DNA from: Sclerodactyla briareus | Taxonomy: Eukaryota; Echinodermata; Holothuroidea; Dendrochirotida; Sclerodactylidae | Assembly: GCA_026419785.1 (NCBI GenBank) | Contig: JAODTK010004442.1 | Location: forward strand, 124,001 to 188,000 | DNA: 64,000 bases | Reading direction: 5' to 3' | The notes under the pieces: generated by a model | Database searches by the model: none | Seen by the model: the letters and a program-made list of their open reading frames with translations, nothing else | Told to the model about the DNA's origin: nothing | Part shown: one piece after another, positions 1-64,000 of the stretch | How positions within the stretch are numbered: position 1 is the first letter of the stretch | Layout of the letters: the number at the start of each line of letters is the position of its first letter | Program-made: the position numbers and the translations under genes

Positions 1-218
1 TCCAACATTCGTAATGACTCCAAATTCATGTGGGATTAGCAGTTTTCCACTGTTGGTCTCCAGTATCTTGCTCTGGAAGGCTATCGTAATCCTTGGAGAT
101 TTATATTGAGGTTGATGTCCTCGTAAAGATACTACTGGATATATGGAACATGCATGTTAGTGGTTTCTAGAAATTAATTGCAATTTAATTCAGTCGAGAT
201 CAATAATCACTGGCCTAG

Positions 219-503
219 TCAGCACTTGGTGCTCCAATGGATTGCAAGCCGTGCATCTATTGCTTGCAACCGTGTTCCAACATGATTCCTTCTCCCTGCA
301 TCCAAGATCCCCCCTCTGTAACCCGAGGAAATTTGGATGATTCCATCGAAGAGCTTGACGGATTCGGTGACAGTGCGGTGATGGCCATCTGCCAGTGGGA
401 AAATGACATCAGAGCCCCGCGTTCCACCGATAAAGCCGATTAAGTGCCAATACTTCTGCCTCAAAGTGGGAACGACAAATACCACGGGAGCTGATCCGAC
501 CAA
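219..503 (-). CDS. Unrecognised open frame, possible exon on minus strand
   Basis: A 94-codon open frame on the minus strand is GC-richer than its flanks and reads smoothly: YWHLIGFIGGTRGSDVIF, then ADGHHRTVTESVKLFDG, then SSGYRGGILDAG. An acceptor-like tract (minus strand ttttgtttttctcttctgttacg...cag, near 487-530) and a GT after the codons for GTR (near 276) could bound an exon. The opposite strand is also open (237-443), so the openness may be compositional. I recognise no family. If real, it belongs to a gene other than Par-3 and would point the other way. Confidence 0.22.
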   Translation of the reverse strand: MVGSAPVVFVVPTLRQKYWHLIGFIGGTRGSDVIFPLADGHHRTVTESVKLFDGIIQISSGYRGGILDAGRRNHVGTRLQAIDARLAIHWSTKC

Positions 504-1219
504 GTTTTAGTCGTAACAGAAGAGAAAAACAAAAGAAGAGCATTGTAAAGGAAGTGCTCCTCAGCAATGTCATTGAGGAAGCAACAGAAGAACCAACATT
601 CGCGGGTGTCTCATTAAGTTTTAGAGCAAAATTTTAACAAGGAAGGTTGGTGGTCAGTGATTAAGCAGCACAACAAAAGGTTAGGTTTTATTTGGCTTCC
701 CCTCTGCTTCCCTTTTAAAATCCAGATGTGCATAGCGCAGAGACAATTTGCAGATTTCAAAGAATTTTAGATCAATTGAGAAAGACCTTCCGATATGGCA
801 ATGAGAGGATCTGTAGTTAACAATTGAGGAATAGCAAAAACAGGAGTCAAGTTTTATATTTTGAGGCAGAAATGAAAAAAGTTTCCCCATATGCTTCCGG
901 TTGCTAACGTATGCGGATGCCCATGACAGGCCTGAGACAGAGAATATAGACACCTTGACTACCGTATTCAATCTGTCAAAACTCATGCCTGATAGGATAA
1001 GTGCGTCTTGTTTTTTACAACTTGATTTTATGTTCCGAAAGTTGTGGTGGCAAAGAACCCCACGATTACCCCAGTGATAAATAAATTTTTAACACAAAAG
1101 ACCGAGGTTTTTGCAGTTCAGTAGAGCTTTCGCAGAGTATGTGTCTAGGGGCCCATTAGTTGTACTTATTTGGCGATAGGGGAGTGAGGCCATCATGAGG
1201 GTGTACTTCACTTAGGCTC
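504..1219. other. No gene seen
   Basis: AT-rich sequence with frequent stops in all frames. I see no splice-bounded open segment and no repeat. Confidence 0.6.
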
Positions 1220-1252
1220 GCCCCCCCCCCCACTCCCCCCTCCCCCGCCCCA
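1220..1252. repeat. Poly-C / C-rich tract
   Basis: Runs of C interrupted by single A, T or G. Similar C or G tracts occur at 3577-3598, 7686-7716, 9160-9184, 21831-21860, 40437-40455, 46437-46448 and 60089-60105. They are a feature of this genome rather than a site, and their exact lengths are likely unreliable. Confidence 0.85.
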
Positions 1253-1278
1253 AGGACAAAATCTCGGCATATGCTACT

Positions 1279-1600
1279 GGGGATATCAACATGGTGTTAG
1301 AGATGTGCAATTGTTAGGAGGAAAATGAACTACAAATCATTCATTGACACTCAAATACCCGGTCTTGGGTCAGAAGCTCTAACTAACACTGCTGTGTGGA
1401 TTGTGGATATTCACATGGTGTTAAGGTATGTGCATGTAGGAGAAGGAATACAACGTCCATGGTTGCCACATCAAATACCTGGGTCGTGGATAGGAAGACT
1501 CTAACACTTCCATGGAATCAACTGGGTTTGTAAGAGATAGGTGCAATTGTAGGAGGATGAACTACAAATCCATGTTTGCTACATCGATACCCGGTATACA
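1279..1600. repeat. Diverged minisatellite, about 120-bp unit, nearly 3 copies
   Basis: Three successive segments share the order: (t)ggatatcaacatggtgtta, gatgtgcaattgtaggagga, tacaaatccatg, catc.aatacccggt. Copies begin near 1279, 1394 and 1512. The third is cut off near 1600. Indels separate the copies. Confidence 0.75.
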
Positions 1601-2419
1601 TGAAATGTTTTGGACCATGCTCTGAAACAAGGGAAAAACCACCTGAACCATAAAAAAAAAGAATCGGTCACAACATTTTCTTGACTCCTAATAAGTATGA
1701 CACCCACGCTGGTGAACTGATCTCGCGAGGTTCTCACTGGCACGCAAGAAAAGAAAGACGTAATTATTTTTAGGGCAGGCACATGGGGCAATTGGACGGG
1801 GCTTGCTTCCCTTGCTTCAGCTCTCACGAAGGGAGACGTGAAAAGTCAGCTTCATGAATAATGAAGAGCGTGGATGGATCCTTGGGGGGGCACTCGCAAA
1901 AAAGTCAACATCGCATGTTAATGATCGATGAATTGCAGCATTGCCAAATCTGGTAGGAAGGGAGGCTTTGGCTCCATATTAGTGGTGGTTTTGCTTTGTT
2001 GATATGCTGCATCCCCTTTCAGTCACCAAAATTGTTTGAGTCAAGTCATATGCACTCAAAATATGGTGCGAGTCACTGGAGCAATGGAATTCAGTCACCC
2101 CATTCTTGTCAAATCCTAGGACTTTTTCACCCAAACCTCGAGTCATGACTTGTTACAAGGACTGCCCCCTATATCCCTGACAAGGCAGTCATCGACAGAC
2201 CTTTGACAGATTCTAACATGTATGTTATTCAGTGATGCTAAGATTTCAGCAAAACTGGATGGATCTACTACAATTGGGCACTGGTGACGGGTCCATTGGT
2301 GATGTGATGAAAAGTGGCTGTCATTTTGAGGACCACTTGAGGTGCAATTGCAATTTTACGAATATTGTCACATTGAACAATTTTGTATTCATCGAGTTGG
2401 TCTCATTAACCTTTGAATA

Positions 2420-2750
2420 CCCCTCAAGTTAGATGTATGTTCCCATTTGAACTCCCAATTCTGCAGTTCTTTGAGTTTCGACTGAAATACTACAAATTAG
2501 ATGAATGCATGAATGATGTCAAATTGACCTCCTGTGACTATGAAATAATCTTCATGTTGTTTAGAGATCTTAACAACAGTCCACATCCAATGAGTTTCGT
2601 TCAAATCCGATAAAGTTAGGAGCATTGTGGAAAAAAGAAATTTGACCTCTTGTGACCTTGAATTTACACTGTCATGTTTTTAGGCCCAACTTTAGTCTCC
2701 ATCCACAGAATAACTCGGATTTCCATGTGAAACCTACAAATTAGACGGTA
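2420..2750. repeat. Diverged tandem repeat with TGACCT half-sites
   Basis: Shared blocks are aaattgacctcctgtgac at about 2520 and aaatttgacctcttgtgacc at about 2639, and ctacaaattaga at about 2491 and 2732. The copy at 2643-2658 contains TGACCT-cttg-TGACCT, i.e. two direct half-sites with a 4-bp spacer on the minus strand. Confidence 0.5.
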
Positions 2751-5700
2751 GCAGACCCCCGCAGAAATTCCCCACTTTCAAATTCATCCGAGCATTCCAC
2801 TAGGGTGGACATGTGTACCGTGTGCGGGAATATTATGAGTGAAACTGTAGCGCACATTTGTTTGTTGTCGCATTGATAGCTGGGGCTCATCCCCCTTAGA
2901 GTCATGACTGACTTCCCAGGTCTGATTCAAGCATTCTGTCACATGATCTCCAACTCAGCGATCGATAATCGAATATGGTGCATATCGTCCCTACTGCATG
3001 ATTAATGCACAAATTTGTTTGATACTGCGCCCTGTGTTACTGTATCCGTGAGCCCAGGCTTGCCTGATCCCTGCATCATCGCAGAATATCACTAATCACA
3101 TGTTTGTACTTTCTATGTGGGTTGTTTCGTCTTCCTAGTATCACGTTCCCTACCAATGATTCTTGCAGTTGCAGCCACTGTTTGTGTTACTCCAAACAGC
3201 GCCCCCTATGAAAGGTCAAGAGAACATCTATCAAATTATTTTTTTTTCTGATGATATCCAATGCAAATCAGTTCTGATGCACATTAGACTGACTTTTGGG
3301 TGAATATCTGGCAAATGGGCAGTAATGATTATTCGATGTGGTTTTTGAGACAGTTTCCCATCTTCCAATCACAATGTTCATCCCTAGCCGAACTCGCCTG
3401 CCTCAGGCCCACCTGTTAGACAATGTTTGCGTGGCATGCCATCACAACAATAAACACTCACTTGTTTGGGCATTGCACCATCTTCATACCCCCACGGATT
3501 CGATATACTCTGTCTGTCGAACACAATTCAGGCACATATCTGTCAAATGTCACCCTGACTTGTGCCCCCACCACCCCCGCCCCCCCCCTCCCCACTTTTG
3601 ATAACCATAGTTGTTCAATACAAAAACTAAGGTTCTGGAGAATATGCTTTCCGCAGGTCTTGAATTGTATCCCATTATATCTAGAATACAAACCCCCCAA
3701 CCCCTTCCAATGGGTCTTGTGCTTTTTGTTTGTATGTTTCCCCCCCCTTTCACAAAATCCTATATCTGTGTCCCGCAATGTCCCGCCTGTTGTCCTTCTG
3801 GCTTTCAATTTGTAGGTAAGTGGGATGTCCTGTTCAAGGAAATACTACTCCTTAATTCTATTCATGTTTTTTCAACTTATCCACATGGACTACCGTTGCC
3901 ACCCCACCCCAAAGCCTGGAAAAAGAGAAGGTTATGGGGTGTCCAACCCGGATTTGTGTATTTTGGCCGTAATCTCAACATGGCATTGGGGTGGGTGCAT
4001 ACTGCATAGTCCTGGGGGTAAGATATCATAATTCACAGATTCCCACACTGTTCTGGTTTGGAGAGTCAGTTAAAAATTTTTAATTAACAAAGCTTTTGCC
4101 AAGATGGTACCACCAGGTGTGTTATATGCTTCATTCCAACTGGCAAGCCTTACTTGTTTTTCCAGAAGGACATCTATCTGTGTGTGCTCTGTAGTAATAA
4201 TTTTTTTTCAATCAGAGCGTGGATCTCTGCCAAGGGCATTGTCAGTGATGGCACCTTGAGTGCACTTCTGTTGAACTTGTCAGAGCTTTTTTCAAGAAGA
4301 ACTCTGTTTCCTGTGTCATGGCACATGATTGACGGCCGTCAAACAACAAAATGCCTATTGTAGTTTGTAGTGTTTCTAACCCTACCCATTAATCTGGAAT
4401 GTGGTGGGGCAAGGCATCAGCATATCCGTGTGTAGTGTGTATGGGGGATATTACCATCATTCCCTGTTGGATTTGTTGATGTCCCAGCTATAAACTTTAC
4501 TTGGCACGCAAGTTTTGTTTACAGTGACATTTGCGGACGGTGTTTTTTCTTTGGGGCCAGTGTAGCTTATTAAAAACACTGATAGCGGTACATGGCCTTT
4601 GACTTATTACATCCTGCTCTCCCTGGGGTCTTGAAACCTGGGTGGCATTTTAAAGACTGGAATGTGAGCCTCTAGGCTTTGATTTTCACTTGTTACTGTT
4701 GTTCATCATGTTCATAGGGCCATCATTTGGGTGCTGCAAAATTAGTTTAAAACACATTGTTGACTTTTGAAGTACTACCTGAAAATGGAATTTCATGATT
4801 AAGTCAACAACAACGCCCCCCCTATCTTTTTCTATACTGATGACTGGTTGGGAAGTGATGTTCATCCACACGATTAATGCTGTGTCTTCCAGGTCTATTC
4901 TTTTCTAAGCTTTTGACAGAGGCCGGAAGTGTATAATGAGCATACTGTACCTGTTGCTATTCTCACACTCGGTCTAACCCACATAGGGAACACATAGTAT
5001 AGTGGATATTTGGGCATTGCAGACTTAAGCATTTCCTGAATTTGTAAGAGGAAAAATGTTTGATTGCAACATCAACGTTTCATCACCTACCCACTATCCC
5101 TGGATAATTCCTCCCATGAAGAAACCCTTAGTTTTTAGGTCTGATTGAATCATCACCCCCTCACCCCCACTACCCATCAGTTATATCGGACCCCTATCCT
5201 AGGTGGGCCTGCCTCTGGTTCTATCCAGGGAAGCACTAATATTTCCAGCAGAACTTGGCTGATTTAGGTCACACTGGCTGACAGACCTTTGGATGGTGTG
5301 TATCAATACAGTGGAATTTGCTATTGTTTGGTACAGTATTCCTACTATATGCGCACTTCATTACGGCAGTGGCGAATCTGCTTCCAACCCAACACACACA
5401 CACCATCCCCTATTGTATAGCGTGGGGTATAACATTAATCTCTGACTGTTTGGCCGTTTGAAGCTATGGATGCGTTTGCATATAAGCCAGTTCGGAATAA
5501 AAGTTATTCATGATAATGATCTCGTGTCAAAGGTCATGAGGGACCACAGCAGCTCGACGTCGTACGGACATTGCGCAAGAACGATCTTTTGAACTGCTCC
5601 CCCTGCAAAAATTAACTATTCCTGCCAACACAGAAACTCCACAGATGTCCCCCCCCTATCAACACTAACCCCGAAAACATGGGAGTGAATTGGTTGCATT

Positions 5701-8700
5701 GCAATAGTGGCGACCTTTTAGAAATAAGCCGTACCGATATCTTTATATGTGGGGAATCTCATCTATGCCCCAAACTGTTCATATGGTGGCAGTGTGAGCA
5801 TGTGCAACAATCAACCATGAACTGGCTTATATTATCTCATTCATTTGGCCAATGTTGATTAACTAGTAACTAACAATTTTGATGATTTTGCTTGATTACT
5901 GTCAGGTATTAAATCCCTTTTGAAAGATGATGCTTGCCATGTCCAATAACTCAATAGAGAGCAGATACTGATAATGTCAACATACAAGTGATCCTTATCT
6001 CTGTACTTCCGAGGCACGTCAACACTATGAAGATAACAATTACCATTATCTCAACTCACAAAGACAAGCACTGGTCACACATGTACTGATCCATAGCGAC
6101 GATGAACTATTTGATAAACTGGACATCAACTGTTTGACTCAGCATGATAACGTTCACATGCACGTCACAAGCGTATTCGCCCCAGCCGCTCCCAGCTGCT
6201 GTGTATTCGGCTTTTTTGATATAATGTGCTGCTCCATTCACACAGACCAGGGCTTCATACTGTATACTAGAGTTCTTTGAATGATATAAGATATCAGAAT
6301 CTTGTTGACCATAAAGGAATTAAATTTTTTTTTTTCCAACTTCCTCTCATACTAAAACAGTTAGTAGACCACTAACATATTCATAGACAATAACCTATAC
6401 TACAAAGAGACTAATACCCACTCCAATGTTCTTTCTCATGCACATATTCCCACAAAACTCATTGGCAAGTTTTAGAATAGACCTGGGCAGAATGACCAAC
6501 TATATCGGTCTGTTTCGGCATTTGATAACAATCGGTCTGCCTGTTCGAAACTGCTGTATTTAACCCGACTGCTTAAGGTTGTTCCCGACGACGTGATTGA
6601 CTTAATGTTTCTTTGGTTGCCATAGCCAGAAACTCATCTACCGATCTTATGTACTGGGACTGGTAAACTCTCCTCGCTCTCCTACTATTGTATTTAAACT
6701 TAGCCATAATTCACTTACTGTTTATCACTTCTCGGTGCATCCAACCAAAAATAATAATTCCCTCAATTGTCACCTATAGAATGAGAAATGATAGTCTTGT
6801 CTAGTCTGATGAATTAGGCTTCCGTAGTGAAAAATGTGCGGTTAACGAAGGTTTATGATATACCTGTCGGTTGCGCAAATAAATTAAGCGGTCCATGTAC
6901 TGTACCAAATTTGTGGGGCTTAGGATTGTGCATGTGGGTTTCCGATCCGCCCTGCCCCACTCTGTCTCCGTAACCCCTTCTTGGGGTACCTACCTTACAC
7001 AGATGACATATCACTACATGCTACTGACCTAGGTATATTTCCATGGTATATATTACCTTAAGGCCCTCACATAATAACCTCAACCTTCTACAATTTCCCC
7101 TGACAAGGTTACAATCATACCCTGGCTCTGTTTGATCATAGATTGGCCGTCACATCATGATGATCCGGTTTATGCCCTGGGTGTCTTTAGTATAATTAGG
7201 TTCAGTTCATTATTACCTGCTGAGCTCTGTTGTATACAACACTTGTTGTAGTATACGACCAGGGTGTATGTAGCTGCTTACAGTCATGCATTGACCATAT
7301 TGCTAAATCGTACGTTACCAGAGGCTGGGATTTCTGGTGCGCGGAGGATACTGTACTTTTTTCCGACCCGGGAGTATTCTAGGTCAGGTGATATTTTTTG
7401 TGGAGGATTTTCGGCAATCACTTGGATCATGTGTGTGGTAGCAAGGCGAAGCTGTTCATCACGCATTGTATGAAACACCATCTAGGCAAGTCCATGCCTG
7501 GTACAGTATTACCCTTCGTAAGGTAACGTTGTAGAGGCAGAAGGGTAATACACACACACAATTTGGGTCAACATTAACTTCGATGGGGCATCTAGCTATT
7601 TGCATTCAATATTTCATCTATACCAATGCATACTTATTCTATCGAGCCAGTGTTTTTTTTTTTTTATGGTGGTGTGCAGCAAGTGTGTGGGGGGAGGGGG
7701 GTCTGAGGGGGGGGGTCCGAAGAGCAATTTTAGGCACATTCTTGCATTGATTTGTAAACTTTGGGAGCTCTTTTACTGTTGACCATGTATGTGTGAAGGA
7801 TTAAAAAAACGGTCGGGCTTATGCTGTCTATTCTGTACTGACGACATACTTGTGCACGTCATAGGATAACGAACCTATTCAGAGGGATGTTTATTGGCAT
7901 GGGGAACTGCGAGAAGGTTGAAAATCACGGTATTAGCCTGAATAGTGGGCTCGCATTCACCAAAGAAATTCCCTAGAATTCTAGTAATTCCACCTGTGGG
8001 TTTAGACGAATGGAAAGCTTTGTTATTGTGAGAATAATTGCTACTCGTAGGTTCTGTGGATTTCAATAATTTGATTTACCAAAGAGTGAAAGGATTAGTG
8101 TTAATCCCTTCAATACAAGCAAATTATTTTAGACCTGCATGCACCTAAAAAGGCAGTGTAGTTGAGTAGTTTGTCGCATCGTGCTTGAAAATAGGTGTGA
8201 AAGTAATCGATGTTCTGTCTGAATAGGACTATTTAATGTTCCTCTCTGTTCTTTCAGCACGGCAAATAGTGGTGTTTTGCTTGTAGCTATACTCACACAT
8301 GAATAGCCTCTTCAACTTTGCCTCCGAAAATTGCACCTATTTTAACTGTACATGCCAGAATAACTCAGTCAAAGTCAGTCAGTCCATTTCGGTCATCTTG
8401 CATGCAGATGCATATATTTGATTTTTTTGTCCAGGATATAGAAACAAATATCATGTGGTATAATGTCTATACTGAGACACTGGACACCGTATAGCACTAG
8501 CGTCCTTTCAATAAACCTGTCCTAATCATTATCAATGAAGTTGGTCGGTTCTGAATAATTGATATACTATGGCTACATGTACAGTAGCGGTAGGTAATAA
8601 CTGACTAAACTCCGGTCCTTTACTGTTCCCTACACAGGGCTGGAAAAAATATAAATTTCCCAGAGGGGGAAATATTCTCCCGCCAAAAATGGCCATGGAT

Positions 8701-11283
8701 TTCATTGGAAATCTTCACAACCACACTCTGGATGCACATTTCTTCTCAATAGCAATATTTCCCTTCAGAAGCAGATTTTCAGTGAAAGGGCTCCCCATAT
8801 TACCTATGTTTTCCACTTAGGATGGTTTTTCCCCGCACTCCACAGCCGGTGGAAACTACCAGGAAGTGCTGATTACACCATGTGTTAACTGCTAGATAGG
8901 CTTGAATCACGTTTTCAGACCGCAATTAGAACGGTGAAACTGATTATGATGCTAGCGTATGCTTCACCTGAGAGCTGGGGCACATTTCAGGACTGTCAGT
9001 GTTCTACTTCATATACCCTGATGTCAACACAAGGCCTAAATACTGCCACTGTACACAAGGCAGCACTTGTGCCGGCTTTCACGCTCCAATGAGAACCAAT
9101 CGTCCTTGATGCACATATGTTGTTCCCTCCCCCGTTTGTAGTCGCCTCATCCTATAATGGGTGGGGGCGGGGGGGGGGGGGGGTGTGGAGCATAGGTAGA
9201 TTCCTTTGTTCAGAGTTTGTTTAGGCTTTTCCAGGGGTCATAAATTAAAGTTTGTATTGTATACCCAGCTACTCCAACTGGCATGGAAGTCTTGATGTTT
9301 TTCCCTTGTTGCAGGCCTCGTGTACATTCTGGCTAGGGAAACATGATTGTTTCGACTACAGTGTGTCCTAGCTGACTGACTGTGCAATTACGGGAGCAGG
9401 AGTGTGCCATTGAGCATTGGATCAGTAATCTTATAATTCGTAAGGTTCTTAATAAGAGTAATTCTCATGGTTGGTGGGGCCTGTCACACATCAACTCGTA
9501 TGTATGTGCGTAAGGTACCCTATTAAACAAAAACCATAATTCTTGGAGTTTTTTTGTTCTTGTTGTGGTTTGTTTGAGGTCCATTGATTTGTACTAGTAG
9601 GACAGTGCTTGTTGAAGGATAATGCAGAGGAATTGAATGCAGTCCTCTGAAGTTTGTGTGTATGTGTATTGCGCAAGATCGAAAAGCATCCATCATGCAA
9701 TGATAAAATATGCTCATACTTGCCACACCCTGCAAACATGTCTCTGCTTTCTATCAAAATTCACACCTTATTTCCACTCAGAGAACCTTCAGTCTATTGG
9801 AGAGGTTTTTCTGAGGGGTGGTGGTGTTGATGTTACTTTGGTGAGAGAAAGAAAATCGAACTTCAGCTATTATTTGAACTTATTAACACAATGAAACAAT
9901 GAATACAAACATACTTCCGGGTTGTCCAGTTGGATGTCATGCGTTATTGTGCAATTGGGATTCCTCTCCAATTTCTTTCATTATGGACCAAACTTTGAAG
10001 GCCAATTACTCCCCACATGGAACATCCTATTGAAATGAGGTTCTCACCTCTCCACATGTTTTAGAGCCTGTGTTGTCCTTTATGACATAAAAAAAAAGTA
10101 ATGATAGCCGAGTAAAAAATAAAAAAGAAAGTTTCTCGTCCTAATTTTCCACAATTTTGGGCGTGCGGGCCTTTTTTTTTTTTGGGCCTTTTTTTTTTTT
10201 TTTTTTTTTTTTTTGAGAGGACTCGCCCAACGAGCTCCTAATCCGCAAATCACTGTTTTGTCTTCTTTATGTTTAAGGGACACATGCCTGTTTGCAAAAT
10301 ACAAGTTCAGCTTAGAAATTGAAGGTCTTGAACATCCTCGTTGCACGACGGCTCTCGCCTGCCGCCAAAAAAAAGCCCATCTAATTTAAGATCCGCTACA
10401 AAAAAGTCCGACATGTGCACGTTACTCACACAAACCTCACATTCATTTACATACAAAAATACAACGTCAGCCCCCTGCCGACATTTTGTAGCCTACGTGC
10501 CGGTCGATGCCTACACACCTAGCGGCGTTATGTTTGTGTGGATCGTATACTCACCGTTACGGTCTGGTATTTGGCATCGGTGGGGCCGTTTCCTCCGTCA
10601 TATTCTCCGCAAGCAAATTTATTGAACAGATCTGACAAACTCCTGGTCCCCTCCTCCTCGATCGTACGAGCGTAGTATGGTTTATTAATTCTAGAAGAAG
10701 TCCCACTCCTAGCGCATATGCATGCACACACAAAAACATTTTGAAATTTTAGATCCCTACATCGCCACTTGTTGAAATGATTTCGATCGGGACAGTAACC
10801 TGGCACGAGATTAGAGAGACACAACACCACGTACATCAATTCAATCCTTTGCATCATTGACATGTGCTAGACAGGCCCGGGCACCACGAGAGATTGGCAA
10901 TGCAGGCTCCAGGCTGATACGCAGTGCATCTCTGTTTATAAATGAATCGGGAGCAACAAGAGCGGAATCGGCTGCTCGAAAAGACTCATCAGATCGTCAA
11001 GTGCGTAGGTTGGACGGAAGAAACACCATGGCCGACGATGAGTCATGATGTAGCCAACCTAAGCCTACTCGTCATTCCTGCTTCAGAGAGTACGGAAATT
11101 TTTCCAACGTTTAAAACAACATGTGATCAACATCGCTGAGACTAGCTGAGATGGTTGTTGCGGTCAGGCTAGCAATGTTGGAGTTTAAAATATTCTAGTT
11201 TTGGCATATTTGAAAAAAAAAAAAAAAAAAAAATACCATGCGGCGTTAAAAGACGCGTGCGGGTGCGGGGACGAGAAAACTGT
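2751..11283. other. Long stretch without recognisable genes
   Basis: Open frames here are short and overlap on both strands (the longest, near 3423-4009, are driven by C-rich tracts). I see no conserved protein block. Contents noted are homopolymers (poly-C at 3580 and 3738, poly-G near 7690 and 9170, poly-T at 10171-10214) and short CA runs (5391 and 7551). From 10400 to 11060 the sequence is richer in CpG than its flanks, with an ATG in good context at 11029 (caccATGG, MADDES then stop). That could be a first exon or UTR of an unknown gene but is not supported further. Confidence 0.55.
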
Positions 11284-11372
11284 TTTTTTTTTTTTTTTTT
11301 TGGCCTAATAATATCTTGTTCTTATATAGCGCTTTTCCACGTCAAGACATGCTCAAAGCATTTTAAATTACA
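11284..11372 (-). mobile_element. Retroelement 3' end with poly-A tail (minus strand)
   Basis: On the minus strand the text reads ...gctttgagcatgtcttgacg, then tggaaaagcgctatataaga, then acaagatattatta followed by about 20 A (the poly-T at 11284-11303 on the + strand). The AAAGCGCTATATAAGAA...TTATTATT tail is shared by many LINE/SINE 3' ends in marine animals. The body of the element upstream (toward 11900) is not recognisable. Confidence 0.55.
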
Positions 11373-14300
11373 TTGGAATGTTTAGAGCATGCACAACAAA
11401 CAGTTACTGGATCACATACAGTTCTTATCATTGTTGTTAATATTGCACATAGGCTAGGCGTTTTTTTTGTTTACAAAATGAGAGGGCCCCGTCACACATT
11501 ATGTCACTCATTGTGCCAATACCTGTGTTTTCTCTTTTGTTATTTCTTCTTTGCCCCATTCCTTGGTGTCTGTGTGACTGTTGTCAATTAGATCCTGGAC
11601 ATGGGCCTGAACTTTTCCCACCATGAGTTGGTCTCCTACTATGACTCCGCATACTGTGCGCACGTTGATGTGTGGCAGGGCCTTATGGACAGTGTTCGAA
11701 ATAGCTGGGGAGCATCGCGAATGCTCCTCAAATTTAGCAAGATTGCCTACACACTTTGGAAGTGCATAGCAGTCCATTTGTACACAACAGTATAGCGAGA
11801 TTTTGGTTTTCTAGTATTCCTTCCAGAATTGCTACACAAGTTGTCCGGCACTATGTCAACGCTTGCCTAGGGTCCATTATACCATTGATAAGTGGTGCAT
11901 TAGGGAATGTCATGCCTTCTTGACCCCACAGATATTGAATACTGTAGACCTTGACCCTGAATCTTAGGTGTGGGCCTAAATATTGCGAGAGTCAGTACAT
12001 CTCAAAGGGTCTAGTAATTGCATTTCTCCAGTGAGTCCGGACCATACTAGTGTAGCAGGTCAAGACAGGTGAATGAAAAAGTTGTGCCTTGTCTTTCTGG
12101 AATGCCAAGTAATGTCCTCAAAAGAAGCCTTGAGGCTTTCCCTATAACCATCGTTGGTTCAAGGAAATGACCACCCATTTTGCTCCACGTCCTAGGGCCT
12201 ACATCAATTGGTTTAGTATTGACGTGCATTCTTTTCGGATTCGACTTTTATAAAGTATTCCTTTTGGCCCAGAGGTGAATGTTATGAGTGCTGATATACA
12301 TGGTTCAGACATTGACTACGCTCATATAAGTAGTGCATTCCATTTGAATCATTGATTGCTTAGTGCCTTCCCCCCTAGGATCCAGGCTCTCCCATGTGGC
12401 AATAATGAAATCCCCACCCCCCCCCTCCCAAAAAAAAATAAAATAAATATAGTTGAAATGGCATGTACATCACCGAATGTCAGGAGTCCTGCAGTCCATG
12501 TCAGTGTGTGTGTATACAAAATGTGATGGCTTGGCTTGTAAACACAATTAACTCGATCAGTTCTGAGTTGATATGCATGAAGCTCAATGAGCTAGTTACT
12601 TACCTGTGTTTCTGTTTGATCTGTTGTGTTGGTCATAGGTTATCATAAAGAGACGAGGAAGCCCACACTTTTGTCAACTTGTTTCATTGACTTTGATGGC
12701 CAAAGTATGGAGCGCTGAATTGGAATATGTGCTATGATAATATTGTTAACATAAATGCTTTCCAACTCAAATGCATTCCAACTCAAAATAAATTTTGTGT
12801 ATTTATCTAATTATGGTGCATGTCACTACATATTGACCACATACCTTTAGCAGTCCTATAGTTGAACCATTTACTTTCTCTCGTGAACATCATCTTCATG
12901 TTTGCTTTCGCAGTCCACTTCTATCCAGAAATGTCAGCATGTATCTTGTCATATAACATCCACAACTTGTTTGCCCCATGCATGTAGCCTAAAATTCTTT
13001 CTGTGCTCGCCCCCTCTGGAGTGAGATTTTTTTCACGCAGTCCATTAGTCAGCGTGTCTCTCTCACATTCTTTTGTGCACCTTACCTAGTTTGTAGTCTG
13101 TTCTCATTCGGAATTGCAAAAGGTGCACCTTAAATACAGATCGTACCGACCCCCGTTGAAGCCTCAATCCCCAATCCATCAATGTCAATACCTTATTGGG
13201 AGGAGGCCTACATACTCTAACTGTGGTAATGTTATTTAGGTTTCATCATTGGCTGGCAACACATCATAATTGGAAATCATACCTTTAACGTGTTGTTGGA
13301 AAGACACATTAGACCAGTGGTTCCCACCGTCCTTTTTCTCTCATTTCCGCCTTCTCCGCCGGTTGCTCCGATCCGTTCCCCTAAATGACTACATTAGAAT
13401 TGAAAGTTATAGGTGGGCGATGCGGGAAAGGGTTTAATAGAACTTTCTATGTATTCGTGTTTGTAAACAAAAACTTCCCACAACTCGAAAACCCTGCAAA
13501 AATGATTACCTTTATACAGTTGTTTCTCCTCTGAAATCCTGGGGGGAATTTTCCCCTGGTTGATAACCACTGCATTCGACATACAGTTTAAACGAGCATG
13601 AACCTGCTATCAATGTTACAGTCTCAGCTTTCGTGGTCCACATTATCATTTGGTGAGGAGGGGGGGAGGGGGGGGGGGTGCTGGCGGAGTTGGATTAGGC
13701 TACTGTACAGTATCTGATCGATTCATAGGCATCCAAGTTGTTTGTTACGTCATTGTTGCGCGTGAAGGTAGGCCGACATGTGTAAGACCCGTTGACACCG
13801 TCTTGAAGTGAACATGATATAGTTGACCCAACCTGGTCCCCTAATGAAAAACATGAGCCCATCGTTTTGGGGTCGGCCAGAGACGCAACAGAGGGTCAAT
13901 GTGTCTAAGCTCAATGAGTCCAGAACGCTTGGTTCTATTAAGTTGGAATTCATTATGTTGTTTTCTTTTTTCAGGAACCACTTTTTGTCAAAATAGTGTC
14001 ATTTTTCTGTGTGAAAAAAATTAGGAAATTTTTGTGAGATGTCCTATCGTGCCCAGGGATTTGCACAATTTCCATTGGTCCTTGGTGGACATCTGTTAGT
14101 AGAAGTATGAGGTCAGAATCGCTCTATTTTAGTTCTCTATTGCCAATCCCCACCCCTCCCCTTTCATGGGTAGTCGAAACTGCTCGATTGTGTTGTGGAC
14201 ACTTTAAACCATTTTGACAGTTTGTTGTTACCATTACATTTCAAAAAGATTTCCCCTGCACAATGATGAATCTGAAGGTGGCCTATTATGACAACCACTT

Positions 14301-14841
14301 GGCGCTGGCCATAGTATAGCATCAGCATGCCAGGTAGTGGTAGTGTATATCTCGCCTGTTGTGAATGCTAACACTGTACCAGGGTAGGTAATAGAAACCC
14401 TGAGGGACTTGGTGTGCTGTTTAATATCAGTGGTGCCACCGGAATATGGACATGGTTTGTAAAATACCAGATATTGTGACAGGCTGTCAAAAGCCTGGTT
14501 GTTTCAAACAACACTACTTTGTCAGTGGCCTATTACACTTGTAGGGATGCCCGAAGAGATGTTATCACCCAAGCGACTTCTACAATCTGTGGAGGCCATT
14601 CTTATATGGAGGAGTCTGCCTACTGGTGGTCTGGTGACTTACTGTCTATAATATTTTTGTCTGAGCACTGAACAGCTCTCTCCAGTTTGTGATTAAGATT
14701 GGGAGCATCTGGTCATTGGGGAGGTGTCGAGGGGGTGTTAGAAAACCCATTAAGGTTGAGCCTCAGGCCTGCAGTCGGATCACGCTGCCTGTTCTGGGAT
14801 GTGTTCAAGGACAGTAGGGAGGCGATTGTAGTTAGGTCATT
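11373..14841. other. No gene seen
   Basis: AT-rich. Short open frames on both strands at 11508-11795 and 13394-13953 have no family resemblance. Contains A/C homopolymers near 12410-12440 and a G-rich tract at 13658-13679. Confidence 0.55.
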
Positions 14842-15015
14842 ATGGCTGTATGCATATTTTCTGGTTTGAAGCTTGCGGGAGTGAAGTTGGACACTTTTCG
14901 CAGTTCTGGGGAAGATGTTATCTTCATATCGGACCTAGATGCCAGGCAGAGAGAGAAGTTGTGTGAGTTTGTTCTACAGTACAAAGACAGTTTCCCCATT
15001 TTGAGTAATTGGTAA
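14842..15015 (+). mobile_element. Small open frame resembling a Ty3-type pol linker
   Basis: A 57-codon frame starting ATG at 14842 reads SGEDVIFISDLDARQREK, then LCEFVLQYKDSF, and stops at TAA 15013. The pattern L...Q...L...L..Y.D.F is the helix that precedes the reverse transcriptase in many Ty3/gypsy polyproteins. No protease or RT motif flanks it, so it would be a scrap. An alternative is a host exon: ttttcgcag at 14901 could be the acceptor and GTAAGA at 15012 a donor. Confidence 0.35.
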
Positions 15016-16764
15016 GAACCTTTGTATACCTACTTTCATCATGTATCTCATGTTATTAAAGCCTTTCTTTGATAGGGCATGCCCTAGCTATTGAAAGCAC
15101 ACATACATTTTTGACAATTTTTGTGTTAGTAGAAGTTTCCCAAAAAATTTCTGTCGTCTTCGGACCAATTGCGACCCAAAAATTGGGCCCTGATTTATTT
15201 GATAAGGAGTCTTCTTTCGAATTCCATTTTGTGTTCATCGTGCTTAAGCATAACAGTATCCTTTTTTTTAACCAATGTCTTGAGCGCTTGTAAGACTAAG
15301 AAGAACTTTCAAAGGGGCCCTAGCCATGAAACATGCCTAGGGTATAATACACAGAAAGCAAGGGTGGGCTATGAAAATGTTCATGTCATGATCCACATTA
15401 CCCCCCCCATCCCATCCACCCCCCCCCCCCACATTGACCCTCAATAATGTTTATCAGATTTTCTTACTGTATAAACGAAAGTTGTATCACTTAAGCGGGA
15501 CCTTCAACGATTCTACCGTCGACAGTACTTAACGTATACCCTCATCGCTATGTGATCAAATTCGCAAAGAATATTGCCAATTCGCCCAGTGATGAGCTGA
15601 AAAAACGGGACCCGTTATTGTCAGTCAAATGTTCGATCCCTCCTGATCTGTCATGCTTCCATTGGTACCTGCAACACCTGACGAGCGGTGTTTCTGGGTA
15701 ATAGCCGTCTGGAGATAGGACCTGCGCATGCAGTCTTAATTTTCCCCAGGCGTGGCATTTGTGACAAATTTGTACTGCTCGGACAAACCGCCACAGTATT
15801 TCAATGCAGTGACTGCAATCTTTGAGAAACTTCAACCTGATCACTCATCCGTGTTCAAAAATATAATTTCAAATGAGGGTCTACATAAAGGAAATGTGTT
15901 GTTGTATATTTAGTTGTAGCACGTACTGTATGCTAATTAAATCGGAATAAAAGAATTGACTGACTGATGACAGTGTAATGTAAGTGTTATCAGCATACGT
16001 TCAAGATACCTAATATTTTGGAAACCTAGCGAGCATGGGAATATAGTCCTCCTGACCGTTGTGTACAGTGCAAATTTCATTAGGCGAGCGGTTATGAGCT
16101 GGCTGGCATCTCTCAATATGGCAGTCTGGATGGTGATTATTATGGTCAATTCGAAGATTCTCATGGTTGTGGTCTCGCCCGACTCTGTTCAGAAGAGACC
16201 TGTTTAGTGATTGATAGTTTTCAGGAATAATTTGACAGATTACCTGTATCATTCGCAGGAATCAGTTGGTGTTTAACAAAGTTATTGCAACTGGCTAAAT
16301 TCAGTGAGCTCAGAAGCAACACAGTAAAACCTCGGGGCTGGGGGTCTGCTGCAGCTTGTCGAAAAAAGTTAGCAACAAAGTGCACACAAACCGTGGCAAT
16401 TTGCCAATGCCTGATTGTAGCTCTGAGCTGGCTTATTTAGAGAGAGTGACACACAAGTGAGCGAGTCATTTGACAATTAATGAGGAACTGGGCGTGCTTC
16501 TTCATGCGATTGATTAAGTGCCGGATATCTAGTTAATTCAAATACTGGTCCTCTCTATGAAAAACGCAACATGTACCTTGTTGATCTGTTACTCAATAAA
16601 AAGAGGGGGGGTGGTATATTGCTGTTTACTGCACTCTATTATGGTGGAGTATTCATCCAGCTTATGGACATTTTTTATGGTATACCAAGCTTGTCTCAGT
16701 CTGAGCATGGAACTACACTTTCAGTTTGTGTTGTTGTTGTTAGATAGACTCCAATCTGTGAATG
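15016..16764. other. No gene seen
   Basis: AT-rich, with a C-rich tract at 15401-15430. The open frames at 15548-15844 and 15937-16252 on the minus strand match nothing I recognise. Confidence 0.55.
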
Positions 16765-17000
16765 GAGAATTCCTGTGGGGATTAGAGGCAGAGTATCCAT
16801 GGCTACCAATTGGGGCCTCTTTCAGCCTGATGCGGGCCTAATGCCAACAACAATAACAACAGCCTCAATGAGATTGAAGTACAGTGGAGAATGGCGGCCT
16901 GCCCAGAAGCCACAAGAGAGATCCCAATGGATCCATCGAAGATCTGGAAAAAATGCGGAGGAAAGTCAGTTTTATTCATTTGCCAATGATGATGCCAAAG
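16765..17000 (+). CDS. Weak exon-like segment, unknown gene
   Basis: Two overlapping frames look coding: NNNNSLNEIEVQWRMAACP, and from 16909 SHKRDPNGSIEDLEKMRRKV then SFIHLP. A one-base indel near 16905 would join them into a single frame with a plausible polar composition. There is no clear acceptor or donor and no family match. It lies 8 kb upstream of the Par-3 CR1 exon, so it could be an upstream exon, a different gene or chance. Confidence 0.22.
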
Positions 17001-20000
17001 TATCTTGGAATACTGATGTCAGCTGCCATGTTTGGAATGCAATTTTAACTTAGAGAATAGTATGGGTTTTTCAGTTGTGCATATACTCTCCAACAAAATT
17101 GTAGACTACATCTGACATTGTGACATGCAAACATGTCTTTTTCAAACACTTTAATGTCATTAAGGGTACTAGAGGTCCTGGTGTTGTAGGGATTATAGTG
17201 TATGATGATGGAATTGGGTGTAATATGGGATTTGGTGAACACATGACTAATTTCTCAAATCATTAACTGTTAGCAATATGAACTAGTCCTATGTAGACTA
17301 GGGACAGGGGAGAGTACATTGATTTCCTGACCATTGTCAGATGTTGGAATAATTGCACATTTTGAACGGATTTCAAATCGATGAAACCTAGTTTGACTCC
17401 GGCTTGCCTTCCCCATCAGCTATCACAGCCTTGTAAGCCCTGTAATGTGTGGATTTGGGGTAAATAGAGTAGGATGATAATTGCAGCAGAGTATAGTATA
17501 TATTTCTTACTAACCAGTAGTTTGAGCCCTACTGAGGGAATTGTGTTGAATATAATTTTGACTTCAAGTTACAAACCACAGCATCCTGTCTAGAGCAAAT
17601 GTCCTTGCCACTCTGAGGATAAAATGACCTGGCAAGTGAGGACACAAGTCAAGTCAGGTCAGTGTGGTCATTGTGAAAACAGTATATCTTAATAGTTGGA
17701 CCTTGGGTCATACAGAAACCTCCAGTGCTGACATGTAATGCAAACCTCTGGGTCAGGCTAATAACAAACTTCAAGACATCGGGTAGTTATATGCAAGCAA
17801 TTGGGCACACTGATCACCTTTCTACAGGGACGTTTCCTACTAGGTACATTGCCCTTTGCCCTTCAATGATTTTGTTACCTGGGTATTTTGTACTCTAAGG
17901 TTAACATAGAGTGGCAATCTTTCTTAGCCTGTCATCAGCAACACCAGCTGGGACTCCCATGGTACTAATCAAATAATTGTTCGGAGGGGAGATTCCAAGA
18001 AAAAACAATAATGCATGGCGGCTTGGGTATACTGGGGATCATTTGGGAGGATTAAACTTATTGGGTCAAAATCTGGTACTTGTGCCAGTCGGTGGAGGCG
18101 CAGCAGTGCCTGCAGTCTCTACTGGACCGTTTGTTGTTCAGAATTACATCCAGCCACCTGATCGAGCGAGCCAGCATATTTGTTTTTATCATGGGAGTTT
18201 ATTGTAAGGCGGATTTCTGTGTTCACTTGTGCACCATCGGTGGTTCTCTCCATGTTCCCTAGCACTGTTGGGGGGTTGATCACTTGTTCCAGGGGAGGGC
18301 TTCCTCATTCACGGGGCAGCAGGAAGGTGCTCAAGGTGGTGGGCGCTGACATCCATTGTCAGAGAGGCAGAAGTTGTAAATGCTGATACATGAAAATGTT
18401 TGCATTGTTTCAATCAATGAGATGATAGTGGTAATAGTGTCAACGGTCATAGGGGGAGACTAGCCTTTCACGCTGAACAAACGTGATGAAGTAGTGACGA
18501 AACTGCGACGAAAAATACTAATTCATACCAGACCCAAATACAGATGTTCCCCATAATATCAACAACAATAACATACAGGTAGATAGAACAATTGGATGAA
18601 TTGTTTAGTTCTGAAGAGTGGTGACAGGCTGTGGGGAGAATATGTACTACCCCCCCCTTGATGTAGGTCCCCTCATAATAGCCCTTGAAAATTATGGTCT
18701 AGATATGTGTTCGCCACGGAGTCTTGTAGGACGTTCGTTGAAGGTTGTTAAATGCATATGGCATAGCTGGATGAACGAGCAATCAAGAATGCAGCAATTA
18801 CCGCCTAACGTTAGAAAATGCTAAGTAACTAATAAGTTAGTCGGAAAATTATATCTTTTTAGGCAACTTGCTCCAAAAAAAGTCCACAACTAAGAAACGT
18901 GGGCATTAGCGGCGAAAAGGATTTCTCTTACCGTTCCGACTCGGCTGAGAACTTTCGCTGCAAAGCTTTAAACAGCTTGGATGGGAAAATTCACATCTCG
19001 AACCGTCTCTCACAAACCCAATAGGTCCATTTCGTTTTTGACAAATCATGTTGCTATTTGTCGAAATAAGACATTCAAAAATAGCATTAATAAAAGCAGA
19101 CTTCTCTGACGGAATGAATTTTGTCCCATTTGTCAAATTAATATGCTTTCATTCCAGATATACAGTAAATTGGGAGAGTAAACTTTAGTGTGTTAGGGTA
19201 GTAGGTTCTTCGTAGAAGCCTAATCAGCAACCACGGGACGTAAACAATTACTTGAAACGTGGTGTGATTGGCTTCTTAGATTGCAAAGATAAGACGTTTA
19301 AAATTTGAAACAGTTCCCCAGACGTAGTATTGCTATTACCACTGCCATAGAGAGAAGGCACACACTATTGGTTTTTGCAAACAAAGTGGGAGCGTGATAG
19401 CTGCGTGCGTCTTAACCCAAGACTAGTTAGCAGGTGACATGAACACTTCTAACCATAAAAACAGGCTATTATACGTATGTTAGTTCAGCCTATACACCTG
19501 TTTCAAGATAGGCTATGGGACAACCCCGTCCATTCTAAGTAGTAATGTACATGCCAAAATGTTATGCATTTGTTAATATTGTATTCCATACAGGCGTTGG
19601 AGCCATTCATAGAAGTGAGCACCCTCAGTCACTGAATGCTCAAAATTCCTCGAAAATGACCCGCTAGTTGGGCAGGTTCCTCCTATATTTCTACATAATC
19701 TGCCCGAAAAATGAGACACGATGCACAGTTCCATGACTGACAGTTAGGGTATGAGATCACATGCGAGCACTCTGATTTGACAATGACCCACATTTGACTG
19801 ACCATGCCCAGGGTCTTGGAGGTGCTTTGTACAATTGACAGTTGTTAGCTCCTTCATATCAGTATCAGCCTGCTGACACACCCCTACAGATAGACTGGAG
19901 GTCTCAAGTCCAAGAGCTCACCCCCTCACACTGAATGGACTCCTGTAGTGCATGTCGTGAAGTGGCCCCTAGGGATTGCTGCGCTGCAGCCTCACAAACT

Positions 20001-22281
20001 GTGGTGGGTTGGTGCCTGTGAGAAAATATTTGCCTTGTAGTGAGTGCATCATTCAGAGTATATTACTACTGAACCTACCAGTAGTATTTATTCAATCAGA
20101 CTGCCTCAGCTGGCTGTGTACAGTATGCTATAGTGCTATAGTATAGTGTGAAGGCACAATCAATGCACCCATGACACCCCTGGACTTGGTCGGACCAAAT
20201 GTGGGGCATTGTTAAAGTCTGAAGTGACTCACATATTTGGGCCACTTTCCTGAATGAGAGTCACAAAACTGACTCTGAGTACGTCAACATTCTACTTAGT
20301 AGAAAATAACAGAAATAACTTCAATGAATTGCAATATGTCAATGTACAAGATTGTAGACCCACCTGACAAGGACCCACCTGTTTGGGGTATAGGGGGTGT
20401 GCATCATACGATTGACAAGTGCAGCAACTTCACTCCATGTCAAGACAAAAATTAACGGATGGTCCCAGGACCAGCGTTTGAAATAGTGTGGACCCTTGTG
20501 AAGCAATGGGGGCGAGGAATTGAGGAAACCTGTAGCTGTCTATAGTTTTGTGCACAAACTGACTGCTATGCACATCCAAGTGTGTAGCAATCAATCTTGC
20601 TCATTTGAGGAGCATTTGCGAGCTTACAGCAGCTATTTCGAACGCTGCCCATGTCCATATGTGTAGTAAGGGTGATGTACCAACATTCACATGCCTCGTC
20701 ATTAACCATTATCTACCGAACCGACCCCCTCATGGACATCATCTCACACTCACCGTGGCCATATTTACAATTGCCGCTAATGCGTGTACATCATTAAATA
20801 TTAGGCCTATGATCCTTGTATGCGGCCGTCTTAATTGGGCAGTACTTAACATTCCTGAGGGGGATATTTCTCATACCAACATGGCAGTCTTTAACAGATA
20901 TCATCAAACAAACTAGACCAGTGAGGAGCTTCAATGGGGGTAGATTCTATTTCTCTCATTTGATCCAACCTGGGCTATAGTACTGGTTGTAATAGGGTGC
21001 CATGGTGGCTAAAACAGCGTTAGCGTGCCAATTAAGGGCGTCTTGGTTTTGTGACCCTGTCAAATTATATTGTAGCGCAGACAACTGCTGTTGTACAGTA
21101 CTGGATGGATGATATGGCCTATTGTATTGGTCAAACTATTTGTGTTAGGTTCACTGGCGATACTAATTGTCAAAAGGTCTTTGTAGCACAAAATTAGAAA
21201 TTAAAATGGACAGAAAACACCATATTTCAAAGTCCACATAATTCCCATAGTCAAACGCTATATACACAATATACTAAAAAACATGTTGTGTCCTTTTCAA
21301 GTTAGAGGTGACCAAAAAGGAAAACGACTGGTTATGTGGATATCAGTCTGAAAATAGTGTTGTATTGTTGAAACATCACATCTGGAGCTTTCAATATTCA
21401 ATCAACATGTGACATAACTTACTTCAGTCTTAACCAAATGAAAACAAAATGGTTACTTTTGACACGACCTGTGACCAATAGTGGTACCAACTGACAGTAT
21501 GGTAGTTATTCATTGTATGATGCTCCCTCCCCCTATGACCTCCGAACGGGAGTCATTGTAATGGTCCAGCCGAACAGGGTGAGTCCTTGATAGGGTGGTG
21601 ATACAATACTTGTACATTGATGCAGCTCTGTGTCACTCAGTGAACACATCCCTCACAATTAGTCGCTTCATTAAAAATAACTTGATATGTTGCTCCCATG
21701 AGGAGGGATGTCGAGAGCGTCCGGCTATATCTCATACAACTGTGAGCCTCACCAGAGCCCGACTAATGTGTGACAAATCTGGCCTCCTGGTTAGGCCAGG
21801 GTAAAGCCAGGAACTTTTATCCTCCCTTTCCACCACCCCCCCCCCCCCCACCCTCTCCCCCCACCTCTCAGGGTCTTGCATATGAGCTTTGTGAATGAAC
21901 AATGCCATTCCCCCCAGACCTGGGGAAGGAGCCTGTGTATTGAGGCATAGAAACTCTCTGTTTTGCCACTCCATACAAATTGGGTGTACTCTTTCACTTC
22001 TGTTGTCCAAACACCTTCGTTGTCCTATTTGTGTTCAAACAACAATAGCAAATTCTTCAGGAATGGAGACGGCAGCTCAACCATATCCGCGGACCCTAAC
22101 AGTCAACAAAAAAGCATTTCCTCAGCAAATGCACTATCCTTTTATTTACACAAAGCACAAAAAAGCTCATTACAGATTTTCATAGCTGCATGACCAATCA
22201 TCTTCCTCCGTTCTATTCTCATTAGAGATTATGATAGTGAATAAGAGGGTAGAGACCTGTCGTTTTGTGTGTAGTGGATTT
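17001..22281. other. No gene seen
   Basis: Intron-like AT-rich sequence. The most open segment, 18080-18386, gives VEAQQCLQSLLDRLLFRI in one frame and a Gly/Val-rich reading in another; neither is recognisable. An open frame at 20605-20916 is likewise unrecognised. Confidence 0.5.
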
Positions 22282-24537
22282 CAGGGGCGGCGCCAGGGTT
22301 TTACATAGGGGGGGAAACTTGATGATTGGACTATCTAAGCGGAGCGCCACCACAGGTTGGCGCCAGAAGGCGTACCAGAAAATTTGACCGTCTGAAGCCC
22401 TAAGATGACCGGAGGACGCCTCTCTGGGCCGTTCATCGCCACTGAAAATATCTATAAGTTGGCTTTTTTGTCGTGTCATTTTGTATAATGGGTATATGTA
22501 TATTTAAAATTTCCTCCACTTTTTGATGGAGAGGGATGTTCCCCACGACCAGCATCGACCGCATAGCAGCCAATAAACTGATAGCATAGCCCCCCCCCCA
22601 ATCGATCGTTGAACGTAGGCCTTCAGTCCAGTGTGCCTATGCGGCAAGGTGTGAGATTGTACTGAAATTTGTACTGCCGATTGTTGGACCAAATAACCGA
22701 TGGAGTAAATATGTAGACTTGGATGGCCGCAAGAAGCGTCCCCCAGCTGAATAGATGAACGCTTCCCTCTGAAGTCGACAGCCCCAACGTTACAAGTAGA
22801 TATATTGGGTCATACAATCGGGTCAAATGGAAATTGACGAAGAAAGACAAGCACAGGACACGCGTGCGGAGCGTTGGGCCCATAAATTGTGTTTTTTTTT
22901 TACTACATCCGTGTTAAAAACTATACCACACCATTTTCAATTTTTTTTTCACAAGGTTAGTGATTGGGGGAACGTCCCCTCCACACCATCTTGAAGATTT
23001 GTTCAAACCGATTTAACTTATTTTCGGTACAAGTTAGATTCATGCGTGGCTATAATCGGATGAAAATGAAAAATTGATGTAGAAAACGCAAAGACGCGCG
23101 CGGACGAGTGCAAAATTTTTTGGGTTTTTGATTTACCCAAGTGTTTAAAAAACAATCACAACATGTTTCATTCGAGGATTTTGGGGGAAAACATGACCCC
23201 CCCCACATCTTCGAAGATTTGTTCGAATCGCGAAACTTCATGTGGTGGTTATAATAAAATTGATGCGTGGCATATAATCTGGTTAGATAAACACTTGACA
23301 AAGAAAACAAGGCACGCGCGCGCGAAGCGCGCAGAAAATTTGGGTTTTTTCTTACATAAGTTGTTAAAAACGATCACCCAACATTTTTTTCACCAGAATT
23401 TGATTGGGGGAACGTGCCGCCCCCCCCATCTTTGAAGGTTTGTCCGAAATCCGACAGACTTGATTTTCGGTAACAATTAGATCATGAGGGCATATAATTG
23501 GATGAAATCAAAATTGAGGTAGAGAAAACACAACGACGCGCGCGGAGCGGCCGAAAATTTTGAGTTTCTTCGCGCCGATTAGCGAAATTTTGAGTTTCTG
23601 ATTAACCTAAGTGTTAAAAAACTATCACCACAAACACATTTTTTGTTTTTTTCATCCAGGACTCTGAGTGGGGAACGTGCCCCCCCCCCCCCATCTTTGA
23701 AGATTGTCTGAATCCGATATTAATAATTAAGTATTTAATTGTAATAATTTTTATAAAACTTGATTTTTCGGTTAACAAGTAGATTCATGCGTTGGCATTA
23801 ATCGGATGGATGGACTGAAAAGTGATGTTAAAACAAAACGGACGCGCGCGAAGCGGAGCGAAATTTTTTGGGCTTTTGATTACCTAAGTGTTAAATATCA
23901 CCACAACATGTTCCCAGGTGGGGAGTTGGGGTGAACATGCCCCCCCCCCCTTACGAAGATTTTCGAATCCACAAAGTTCATGTTTGTTACTTTAAATTGA
24001 TGCGTTGCATATAATCGATCAATTGGAAAATTGACAAAAAAACACAGTCAGGCGCGAGGCGCGCAAAGATTTTTGGTTTTATTACCTAATAACTGAATTG
24101 ATTGGGAACGTGGCCCCCCATATGCGAAGACTTGTTTGAATCCGCCAAACTTGATTCTCGGTAAATTAGATCCATGCGTGGGATAGCTCGGATCAAATGA
24201 AAAACTGACGAAAGAAAGAAAAACACGCACGAGCGCGAAAGAGCGCGAAAAAAAATGGGTTGTCATTTACACAAGAGTGAAATACGATCACCACAAATTT
24301 TTTTCCAATAGGATTTGATTGGGGGGGGAAGCTGCCCCCCCCCCCCGCCCTTTACGAGATTTGTTCGAATCAGACAAACTTGATTAGTAGTAGTAGTAAC
24401 CAAATAGACACCTAGCTCACCCCACCCCCGACGAAAAATAAGTGCGTTGAAACATCGTCAAAAGATTTATTTTTCTTTCGCCCAGAACCATAGGGGGGCA
24501 AACTGCCCCCTTGCCCCCCCTGATAGCGCCGCCACTG
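22282..24537. mobile_element. Non-autonomous DNA transposon-like element with internal tandem array
   Basis: The left end reads CAGGGGCGGCGCCAGGG (22282-22298). The right end, read from the other strand, is CAGTGGCGGCGCTATCAGGG (from 24537 inward). The shared CAGxGGCGGCGC forms short terminal inverted repeats, and both ends continue into G-rich sequence. The 2.26-kb interior has no transposase. Most of it is the array at 22790-24370. A target-site duplication is not clear: GGATT occurs on both sides, but not at a fixed distance. Confidence 0.62.
22790..24370. repeat. Tandem array, 7 diverged units of about 200-300 bp
   Basis: Each unit has the order: tagattcatgcgtggcatat, aatcggatgaaa...attga, a GC-rich core (ACGCGCGCGAAGCGCGC-like), ttttgggtttttgattacct, aagtgttaaaaactatcacc, a poly-C run, and a gaagatttgttcgaatc block. 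GC cores lie near 22861, 23094, 23313, 23536, 23842, 24050 and 24228. Units differ by many indels. Confidence 0.85.
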
Positions 24538-24882
24538 GGGGGATTGGTATGTAAACAGTATCGTTTGAGGTATTTGAACTGCTTTCCATGTCCCAAAAGA
24601 TTTTGTAATTATGTAATGAAATTAAAGGAAGCTAATAGTGAGCTAATAGCAAAGTTTTTAGTTTTTACAAAATTGTGGATGGCCTACAGAAAATATCGAG
24701 TTCCAAATTCAGGGATACCTATAGATTAAGGTCAAGTGTAAATTACGCTGGGAAAGTCAATCAGTTGGCATTTAAAAAAACTGCAAAACTGTATTATCCA
24801 GGTAATTGTCGTTGTACGCTCTTTCTAAAGCTGCTCCAATATAGAAAGGAATTATTTAATATGACTGTCTTGTTTCTCCCAG
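24538..24882. other. Upstream flank of the CR1 exon, intron
   Basis: AT-rich spacer ending in the branch and pyrimidine region of the CR1 acceptor. The first CR1 exon is not in it. Confidence 0.6.
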
Positions 24883-24991
24883 GATGATCACTATTGGGTC
24901 AAAGTTCACTCATACCAGTGTTGTCAGGTCTGACGGGGGATTCTTGATGCAGATGGACCTCGTAAGCGATGTCGCAGACGACAGGGAAAAA
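24883..24991 (+). CDS. pard3: Par-3 exon: second half of CR1 (N-terminal oligomerisation domain)
   Basis: The acceptor is a strong pyrimidine tract ending ...gtttctcccag at 24882, and the donor is GTACGT at 24992. The exon reads DHYWVKVHSYQ, then SDGGILDAD, then DVADDREK. This follows the family pattern YWIQVH...GGILDLDD...DVADD known from human PARD3 and fly Bazooka. CR1 forms head-to-tail polymers that let Par-3 cluster at the cortex. Frame is lost around the TGA at 24930-24932 and again near 24960 (GCAGATGGACCTCGTAAGC). Both places need a small indel to restore the conserved reading, which is typical of unpolished sequence. The exon ends in phase 0 after the REK codons and joins naturally to the exon at 30233. 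The preceding CR1 exon was not found. Confidence 0.9.
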
Positions 24992-27900
24992 GTACGTTGA
25001 TGCTGGCTGGGGACTAATCTCTCTTCAACCATGTAATATTTCCAAATGATACCTATTGCTGCACCTATTCCCCCATGTACCTCTACCTCTAGGTAGAGTG
25101 GTATCAATGACACATCACAAAAGAATATCTCGGGTTCAAATGCCAGCGGTCAAGGGGCGATTTTTCCTAGGTGGATGTACTTGTGCTGTGATGCAGTGTT
25201 ATTTTTGCGGTCACTGGGATTTGTTACGGGATAACTGCAGTAAGTCTCATCTGTCGGCGGTGAGAAGTTACATTGAACTTGAACTTCTGTTCCTCCAGAT
25301 TCCGAGAAAGTGGGGCGGGTCCTGGAGTCACTGATAGTTCCTTTCGGATAGGGACGTTGAAATGGTGTGGTCCTGGGCACTGCTGAAAAAAGGGCAAACA
25401 AAGTACCTAGCAAAAAAAAAAAAAGCCGTTCAGTTCGTTTCCACAAAGTAGTGGTTTTGAGAGTGCAGTTGTTGTATCTGCGTGGAGCAGACAGGTTTGG
25501 GCAAAGCGTACAAGGGACCGTGTGAATTATTATGCAGAACTCATAGGTGCAAAATAGGAGCATATTTTGGCAACTCTGAAGTGAAGTATCTAACACACAT
25601 TCGGCTAGCGCCCATCTCCCTAAGCGCCCACCCAACTACTTTGCAAATGATCTGATACAACGATTATAATTGATAGTTTTAGCAATGATTTTAGCATTTC
25701 CACAATCAAATTCCAGCCCTGTATTTATTCAGTATGCCATAAGATGAGGCAATGGTTGGTAGGTGGGCATGCGTTATGTGTCCGAACGCATTTACCAAGC
25801 CCTGATCGTAGTTTGAGCGTGTATGCAGATGCATAGCATAAAAACTAGTTATTTACGCGGAATGAACATGATCGTTTGTGAGTTTAATCTCGCGGGAAGG
25901 GCGGGTTGGGGAGTGAGGTGGATACACTGCTTGTGGAAATAGCAAGACATTTTGCTTCAAGTGTGCGATTCCCAATGTGGAATGTGTTGTCTCGCAAAAA
26001 TACCACCCAAAACAATATCAAACAGTTGTAAAGTTATAGTGCGTAGAGCTCTTGTCGTACCGTTGCAGTGGGTGCAAGTCTCGCTGGACATCGGGACAGA
26101 AACGGCACAACTTGTGTTATACGTTCAGTCGTACGCATACACAGGGTACAGTGTACCGATCTGATCAAAAGGTTGTACGTACGCGGGTGGAGCGACGACC
26201 TGACTAGCGTAAATTTATGCTTGCTGGTTTGTACCATGAACACATTTAAATAGCTGCTTTTTCGTGCAATTGTATTCAAAGCTGAGTTATGGATGGTACG
26301 ATCATTGGAGTAATTAATAAGCCTAATTTCTTGAGAAAGTTTTTGGTGGACTGCAAAGCAAGATTACCGCGAGAGCTTAGAATTCCCGGCAAGGAGCTTT
26401 CCGTTTTGCCCTTTCTTCCTCGTGGTCGGGGAGCAGATTGGGTTGGTTACACCCCTGCTCGTTACAGATGGGCAATAGTCAAGAAGAGAAGGCGGTTTTC
26501 GCTGGTGTCATCCACGATCATACCGCAGGGTTCAAGATGAGACTTGATAGTGGATTCCTGAACACGTGTAGAAATCGAATCAAATACCACTACCCCTTTC
26601 CCCACCCCCAATCTACCTTTACACCCTCCCCACAACCTCCCATCCTCTCTCTCTGCGATGAAGCTGGTATGTACTCATCCTTCAATGAGTCAGTCTAGGT
26701 GGACTAAAAGAATAACAGCCACTGATTATTTTACGGTGGAAATGCCTATGTGCGGAGTAAAGTTACTGTTTCATCGTTAGGAAATTGATTAGACCTGAGT
26801 TGGGAAGTTTTTAGCTACGATATTCATATGCCAAATTGGTGGAATCAAGTTCAAGGTACTTTGAACCATCGTTGTTCTTTAGCTTGCGTTTGACAACCAC
26901 AAACATCTACAGTATTTATGTGTACTTGCTGGAAAAATGTCAGTGTAAGGCAGATACTCTAGGGTGATCTTGCACCAAGGGAAGTCTTTAAGCCCTTTAC
27001 ACTTGCTGCATTATGGTACATCATAATTTGCGCATTAATTTGTAACCAGTTCATGCCGATCATTAAATTAAAGTGTTCACGCAGCATGCGGGTTAATGGG
27101 GCCATGCAAGAAGTCCGTGGACCAAATTTTAGGAAGTGAAAATTTGCCACGAAAGAATGATGAGAATTGTTGAGGAACAATTCGTGAACTCGTGCAAATA
27201 TTCACGGCGATCGTGGACAGGCTCGTGCCAATGCTGCCATAGACCCATTGGGTCGCACAAACCACGACTAGTCCACGACTACGTTACGAATAGTTTACGA
27301 CAAGTAGTGCGATCTTCCCGTATCGGCTGCGCATAGTTCATGCACAGTTTTGATGGCAAAAGTGTTTGAACTGCACATGCGCAATGATGATCGAGAGCGA
27401 TGGTCGACAAAAACAAAAATGGATACAGTAGGCACATGTCAGGCAGTGCATGAATAGGCCTGCATAGTACGAATTTTGTAACAGGGAGTGTCTCGTTGGT
27501 TATGAAGCTTACTGGTATGCACTGTCACGCCACCAGTGTTGGGTAATGTGGGGACTCCAATTCATGCAAGTGTAAAGACCGTAACTTAATAACTCAGGAA
27601 ATACTGTAACTTGTGAATTTTATTTCTTCCACTTACAAAGTATTTATCCTATGAGGAAGTCATGTCTTAAAAAAAGCATACCAGCATTTTGTCAAAAATT
27701 TGAGTCCATGTTAACTGATTTTTCTCAAACGGAAGTGATTGTGAGATGAACTTCTTCTACCATCACTATCCAGGATCAAACTACTAGCTACTTGATCGGC
27801 ATAATCTTCTAAGCACAGATGGTGGCCATCACGCCAGCGCAATCGTGCGAGCGGTTGGTAACATATCGAGCATAAGCGACCATAAAAATCTTCTATTGGG

Positions 27901-28315
27901 GACCCTTTCATCGCTTCCGAGAACATTCAGGCCCTAATAATGTAAAGTACGGTATGTATAGTTTGTAGATTGGAAAATTTCCGCTTGATTCATTTTGCTG
28001 GTACAATACATCTTGACTTGTCGAATTCATGTTCAATGTTACATGTTTCTAGTTCCGTTTGAATCGCAATGACATGCATGCTATGTGCTTCGCATTCCTA
28101 TATTCCTTCTATCGTGATAAATGCGTAGTTAGGTTTAATATCTGTAAAATTTATGAACATCTATTATGCTTGCGTGAACATATAATAAGGAAGAGAAAGG
28201 AGAAAAGTGCTCTTTCCTACAGCCGTTATGAATTAGCTGGACCATGAATGGTAACTGAGATGTAGAAACAGAGGGTAACATAACGGCCCAGTATGAGGGG
28301 GGTGTTAAGAGAGTG
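24992..28315. other. Par-3 intron
   Basis: Between the CR1 exon and the post-CR1 exon. It includes the longest open frame of the window, 161 codons on the minus strand (25150-25635), which has no recognisable domain and a tract of A/T homopolymer inside. A + strand frame at 26289-26540 (MDGTIIGVINKPNFLRKF...) is also unrecognised. No repeat family was identified. Confidence 0.5.
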
Positions 28316-28466
28316 TGGACCACAATTCCCACCGGACAATTTCCACACGGACAAGTCCCCCTACCGGAAATGTTTGTATGGTCAGAATTAGGGGTAGGGT
28401 CTAAAGTTAGGGTCACGTTTGGGTGGGAATTGTCGGGTGGGAATTGTCCGGGTGGGAGTTGGTTCG
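28316..28466. mobile_element. Foldback / MITE-like inverted repeat
   Basis: The left arm (28319-28358) reads accacaattcccaccggaca then atttccacacggacaagtcc. The right arm (28421-28462) reads gggtgggaattgtcgggtgg then gaattgtccgggtgggagtt. The arms are imperfect inverses around a centre containing ggggtagggtctaaagttag. The GGTGGGAATTGTCC unit is present once in the left arm (inverted) and twice in the right. Confidence 0.6.
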
Positions 28467-30232
28467 GCAACAATTAAAAGAATGGTAGGGCGGTACTGAA
28501 GCATGCGAGACTTGTTAGAGAAACTGTGTCTGGCCAAAAAAACACTCCTTTTCTTCTTTGCGATTGATTTATTTATTCAAACTTCATATATAACAGCCGC
28601 ATTGATATATAACCTATCACTGCAGATGGGTTCATAATTTCTTATAATATGCAGCACTGGGTTTGCCCTGTCCTGATGCAATGTTAAATGTCATCTTGCA
28701 GAACCTGTAATTGAGGTCTTCTGACACTCCTTCAGTAGCAGGATGAGTCTCAGGTAAAGGATCTGTTGAAACTCGCCGCGCTCAAAAACAAAAAAAATTT
28801 CAGTTAGGCCTGTCAATTCTGGGCTTTAGTTATAAACATTCAGATCACTTCTTGGAATAAACGCGGAAAGATCCAATAGAGAAAATTCTGAATTCAAAAT
28901 TTGAGAGAAAGATTCAAGAATCAAGATAGGAGAGAGACTTAAGTGAGATTGGGGTTTGTTTGACAGATGAAAAAGAAGCCAGGCTCATTTGTGAATTTGA
29001 ATCGAATTAAAATCCTTTTGAGAGTTCTGCCCATAACAAGGCATTACATTTCTGTTTGTAGCTGAAATGCATCAACCTATTGCGTCAGTGTGAATGGCTG
29101 AAGTTTTATCATGGTACAGCGGCAAACTAGCTACTTCTAGTTTGAAATGCAGGTAGTACCTGAAATGAGAATGCTGTGAGCACCTGGTAAAACTAGCATG
29201 AGCTTGTAATCGAAGATACAAGAACACTTGAATAAATTTTTTCTGGTCAAGGAATGCCAGAAAGGTTCCTAAAAATTGGAATCAGGGGAAGAAACTGCTC
29301 CTAGTGGTCAGAGGTTCTCACCTCGTGTCCCTACCTTAAACAGAAAAATTCGTGGATGTGGACACTGGCATCATGAAATTATTACCCTGGAATTTCCCCG
29401 GAATTTTGTGCTATGGGCTTCAATTGCGGCACAACATCATGAAAATGTTCTGGTGCGCACTATACTTCTCACAATCATGGAAGGCAAAAATTATAGATAT
29501 TAATACACCTGATCATCAGTGACTGGTCACACTCATAATATACAACCATTTACCTCTTGCTTGTTCACGTCTGATTGAAACAGTTCACTATACCTCATCC
29601 CACCGCTGTCCCCTGGCAGACTTCCCAATAGGGATGTTGGTCTGGACTATCACGTCTTCAAAGTCACCTGATAAGTCCCAACTTCTTCACATGGGTGGCG
29701 TGCCCTGTCTAGCAGCACTGCAGAAGAAAAAGTCCTCAGCTCTTAATGGACTTCGAGCTCGCAACAATTGTTTTGCTGCTGCACAACATCACGACTGCGC
29801 TACAGTAATCCTCGTCCCATTCAGCCCCTCCTATCAGAGGGTGCGGTAATAACTAGGGCCTACTACTGTTTAAAACCTGCAAAAGTACTTCTACTCTGGT
29901 AGCAAAGCGGAATGAATTGAATAAAGTATGTCCATTGATAGCAGCTTTCACAGCACAACGAGGCAAGGCAAACTGAACTGTCTTGAGCGGTTAGCCGGCT
30001 TACCCACTCGCATTCATCATAAGTGCTGACCATTAAATATGCCTGAATCTTTCAGAGTATAGGAGCAATTAAACATGAAGCCGTGCGTTCTTGGGTTAGT
30101 AGCAAAAATGAAAAAATATTCATGCAAATTGTGGAACTGACAGCACCTTGAGGGTTGTGGTTGTGTGTACTGAATGAATGTTTAAATGAACCCTTTTATT
30201 TGCTCTTTTCCCGCCCCCCATCCCCCCACCAG
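28467..30232. other. Par-3 intron
   Basis: AT-rich, no repeat family recognised. It ends in the C-rich acceptor tract of the exon at 30233. Confidence 0.6.
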
Positions 30233-30443
30233 TTAGGCTTGTTTGGAAGAGGCAGGAGACCAGGGTTCCACATCAAACGGAGAGATGATCTCTGACGGGA
30301 CCGAATCCTCCATCGGGACCATGAGCCCGATCAGCATGAGTGAGCTGAATCACATCAACAAACAGTATACCACAAACTCATCATACGGCGGCTTCCACGA
30401 CGAGAACGGCGAATGGACATAGTAGTCACAGGGCAGGAAGTGG
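30233..30443 (+). CDS. pard3: Par-3 exon: post-CR1 region
   Basis: The acceptor is a C-rich tract ending in cag at 30232, and the donor is GTAAGG at 30444. The start reads L-ACLEEAGDQGS, matching the end of CR1 (LVAVFDEQ in human) once one extra base near 30236 is discounted. It continues with SDGTESSIGTMSP and SMSEL. This parallels the family segment [20 protein letters not shown]. An apparent TAG TAG stop at 30420-30425 is best read as a frameshift: dropping one base before it gives MDIVVTGQEV, equivalent to the conserved EIEVT. If that is wrong, the reading frame would instead terminate here. The segment is rich in Ser, Thr and Gly and is expected to be disordered. Confidence 0.82.
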
Positions 30444-31732
30444 GTAAGGGAAATTTTGAGTTGGGTGAATTGTTATAAGAGACGCCTGTGGTTGGCAAGA
30501 GCATGTTTCACTGCCCTCCCACTCACCTTCTTAATCAAGCTTGTTCAATTGCATTCCAGTAAATCCTGTCTTACTTTTTGTGGGTTTGGGCACCCCCACT
30601 TCCCCCCAACGCCATGGCATAGTTGATACCTCATAGGCTGGCATCCTTTTTGCCTGTTGTGTAATTAACAAACACGTTTCTTTCTAATCGTCTCGGACTT
30701 TTCTCATTTAAATATCGTATATGATTCAATTCTGACCCTGTACCTGGATCACAAGAATTTTGAAAGGTTTTCACAGGAGACTTAACTTTTTGCCTGACTT
30801 TTCTAGGCCTAACTTTATTGCCAAATGTCACATGTATGACTGGTAGATACCCAAACCAGTAAGTTTGGGGGATACTCAACAACTCCTGGTACGTGGATTT
30901 TCAAGCATTCCTCTCTCTCATCGTGTATCAGAAAGTTTGTCAAAATATGATGGTCATTTAGATATAATTTAGATAAAAGTCCAATTCTATCTAGTGAACT
31001 GAGAAACTCAAATTTCGGAACGAATTTCAGCCGATTTGACCAGGAAAATGAGCCCAAACCTGCTGTCTAACATTAATAATGTCACAAAGGGAACTGCGGA
31101 CTCTGTTGTACTGTAATACACATTAAATCTGAAACAGGTACTTTTGAAAACCCAATCACAGAACTACGATTTCCTACATATTAACTTACCATTGCAATAT
31201 ATTTCTTTGCAATTATTTCCTTTCCATCGTTGTGTTTACTTTTCACCTGTTCACAAGTTTAAAGAAAATCTATTGCATGACCACTGGACTTTAATGAGGC
31301 CCCCAGGTAATACTTTAGGCCATACTCTATACAGCTAGCTTTTCTCATGGTGCATGTAGGTTTTATGTGAGGTTCAGGAAATGCCTGCTGGCCAATAGCC
31401 AGACAGATCCTGTCCCCGCTGAATTTCATCTGTCAATACCCCCATCATCATCTGCCCTCATAGCAGCATCAAGGACCTCTAAACTCATGTAGTAAAGTAC
31501 AACTTTATTTATGGTCACCTTGCTATCATCTGCCAAGCTATAAATTCTAGAATTCTTAAAGGTCTATAAATATTGTTGCCGCAAAATTCAGACTTTGTTT
31601 TTCGCCTCTGGTTTGTTTGTGCTATAAAGAAGGAACAGTAAATCACTGGATACTTCATGGTTAAAGTTGTGAAATTTGATGTTATCAGGTCATGCCAAGT
31701 CAAAAAGGAGTCACTCATACTATCGTTATAAT
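30444..31732. other. Par-3 intron
   Basis: AT-rich with a few short open frames and nothing recognisable. Confidence 0.55.
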
Positions 31733-32536
31733 CTGTAATAGAAGCCCCCCCCTGTAAAATGCCCCCGAATAACATGCCCCCCCCTTTGTTTTGACGAATA
31801 CTGATCGACAAAAATTAATCCTAGCCGCCTAGCGCGAAATTAGCATAATTCAAAATGAAAAAGCTTCCTTTCTACCATATTAGCAGCTTCGACAAATCCT
31901 CCCCGCCAGACTAAGTCAAATTAACTACTACCTGCCCAATGTCTTTCGTAGAGTATCCGATATGAAAAATTTTTTGCTACAACGTCATCCACGTAGCACG
32001 ATGCTATTCACTTTAGGCATTGTATTGCATGCTACAATACCGCACGAGTGCCAACGATCTTATGATAGAAACACCACATAGACAACAGATCTGATAAAAG
32101 CACATTTTTCAAAAGTAAACATTCATAGCAGTCCAACCATATCATCTATCGATTGGAACATCTCTAATACTCAGGAAATGCAGTTGTAAAAAGTTTTAAA
32201 ATAGTTTCTCACACTTTATGTCAGCGTTGGCATACCCACGTAATGAGATTTATGTCTATATGGAGCTCAGCAGTGCGCACGGGCCGCGTGTATTAACTCC
32301 ATGTAAGCTTTATAGGTATGCGCGTATAGTGCTGCGGTATTTCGGTGCACTGGTTGTACGGTGGTGGGTTGCGGGTTCTGTGGGGGTATATGTTAACACC
32401 GCAACACGTACACGGCGTACAAAAACTTTCTAGAAAGCAACACGGGACAACGGTACAAACAATTAAAGAAATTATTACACCCTTTAATAGATGCCCCCTG
32501 TTTTCAAAATGCAATGCCCCCAGGGGGTTATTACAG
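31733..32536. mobile_element. MITE-like element with short inverted ends
   Basis: The left end is CTGTAATAGAAGCCCCCCCC (31733-31752) followed by TGTAAAATGCCCCC. The right end, read on the minus strand from 32536 inward, is CTGTAATAACCCCCTGGGGG followed by CATTGCATTTTG. The shared CTGTAATA...CCCCC and the following TTTTG/AAAATG blocks suggest terminal inverted repeats of about 30 bp with indels. The 0.8-kb interior is non-coding. No clear target duplication is seen. Confidence 0.42.
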
Positions 32537-33691
32537 ATCTTACAGAGTAGGTTGTTTTTTCGTGAAAATAACTGGAAATGTTAGGGTGCAAAATGAGGAT
32601 AGCTGTTTATTGAGAGCCATGTTCTGTTATGGAAGAGGGCAACAGAGGGAATAGATCACCAACATTGCACTGTTTTGAAGACAAATTATGTAAACACACA
32701 TAGGCATTGTCGGTCAACATATTTACAATTACCAGTCAAATACTCTGTTCAAATATTCTGTGTTTTCAGAGTGGAAAAAAAAAATGGCCTGGAAATGACA
32801 GAATTATTACGAAGTAATTTATTCTGAATTAATTTCCATAATTAGGCACACCTGGACAGGAATGCAAAAGGTCCTCATAGAAAACCCTTCGATGGAACAG
32901 TTTAACAAAAGTACATCCACTGTCAAGTGCAAGCTTCAGCAATAGTATTAGCTGTGGTTGGCATAATGAAGTATGAGCTTTGATATGTTAACATAACCTT
33001 GGTCAAGCTAATCCGTGGCAATGCACGAAGCGAAATTTGAAACACTATGGGCATACAGCATAAACTCGTACCATAATATAAATATCCAATAATTCCCCCA
33101 CTCACTGAAGGTTGGAAATCTTTCTTTACCAGTAGCATATAAGGATGGGCCAATGCACAGATGAAAGTTACATAATATTGGAAATAAGCATACAGTAGTA
33201 AAGCGTATTACAATATTGTGGCTTGAAAAGTGACACTCAAAATTCTCCCCCCCCCCTATTTCACCCATGGGTGTTTAATTGAATTATACAGCATGTGTGT
33301 ATTCATTAGGCTGGACATCTCTAAATCCTTCATATGGGAAACAAATCTGTGGTCAACAACCTTCAATATATATATTTTGCCCTGCAGAGTCGAAGTTGAA
33401 AGTGAGACATAACGGTGCTATACCAAACAAGAGTCATACGTCCTGTGCTGCCCCTCATCTCGACTGGACTCTAATGCCAATACTTGCTCTAAAGGTTTGT
33501 GATTTCATCTGTTAGAGGGCGAGATGTGGAGTGGGGGGGGTGGGGGGGTGGGGTGGGGGGTGGGGGGGGCAAACCAGGATTGGTGTTATGCTACGTGGTC
33601 CAATATGTGGTGGAGCAGTCACATACACAGATTTCACTTACCCTTCCTGTTTTGTTGGTTTTTGTAAAACTTACGATCATGAGTGATATAG
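32537..33691. other. Par-3 intron with G-rich tract
   Basis: Nothing coding. At 33530-33569 there is an almost pure G tract with single T interruptions, enough for several stacked G-quadruplex runs. Confidence 0.6.
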
Positions 33692-33875
33692 GGACTCATA
33701 CTGACACATCCACGTGGACTTATACGAACAATACCAACTGCCAAGAAGATGGGACTTCTACAAGGAAAAGCAATCTGAGTCGACCGGATTGTTGTTGAAA
33801 CCCAATGAGGATGAAAGGGACAAGGGGGCTGTGAGTGGGATTTGGCAGAACAGATTCGGTGACCCAATTGAGCAG
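33692..33875 (+). CDS. Candidate Par-3 exon between CR1 and PDZ1
   Basis: An open frame on the + strand runs through 33714-34043. Within it are LPRRWDFYKEKQSES, KPNEDERDKG and WQNRFGDP. The RW...K...DE...W.N.F spacing loosely resembles the human CR1-PDZ1 linker (RWSTTAGFLKQ, KKDENYRS, WSNQF). A possible acceptor follows a T-rich stretch at 33690-33691. Possible donors are GTGAGT at 33831 and GTTTTC at 33876. The region just upstream (33530-33570) is a G-rich tract. Position in the gene is right, but linker sequences are poorly conserved, so the identity is an inference. A chance open frame is the alternative. Confidence 0.35.
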
Positions 33876-34200
33876 GTTTTCAAAGCATCAGTTAGGTTGG
33901 TCCATAATTGCTGCGAGAAATGCCATGTGTTCAATAGAACCTGTTTTGGGGGGGGGTGGACAAGGGGGAGGCTTGAGGTGGAGGTTTTGGAGCAGGCTCA
34001 ATTACCCCTGAAAAAGGTTCAAAAGGGGGAAATTATAGTCTAGGACGTTCTAGGTCAGCCACACCCATCCATGGACATGCCTACATGATACAGCCATTTT
34101 CGGTGTTCAACATCAGTCAATGGGGGGAAATTTCCCCAGAGTTAAGCTCAAATCATGTTAGGTACGGCACATGTTATTTGTGCTACCCTTTGCATACCAG

Positions 34201-34343
34201 AATGGGAATGGCCATTGCCAGTGATGATGCTGCACGAGGTGCTGCCTTGACAGTCAGCCAGGGTTCCGTCCCGGCGGTCCCTTCTCCAGCGCCCAGCAAG
34301 CTCTACAAGGGGGCGGAGGCGCAGGCAGAGGATAAGAGGACGG
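34201..34343 (+). CDS. Candidate Par-3 exon just before PDZ1
   Basis: The segment is bounded by an acceptor (ttgcataccag, ending 34200) and a donor GTGAAT at 34344. It is GC-rich compared with its surroundings. One frame is open across the whole piece and reads ASDDAARGAALTV, then SVPAVPSPAPSKLYK, then EAQAEDKRTG. The composition (Ala, Pro, Ser, charged) is coding-like and fits a disordered linker. It lies 504 bp before the first PDZ1 exon. I cannot match it to a specific Par-3 motif, and the frame could also be wrong by an indel, so only the exon-like character is supported. Confidence 0.5.
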
Positions 34344-34847
34344 GTGAATACTGAATAACACTTCGACGTCTGGTTGATTGACCGACAAAACCATGTTTGT
34401 GTGGTGTTCGCACAGAACACACTTCCATTGACCTATTGCTTTTCAAACACAGTATGCATACAAATTGTTGATTCGTGCAACTCTTTTTACGCCTGACACA
34501 ACGTTGTCCAACTGGTAGTTAAGATTGTCGCTATGTGCCGAGGGGTAAAATAATGAAGAAAAAATTGGCTGGAATGCAGGCTGCTGCTTGCCAATTTTGG
34601 ATCCGAGACCTCCCCCTGGATAATTTCAAGTGAACAACTTCTGCTGATTTCCTTTGAAGGTTATAAAACAATATATTCAGCCGCCGTAATAGAGTCATTT
34701 ACTTGCTAATCAGAGTGATTTTAAAAGTGCCATCTCTTTGATTTTCTAATTCTTAATATCCGTGTGAGGATTTATGCTTCGGCTCGGACATATTGCCCAA
34801 AGGTGAACAGATCCAACCAAGTCAAAACTCCCTCCCAACCCTTCTAG

Positions 34848-34959
34848 CCGTCCAGACCGACGGCCAAGGAACAGAACAGATACTGATCGAGATGGTGTGA
34901 AACGATTGGTACGCCCTGGGGATCCAATCATCGCCAGGGTCGAGGAACGAGGATGGCAG
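34848..34959 (+). CDS. pard3: Par-3 exon: first half of PDZ1
   Basis: The acceptor is a C/T-rich tract ending ttctag at 34847, and the donor is GTAGGT at 34960. Read with corrections, the exon gives DGQGTEQILIEMV, then ND-G-T, then LGIQSSPGSRNEDGR. This is the beta-A/beta-B start of PDZ1, where human has [22 protein letters not shown]...GGR. The carboxylate-binding loop is PLGI-type rather than GLGF, as expected for Par-3 PDZ1. An in-frame TGA at 34889-34891 interrupts the conserved frame, and a second shift lies a few codons later. A competing frame stays open across the exon (RPDRRPRNRTDTDRDG) but has no family resemblance. In Par-3 this domain contributes to binding Par-6 and junctional proteins. 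Confidence 0.75.
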
Positions 34960-37756
34960 GTAGGTCTGAGCATGGGTCTTCTTAAAAAAAAAGGTTTGCG
35001 TTGTTCCCCCTGTGCGTCTAGGAGTGAGAAAAACAAAACATCTGTTGTTTGTAAAACAAGCCTCTGGCCATTTGGCTGATGTTGGTGATTATAACAGAAT
35101 GTTTCGAAGAGACTGGGCATCCAAATCATATTAGCATTTAGAACTTGTGCATTTGCAGGGACAGAGTAAGGGCGGTTTTCTTAGGGGGAGGGTCGTTCTT
35201 GCAATGACTATGAACACAACGCCATAAGTCAAAATAATTTTGACACCTGCCTGGTAGCTCTATTTGGCTGTGCCGAGAACAAGTCCAATGTATCCTTTAT
35301 ATTTGTTTGCGTGAATTGTATTCAAAAACGGCAATACATGAGGCAGTATGACGCGAGCCATGCTCCAAAATCGCCACACCTAGTTGTTCCAGCACTGTGC
35401 TCGCGGATCGCTCATCATACCATATTGGATCCGGGGAATTCTTTGGATGTTCTGTTCATGTTTAAAAAATCCCCGAGATGGAGCTGGGGGATTGTTTTAT
35501 TTTTTTTTTTTTTTCGCTTTTTCTTGAAAGGGGAATTGTACTTCCATGTAACTGATATCAATGTGCTCTGTTGGGGTTATAACTGTGATATTCTGCAATG
35601 GGCCTGATGCCACTTCCATACTGCATGCTGCCTTCAATTTTGGTGTGACGACATCCTTTTTCATTTGAATTTTTTTTTTTTCATCGCGCAATATTCATTT
35701 CAAGGATATAAACTTTTTGGTTTTAGCAATCAAATATAATTGTGCCCGGAGAGAGAGTGTTCACAGTTTCACAAAACCCACATTGTCTGTTGGACGTGAA
35801 TCTGGGAGTTTTGGCTATGTTACAGGTTGTAGGTGCTTAGGAAAAGAACCAAAGCATATAGACCAAGAAATAATGAGTGGAAGCTTCTTCACCAGTACTT
35901 TACTATTGACCAGGCTAGAGGACAATGAGTAGGGGAAAATGTGTGCTATGCCACAGGAGCTGAGGGAAAAGAAAGAAAAGAAAAGAAAACACAGACATCC
36001 AATAAATTAGAGAAACTATTAGAATTTAATGGTCGGATTTTATTTTGTGTGCTCTGGCCCTCTGTGACATAATAGTCAGAGCAAGAAACCCACTGGTAGC
36101 AGCCATGATTTGAAAGAGTGGGCCAGTTTACCAGTTACGCATTGCAAGGTTAACCACTTGTCCCGGAAAAAATTGCCAGCAGTCATGGGGGCTTTTCTTA
36201 CAGGTGGGCTGTACTTGCAGTGCGATTGAAAAGGTCTCAATCTTTCACTCCATGGCATAGATCCGCTGTAATATGGCCGCTGACGTTTGGGTTTCTCGGT
36301 GTTTGCTCCAGGAATATTTGCATAGGTAAGTTCAAATGGATTAGGCTGGTGGAATCAGTTCATGTTTGAACCTATGCCCTTCTATTCGTTCTGATATTAG
36401 TGGTTGTTGATTCTGGAGTTTGACGGACCGTCCTTCGGATGGGGACATAAAATGGCTTTTCCCAGAGCATGGGTTAAGGATTGGTCAACTTTGCTTTGGT
36501 ATCATTTGGAGGCCCCACTCATCAGGAAAAAAGAACTCATCCGCCGAGTGCTCTCAATAAGCAATTATACCCAGGTTTCTCAACATGAATACTGCTCTAT
36601 CTTGTCAGGGCTTTGGACGGGGTTCCACGGGTCGAGAACACGCGGGGCCCGAGCTTGACCCCACGGAGAAGGAGGCTACTGCGGGGGGGGGGATATCCAT
36701 ATCCTGCCCCATTTAAATGATTGACAATTATCACTCAGGAAAACCTTTTGACAAAGTTAAAGGTGTATTCGAGGAGCCGAAAACTTTGCCTTGGTCCGAG
36801 ATGAAGAAGAAGGGAAAGTCATTTGCCGATTTTCCACACTTCCCCGTTGGTTAAGCTAGAACTATTGGCAAACACCAGAGTGTTGTTCCCACACCATTTG
36901 ATGATCAGTGGGGTGGGTAACAATGGTTAAATCACAAAAGTTGCAAAAACACATTCACTAAAGTTATAGGTAAAATCGGTAAGTCACATGAAGTATGCAC
37001 ATTTATTGTCTGTCCTACCCTGGTCTTCTGCTTCTGTTTTTTTCGTCCTCGATGTAAACCCTGTTCGGGTATTCACAAAGAGGGCGTTGGTGGTTCAGTG
37101 AAGCATCAAGGCAAAACACACCTAGTAACTTTGTTTTTTTTTGGTGGGTAGGCGGGGCCTTCCCGTAAACAACTTCAGAATGGGGGGCTGTCCTAACGGG
37201 GGAAGTGGAAAGGGTAAATTCAGTCCAGTCTTTAATAGTTTGCGGATAGAAGCTTGTGACTGGGGCTTGATATTTATGGGGGATTTGACCCTCCGGTAGC
37301 GGGCCACTCCTAAAAGTCCAAGTTCATGTTGTCTGAGGCGATGTAGTCTTGCATTCACCATGTTTGTTAGATTTATAAAAAAAGGGTGGGGGGGAATTGA
37401 GAAAGAAATATGAAAGGTACCTCTCTGATGATCTTGAGATGGGCTCACTTGTTAGGGGTGACATAGCGATCTTAAGCCACCAAGTTAGGGTATCCAAGCA
37501 AAAACTTCAAGAAATTTGATCGAGGTATGCAAAATTAGCGGTTCCATAGCAAGTGGGCGATGCCTACTTTGAATGCATTTGAGATTTCACTATAGTGGAA
37601 ATGTTGTTGCTATGTAGTGCTATTCTCTTTAGGGAACAGGAACTTGTGTGGTGGGGTCCTTGGGGTTTGTCATAGTCACTGTGGGCGTGCTGGGTGGTTC
37701 AAACTCATATTTAAAATTCCTCTCCATCATCCTCTCCCTGGTTGTACGGGCTCAAG
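34960..37756. other. Par-3 introns around the missing PDZ1 half
   Basis: Apart from the weak candidate at 36609-36684, I see no segment encoding the rest of PDZ1 (the GLLV, NDCIVRING and FRQAM blocks). The region has a poly-T run (35496-35516), a poly-T at 35670-35680 and a poly-G at 36682-36691. Confidence 0.5.
36609..36684 (+). CDS. Weak candidate for second PDZ1 exon
   Basis: After tatcttgtcag (ending 36608) there is a GC-rich stretch. Its frames include GLWTGFHGSRTRGARA and EHAGPELDPTEKEA. These recall the Par-3 PDZ1 segment GLLV...GSRAE in fly or KAEHENLFREND in human, but only a few positions agree and no single frame carries them all. It ends in a poly-G run at 36682-36691 with no clear donor. 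It lies where the second half of PDZ1 is required, between 34959 and 37757. This is a positional guess. Confidence 0.25.
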
Positions 37757-37907
37757 ATATGTGCGAGAGCGATGCGGAGCCCCAACGTGTTGAAGAGCTC
37801 CTGGTGGAGAGGACAAGGGACAGGAGACTGACCAAGGACCCCCAAGCCCCCCCCGTGGTCCCGAGGAGGTCCCCGCAGGGACGAACCTGATCGGCCCTTG
37901 GAGAAAG
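37757..37907 (+). CDS. pard3: Par-3 exon: PDZ1-PDZ2 linker and start of PDZ2
   Basis: The acceptor follows a C/T-rich stretch ending ctcaag at 37756. The exon reads CESDAEPQRVEELLVERTRD, then RRLTKDPQAPPVVPRR. Near its end a frame change gives NLI-PLEK. The last G joins the first GT of the exon at 38951 to give the codons for E-K-G-P-Q-G-L-G-F, exactly the family junction (LKKGTEGLGF in human, LKKGPNGLGF in fly). That phase match is the main reason for accepting both the exon and its 3' end, although the donor itself (GTTCAT) is weak. The proline- and arginine-rich linker is expected to be disordered. Confidence 0.72.
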
Positions 37908-38318
37908 GTTCATCCGGGGTTTAAACCAGCATGAAAGGCTGGGAAGCACACGGTAACATACAAGCTGATTGAACGGGTTACTGTTGGGACTGGGAGGGAA
38001 GATGGAGAGTAGGTTTAATCTAATTCACATATTCAACCTCACCTCAGATAGGAACCTACCACACCAATTTTGTGGCAAGCCTGGGCTTTGGCAATTACCC
38101 CACCCCCGTCAACTGGCCCCCCACTTGGCCCCTTCTCATTTTGTCGGAGCGCATTGCCTAGTGGAGCTTTTGGCATAATATGTTGTTTTGAAAATTTTCA
38201 CCCGATCCGGGCTATCGATCGCAAAATTGTTTTACCTGTTCTGGGGCTGCGAGGAAGGAACACAACAAACTGGACAACTGCTTGATGAACGGTGCATTTG
38301 GGGCTCGAAACAGAGAGT

Positions 38319-38362
38319 GGGGAGGGGGGGGGGGGGGGGGGGGCGGTGGGTTGGGGGTTTGG
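38319..38362. repeat. Poly-G / G-rich tract
   Basis: Over 30 consecutive G with few interruptions, followed by ggtgggttgggggtttgggg. A second one lies at 38661-38682. Both are in the intron just before the PDZ2 exon and may form G-quadruplexes or slip in sequencing. Confidence 0.85.
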
Positions 38363-38950
38363 GGTGTGTTTTACTGGCGCATGTTGGAATTGAGATGGGG
38401 TGTTGTGAGAGTGATTGACTGAGGTTCCCTTCCCTCAGACCAACACAACCACTATCGGGAAATCCCCTTAGAGTGGGCAAATAGTGTGAAGATGCTGGGT
38501 AGAAACGCATCTACAGCTGAAATGAAAGGGAGGGTTATTGGAAGGGGGAGGGGGTGGTTCCTAATGGCTTTCCAAACAAATATATATCCCAATGGAGGAA
38601 GTACTAGTAACTATCGATCTCAACTGGTTCAAGTGTGGTGACTGTGAAATCATGTGTGAAGGAGGGGAGGGGGGGGGGGGGGCTATCGGTGGGAAGGAGG
38701 ATGTTCATTAGATGAGGTTGGAGTTAGTAGCGATATATTATTAGTAGAGTATTTTCTTTGGTTTCAGGACCTGGAAACCAGCAACAATATTAGCAATAGA
38801 GAATTATGGTTGGGTTCTTGGCAGCTATGACATAATGAATATAAGTAGCCTACAGGTTGGTTGCTGCTTCAATTGCCTTGCAGCATTGAGATATATCCTG
38901 CACATTATTTATTCTTGAAAATTTATTTTATGTTTTTTCCCTTTTTTCAG

Positions 38951-39087
38951 GTCCACAGGGGCTAGGGTTCAGCGTGACCAGCAGGGATAACCCTATATTA
39001 GGGAAGCATCCCATCTACATAAAGACATCCTACCTCATGGCGCGCATCGTAGACGTGCCGCTCAAGCCAGGGAATAGTCTCCTTGAG
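38951..39087 (+). CDS. pard3: Par-3 exon: first half of PDZ2
   Basis: The acceptor is a T-rich tract ending ttttttcag at 38950. The exon opens GPQGLGFSVTSRDNPILGK, then HPIYIK. It then shifts frame to give ILPHGA-AIVD-G-LKPG, and ends LLE. This is a Par-3 PDZ2 with the canonical GLGF carboxylate-binding loop and the RDNP and PIYIKNILP blocks typical of the family. At least two or three one-base changes are needed between 39021 and 39075 to hold the frame. The donor reads TTGAGT instead of GTGAGT, consistent with a lost G. PDZ2 binds phosphoinositide membranes in Par-3, and the domain is completed by the exon at 39836. Confidence 0.93.
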
Positions 39088-39835
39088 TTGAGTTGATGCT
39101 AGATCTAGAGGCGACATGGTTTCTTTTAATGTATACAGCAGGGCTTGACCGTTGTCCAGATCTACATATCTTATGGCTGCTCATCTATGTCTATTGCATG
39201 ATAGCTCGCCACCTTCACCCTCCTCCCCTACCCCCATGGGTATCTGGGGTGGTAGAATCGGCTTGCTACAGTCTGTCATTCCATCTGTGCCGTACCAAGG
39301 TGGCAAGCACCAAAAAAAACCCCCCCCCCCCCCCTCACCACCCCCCCCCCCCCCCCTCACGCCTTGTACAGCTGGAGCCAGTCTCTGAGTGCTAAGGAGT
39401 TTAGTCTCTAGATGCCGGAGACTTGGTTTCCAGGTTGTTGCCTTTTGGCTCAGCACAACCCCTGGGCCCAAAAGTTGTACACATACAATTTTTTTCCCCG
39501 AATAGTCTGGCAAATTTGCATCTAGTCAATCCTCTTATTGCTTACATTTTGAGACCTTCCAAAACCTGTGTCTTTGAATCTGTAGGAGGGCTCCGGACAG
39601 TGGTTATTTGAATCAGAGGGTATGATTAATTGGCGCATCCTGACCCCGCCTAGATGGAAGAACAAATAGCTCCACATACCAATCTCAAATGCCTGTGTCT
39701 ACTGTTTCACAAATTCGCTCATTGACAACTCTTTGTTCACAGCAATTATGCTCCTGCTCGACGCCGGGAGAGATTGGGGGTCTTGTTGTGATTGGTGCGC
39801 ACTTTCCTAGTTCAAGTCTTTTTTCTTCGATCCAT
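39088..39835. other. Intron splitting PDZ2, with two long C runs
   Basis: Short intron. C runs occupy 39320-39356, broken by TCACCA. No other feature. Confidence 0.7.
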
Positions 39836-39974
39836 GTAAACGGCATTGGAGATGACTGGGAAGAGACGCAGGAAAGGCGGTCTCATCCTGCGAGCGTCCG
39901 TAGAGGGGGCTAGTCACCTTTGGTGTACCGCCAGAGTTCCGGTCGATGCAGACCAGACGTTCCCCCGAGTCCTG
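39836..39974 (+). CDS. pard3: Par-3 exon: second half of PDZ2
   Basis: The exon begins VNGI, directly continuing LLE of the previous exon (LLEVNG is near-invariant in Par-3 PDZ2). It then alternates frames: MTGK, ETQE, LILRASVEG and LVYRQ. The family pattern is VNG.D.TGK(S/T)QEEVV..LR....G.V.L.V.RQ. At least three small indels are needed. The donor is a strong GTGAGT at 39975. The acceptor is imperfect (ttcttcgatcca just upstream), as if a base of the cag had been lost, so the 5' boundary is uncertain by a few bases. The last part, after the RQ codons, is linker sequence with no clear motif. Confidence 0.85.
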
Positions 39975-41859
39975 GTGAGTTTGGACCTGTCTGTCACATT
40001 ACCTCCGTCAGGCCCCATTGGATGCCACGTGTAGCATACATAACATGTACCCGAAAGGCTCATGGGGGCCCATCTCACTGGCAACCCGCCATACAGATGT
40101 TTCTTGTACATCCCCTTTGGAGAGGCATCTTACACGCCTGTGTACCTGACTTTGCGTGAATTATTTTCTACCCTTGCATCACCTCCCATTTATGTATTGA
40201 GGACAATGTGACTAAACAATGGAATTGAGTGTTTTTCGTACAAGTGTTATCTACTTTCAAAGATTCTAAATAGTCGCATCAGATTATGTGGCTATAAATT
40301 ACCATTGTCAGCTAGTGATGAATGTGATACAAAATCAATTGCTAGCTATTGTGTCTCTGATACCAATCGTCTGAATAACCAGCTCCTCCCTTAAATTGAA
40401 ATTATCTTGACCACCTATTAGATTGACGTGTCACCACCCCCCCCCCCCCCCCCCCTTCCTGCCTGATATTGTTTTTGCTATATGATGGTAAATGAATTGT
40501 TATTCATGTATATACTCATAGTTTTGAACTAGAACCCCTCCAGGTGCCGTTGCTTCCATGTATTTATTCATGAAATTTTGGGACAATATCAGGTGCAACA
40601 CCCCCACCCATAACTTACCTGAATGTGGTGAGTCATTGCACACACAGTGACACACCCATTGGTCATATTCGACAGGTCAAAAGCATGGAAACTTTTCGTG
40701 GACTTCCATGGGATTTCAATCAAAAAAGTCGAGGGCCTAGTTAAGTTTTTAAAATAATTCAGGAAAAATCATGAAAAAGTCATGAGCAATTTAATGAAGT
40801 GTAGGTTGTACTTTCTCACAGCCGGTTGCTGTTGTTGCTTGGTCTTTTTGGATGATCATTCAAGGAATTTTATGCAGATTCCACAAGAGAAGTTCATGGA
40901 AATGATTGCCCAGCATCTGGCAGGCGTTCTAACATTACACGGGGTTGTTTGTAGAAATTTGATAAGAATGGATCACCAGACCCACCCCTGAGTCACATCA
41001 GCAGTCAACAACATTAGTTAAACCAAACCCATGTGTGAGTCACTTTGCTCCTGGACAATGACCTGACTGTGCTCTCACCTTCATTGGCTAATGAGGGCTG
41101 CCTCCGTAAAATCTACAAAGTGAGTAACTGTCGCTTGTATGTGGGCTGCTACTTACTTGCAGGCTAGTGATGTGAATGATGAAATGCTGTCCCGGCATAA
41201 TCCGAGCTGTGCTTTTCGGTGCATGGGAAAATAACTTAAATATGCATTAATAATGAAGAAACAGCTTAAGGTGGCAAAGGACGTCATACAAAATGATCAT
41301 GTAGTCACAGCAACTATCGGAAGTTTACCACTTACCGGTTATTTCACTGGACGATTTGTACTGAGTAAATCAACAATGAAACGTGACTTGATTGCATCAG
41401 AGTCAGCTATGATCATTACAAAGGGTTATGGACTTATCGCTGTTTCATTGATTCTGTGTCAAAAAAATGTTATGCAGATAAGGAGCTCTTAAATTAATAT
41501 AAAGTCATTAGAAGATTCTCATGGGATTGCAATTTAGGAAATGAATCCGCTATTACAGGAGCTCTTGCAAAATATTTTTCATCGGGAAATTGGTTCTTCG
41601 TGTGGTTTTCATTATCACAGGCTGTTTAGGTTCAGCTCTGAGAGAAAGCCAGATATTTGATTATGAAAATCTTCAAGGCCGCCGGTGTCCCATCTTGTAT
41701 ACTTAATTCCATGCCACTCTTACCCCTCGACTTTGTCTGGAATGGCAAACAATTTTGGAAAAAAAAAAAAAACATGATGATTCGGTTGATAGGTATGGTC
41801 TGAAAAGAAGTTAGAAAGAGTCAGCCACTCCAACTTCTTTTATGTCCTGTCATGGGGTC
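39975..41859. other. Start of PDZ2-PDZ3 intron, nothing seen
   Basis: AT-rich, with a C run at 40437-40455. The text at 40660-40800 (ggtcaaaagcatggaaactt, catgaaaaagtcatg) resembles 54460-54560 and may be a dispersed repeat. Confidence 0.5.
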
Positions 41860-43850
41860 ATAATTATATCCAACGCCAAACACTGTAGTGTTGGGGATAT
41901 TGGTTTGCCAGGTGCCCTCTGACGGATTTGCCGCTGTCGGGGGTCATTGTGGTGTTAAAGGTCGAATCTTGAATAAATGTGCTTCTGTAAGGAGTACGGG
42001 CAAAAAAATAGAAAAAACTGGTTATTTTGGAGATGTGATAGAGCTTTGGTGTTTATGGAGGTAGGAGAAAAAACTCCCGCTCCGATCGGAGACACTGACT
42101 TGGTAGTTACAGGGGGTCTTTCAAAAGTTCATTTTATACCTTTTCCGCAATACCATTGGACATGTTCATTGGAAGCAATATGCTTCTAGGAATGGATGCA
42201 TCACATGGAGGGTTTGTAACAATTTCATAAAAACGCAGGTTCATTGAGGTCATTAAGGTCACGTTAGGGGGTCAAAAAACGATTTTGGTACTTTTCGGCA
42301 ATAATAGCACTGGGTGCCCAATGTGTTCATCAGAATGCAAACTGCTCCCTGGGGTGGATGTATCACATGGAGAGTAACAATTCTCAATAAAAACTGTCAT
42401 TATCATTACGGTGCATCGAGGCACTTAGGGGTTTCAAAACTGTTTTTTGGCTATAATATGGAGAATTGATATCTGCGAAGGTGGATGGTTCACCATTTGG
42501 ATTAATTGTTGACCTGCATAAGTGTGACCTCTGACCTGGAATTTGATTCTGTCGGGTGGTCATATGGGTGTGGTGGAAGGTCGAAGGGGAATCTTTAATA
42601 TAAATGGCTTATTTAAGGAGGTACGGGCAAAAAAAAAAGGAGAGACTGGGTTGGTTTTTGGATTTGTGATAGACCCTTGTGTGCGTTATGGAGGGAGAGG
42701 GAAAAAAACTCACGCTTCGATTCGGACACTTACTGTGGCAGGGACAAGGGGGTCAAAGTTCAATTTTATACCTTTTTCGCACTAACGTTGGACATGTTCA
42801 TTGGAATGCACAATGCTTCTAGGAGTGGACCCATCACATGGAGAGTAACAATTTCCTTTAAAAACCACCATGTCATTGACGGTCAATTAAGTCCCGTAGG
42901 GGTCGAAAACTGATTTTAGTACTTTTGTCGGCAATAGCACTGGGTTGTGTTCATCGAATGCAAAATGCTCCTAGGAGTGGATGTTATCACATGGGAGAGT
43001 AACAATTCTCATAAAAACTGTCAATCATTAAAGGTCATTCGAGTCACTTAGGGGTCAAAAACTGTTTGTTTTGGCTATAATCAGGAGAATTGAAATATTG
43101 GAAGGCTGGATGGTCACCATTGTGATATAGTGTTGCCCTGCAGGTGTGTGGACCTCTGACCTGAATTTGATCTCTGTCGGGTGGTTCATGTGGGGTGAAG
43201 TCTCGAATCTTGATAAATGTGCTTATTTTATTTAAGGAGTTACGGGCAAAAAAAAATAGAAACGGGTTATTTTTGGATATGTGATTTGAGCTTGGTGTGC
43301 TTTATGGAGCAGAAAACAAACTCCCGTTTCGATAGGAACGTTACTTTGGTAGTTACAATGGTCAAAGGTCAATGCATTACCTTTTTCGCCAATAACATTG
43401 GACCTGTTCATTGGAATGGCCAAATGATTATAGGAGTGGATGCATCACATGGAGTGTAAAAATTTCATAAAAACCGGCCATGTAATTGGAGGTCATTAAA
43501 GGTCAGTAGGGGTCAAAAACTGATTTATACTATATAGGCCAATAGCACTGGCGTGTGTCATCAAGAATGGCAAAATTGCTTCTAGGAGTGATGATAACAT
43601 GGAGATAACATTTTCATAAAAACTGTCATTCATAAAGGTCATTCGAGGTCACTTAGGGGTCAAAAAACTGTTTTCTGTCCTTAATCGGAAAATTGAATAA
43701 TTGCCGAGGCTGGATGGTCCCATTGTGATATAAATGTTGACCTGCATGTGTTGTGACCTCTGACCTGCAATTGACCTCGTCCTGTTGGGTGGGCAAGTGG
43801 TTAAAGGTGGAATCTTGAATAAAAGTGCTTATTTAGGGACGCACCTTGTA
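41860..43850. repeat. Satellite array A, about 615-bp higher-order unit, 3 copies
   Basis: The marker aataaatgtgcttatttaag, then gagtacgggcaaaaaaa, recurs near 41971, 42597 and 43213, and truncated at 43820. Inside each unit are roughly 165-bp sub-repeats sharing ggacatgttcattggaatgc, ggagtggatgcatcacatgg and aggtcattcgaggtcactta. The array therefore has two levels of periodicity. It contains several AGGTCA direct repeats (42247-42261, 43490-43505, 43636-43651). Copies differ mainly by one-base indels. Confidence 0.88.
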
Positions 43851-45637
43851 CGGGGTTGTAGGGGTGCCTCATACAATTACCAGTGCATTATGAATGACCC
43901 ATTCCAGTACAAGTGTCGCTTCAGTCTATAAATGTCTGCTTCCGAGAAATAATTGTACGGTTTCATGTTCACCAAAATTTCTGGATAAGAGATGGGGGGT
44001 ATCTAAGTCTGGCGGGTACGCCGCCACCCGACGATTTTTCGAGTTCCGATGGATGATGAATTCCTTCCCAGTCGACGGGGCTGATCACTGGGAAGTGTTT
44101 AAGTACCTCTATGCTCCCCCATGACCCCAAAATCAGACAAGTTCTGTGACAATTTTTCAGGGAAAAGTGGACACACATGCGAGTCACTCTCTTGGAGGAG
44201 GCTTGCATTTGACTCGACATGGGGCATGTCATGCATTGTCAAGTGCATTAAAAATCTGATCGAAGTAGGTACCTTGTTGAGGTACGTGAAAGATGTGAGT
44301 GAATTCTGTGGCAGCTCTATGGGAAGTCTCCCGAGTGACAACATTGACGTGAGACAAATGAATGTGATCCATAAGTGAACATGGTGAGTCATGGGTTGAG
44401 ATCTGAATTTGATTTGGGACAATGTAGGAGCCATGCTACAAAACTTCAGATATGTGGCCTGAATGTGATGGCACAGATTTCGGAAGTCTCCTACTCAAAT
44501 TGACGTGTTCCTGTTTACCCAATCTGTGTGAGACAAAGGTAGGATTTCCGGGACTTGATGCATGACTAAGATTCTGTTTCGCTTCATTGCAGTCGGTTAA
44601 TTAATAATTGTTAAAAACAAGAGGAACAAAATTTGAGTCGCTTGTGTCTTCTGGGCATCCACGTCGGTTACACAAAGCCTGATAACACTGTTCTACAGGG
44701 TAGGTCCAGTACCCTGGGGAGAAGTCTAGACAATAACAGTTGCTGCCCCTCTACCCATCTGGAGGGATTGACCATCCCAATTAGGGCATCGACTTTAAAG
44801 AGTAGACTGCAACATTTTAGGGGACTATATTTAGAGGATGGGAGTTTGGGGGGGGATGGCAAGGCCCAGGATGGTCGATTGGCCGTAGGAGGCCACGGAC
44901 GGTTGGAAGCGATGGGTGGTGGGGCTAGGTGCCTGCTGGGCTTGTGCTCTCATCAGTGAGTGAAAATGAGACAGGGCTTAGTGAGGATTAATGCCCGAAT
45001 CAAATGGCCCTTCATTAGGCACATGGTGTGGTTTCCGCCGAAGGAAAGGATGGGGTCCAACACGTGTTCTTGCTGAGACATGGGGGGGCAGCCTGTGGAG
45101 AATGTCCATAGCGCATGGGTGGTGGGGAGGGACCAGGTTGAACCTGGGCACCCCTGGGAGAGGCTGGCAATTGAGAGCAGTGGTTGGGTTGTAAACTGGG
45201 TGTATTCTAGTCATGTTACTCTCAGGAGAAATTGATCTAGAGGATTTAGTGAATTGGCAAAGCCTGTATGTCCCGAAGACAGCAAATCGTAGCTAGCATG
45301 TGAACGAAGAGTGTATTGTGAGGATTGTCAATGTCTGGAAAATGAATATAATTATTGAATTGCTCCGATTTCATTAACCATATGTTTTGCGAATGACTTT
45401 CTTGCCGATATGCCTGGGGAGAGTAGAATGAGGGCAAAACCCACATTCGTCAGCTTTCATTTGACATAGGAGTCTCAGATAAGACTGGATGACATTCAAC
45501 CAAGTTGGAAATTGGCCAATTAGGGGGTGGCAACAGGTCTGTTGTGAAACTGCCTATTTTCTCACCACCACCTTGCTCTCACCCCCTCACTCTCCCCCAC
45601 CCTCTCTTCTCCTCCCCACCCCCCTTTTTTCCCCCAG
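43851..45637. other. Intron; several open frames, none recognised
   Basis: The frame at 43894-44124 (...FPVDGADHWEVFKYLYAPP) and the one at 44633-44959 are open but match nothing I recognise. The segment at 44020-44040 includes PPPDDFSSSDG in another frame, which could be Par-3 linker, but no splice pair bounds it. Confidence 0.4.
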
Positions 45638-45719
45638 AGTAACAGTGATGAACAGTGTATCATTCAATTCAGACCTATGGCCGCCACGGCAAAGGGACCA
45701 GAAACCGCAGAGTTCCAAA
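45638..45719 (+). CDS. Candidate Par-3 linker exon between PDZ2 and PDZ3
   Basis: An excellent acceptor (C/T tract of about 50 bases ending tttcccccag at 45637) precedes 82 bases that end at a GTATGA donor. Two frames are open: one reads SNSDEQCIIQFRPMAATAKG then PETAEFQ, the other VTVMNSVSFNSDLWPP. Neither matches a Par-3 motif I know, but the PDZ2-PDZ3 linker is poorly conserved across phyla. The splice signals, not the protein, are the evidence here. It lies inside the 15-kb interval between PDZ2 and PDZ3. Confidence 0.42.
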
Positions 45720-45726
45720 GTATGAT

Positions 45727-46684
45727 TGATATCTCTGACTTCCACTAGCACGTTAATCCTGATCATCCCCATCATTTATCAAATACATCAAAACTGTATA
45801 ACTGGTTCATCCAATCCTGTGAGCAAATGAAGGCACGCTCCAGTCATTTTCTGTTTTGTGACTGCATACCGATATGTATGTGCCCCGGTGGAGAACGATT
45901 AACATATGTTGAATTTTAGTCAGACAACTAGAGATGATTTATTCTCTGGTTTCCTATATTCAGTTCATTTGTCGTTGTTTATTGCACGCTTCCTAATGTC
46001 ACTATTCAGGCACTACCCTGACTGATGTTTGAGTGTTTCATATTGGCAGTTTTCTTCTCCAGAATCCCTATGTTTATTGAAAGTTGGTAAGTTTAATGAA
46101 GTACGGACTGCTGTTTTGAGTGACTTAGTTCGGGGGTGGCACGACCTCTACCCCATCTTCTCTGTGGCTGTGCTTTTTCTGGGAAGTGCTCTTCCATGAT
46201 ACAGAACCATTTCTTCTTATGGTTCCAGGAATTTTATGAAGCAATTTTAATGCAGATTCAGACAATTTCTTAGCACTCTCTCATTTGATGTTTATCAGCA
46301 TTTGTGTTTCTCCCCTTTTCTCCCTGGTTATCACTGCATACAACCAGTTCAATATCTACATGCCCAGCTACCCACCCACAGTATGTGTTTCCTAAGAGTT
46401 GGCCAATGACAGTCCGTTGGGGTAAAACAGAATGAGGGGGGGGGGGGAATTCGAGGTACAAAAAAAGTTCCAATGTTTAGTTTTCTGCTGCTGCCCCCAT
46501 TAATTGCACAGTTTGACACATTAGTGGAAACTTATGTGCACCAATTTTTTGTTAATTTCTTAACCTCTGGAGTGAATGAGCGTGGGGCAGGGAACACACC
46601 AATGCTCACTGCTTGCTTTATCCTAGGACAGTGCTTTATAATGAAAGGTATCATGTCGCGCCCTGTCTCACTTTCCATTCCCAG
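45727..46684. other. Intron, nothing seen
   Basis: AT-rich, with a G run at 46437-46448 next to a short A run. It ends at the acceptor of the candidate microexon. Confidence 0.5.
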
Positions 46685-46726
46685 GATAAAGTATCTGGCA
46701 GAGCAGCCAGTGTCGGTGACAGAAAC
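46685..46726 (+). CDS. Candidate 42-base microexon
   Basis: The segment sits between a strong acceptor (tctcactttccattcccag, ending 46684) and a GTATGT donor at 46727. Its length is a multiple of three. Frames read DKVSGRAASVGDRN or IKYLAEQPVSVTE. No family match is visible. It may be an alternatively used linker exon of Par-3 or a chance pairing of splice signals. Confidence 0.25.
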
Positions 46727-47062
46727 GTATGTTGGGACATTTTCAAGGCAGCGACGCGCAGAGTCAATGCTGAAAAAAAATATGTATTGAGCATTTCTTG
46801 CTTGCTAGACCCAATATAAATGGTGTTAGTTTTGCTTATAGTGAAGAATATTACAATTAGCTCTAGTAGTTGTTGGATTAAATTAATGCTATTTCCAGCT
46901 GCGGAGGTGATGAAGATGCTATGAAATAGCCTTTCTTTTCCTAGTAAAAATAAGTGGTTAGTGTTAAACATTGCTAATATGGAGCTTGGTAAATGTGGGA
47001 CGAAAGTTGACTGTAAACATTTTTGATCACGACGACGTCAGAGGAATCTATGCAGTCACGTC

Positions 47063-47097
47063 GGTGTGTGTGTGTGGTTGTGTGTGTGTGTGTGTGT

Positions 47098-47128
<31 letters not shown>

Positions 47129-47160
47129 TGTGTGTGTGTGTGTTGTGTGTGGTGTGCGTT
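47063..47160. repeat. (GT)n microsatellite
   Basis: About 95 bases of alternating GT with occasional GG or TT interruptions. Shorter GT runs follow at 47516-47540 and 47830-47852. Confidence 0.95.
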
Positions 47161-47700
47161 GACTGTACTCTCATCCGTGCGAGGACCCATAACCCTGTTA
47201 ACACCCCGACTTGCGAGGACTTTTTTCTTCCGAGGAACTGAAATCGGGTCCTCGGAAGAACATAATTCGTTTAAACACTTTCTACATACCCCCCTCTATC
47301 CTCCAAAGGGCATAAGAAGCATGTCCTCGGCATATACTTTAGAGTGTGATGCAGATTTTTTGAGTGGTGTGTGATGAGAGTGAGTGTTACCATTCATCCG
47401 AGTACATTTCCGTGCATGCGAGGACTTAAACACACCCTCGTCAAACCACATTTCGGATTAGTTTTTTTCCCGCGGAAAATGGGACGTCTCTGCAACTACT
47501 GTGAAGTCTGTCTAGGTGTGTGTGGTGTGTGTGTGTGTGTGGATCCAGTAAAACGGGGACCACACGGATTCTTTGCAACGTAACTGGGGTGTACGCCTCG
47601 AACCGGGGATATCCCCGTTTTTTTGACCCCGTTTCCATAGGAAACGCCCCACAAAAAACGGAATGGGGGATATCCCCGTTGCTATGTTTCCCTTAAAAAA
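47161..47700. repeat. GCGAGGAC repeats and GGATATCC hairpins
   Basis: The block (c/t)gcgaggac recurs near 47179, 47212 and 47417, with related cctcggaag at 47252. Further on lie palindromes: CGGGGATATCCCCG at 47604-47617, GTTTCCATAGGAAAC at 47631-47645, and GGGGATATCCCC at 47666-47677. These could fold into short stem-loops. Confidence 0.6.
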
Positions 47701-47949
47701 CTGCCTAAAATGATACTTGTGTGGTAGGGGTACCCCTATGTAGGTTTTTTTGCACTATGTCCCATTTCCATAGGTGAAAGATCATGTCCCGTTTGTGTGT
47801 CCCCCGTTAGGCCCCTACACAGTAAATGGCGTGTGTGTGTGTGTTTGTGTGTATTGCCCAGCTTGTACCACGTAACTTATCAGGTCTGAGTATCAGCTCA
47901 TACTTGGTATTTTGTTCCCCATGTGGGTACATGATCCCTTTGTTTTGGG

Positions 47950-49900
47950 GTCACGTCAAGGTCATCTGAGGTTCACTAGAGTTCAAAGTATGAAAACCTT
48001 GTAAACACGATAAGTCCAGAATGTTGTTCAGATCAAGTTGAAATTTGGTGTATAGAGCTTTTCTTATGTGAGTACAGGAACCCTATTGTTTTTTGGTTCA
48101 GGTCAGGGGTGAGTTTTGGTCAAAATATGGAATTTGTGACAAAGTCGATGTTTGGGCCCATTTGGCTTGTAAACACGATACCCTCGACTCACTGGAGTGG
48201 ATGAAGCGCATACTGGTATGTGTGGTTCCCCTGATGATTATATGCCCCCTTTGTTTTGATGTCAGTTCAGAGGTCATTTGAGGTCCAACGAGGTCCAAAG
48301 AAAGTCTTGAAAAACCTTGTAACAACGCTAAGAGTTCCCGGAATGGTTTGGTCTGAATCAAGTTGAAATTTGGTGTATAGCTTTCTTATGGGGACCACCG
48401 GAACCCTATTGTTTTGGTTCCATGTCGGGGTGAATTTTGGTCAAAAAGAGACAAATTGTGAAACTAAGAGTCGATTTTCTGGCCATTTTGGCGTGTAACC
48501 ACAATAACTCTACCCCACCTGGATAGGATGAAGCTCATACTTGGCATGTGGTTTTCCCCATTAATGAGTATATGAACCCTATTGTTTTGGGGTCCGGTCA
48601 GAGGTCATTTGAGGTCAACACAAGATCAAAGTATGAAAACCTGTCACGCTACGTCCGAATGGTTGGTCTGATCAAGTTGAAATTTGTGTATAGCTTTCTT
48701 ATGGGGAACAAGGAACCCTATTGTTTTTTGGTTCCAGGTCCCTGGGTGACTTTGGTCAAAAGAGAAAAATTGTAAAGTCGTTGTCTGGTCTGGCCAATTT
48801 TGTCTTGTAAACAACGATAACTCTAACCCCCACCTGGATAATGAAGCTCATACTTGGATATGTGTGTCCCCATGAGGAGTACATTAACCCGTTTTTTGGG
48901 GTCAGGTCAGAGACATCTAAGGTCAACGAGGTCTAAAGTCTGGAAACTTCGTAAACACAAAGTCCAGAATGGTTGTTCTAACAAGTTGAAATATAGTGTA
49001 TAGCTTTCTTGTGGAGAGTACAGGAACCCTATTGTTTTTTGGTTCAGGAGGTCGGGGTGAATTTTGGTCAAAAAAGGAACAGGTGAAAATTGATATTTTG
49101 GCCAATTTTGTTGGCTTTAACACGATAACTCAACCCACCTGGATGGATAAGCTAAGTCTTGGTATGTCTGTCCCATGAATGATTACATGGACCCTATTGG
49201 TTTTTGGGGTTAAGGTCATAGGTCTATGAGGTCCACAGAGGTCAAGGCTGAAAACCTTGTAACCAACACGATAAGTCCAGAATGGTGGTCCGATCAGATT
49301 GAAATCTGTTGTATAGCGTTCTTATGGGGTGTAAAAGACCCTATTGTTTTTTGGTTCAAGTCGGGGTGAATTTTTGGTCCGAAAATAGAAAAATTGTGAA
49401 AAGTCAATTATTTTGGCAAATTTTGGCTTGTAAACACGATAATCCCACCCCAACCGGTGGATGAAGCTCATCTTGGTCATGTGGTTGCTAATGATGAGTA
49501 CATGAACCCTACTGTTTTGGGCTCAGGTCAGAGGTCCTCTGAGGTCCAACATGTCTGATCAGGTTGAGATTTGGTGTGTTCTTTCTATGGGGGAGGAAGA
49601 CACCTATTGTTTTTGGTCCAGGTCGGAGGGAATTTTTGTCAAAATTATGAAAATTGGTGAAAGTGAATTTTTACTCATTTTTGACTTGTAAAACGATAAC
49701 TCACTCACCCAGATGGATGACAAGCTCATCTTGGTATGTGAGTTCCCCATGTGATTACATTAACCCTATTGTTTTTGGTCAGGTCAGAGTTCATTTGAGG
49801 TCACCCGAGTCAGCGTCTGAAAACCTTGAAATTTATTTGTACTTCCTTATCAAGAGTATAGGAGCCCTATTGGTTGGTTGTGGAAAATGGGAAATTTGTC
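47950..49900. repeat. Satellite array B, about 315-bp dimeric unit, 6-7 copies
   Basis: The marker gttgaaatttggtgtatagc recurs near 48045, 48361, 48678, 48985, 49301 and 49563, i.e. steps of about 316, 317, 307, 316 and 262. Each unit is itself two related halves. Both start with cttgtaaacacgataa and both contain ...gaaccctattgttttggttc, then aggtc. One half has caagttgaaatttggtgtat, the other has gaagctcatacttggtatgt. The second half ends in AGGTCA-rich text. Copies are indel-ridden. Confidence 0.9.
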
Positions 49901-51477
49901 CAGACGTTATGGTTCCATTAGATCTTGTCCATCTCCCTTTTGTCCTTGTGTCTGGCTTAGGTTGTCAGAAATTCAGGAACACTAACCTTTTGGCTTTCTG
50001 GTGACTAACCATGGTGCGAATGGGTGCTTGGTAAATTTTGGTTGTGCTAATTTTCAATGCTGAACGGCCACCCCTCACTGTAGTCTGTGAACTCCTTTAC
50101 CGCTTATCTAAAGATGTTATATCACTCACACCCTACGTATTTATCACTTCACTGCTCCCTGTTCCTTTGTCCATATATCCCTTCACCCCGTATCTATACT
50201 GACCTTCCCCCGTTCCACATCTGGTAGGTCGTTAACATACCTATACCGAGACCTCGGGTCTTCAGGCACCGGGGACGTTGGTCTACGCATCCTGTTCTGC
50301 TTGCCCAATTAGCCTGCAAGCAGCTCATATTTTTTTAATTCTCGCCTCTTACTTAGTAGAGTGGCAGCGGGGCTACCTTGGGGCGTTTACTTAAGCTTAA
50401 CTTCGAAAGTCATCCGCACTCTCCCGACCGGACTTTCCATTTGAAGGACGTCGCAGTAGTCGGTTACTGTGATTAACAATCATGTTGTTGCCCCTGCTTT
50501 CCGCAAGTGAGCAGGGTCTTATTCATAAAATGTGGGCTTTTCTGGACTTGGTTCTCGAGTTGAAATGAAGATAGGGGATAGATAGATGGATAACAGGCAA
50601 CAGACAAAACTGACAGTAGATACAAATTGATAACACATCACACAAGATAGGATAGGCATGTTACCTCATGGATCATGAAATACGATACAATTAAATTGGC
50701 GTGGATTGCTGAAAAAGGGAACAAAATATACAATGAAACGACAACAATGCTTATATCAGTACTCAGCGCATTCGGGCAAGTTGTTAAGAGTATGCACTGA
50801 GTTAGGAACTATTTAAGTGCGCACCCTTCCATCTTATAGATCTGTTTTCAAGATATATCTATTCCAGTCTATTATTTTCAACATTGGGTGTGTCAGAGTA
50901 GCTGTGGTCTTTGACATGCACTGACTCTTCTTGGCCACCTGTGTTAACTTATGGATCTAGAGAGAGACGGTCACATTCAATTAATTTTGGTGGCTGTACG
51001 TACACCCGTCTGAGGTGGTTCATGTTCTCCTGTTTGTACTATTGTATCAAACTGCAAAGAAAAAATGATTTAAATACTCTCAACACAGGCCCGTACCAAC
51101 AACTCCCAAGGAACATCAAAACGACTCTAACCATCACAAACAATGTACCTTCGATAGCCTGCCCCCCACAATGTTATCTACATGAGCATATCATTTCAGA
51201 TCACTCAAATGTGTGAAAAGAAGTATAGAATTGCTGACACACTACCTCAGTGTCAATTGACATGCTTCTGTAGATTATGGTCCAATCAATGAAAAAAAAA
51301 TCTTTTGTTTTTTCCGACACTAAGGTAGTATCATTGACTCCAAGTAAACGAGTCTGCTCTCTGAAGTTAAACTCAGATATATGGATAAGGCGGACACAGG
51401 GGCTGTGTTGCCAGCAAACGGTATTAGGAAAAAGTTATTAGGTAGTCAGTTACCGTGGAAGCAGAGCAGTCTGACAT
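49901..51477. other. Intron, nothing seen
   Basis: AT-rich. A gat(a/g) run occurs near 50575-50595. No open frame or repeat family was recognised. Confidence 0.5.
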
Positions 51478-51842
51478 GAACATTGAATACAGCAGGGGAG
51501 GAAAGCAATATGCAACCTGGGTTGTCCATGATTTTAAACAAATTCTAATAATTTTGGGTGTAGGAAAGTCCAAATACCAGTCACACGATTTTGCTTGGGT
51601 GTAGGAGCAGTCCGATATAGAACATTGAATACAGTAGGGGAGACATCATGCAACCCTGAGTGTCCCATGATTTTACCAATTCTAACACTCTGGGTGTAGA
51701 AGTCCAAAATCCAGTCACACAGAATTTTGCTTGGGTGTAGGAAGTTCACCAGTTTGCCAGAAAGATTGAAACGCAATATTGTGCGAAGGTAGAGGCAAAG
51801 GGGGTTCAAGTATTTCAAACTATTGAAAGCTGTGTTCCTCAT
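51478..51842 (-). mobile_element. Non-LTR retrotransposon reverse-transcriptase fragment with internal duplication
   Basis: On the minus strand the text gives AFNSLKYL, then LCDWILDF, then SVRIGK, then QGCMMSPLLYSMF in a shifted frame. This is the order of the conserved RT blocks (AFNT, LC.WILDFLT.RPQ.VRIG, PQGC.LSPLLYSLYT) of LINE elements. A segment of about 138 bp is present twice in direct orientation (51619-51745 and 51478-51605), so the QGC..SPLLYSMF block occurs twice. The catalytic YADD motif is absent. It is a dead fragment within the PDZ2-PDZ3 intron. Confidence 0.75.
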
Positions 51843-54800
51843 TTCGTGAACTAGACGAGAGAGTAGACCAAGAATTGGACACTTGACATTGAGATGAGGT
51901 GGGTTCTCACTGTAGGTCTTTTTTAGTCACCTTACCCATGCCCAACTGCTTGTATTTGCTTGCCTGTCACGCTGGACTAATTCATCTAGTTACAACCGAA
52001 TGAGTAAAGACACTAAATAGTTGAAGATGTTGTATGGTGATATGGTCATAAAGTATGTTTTTCATGCATCTCTGTATAATCATTTATCATCATTCCCGGC
52101 TGCATATATTCCTCTCTACCCCCAATTCTCAGCCCTGGTTCGAGTGACCTTTAAGTGCTTCGTTTAAATTTTAGGTGACGATGTTGACTGGCTGGCCTGG
52201 CTGTCCATCGAAAGTTGCCATGTGTTTTGTGTAATGCACCTTTAATACCATTCGTGTTCACTAACAATCCCCACCCACTTGAGCATAATGCTTCTGCCTC
52301 CCAAGCCTTTACTAGTTGATGTCATAGCACTTCACCCTATATTCATTGACTGTTTGAGTGGGGGCTCTTGACCTCGGATATGAGAGATGCAGAAGGCCTG
52401 GAGACATAGATACTTGTGTGATTTATGTTCTTCTATCGCGGCACGGCACAAGAAAAAACCTGAGTGTCCTTAGGAGGGGATAGAATAAAGAAAAAATTAT
52501 TCAGTGGGGTATTATTAGGTAACTTCCCACGAATAACTCAGGTCTAATGTTGAATTTTACAAAAAAGGAATATATGGTAATTTAATTTTAGACATTTGTA
52601 TCAATTTTGGAAAGAAGAATGGATGATTGGACAACCAACATTATCGTTTGTGTTTGACAGGGCAAACCTAACCTCTGTGGTATGCAAATGAATATTGGTA
52701 GTGGCTAGTATAAACACTTTGCTATGAATCTTCTACATTTTGACATTCAACAAAGGCACACACCTACAATTGTAATAAAGGATATCGGAATGTTGGGCAG
52801 AGGTGAAAATGTGGTAGAAAATCATGAAAATGTTCTGCTTTTGTGTCTAAACATGGATACAATTTTTGCACAGTGGTTCTTCCCTGTCAAGTAAATTTGG
52901 GTGGATGATTTTCAAATTGGTAAAAAAAAGTCTCTCCCTTCAAAAGTGTAGGGATCCCTGCCACTATGTGTCATACATATGTATTCCCTTGAGAGTGTGT
53001 GGGGTAGGCGGGTGGGGGGTTGGGAGGAAATTGTGACCAGTCTGCGATTTTCGTAAAAGCCGGCCGCCACAGGACCCCAAACAAAAAACATTCCAAAAAA
53101 TTACAAATTTTGACTGGATACTATCGTTTTCAACAAAAACAAAAAAAATTCTCTGGTTTTTTAATCAGTCATTACTATAGGATTACTACTACCTTAAAAA
53201 AAAAAGAAAAATGGGTACTTTGGGTTGGAAGACACACCATGAAATACAGGCTGAATGAACTTTAAACAAGATATTGCAAAGCAAACCGCTGTTGTTGCAA
53301 GCCAACGGAGAGCCCCTTCAGTTAGACTATTATGTGATATCATGTTGGGATGTTCTTTGCATGGTTCCCTGTCAGAAACTGGATTGAAGTCAAATTCATC
53401 TTCATTCATAGCCTTCCTAAAATATGGCAACAAAGATCTGCCAAATCAATCTCCATTCCCTGAAGAGGAAAAGCCACATGGATCAAATTACGTTTGATGA
53501 CAATTTCAATTACGCTACTTTTCGCGGTGCTAAAATATATACCACATGATCAGAAGTAGGTTTATATTATAGCATATAAAATTCTTACAAGTCATACAGT
53601 GTGTTGGTTCTGTAAGCCGTGAACCCAATCTGCCGTGTGTTGATGGAAGAGTCTCGTCTGTGTAGGGCAGATCGATGAAATTTACCCATTTGAAACAATT
53701 TTCAGTCTAATCTTACCTTTTAAAACAACTTTGATCAACAACTTGAAATAGGGGTGAGTTATCTGATACTTGCAACATCTTATTCATTCGATATTTGCAA
53801 CCCTAAACATACTACTGTATTTTGCCAAAAAAAGTGAAATTCTGTGTAAAGCCTGTTATTGTGAAGATTTGTACATTGGCTTTTGTCTTAGAAGAGTTGA
53901 ATTAAGCCCACTTTGCAGAGCTCCCTACTTTGGTAGAGTTCCGGGTTTTGAATCCATTGAGTGCTTGATTGGTTCCAACTCCACAGTGCTCTTAGCATTT
54001 GTCTAACTCTATACCCCACATGTAAATGGTGGCAACCCTCGTGAACTGACCAGTAAAGGAGTAGTTAATGCCATTTGTTGCCTTTCCGGAAAGTCCCTGT
54101 GGGGACCAATGAAGTAACAACACCAGAATGGTGGTGCATCAGCAAGGTTGGTATTGATCCTGTCCCAGTTACATCCTGAGCCATGTTCCTCGGTATAACT
54201 CTCTGCTTCTGTCTCTCAATACTAAAGTCTCATGCATATCTGATCATTGCCATGCTGCATATCTGCATAAGTTAATAACCTTGCTGCATTTCATTCTCGT
54301 GTACCAACATTGTCCTCTCCGCTTTTTCCTTCTAACCTGTTTTTGGTGAAACTGTACTGTAGGGGCAGATTTTTCCATCGGTCCCATAAATGAGAGAAGA
54401 CATGCACGTGTTGCACGATGCAACACTTAATAGGCTGGGCATTTATTCTGTGGTCATGGAAACCCTGGAAAAGTCATGAAACTTCAAGAACAAAAAAAGT
54501 TGCAAAATCTGTGCAAATGTAGAGAGTAGGTCATGAAATCCTATTTTGGTCATGAAATAGTCAGGGAAAGTGATGGAAATTGATTGCACAGAATTTGCAG
54601 GGAATCCTTTTTATTAGAACATTGATTCCAGTACATGTATACATGGATATGATCCGTACAGCACTAAGCCAACGTAGTGCATGAGCAGAGATTCCTATCT
54701 ACACAAACATAGGGAGCACCTCATTTAGTGGAATCTAGACCGATTCTCCTGGTTTTTCTCTGATTATCAAATATGCCCAAAATTTCAACAAATTCTGTTT

Positions 54801-55020
54801 TCAGGACTGTTGGTCCCACTTTACGCGGATTCTAATTGGACAAGCGTCAAGTAATAAAAAGACCAGGTGTCCCCCATCAGGTATGATCTTTCGAATAGAT
54901 GAAAATGGTATTGTGGCATATGGTAGTCCACATCTGTTTCCCACACTTCCATGAAAATTATCTGTGTTAATTATTTATGCATCGTTTTATTCAAAAATCG
55001 TTTATTGAATTATAATTTAG
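51843..55020. other. Intron before PDZ3, nothing recognised
   Basis: AT-rich. At 52980-53200 there are A-rich runs and a G-rich patch. Open frames at 53020-53497 read mostly low-complexity lysine and phenylalanine and are not convincing. Confidence 0.5.
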
Positions 55021-55223
55021 ACAACGACCGACCTGGCCAGTCCAGACGTAGCATTCTCAACACAAACTCAAAGGCCATCCTGATTCAACATCGCCCTCAC
55101 GACCTGGTCGGCGGGCCCTGGGGGCACGTCAAGAAGGGCAAAACTACAGGAGGGGGGACCGGCGGCGAAACCAAGGACCTTGGGATCTTCATCAAAATCT
55201 GTGACACGAGGCCTGCATCCAAG
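55021..55223 (+). CDS. pard3: Par-3 exon: linker and first half of PDZ3
   Basis: The acceptor is ...tataatttag at 55020 and the donor a strong GTGAGT at 55224. The 5' part (NDRPGQSRRSILNTNSKA) is linker. The PDZ3 start is recognisable as NIAL, then AG-LG-HVK, then GKTTGGGTGGETK, then DLGIFIK, ending ASK. Family members read LGVSVKGN...DLGIFVKS(I/V)I..GAASK, and fly Bazooka has the same VKGKT with a long Gly/Ser insert, as here. The GLGV loop is broken by indels in the raw text (GPWGHVKKGK). The exon ends in phase 0 after ASK, which is the known junction with DGRLR. PDZ3 contributes to PTEN and other partner binding in Par-3. Confidence 0.92.
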
Positions 55224-56258
55224 GTGAGTGAGTCCACACCTCTGAAAGAGTTGCGTGGTTTTGTAACCGTTATGTACTCGCCTGTCGGATGGGGAGACGT
55301 TGTTGGTAATGGAAAACATACTGGTATCGCTAGAGTCACTTGAAGAGGAGGGGTCTTCCTTGGTATTGTATGAACATTATCATGGTTCAACAAGGAGTGA
55401 CTCCAACCTGTAGAAAGACCTAGGCCCTGTTCCAAAGAGAATCACGATTGATCCTGCGCTTGGATTTCAATGATAAAAAACATTTGCAACATATTATTAC
55501 AGAGTATGGAAGGATCGTTTTCTAACTCTCTGTGGACAGGGATCATTTAGTGCATAGAAACACAAACATGTGGACTAGAGTCTGGATTTGGTAGGTAAAC
55601 CCACAGGGAGATTGCACTCCCTGGGAGCATTTCTATGAAAGCTGCCACAAACCTGTTATCTTGACACAGGAGTGGATTGTTTCATATGCTAAACTGGTTA
55701 ATGATAATGAGGGTTGTGTTGCGTTCCAATTCCATCTTACAAATCTTTGGTACTCAGGGTCAGGAAGGACAAAATCCTCATGAGAGACCCTGAAGCCACA
55801 ACAACCCAAAAGAGAAGAAGAACTCAGATTGCCTTGAAGAATTCGCCCACAATCTTTTAAAAATAAATGAGACGTTTTTTGAATGCATTCACATTCTTAG
55901 ACAGAACAAACATCTTAAGGAAGGCTTTTCCACTCATATCTCTTTGCGGGAGAATATTCCCGAATGTCCAATCTACAGCGTTTACCACAAAGCTTGGGGC
56001 ATTGACCCTATTGGTGGTACCTTTGGAAAAGACCATCGAATCCATGAACAATTTTAAAATCCTGCATTAAATCACCTCGAGTGTGTCAAGCTCCATCAAG
56101 TTTGATCTGAGACGCATAATCTTTCCTCGTCAGGTAAATCGCTAAGACCAGTGAATTAGTTCTAGTGGAGTTTCACCTTGTCGAATATGGATGATTTATC
56201 AAGTGTGATATATTAATTTATCTTCAGAATATTAACCTGCTTTCCATTTCTCTTCCAG
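55224..56258. other. Intron splitting PDZ3
   Basis: About 1.0 kb, ending in gcttt...ttctcttccag. No feature inside. Confidence 0.75.
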
Positions 56259-56805
56259 GAGGCAGCTACGTACTAACGACCAACTCTTGTACATCAACGA
56301 TGTATCGCCTAGTGAAACATGTCCAACAGCCAGGCCATGGACACCCTCCGAAAGGCAATGTCATCTGAGAAGTCGCCCCGCTCCACTATAAGGCTCATGA
56401 TAGCTCGGAGACAGGACGTAGCCGAGACACTGCACAGTGCCCTGAACAAGTTCTGGTTGGGGGAGTCCGGCGTCGAGGCATCGCCGGACGGGGGATAGAC
56501 GGGACAACAGCAATGCGGTCGGGAGGGGAAAACCCCAGGTGCGGAGCCACGGGGATTAGAATGCACCTGGAACCAGAGTGAGACCAGGGCTCATTGCTAC
56601 AGAACATTGCTGATACTCTGTCAGCAAAGAACAACATGGACCTGGCGCCCCGGAACCGCTGATACCAGTGGTGCGCAATGGATGGCAGGGCCCGGGTCAT
56701 GTACCCCCACTCTGGCACAGGGACGGTGGGAGCTCGGCCCATGGGGGGAAGGACCTGCCAGTAGCAGTGAGGACAAAGGCCCTCATAGATAATGGAGGTT
56801 TGCAG
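56259..56805 (+). CDS. pard3: Par-3 exon: second half of PDZ3 and downstream region
   Basis: The acceptor is ttctcttccag at 56258. The start reads DG-R-LRTNDQLLYIND, matching DGRLRVNDQLIAVNG with one or two lost bases. At 56316-56414 an uninterrupted stretch reads NMSNSQAMDTLRKAMSSEKS, then PRSTIRLMIARRQ. This is the PDZ3 alpha-B helix and final strand (N..AMETLRR.M...I.LIVARR). Beyond 56414 the text stays GC-rich and exon-like (VAETLHSALNKF, then EPLIPVVRNGWQGPG, then KALIDNGGLQ in different frames) up to a good donor, GTAGGT, at 56806. The exact 3' end is therefore inferred. The post-PDZ3 region of Par-3 is otherwise poorly conserved. Confidence 0.88.
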
Positions 56806-57322
56806 GTAGGTTGCGACATGGAGTGGTGATTCTTGGGGAGGGGGAGGTGCAGAGAGAGGTGGCAGAGGGATATGGGGGCTTCATTTGGAGGGCGCTTCGA
56901 TTCATTTTACATTTGGGGAGGACAAGGGCATTCCATGATAGACATAGACATGGAACATACTGGATCTGAAGCATTGAAAATTTCAACAACTGGTAGGTAA
57001 GGACATACTATTGAGATTATAGGTAACATTAGTTAGACCACAGTTAGAAGTGTAGGCCAGCTCAGTTCGCCCTTCTGTAAAATGTGACCGGACTTTGATC
57101 CATGATAGATAATGGTATTCGCTACCTGAAAAATTAGAGATAAAAAAATAACCAAAGAGCAATCAATTATTAATATTCACATGCCTAGTGGTTGTAGTGT
57201 CTTGTTACAGTGGCGAATGTGTGTTGATCTGTATCTTCTCTTAAATTCAACTTGAAACACCCCCTGTCTACTTCCTCTTCCGGATAGTGTAGCAGAACAT
57301 TTCTGCAAATCTCCTCCCTGCA
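56806..57322. other. Par-3 intron
   Basis: Purine-rich at first (56820-56930), then AT-rich. No gene or repeat seen. Confidence 0.55.
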
Positions 57323-57330
57323 TTCTAATA

Positions 57331-58428
57331 CAGTGGTCGGCACCCTTTTTGTTACGGTGACCCAAAATACTAAAAGCTAGCTATCGCGACCTGTTACTGT
57401 CTAAGCGACCATTGGTTGGCGCAGAGCGCAAACTGAAATTTTGGTTTTTAGCTCCCCAAAACCAGAAGAATTCAGGAGGAGACTAGTGGTTCACTATGGC
57501 GTGTGTTGTGTGGGTCACACTTTCTCGTTAGCAGGATATCTTTCGAACGGTAGGTGCAATTGCGACAAAGTTTTCAGGGTAGCATCGGGGGTTGGAGGAA
57601 ATGATGATTAGGTTTTGGGCACCAAAGTCACTACATTAAGTAAGGTAATTAGCCATTTCATGTATTTTATTGTTTAGCTCGTTAGCAAGATTACGGATGA
57701 ATGTAGGTGCTATGGTGACTTGGTTTGGCACTAGATGCGTGATATAGGTAGAGAATTTGATTAGTTAGGATTTCAAGCGTGACGTAAGTATGGTAATTAC
57801 GTGGTCTTATTGCCATTAATTTATGCGAGTGTCAAAGTTTGACGGATTTTCACCAAACTTGGTGAATATGGTTCTACCTGCAGTCCCAAACCTTTTAGCA
57901 AAGAATGTGGGGTCAAGGAGGTCATTCTATGTTTTTATATACCTAATTTTTGCATAATTTATGCGAAATTTTTAAGTTGTTGGATTTTCATAAACTCGGT
58001 GGGTATGGTTACCTTGAGTCCAAAAAATCTTAGCTTGGATGCCAGGGTTCATGGAGGTCATTCAAACGGGTGTTTAATTTGCACTAATTATGCATAAATT
58101 TAAGTTAGCCGGATTCGTCAAACTTGGTAAAGTGCCCATTGTATCCACATTTCCCAAAAAACTTTTACTCCTTTTAGTAGACATTGTCAATAATCAGTCT
58201 TTTCAATTTGAAATTGGTCACTGATTAGTTGTTTGTTTCCGATTTGTTGACATGGTGACTAGTAGAGTAAAACACTGATCGCGCAGCAGGCGAAACCACT
58301 GGGGGCGATAGCCTTGTTTCAACTGTGACAAATTGCGAACCCCCCCCCCCCCCATTTTTTTCCCAAAATTCCTTCGCGACCCAAAATAATGGGTGGGGGG
58401 GTCGCGACACACAGGTTGCCGACCGTCG
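57331..58428. mobile_element. hAT-type non-autonomous transposon with 8-bp target duplication
   Basis: The left end is CAGTGGTCGGCACCC (57331-57345). The right end, read on the minus strand, is CGACGGTCGGCAACCTGTGT followed by GTCGCGACCC. CAGTGGTCGGCAACCTGTGG is a widespread hAT terminal repeat. Flanks are TTCTAATA (57323-57330) and TTCTAAAA (58429-58436), an 8-bp duplication with one mismatch, as hAT elements make. No transposase is visible in the 1.1-kb interior, which instead holds a minisatellite. The right end includes a C run at 58340-58353. Confidence 0.85.
57800..58140. repeat. Minisatellite inside the hAT element, about 125-bp unit
   Basis: Units share taatttatgcgaatttttaa, gtt(t)gacggattttcaccaa, acttggtgaatatggtt, a cc.aaaacttttagc block and ggaggtcattc. 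About 2.5-3 diverged copies. Confidence 0.72.
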
Positions 58429-58436
58429 TTCTAAAA

Positions 58437-59009
58437 CATGCAAGGCTGGAACCCACATTCTATTTTGTTTAAATGCCAGCTTAGCAGCAGAAAAAAAATT
58501 GATTGAAATAACAAGTGACCTCACGCTCACTGTGCTCCTACCGAAGAAGTAGAGGAGGAGAAATTCACCAATTAAACTATTCAAACTACCCCATTTGGAC
58601 CTGCACCCATACAATATGGCGGTAAGTATATAATAACATAACTACACTGATCACAAACCCAATGCTGTTGGAGAATTACATATTGCAGGGTTTTGCGCAC
58701 TTGAAAGTGAGTCATCGGAAAGAGAACTATTGTAAGTTCCATACAATCATTGCTAAGTAATTTCAACAGGGTTTTGTTCCAGGTTTGTAAACTGTTCAAG
58801 GCTGTTTCCGAAACCTGTTCGGTCTGTTCATGAACTCACATGTATAAACGTAGATGATGTGGTTTGTGGCCACATTTTGCTAGCTATAATCCAGTAGTTG
58901 CTATAATATCTTTGAAAAACACTTTCCAGGGTAATTTCTATGACAAATTCCTCCTCATGAATAAGTTTAACCTGTTCATCAAACCGAATTGTATTCTTCA
59001 AGGTTCAAG
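58437..59009. other. Par-3 intron
   Basis: AT-rich. No recognisable gene or repeat. Confidence 0.55.
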
Positions 59010-59106
59010 TTGACATCAACAGCCTTGCCAGTACTCGCAGCCAGATATCGACACAGGCCCAAGAGCGCCCTCTCCCCAGTGGAAGGGCTCTCCAACGGGG
59101 GAGAGA
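59010..59106 (+). CDS. Candidate Par-3 exon between PDZ3 and CR3
   Basis: The segment is bounded by possible acceptors at 59002 or 59009 (attcttcaag / gttcaag) and a GTGAGA donor at 59107. One frame reads VDINSLASTRSQISTQAQER then PLPSGRALQRG. Another reads RYRHRPKSALSPVEGLSNGGE. It is GC-rich compared with the flanks and lies where Par-3 needs linker exons. No conserved block is visible, so it is supported by composition, splice signals and position only. Confidence 0.35.
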
Positions 59107-59324
59107 GTGAGAGGAGAGGGTGTCGAACGTTATAAGTCTGTTACATTGTTGTGTCACACCAATAGAGAGTCAATTAGTAGGGTTGACAACTTTATGGTGG
59201 TGTTCAACTCTTGGAGCTTCCATGCCCTGTTTGACAAACCTACTGATAGTATGTGGGGGTGGGGGTGGGGGGTCATCACACGCAAACAGCAAATTGCAAT
59301 GCCTACCCCTCGTGTGTGTCCCTG

Positions 59325-59480
59325 CTCCAAATCACCTGTACTGAGCGCTCTTGCGACGAGAAGGCAGCAGGTACCAATTTTCAAAGTCTGGGTATGGACC
59401 CGACCGGAATCGAAAACCCCAGGCTCCTGGGGGAAGGCTGTGACGCTCTACCAATAGTGCCAACCATTCGGTTGTAGCCT
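59325..59480 (-). mobile_element. tRNA-derived SINE
   Basis: On the minus strand the head reads ggcactaTTGGTAGAGCGTC (pol III A box, at 59442-59454) and, 31 bases later, GGTTTTCGATTCCGG (B box, near 59404-59418). It is followed by a non-tRNA body: ctttgaaaattggtacctgc, tgccttctcgtcgcaagagc, gctcagtacag. The ggtacctgctgcc...gcgctcag body is a known type in marine invertebrate SINEs, as I recall. An anticodon arm is not well formed, so it is not a functional tRNA. Confidence 0.75.
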
Positions 59481-61469
59481 GCCTCCCACTGAACAGGGTA
59501 TATCAATTCAAATGGTTTGTTTAGATGTCCCCTGAGAGTCGTTGGTTATTTTTCATACCACTGTAGCTGAAGTGCATAGTTCCTTATAAATATATTCGCC
59601 ATCACAAAAACTCTATGATGACCAATTTACCCTTTGCGGGACATTGACACAAAGTGAGCAGTACAAACAAACAAGACTTTCAACAGACAATCATGGATTC
59701 GCTGGTATTGTCAGTTCGTGTACGCACGTGGGTTCCAATGTTATTTGTGACCACACCTAAATCGACCTTAAACTTTTGGAGTCCAAAATACCCCTCTTTT
59801 TCATAGGTACGTCTGTTACACTATTTTGCATAGGCCCCCGGAAAACAATGTGATGGAAATATTTCAGCCACGAGGCTGACTTGAAGAAAATGGCACAGGA
59901 AATCTGAGAAAATTTTGATATGCGATGTTAAGAAAAACTTGGCCCTATTGACCCCTGTTCTCACTTGGTGACGTCAGTGGGGTGATATTTTGCTATCGTG
60001 ACCGACAATTTGTGCGTATCATGGATTAGTGACTACAAGATTATTAAAACCTCACAATAATAGGGCTGAGGGAGGTAGGAACTTCCCACCCCCCCCCCCC
60101 CCCCCGCATGGATAACCGTCCTGTCGAAAAGCAGGTGAAGTATTTTTGCAGTCAGAAGGAGGGGTCAGGGGTGATCCAATAAGGATGAGGCAATCCTTGA
60201 TTGTGACCATATTGCTAGCATTGCAGGCTTTGCCTGATAGTGCCATATCCGTGGCCCCATCCCTATTTTTTCCATTCATGTTCATTTTCCGAACACTCGT
60301 AGATCTCTCTTCTAGCTATCCATGTCATTGCCATGTTTTGACTCACAATAAAACCTTTGCAGAGTTTTCGTTTGGAGGTTGGAATGACTGAATTCTCAGG
60401 GTTGCCAATGAGATGCGACTCCGTGGATCGCCCTTTGTTTAAAATACAATAATAATAGTAATTTTAATGCGCTAAATACAACCACAGCGGGGTCCGTTTT
60501 TGTGCGTCTGCGCGTCCCGGACGCTTTGTTTACATTGTGGCGCCTATAAAACACAAATGCTCCCTCGCCAGTGCGTCCAAGTCTCCATGCTAGGACACAC
60601 AGATTTTACCGCTTGGTTTTCCAAACTACTTGTAGTTGCAAATAAAAAGTGTCATAACACAAGGCCCACAACAACGTTTCGACAGGATAGGAACGCATCC
60701 TAACTTACTGCATTGCTAGGCCTTTATATGAGTTGCTGACTGTTTAGTTTCCATCACCGTACCTTAGCTAGATTATTCTCTTCCTTTGGCTAACTTCGAC
60801 GAGAGGTGATGATCAATTCTCTATCTTTTTGATGGTCACAGCACAGATTCCCAACTAATAAGAGTTGGCTGTCTTAGGCCAAATTCGTCACGATGTTTTG
60901 GGACTGTTAGGCTATGTTACTATAAGCTTTTGTGTACTGAGTATAACACTATGCCTAACATTGTCTCCTTCAGCCCAGCTAATCGACGTTTAGATCATGG
61001 CTGACTTTATAATTATCACTACTACTCTACTACTGTACCTCAAGTGCTAAATATACCAGGGATTTTAGCTGACTTTACACAAGATTTAAACTCAAGATTG
61101 CTAATGATGTGTAGGTCTGTGAGCATAGGCTAGGCGGTATCACAGGCCTTGGGACTCAGCTTAAATGTATCGGTGTTGCCACTTGCAAGCTAGCTCACTC
61201 TAGTTTTGTTTTTGTTACTGAATCTCGTACCAGCGTATGATGCTATAACTGAGGCCTTAAACATGGATTGGGGGCATGACTCAAGCTACGTAGAGATCAT
61301 TATGATTGCTATTCTGTGAAGAGAACTTCCCTCTGACTGTCATTTTCCATTAAAAAGAACAACATCACATACAGGCGTGTACAGGTGGTACCTAATGTAG
61401 CTATCGTTACAATGCTCAATATCAATTCAATGGGAAACACTCACACAATGTTGACGAGACCTTTTTTTC
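59481..61469. other. Par-3 intron; possible LINE 3' tail at 60435-60480
   Basis: Mostly unrecognised. At 60435-60480 the minus strand reads tagcgcattaaaattactat then tattattgtattt, a (TTA)n tail after GCGC as in many LINE/SINE 3' ends. It could be the end of the element whose coding scrap lies at 61470-61624. A C run is at 60089-60105. Confidence 0.4.
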
Positions 61470-61624
61470 GAATTAGTATTGACAGTGCATTTATTGTGGG
61501 GTCTATTCCTGCACCTTACTGCTGCGTCTATCTTGAAAGCCTCTTTGATAAAATCGTTAGTAGATGATGGTAGCCTTAGATTGTTGGTGCCTCTGCTAAT
61601 TTGTTGGATTGGGATACGTCCCAT
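61470..61624 (-). mobile_element. LINE C-terminal coding scrap
   Basis: The minus strand reads RGTNNLRLPSSTNDFIKEAF, then KIDAAVRCRNRPHNK, then NSKKRSRQH. This follows the C-terminal pattern of many LINE ORF2 proteins: T..LR.P..RT.F...AF...A...WN.LP.......FK..LK.H. It shows no start and is frameshifted near its 3' end. Confidence 0.45.
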
Positions 61625-61733
61625 CCTGATTGTGGTGGGCTCACTGGGTGAATCCTATATACCTGGCTATAATGACAGCAACATCATTCCCTTCTGCAAA
61701 TAATGCTGCATTAATAAATGCCGACTCTGATGA

Positions 61734-62335
61734 ATGGACCCCTTGAAAATAGAGCTGGACCCCTTAATTCAAGAGATGTGGAGTTTTAGGGGTCCGAAGC
61801 CTATGCTCGGGCCCAATAAATTTTGGCTTGGCGCTACCCCTTCCCACAAAGAGCAACAGGCTAACGCGCTTTTACAAATTCGAAAAAGCTTTGTTGAAGG
61901 AGATGCGTTTTCAACTGGATTTGAAAACTTGTAAAAGATGTTTGCACCTTAATGGAAATGGGAGAGCATTCCAGTGATACGATGCCATTTTAGCGAAAGT
62001 ACGATCGCCGTAGAATTTGTGCGGGTCGGAGAAACAACAGGAGGACCTGGTATTAGACAGGAAGCCAATGTAAGTCATGAAGTATCGGCTCTGGCATTCG
62101 CGCGCTTAAGGGACTCATAGTAACAGCCTTAGCAGCGCAGTTCGGGACACGCTGGTAACTTCCCAAAGGTACGGGGTGGGGTAACCCGCAAAGCAAAGTG
62201 TTACAATAGTCAATGGTGGAAGTAGTAACAAAAGCAGCACCAACAGGATTGGACGATGGACTTATGCTGAGGGATGGACGGATCTACCAATGTTATGTAA
62301 GTGATGTAAGTGAAAGTATGCGATTACACTAGGTT
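61734..62335. mobile_element. Dispersed repeat common in marine animal genomes
   Basis: The text has the order: gaaggagatgcgttttcaac, gagagcattccagtgatacg, atgccattttagcgaaagta, cgatcgccgtagaatt, ggaagccaatgtaagtc, gcgcagttcgggacacgctg, acaatagtcaatggtggaag, tagtaacaaaagcagcaccaa. I recognise this block order from an interspersed family seen in fish and marine invertebrate genomes. I cannot name its class. It has no intact open frame here. Confidence 0.6.
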
Positions 62336-62589
62336 GATAAAGTCTTCCATTTCTTCTTCTTGTTCATTATTGCATGGTATAGGATGCTTTCCTTTTTGTT
62401 GTGACACTGCACGAACTTCTAACAGAAATTGTATGGAACGTCGTTAAAATGCGACTGACATGTTTAGGTTTTGCCCAGCTGTTATATATCCATTTTAAGT
62501 TATTCTTGTTCTTCAAAACATTCAAGATGTACTAGCCTCAAATAGGTGAAAACAGGTCTGACACAGTTTGCTTTTTCCTTAAATCGCAG
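62336..62589. other. Intron immediately before CR3 exon
   Basis: AT-rich, ending in the T-rich acceptor tract. Confidence 0.7.
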
Positions 62590-62814
62590 TCCTCCTATGA
62601 GCCCAGAGCTCGACCGAGACCAATTCAGAGGGGACAGTACGCCCGGCTAGGTTCTCCGAGAGGAAAAGCAGGGTGGACTCATCGATGCCAGGAGGTGGGG
62701 GTGGGTACCTGGCATGCCATGTGGTCCAGTCAGTGGTAGCGGTGCGGTCCTGCACATACATAGAGGACTTGGTTGCAGATCTGTCATCGGGCTTGGTGCC
62801 GTTGATACAACAAG
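62590..62814 (+). CDS. pard3: Par-3 exon: CR3 / aPKC-binding segment
   Basis: A good acceptor (ctttttccttaaatcgcag, ending 62589) precedes SPELDRDQ, then FQR-G-QYARLG, then SER or EK, then GGLIDARR-GWV. This parallels the aPKC site: QREGFGRQSMSEKR in human, and RDALGRRSISEKHHAALDAR then TGTY in fly. Near 62761 the frame gives EDLVADLSSGLVPLIQQ, resembling the human SMDLVAD block that follows CR3. In the family, the Ser in the GRxSxSEK motif is phosphorylated by aPKC, which releases the kinase. The raw text shows Gly-Phe or Gly-Ser there, depending on frame, because of indels, so the phospho-site residue cannot be stated. A possible donor is GTTTTA at 62815. Confidence 0.7.
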
Positions 62815-63766
62815 GTTTTAGGGTCAAAATTACTTGTTTTGAAGACAAGGTCGTGTAAGATAAACCTTCATATCTAGAGGCTATGTTATGACCATGTTAG
62901 CTCTATTGGCCAGTAAAAGACGTGAAAGAAAAAGGGATATGGTATACTGGCAAGTGCTCCAAAAATTACAGGAAAATGCGCATGCAAATGCTGTTCGCGG
63001 TAGTTATTTTGGAATATTGATATGTGACATTTGGCCAGGGGCTAATCCACACCTGACTCTAGCCCCAATGAGACAATGAGGTATATAGTGAGCTGATTTG
63101 ATTTTATAGATGGGTTAATGGGATGTACAGTAACAAGCCACTGCATTCAAAAGAAATTCCCATACCATGACCATGTTGTACTCTACCTAAGTCATCATTA
63201 CATTCATGGAGCATGGGTGAGACAGGGAAACTGAATGGGGCTGCAGCTACCTCCACTCTACCCTAACCTGGGCCCCCACAGTACCATGGATTTTCCTGAC
63301 AGAAGGTTACTCCTCACAATTTTGGTTCAGTTGTCCATTAGTGTATGAGGCAGATGTTGTTTGTTGTATGATATTCCCTCACAAGGAATTACAGGATATC
63401 TTCAATGAATAGAAATGCTAGTGACCACCACAGAGAAGTTGTCGGGTGAAACAAGACAAATTAATGGCATGGGGGATGACAGAGAGAGAGGTCACGGCCA
63501 TCCCCAAAATTGGACGACAACCTGATGTTTGAGGGTGTAACCACTAGATGGAGGCTTATGTGTGCAGATTGTTATCTTTGTCAAGTTATGACTGACTCTG
63601 AAACCAACCTTACTGTAACTGTGCCTCTGTATTCTCACAAGAATGGTGGTATCAAGGGAAATCAAGACAGCGGTTATGGAAACTCAAAAAAGCTAATTGC
63701 GATATTCGGCAACGTATCCCTTTTTCCCCAAATTTCCAATTTCCATTCGGTCTCTCCCATGTCCAG
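62815..63766. other. Intron after CR3
   Basis: No repeat family seen. Two short open frames (62888-63079 and 63510-63760) are not recognisable. It ends in a pyrimidine-rich acceptor. Confidence 0.5.
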
Positions 63767-63834
63767 ATGTCTGTACAAGAAGAAGAAAGGTCAGAGAAGT
63801 CGCAGACTGACGAACCTTTATCCCTCACAGAAAG
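63767..63834 (+). CDS. Candidate Par-3 exon after CR3
   Basis: A pyrimidine-rich acceptor (tttccattcggtctctcccatgtccag, ending 63766) and a strong GTGAGT donor at 63835 enclose 68 bases. Two frames are open: SVQEEERSEKSQTDEPLSL or CLYKKKKGQRSRRLTNLYPS. The basic frame fits the Lys/Arg-rich stretches after CR3, and the acidic frame is also plausible. It is the last exon-like segment before the window ends. Confidence 0.45.
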
Positions 63835-64000
63835 GTGAGTTGTATGGCCTGACATGAAGGGTATTGCCAACGCAAAACAGGGGAAGCAAGTTAGGTTTAG
63901 GTTTCCCCACATGAGGTACAGGCATTGATGGTGTGGTGTGTGGCACACACCGCCACTACTTGGAGGAAGGGGTAGAATTTTCTGCATGGGACCTCTTCAA

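Follow-up and report, generated by a model that had tools for sequence, protein, structure and literature searches.

Results

Par-3 exons in the window

Judged from its sequence, the window (the whole stretch of DNA that was analysed, 64,000 nucleotides) holds part of an ordinary Par-3 (PARD3/Bazooka) ortholog of an animal. PARD3 and Bazooka were aligned over the window with frameshifts tolerated, as the preliminary description had suggested, and the Par-3 blocks were recovered on the + strand in Par-3 order: a CR1 exon, two halves of PDZ2, and two halves of PDZ3 (Table 1). Four of these blocks (all but the second half of PDZ2) scored 58-134, whereas no score in the 10 shuffled windows exceeded 47. 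The family named in the preliminary description was borne out by these scores, by Par-3-specific matches among solved structures (PDB), and by the presence of CR1/NTD exons upstream of the PDZ exons. The order and strand that it gave held for CR1, PDZ2 (less firmly for its second half), and PDZ3, but its PDZ1 and CR3 blocks gained no support from our probes.

Table 1. Exons and candidate exons of the Par-3 locus
Feature	Position in window	Strand	Basis and remarks
Par-3 start (first coding) exon	contig 119016-119133, 4,985 bases upstream of window	+	Par3_HAL_N_term (PF12053) match
Par-3 exon 2 (second part of CR1/NTD domain)	24883..24991	+	human PARD3 alignment; one in-frame stop, one frameshift
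Possible part of PDZ1 (weak, unestablished candidate)	26397..26502	+	human and PARD3B probe scores
Par-3 PDZ2, first half (GPQGLGFSVTSRDNP...SLLE)	38951..39087	+	Bazooka/human alignment, PDB; two frameshifts
Probable Par-3 PDZ2, second half (VNG...)	39836..39974	+	weakly supported; heavily frameshifted
Par-3 PDZ3, first half (...KGKTT...TKDLGIFIK...ASK, ending at ASK)	about 55080..55223	+	Bazooka alignment; frameshifted; upstream border not fixed
Par-3 PDZ3, second half (QLRTNDQLLYIN ... SNSQAMDTLRKAMSSEKSPRSTIRLMIARR)	56259..56438	+	Bazooka/human alignment, PDB; frameshifted; downstream border not fixed

The start exon matched Par3_HAL_N_term in Pfam at E 5.5e-6 (27 bits, exceeding the cut-off of 21), and reached Par-3 in PDB at E 0.068 only. 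The second exon of CR1 scored 73 with human PARD3, the best of 10 shuffled windows being 47, and is bordered by an AG acceptor and a GTACGT donor; a 21-residue piece of it matched the same Pfam family at E 0.018, under its cut-off. The N-terminal CR1/NTD oligomerisation domain of Par-3 (PF12053) is thus recognised in the two exons.

A PDZ2 of Par-3 type is likewise recognised, its second half being the weaker. With Bazooka, the first half scored 134, compared with 46 for the best of 10 shuffles. The human probe scored 110 on this exon and 101 on the second half of PDZ3; these human PDZ probes were run without shuffles of their own, and the real minus strand served as control, where PDZ3 reached at most 42 and PDZ2 gave no score of at least 40. 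Among solved structures, the first half of PDZ2 matched PARD3 at E 9e-5, with the next family at E 0.42, and chains of MPDZ and DLG4 were among the weak matches at E 0.42 and above. The CAG acceptor of this exon is present, and its donor has TT instead of GT. For the second half, one consensus probe scored 50 (best of 20 shuffles, 43), whereas the human probe scored 44 against a shuffle at 46 and Bazooka 34 against a shuffle at 36. Its acceptor reads AT in place of the expected AG, and its donor is GTGAGT. We favoured this exon because of its position, its VNG start, and the GTGAGT donor.

The PDZ3 exons are also of Par-3 type. With Bazooka, the first half scored 58 and the second 84, the best of 10 shuffles being 46 in each case; the first half ends in AAG followed by a GTGAGT donor, and the second begins after a CAG acceptor. 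The tail of PDZ3 had five matches in PDB, four of them named Par-3 (best E 4e-4), and the fifth, the unnamed 1wg6, itself matches PARD3 PDZ3 at 1.6e-44. Of the three junctions proposed in the preliminary description, LLE to VNG and ASK to DGR were supported, whereas LEKG to PQGLGF was not: no exon ending in LEKG rose above chance, with no score of at least 33 and shuffles that reached 30.

Blocks that could not be recovered

No probe tried gave support above chance for PDZ1, which the preliminary description had listed. Five probes were tried, and the three with shuffle controls gave nothing above the shuffles. The candidate in Table 1 scored 41 with the human probe, compared with up to 43 in 20 shuffles of the interval, and 45 with a PARD3B probe for which no shuffles were run; it had no Pfam PDZ match in three frames. 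Two further + strand places, 30203-30344 and 37747-37792, each attracted three of the five probes for PDZ1, with scores of 31-41, and were rejected as no better than shuffles. CR3, also claimed, fared no better: three probes for this aPKC-binding motif gave no + strand score of at least 31 between 56001 and the end of the contig. Only 3.3 kb of the contig lie beyond the window, so the CR3 exon may lie elsewhere. Several probes for the linker after PDZ3 and for C-terminal motifs yielded nothing callable.

Profile searches were similarly blank. The half-domains of PDZ2 and PDZ3 had no Pfam match (for PDZ3, three frames of the first half and two of the second), and neither did six read-through translations (roughly 5000 residues) covering all three + frames of 34-64 kb. 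Since the PDZ2 and PDZ3 exons lie within 34-64 kb, ordinary searches can miss real exons. When a Bazooka composite was compared with the genome, no match outside the Par-3 contig was better than E 0.04 among the matches listed. This search itself missed the second CR1 exon and the PDZ3 exons of the window, and a second damaged Par-3 copy could therefore escape it too. The PDZ2 exon found one locus among the genome contigs, on a 3.4 kb Nitrospira contig, which was taken as chance because the match covered 14 residues antisense to a 272-codon reading frame. The viral contigs scanned gave no match.

Frame damage at Par-3 and at control genes

The frame damage reported in the preliminary description is real. 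Over 745 aligned bp, 17 frameshifts were counted in the Par-3 blocks, and the two weakest blocks account for 11; the probes used for this count were partly adapted to the window and serve for counting frameshifts, not as proof of homology. Two of nine splice ends lacked the canonical dinucleotide. The homopolymer spectrum showed no shortage of long runs, and the sequencing platform could therefore not be read from it.

Control genes (H4, actin, beta-tubulin, and TCP-1/Cpn60) were sought in the same 319 Mb assembly, and the counts given are of matches listed. COX1, sought there too, had no match. The four copies of H4 found, each aligned over about 300 bp, had 9, 10, 8, and 5 frameshifts, respectively. 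Each of the six actin 3' segments, 519-826 bp long, was damaged, the frameshift counts being 1, 4, 2, 16, 22, and 14; the segment with 22 frameshifts is 826 bp long and extends into an intron. These six are a fairer measure of damage than the total over 19 actin segments (140 frameshifts in 7152 bp), which is inflated where alignments enter introns. Over about 520 bp, the least damaged actin segments had 1, 2, and 4 frameshifts; 2 of the 19 had none. Stop-free matches made up 12 of the 27 listed for actin and 13 of the 14 listed for PDZ, lists of this kind favouring clean stretches. For beta-tubulin, stops were present in 21 of the 23 matches listed, including the best (3 stops), and the two stop-free matches were only 43% and 28% identical; the 23 overlap one another and represent roughly a dozen places. 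Stops were present in three of four TCP-1/Cpn60 matches, with no long clean one among those listed.

The damage was therefore not restricted to the Par-3 locus: H4, actin, tubulin, and TCP-1 were also damaged, unevenly, and the frameshift density of Par-3 fell within the spread of the actin copies. Since these control matches were damaged too, broken frames alone mark nothing unusual about Par-3. A set of essential genes cannot be dead throughout, which makes base-level error in the assembly the likely cause. It may be that the worst actin and H4 copies are pseudogenes, in which case the true background may fall below the Par-3 figure.

Discussion

We consider it very probable that this is an ordinary Par-3 locus, and that base-level assembly errors, rather than gene decay, account for its damaged splice sites and for the frameshifts and stops. 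The errors would have arisen in sequencing or consensus calling, most simply because a long-read assembly was left unpolished or had thin coverage. An improbable alternative is that the locus is truly a pseudogene: an unprocessed copy of Par-3 whose frame mutation has destroyed, the intact copy lying elsewhere or missing from the assembly. The stop, the frameshifts, and the two splice ends without the canonical dinucleotide would suit such a copy, as would the actin segments of the same assembly that are far less damaged, but the damage extends to conserved essential genes, among them the best beta-tubulin and all H4 copies found, and a genome search of limited sensitivity found no second Par-3 locus. 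Moreover, Par-3 holds a central place in animal cell polarity (PMC5583741), which speaks against its being a dead copy. We hold it very unlikely that Par-3 has truly decayed in this animal, which would then have lost or replaced a central scaffold of polarity, and that this locus is damaged beyond the background of assembly error.

Still less credence is due to another multi-PDZ gene, such as MPDZ, PATJ, or DLG. PDZ domains are alike, and MPDZ and DLG4 did appear among the weak matches of the PDZ2 exon; however, Par-3 chains led for that exon by more than three orders of magnitude, four of the five matches of the PDZ3 tail were Par-3 and the fifth a PARD3-like chain, and CR1/NTD exons stand upstream of the PDZ exons. 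That the whole resemblance was picked by eye from chance is hardly believable. The PDZ1, CR3, and LEKG parts do look like chance, but scores above those of the shuffled windows refuted this explanation for CR1, for PDZ3, and for PDZ2 in its first half.

As an ordinary Par-3 locus, the only one detected by our searches, the gene would consist of short + strand exons, with introns that reach about 16 kb. It was traced from the start exon, which lies 5 kb before the window, as far as PDZ3 near 56.4 kb; its 3' part was not recovered and may have been removed by the contig end. By analogy with its family, the protein would self-assemble via CR1, bind partners via its PDZ domains, and organise cell polarity. 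The broken frames of this assembly, taken alone, say little about gene loss and are of value mainly as a warning: before this genome is cited for pseudogenes, lost genes, or odd coding, read-level support is required.

Frameshifts and premature stops that give genes the look of pseudogenes are known from a small-genome case of assembly error, in which errors affected <0.05% of the genome, whereas their density in the present assembly is far higher. Compared with Par-3/PARD3 of vertebrates, Bazooka of Drosophila, and PAR-3 of C. elegans, the locus differs in its unrecognised PDZ1 and aPKC-binding motif of CR3, its frames broken by apparent assembly errors, and a 3' part that is absent or unread. 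It shares with them the MKVT-type N-terminal oligomerisation domain, followed in the same order by a PDZ2 with GLGFSVTSRDNP and a PDZ3 with DLGIF...ASK and the run [QR]LRxNDQL...AMxTLRxAM.

Results

A Par-3 gene (PARD3 in human, Bazooka in Drosophila) had been proposed across 24883..63834 with CR1, PDZ1, PDZ2, PDZ3 and CR3 blocks. When human PARD3 was searched against the window by tblastn, CR1 (24877-24994, two frames, E 0.022), PDZ2 (38941-39093, E 6e-6) and PDZ3 (56263-56438, two frames, E 1.7e-4) were matched in the right order on the + strand; the three remaining matches had E values of 1.2 to 4.4. The human probe was in close agreement with solved Par-3 chains over PDZ2 and PDZ3. Exons were scored with a purpose-written frameshift-tolerant aligner, in which one- and two-base shifts were allowed. 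As controls, the human CR1, Bazooka PDZ2 and Bazooka PDZ3 probes were run on 10 first-order Markov resamplings of the window, and PDZ2b was compared with 20 resamplings of its interval. CR1b, PDZ2a, PDZ3a and PDZ3b stood, with scores of 58-134 against at most 47. PDZ2b, which exceeded its resamplings with the consensus probe and fell below them with the other two, opens with VNG, the expected continuation of LLE, and ends at GTGAGT.

Features of the Par-3 locus (window coordinates unless a contig or locus is named; C2436 is the contig holding the window, at 124001-188000, and L020 an extracted locus)
Feature	Position	Score (probe)	Control score	Canonical splice ends
Exon 1 (first coding exon, frameshifted)	C2436:119016-119133 (window about -4984 to -4867; L020:5016-5133), outside window	93 (consensus), 84 (Bazooka), 62 (human), with one shift	no more than 40 at other positions over 30 kb	donor
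CR1b (exon 2)	24883-24991	73 (human)	best 47 (human)	acceptor, donor
PDZ2a	38951-39087	134 (Bazooka), 110 (human)	best 46 (Bazooka)	acceptor
PDZ2b	39836-39974	50 (consensus), 44 (human), 34 (Bazooka)	at most 43 (consensus), 46 (human), 36 (Bazooka)	donor
Tandem array	47895-49548
Two-copy repeat	51464-51742
PDZ3a	~55080-55223	58 (Bazooka)	best 46 (Bazooka)	donor
PDZ3b	56259-56438	101 (human), 84 (Bazooka)	best 46 (Bazooka)	acceptor

Splice dinucleotides were judged by eye beside the aligned exon ends. Canonical dinucleotides were present at 7 of the 9 placed ends, a count that leaves out the PDZ3a acceptor and PDZ3b donor, whose positions were not placed. The exon 1 donor sits 11 bases beyond the aligned end, and the canonical pair was absent at the PDZ2a donor and PDZ2b acceptor. 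This survey supported LLE/VNG and ASK/DGR as protein junctions, the former across damaged splice ends. For the third proposed junction, LEKG/PQGLGF, no LEKG-ending exon scored at least 33 over 30000-38950 (shuffles reached 30). Two sites fitted a loose LEKG codon pattern, neither convincingly. Between PDZ2 and PDZ3 lies a tandem array of 5.3 copies of a 313-base unit, the copies sharing 73% matches with 12% indels, together with a 136-base unit present twice (81% matches, 10% indels).

PDZ1 and CR3 were not recovered with the probes used. Five PDZ1 probes were run over 25000-38940: the three with shuffles scored no better than shuffles, and the other two found nothing stronger than a weak candidate at 26397-26502. 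Three CR3 probes gave no + strand score of at least 31 from 56001 to the contig end. The start of the proposed span is a real exon border; its end at 63834 received no support: a C-terminal piece of PARD3 gave 41 at 63735-63805 and a higher score, 44, on the minus strand. An exon-like stretch at 63735-63835 ends at GTGAGT; it is possibly what had been read as CR3, and is not recognisable as such.

The family assignment was supported by PDB searches. The PDZ2 exon matched PARD3 chains at E 9e-5, the next family being MPDZ at E 0.42. The PDZ3 tail had five matches. Four are chains named Par-3, the best at E 4e-4; the fifth is 1wg6, an entry without a protein name that matches PARD3 PDZ3 at E 1.6e-44. 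Pfam gave no match for the PDZ2 or PDZ3 half-domain. The start exon begins MKVT, and one clean stretch of it exceeds the curated cut-off of Par3_HAL_N_term (E 5.5e-6), with a weak Par-3 match in PDB (E 0.068). A Bazooka composite searched against the whole assembly (319,486,128 bases, 3171 contigs) returned four matches: the window PDZ2 (best, E 7.4e-7), the start exon (119029-119127 of the 191,334-base Par-3 contig, 5 kb upstream of the window, E 0.49), and, on other contigs, two further sites (E 0.04 and 6) that showed no Par-3-specific character in the features tested. Since this search missed the window CR1b and PDZ3 exons, its sensitivity was limited.

The heavy frame damage noted in the preliminary description was evident, with 17 frameshifts in 745 bp of shift-tolerant alignment; 11 fell in the weaker PDZ2b and PDZ3a, and the remaining four exons carried 6 in 517 bp. 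Were Par-3 decaying alone, the remaining genes would be expected to be intact; histone H4, actin, beta-tubulin and TCP-1/Cpn60 were used as controls. Histone H4 is practically invariant among animals. The assembly search found six H4 matches spread over four places; identity per frame was 46-61%, and 5 of 6 contained stops. With shifts allowed, the four copies carried 9, 10, 8 and 5 frameshifts, and residues agreed at 83/103, 74/103, 81/100 and 76/97 respectively. All H4 copies found (contigs C1362 and C2362; loci L022-L027) were heavily frameshifted, a convenient gauge of base quality. Stops interrupted 21 of 23 beta-tubulin matches (three in the best; the two without were 43% and 28% identical) and 3 of 4 TCP-1/Cpn60 matches. 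All six actin 3' segments were frameshifted (1, 4, 2, 16, 22 and 14 per 519-826 bp).

Clean stretches were also found: 2 of 19 actin segments were frameshift-free (249 and 132 bp), and 12 of 27 actin matches and 13 of 14 PDZ matches elsewhere in the assembly were stop-free, though such lists favour clean stretches. Within one contig, C2792, actin frameshifts per kb spanned about 2-30: the 3' segments near 243, 268 and 288 kb had about 2, 4 and 30. Either the level of damage changes steeply within tens of kb or the 288 kb segment is a pseudogene; the most damaged copies of actin and H4 might likewise be pseudogenes. The clean matches and the C2792 spread indicated an uneven background, and Par-3 lies inside the spread and not at a known common rate. 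Because essential genes were damaged in every family tried despite this unevenness, the Par-3 frame damage would best be read as assembly error.

Discussion

The locus holds a Par-3 ortholog of the ordinary kind, readable in part, in what is most likely an error-rich assembly; nothing marks the gene as unusual, and its family was correctly recognised through the noise. CR1 of Par-3 is described as self-assembling head to tail into filaments, and its PDZ domains and further sites as binding partners (PMC5583741). By analogy with the family, the Sclerodactyla briareus protein would be expected to function likewise.
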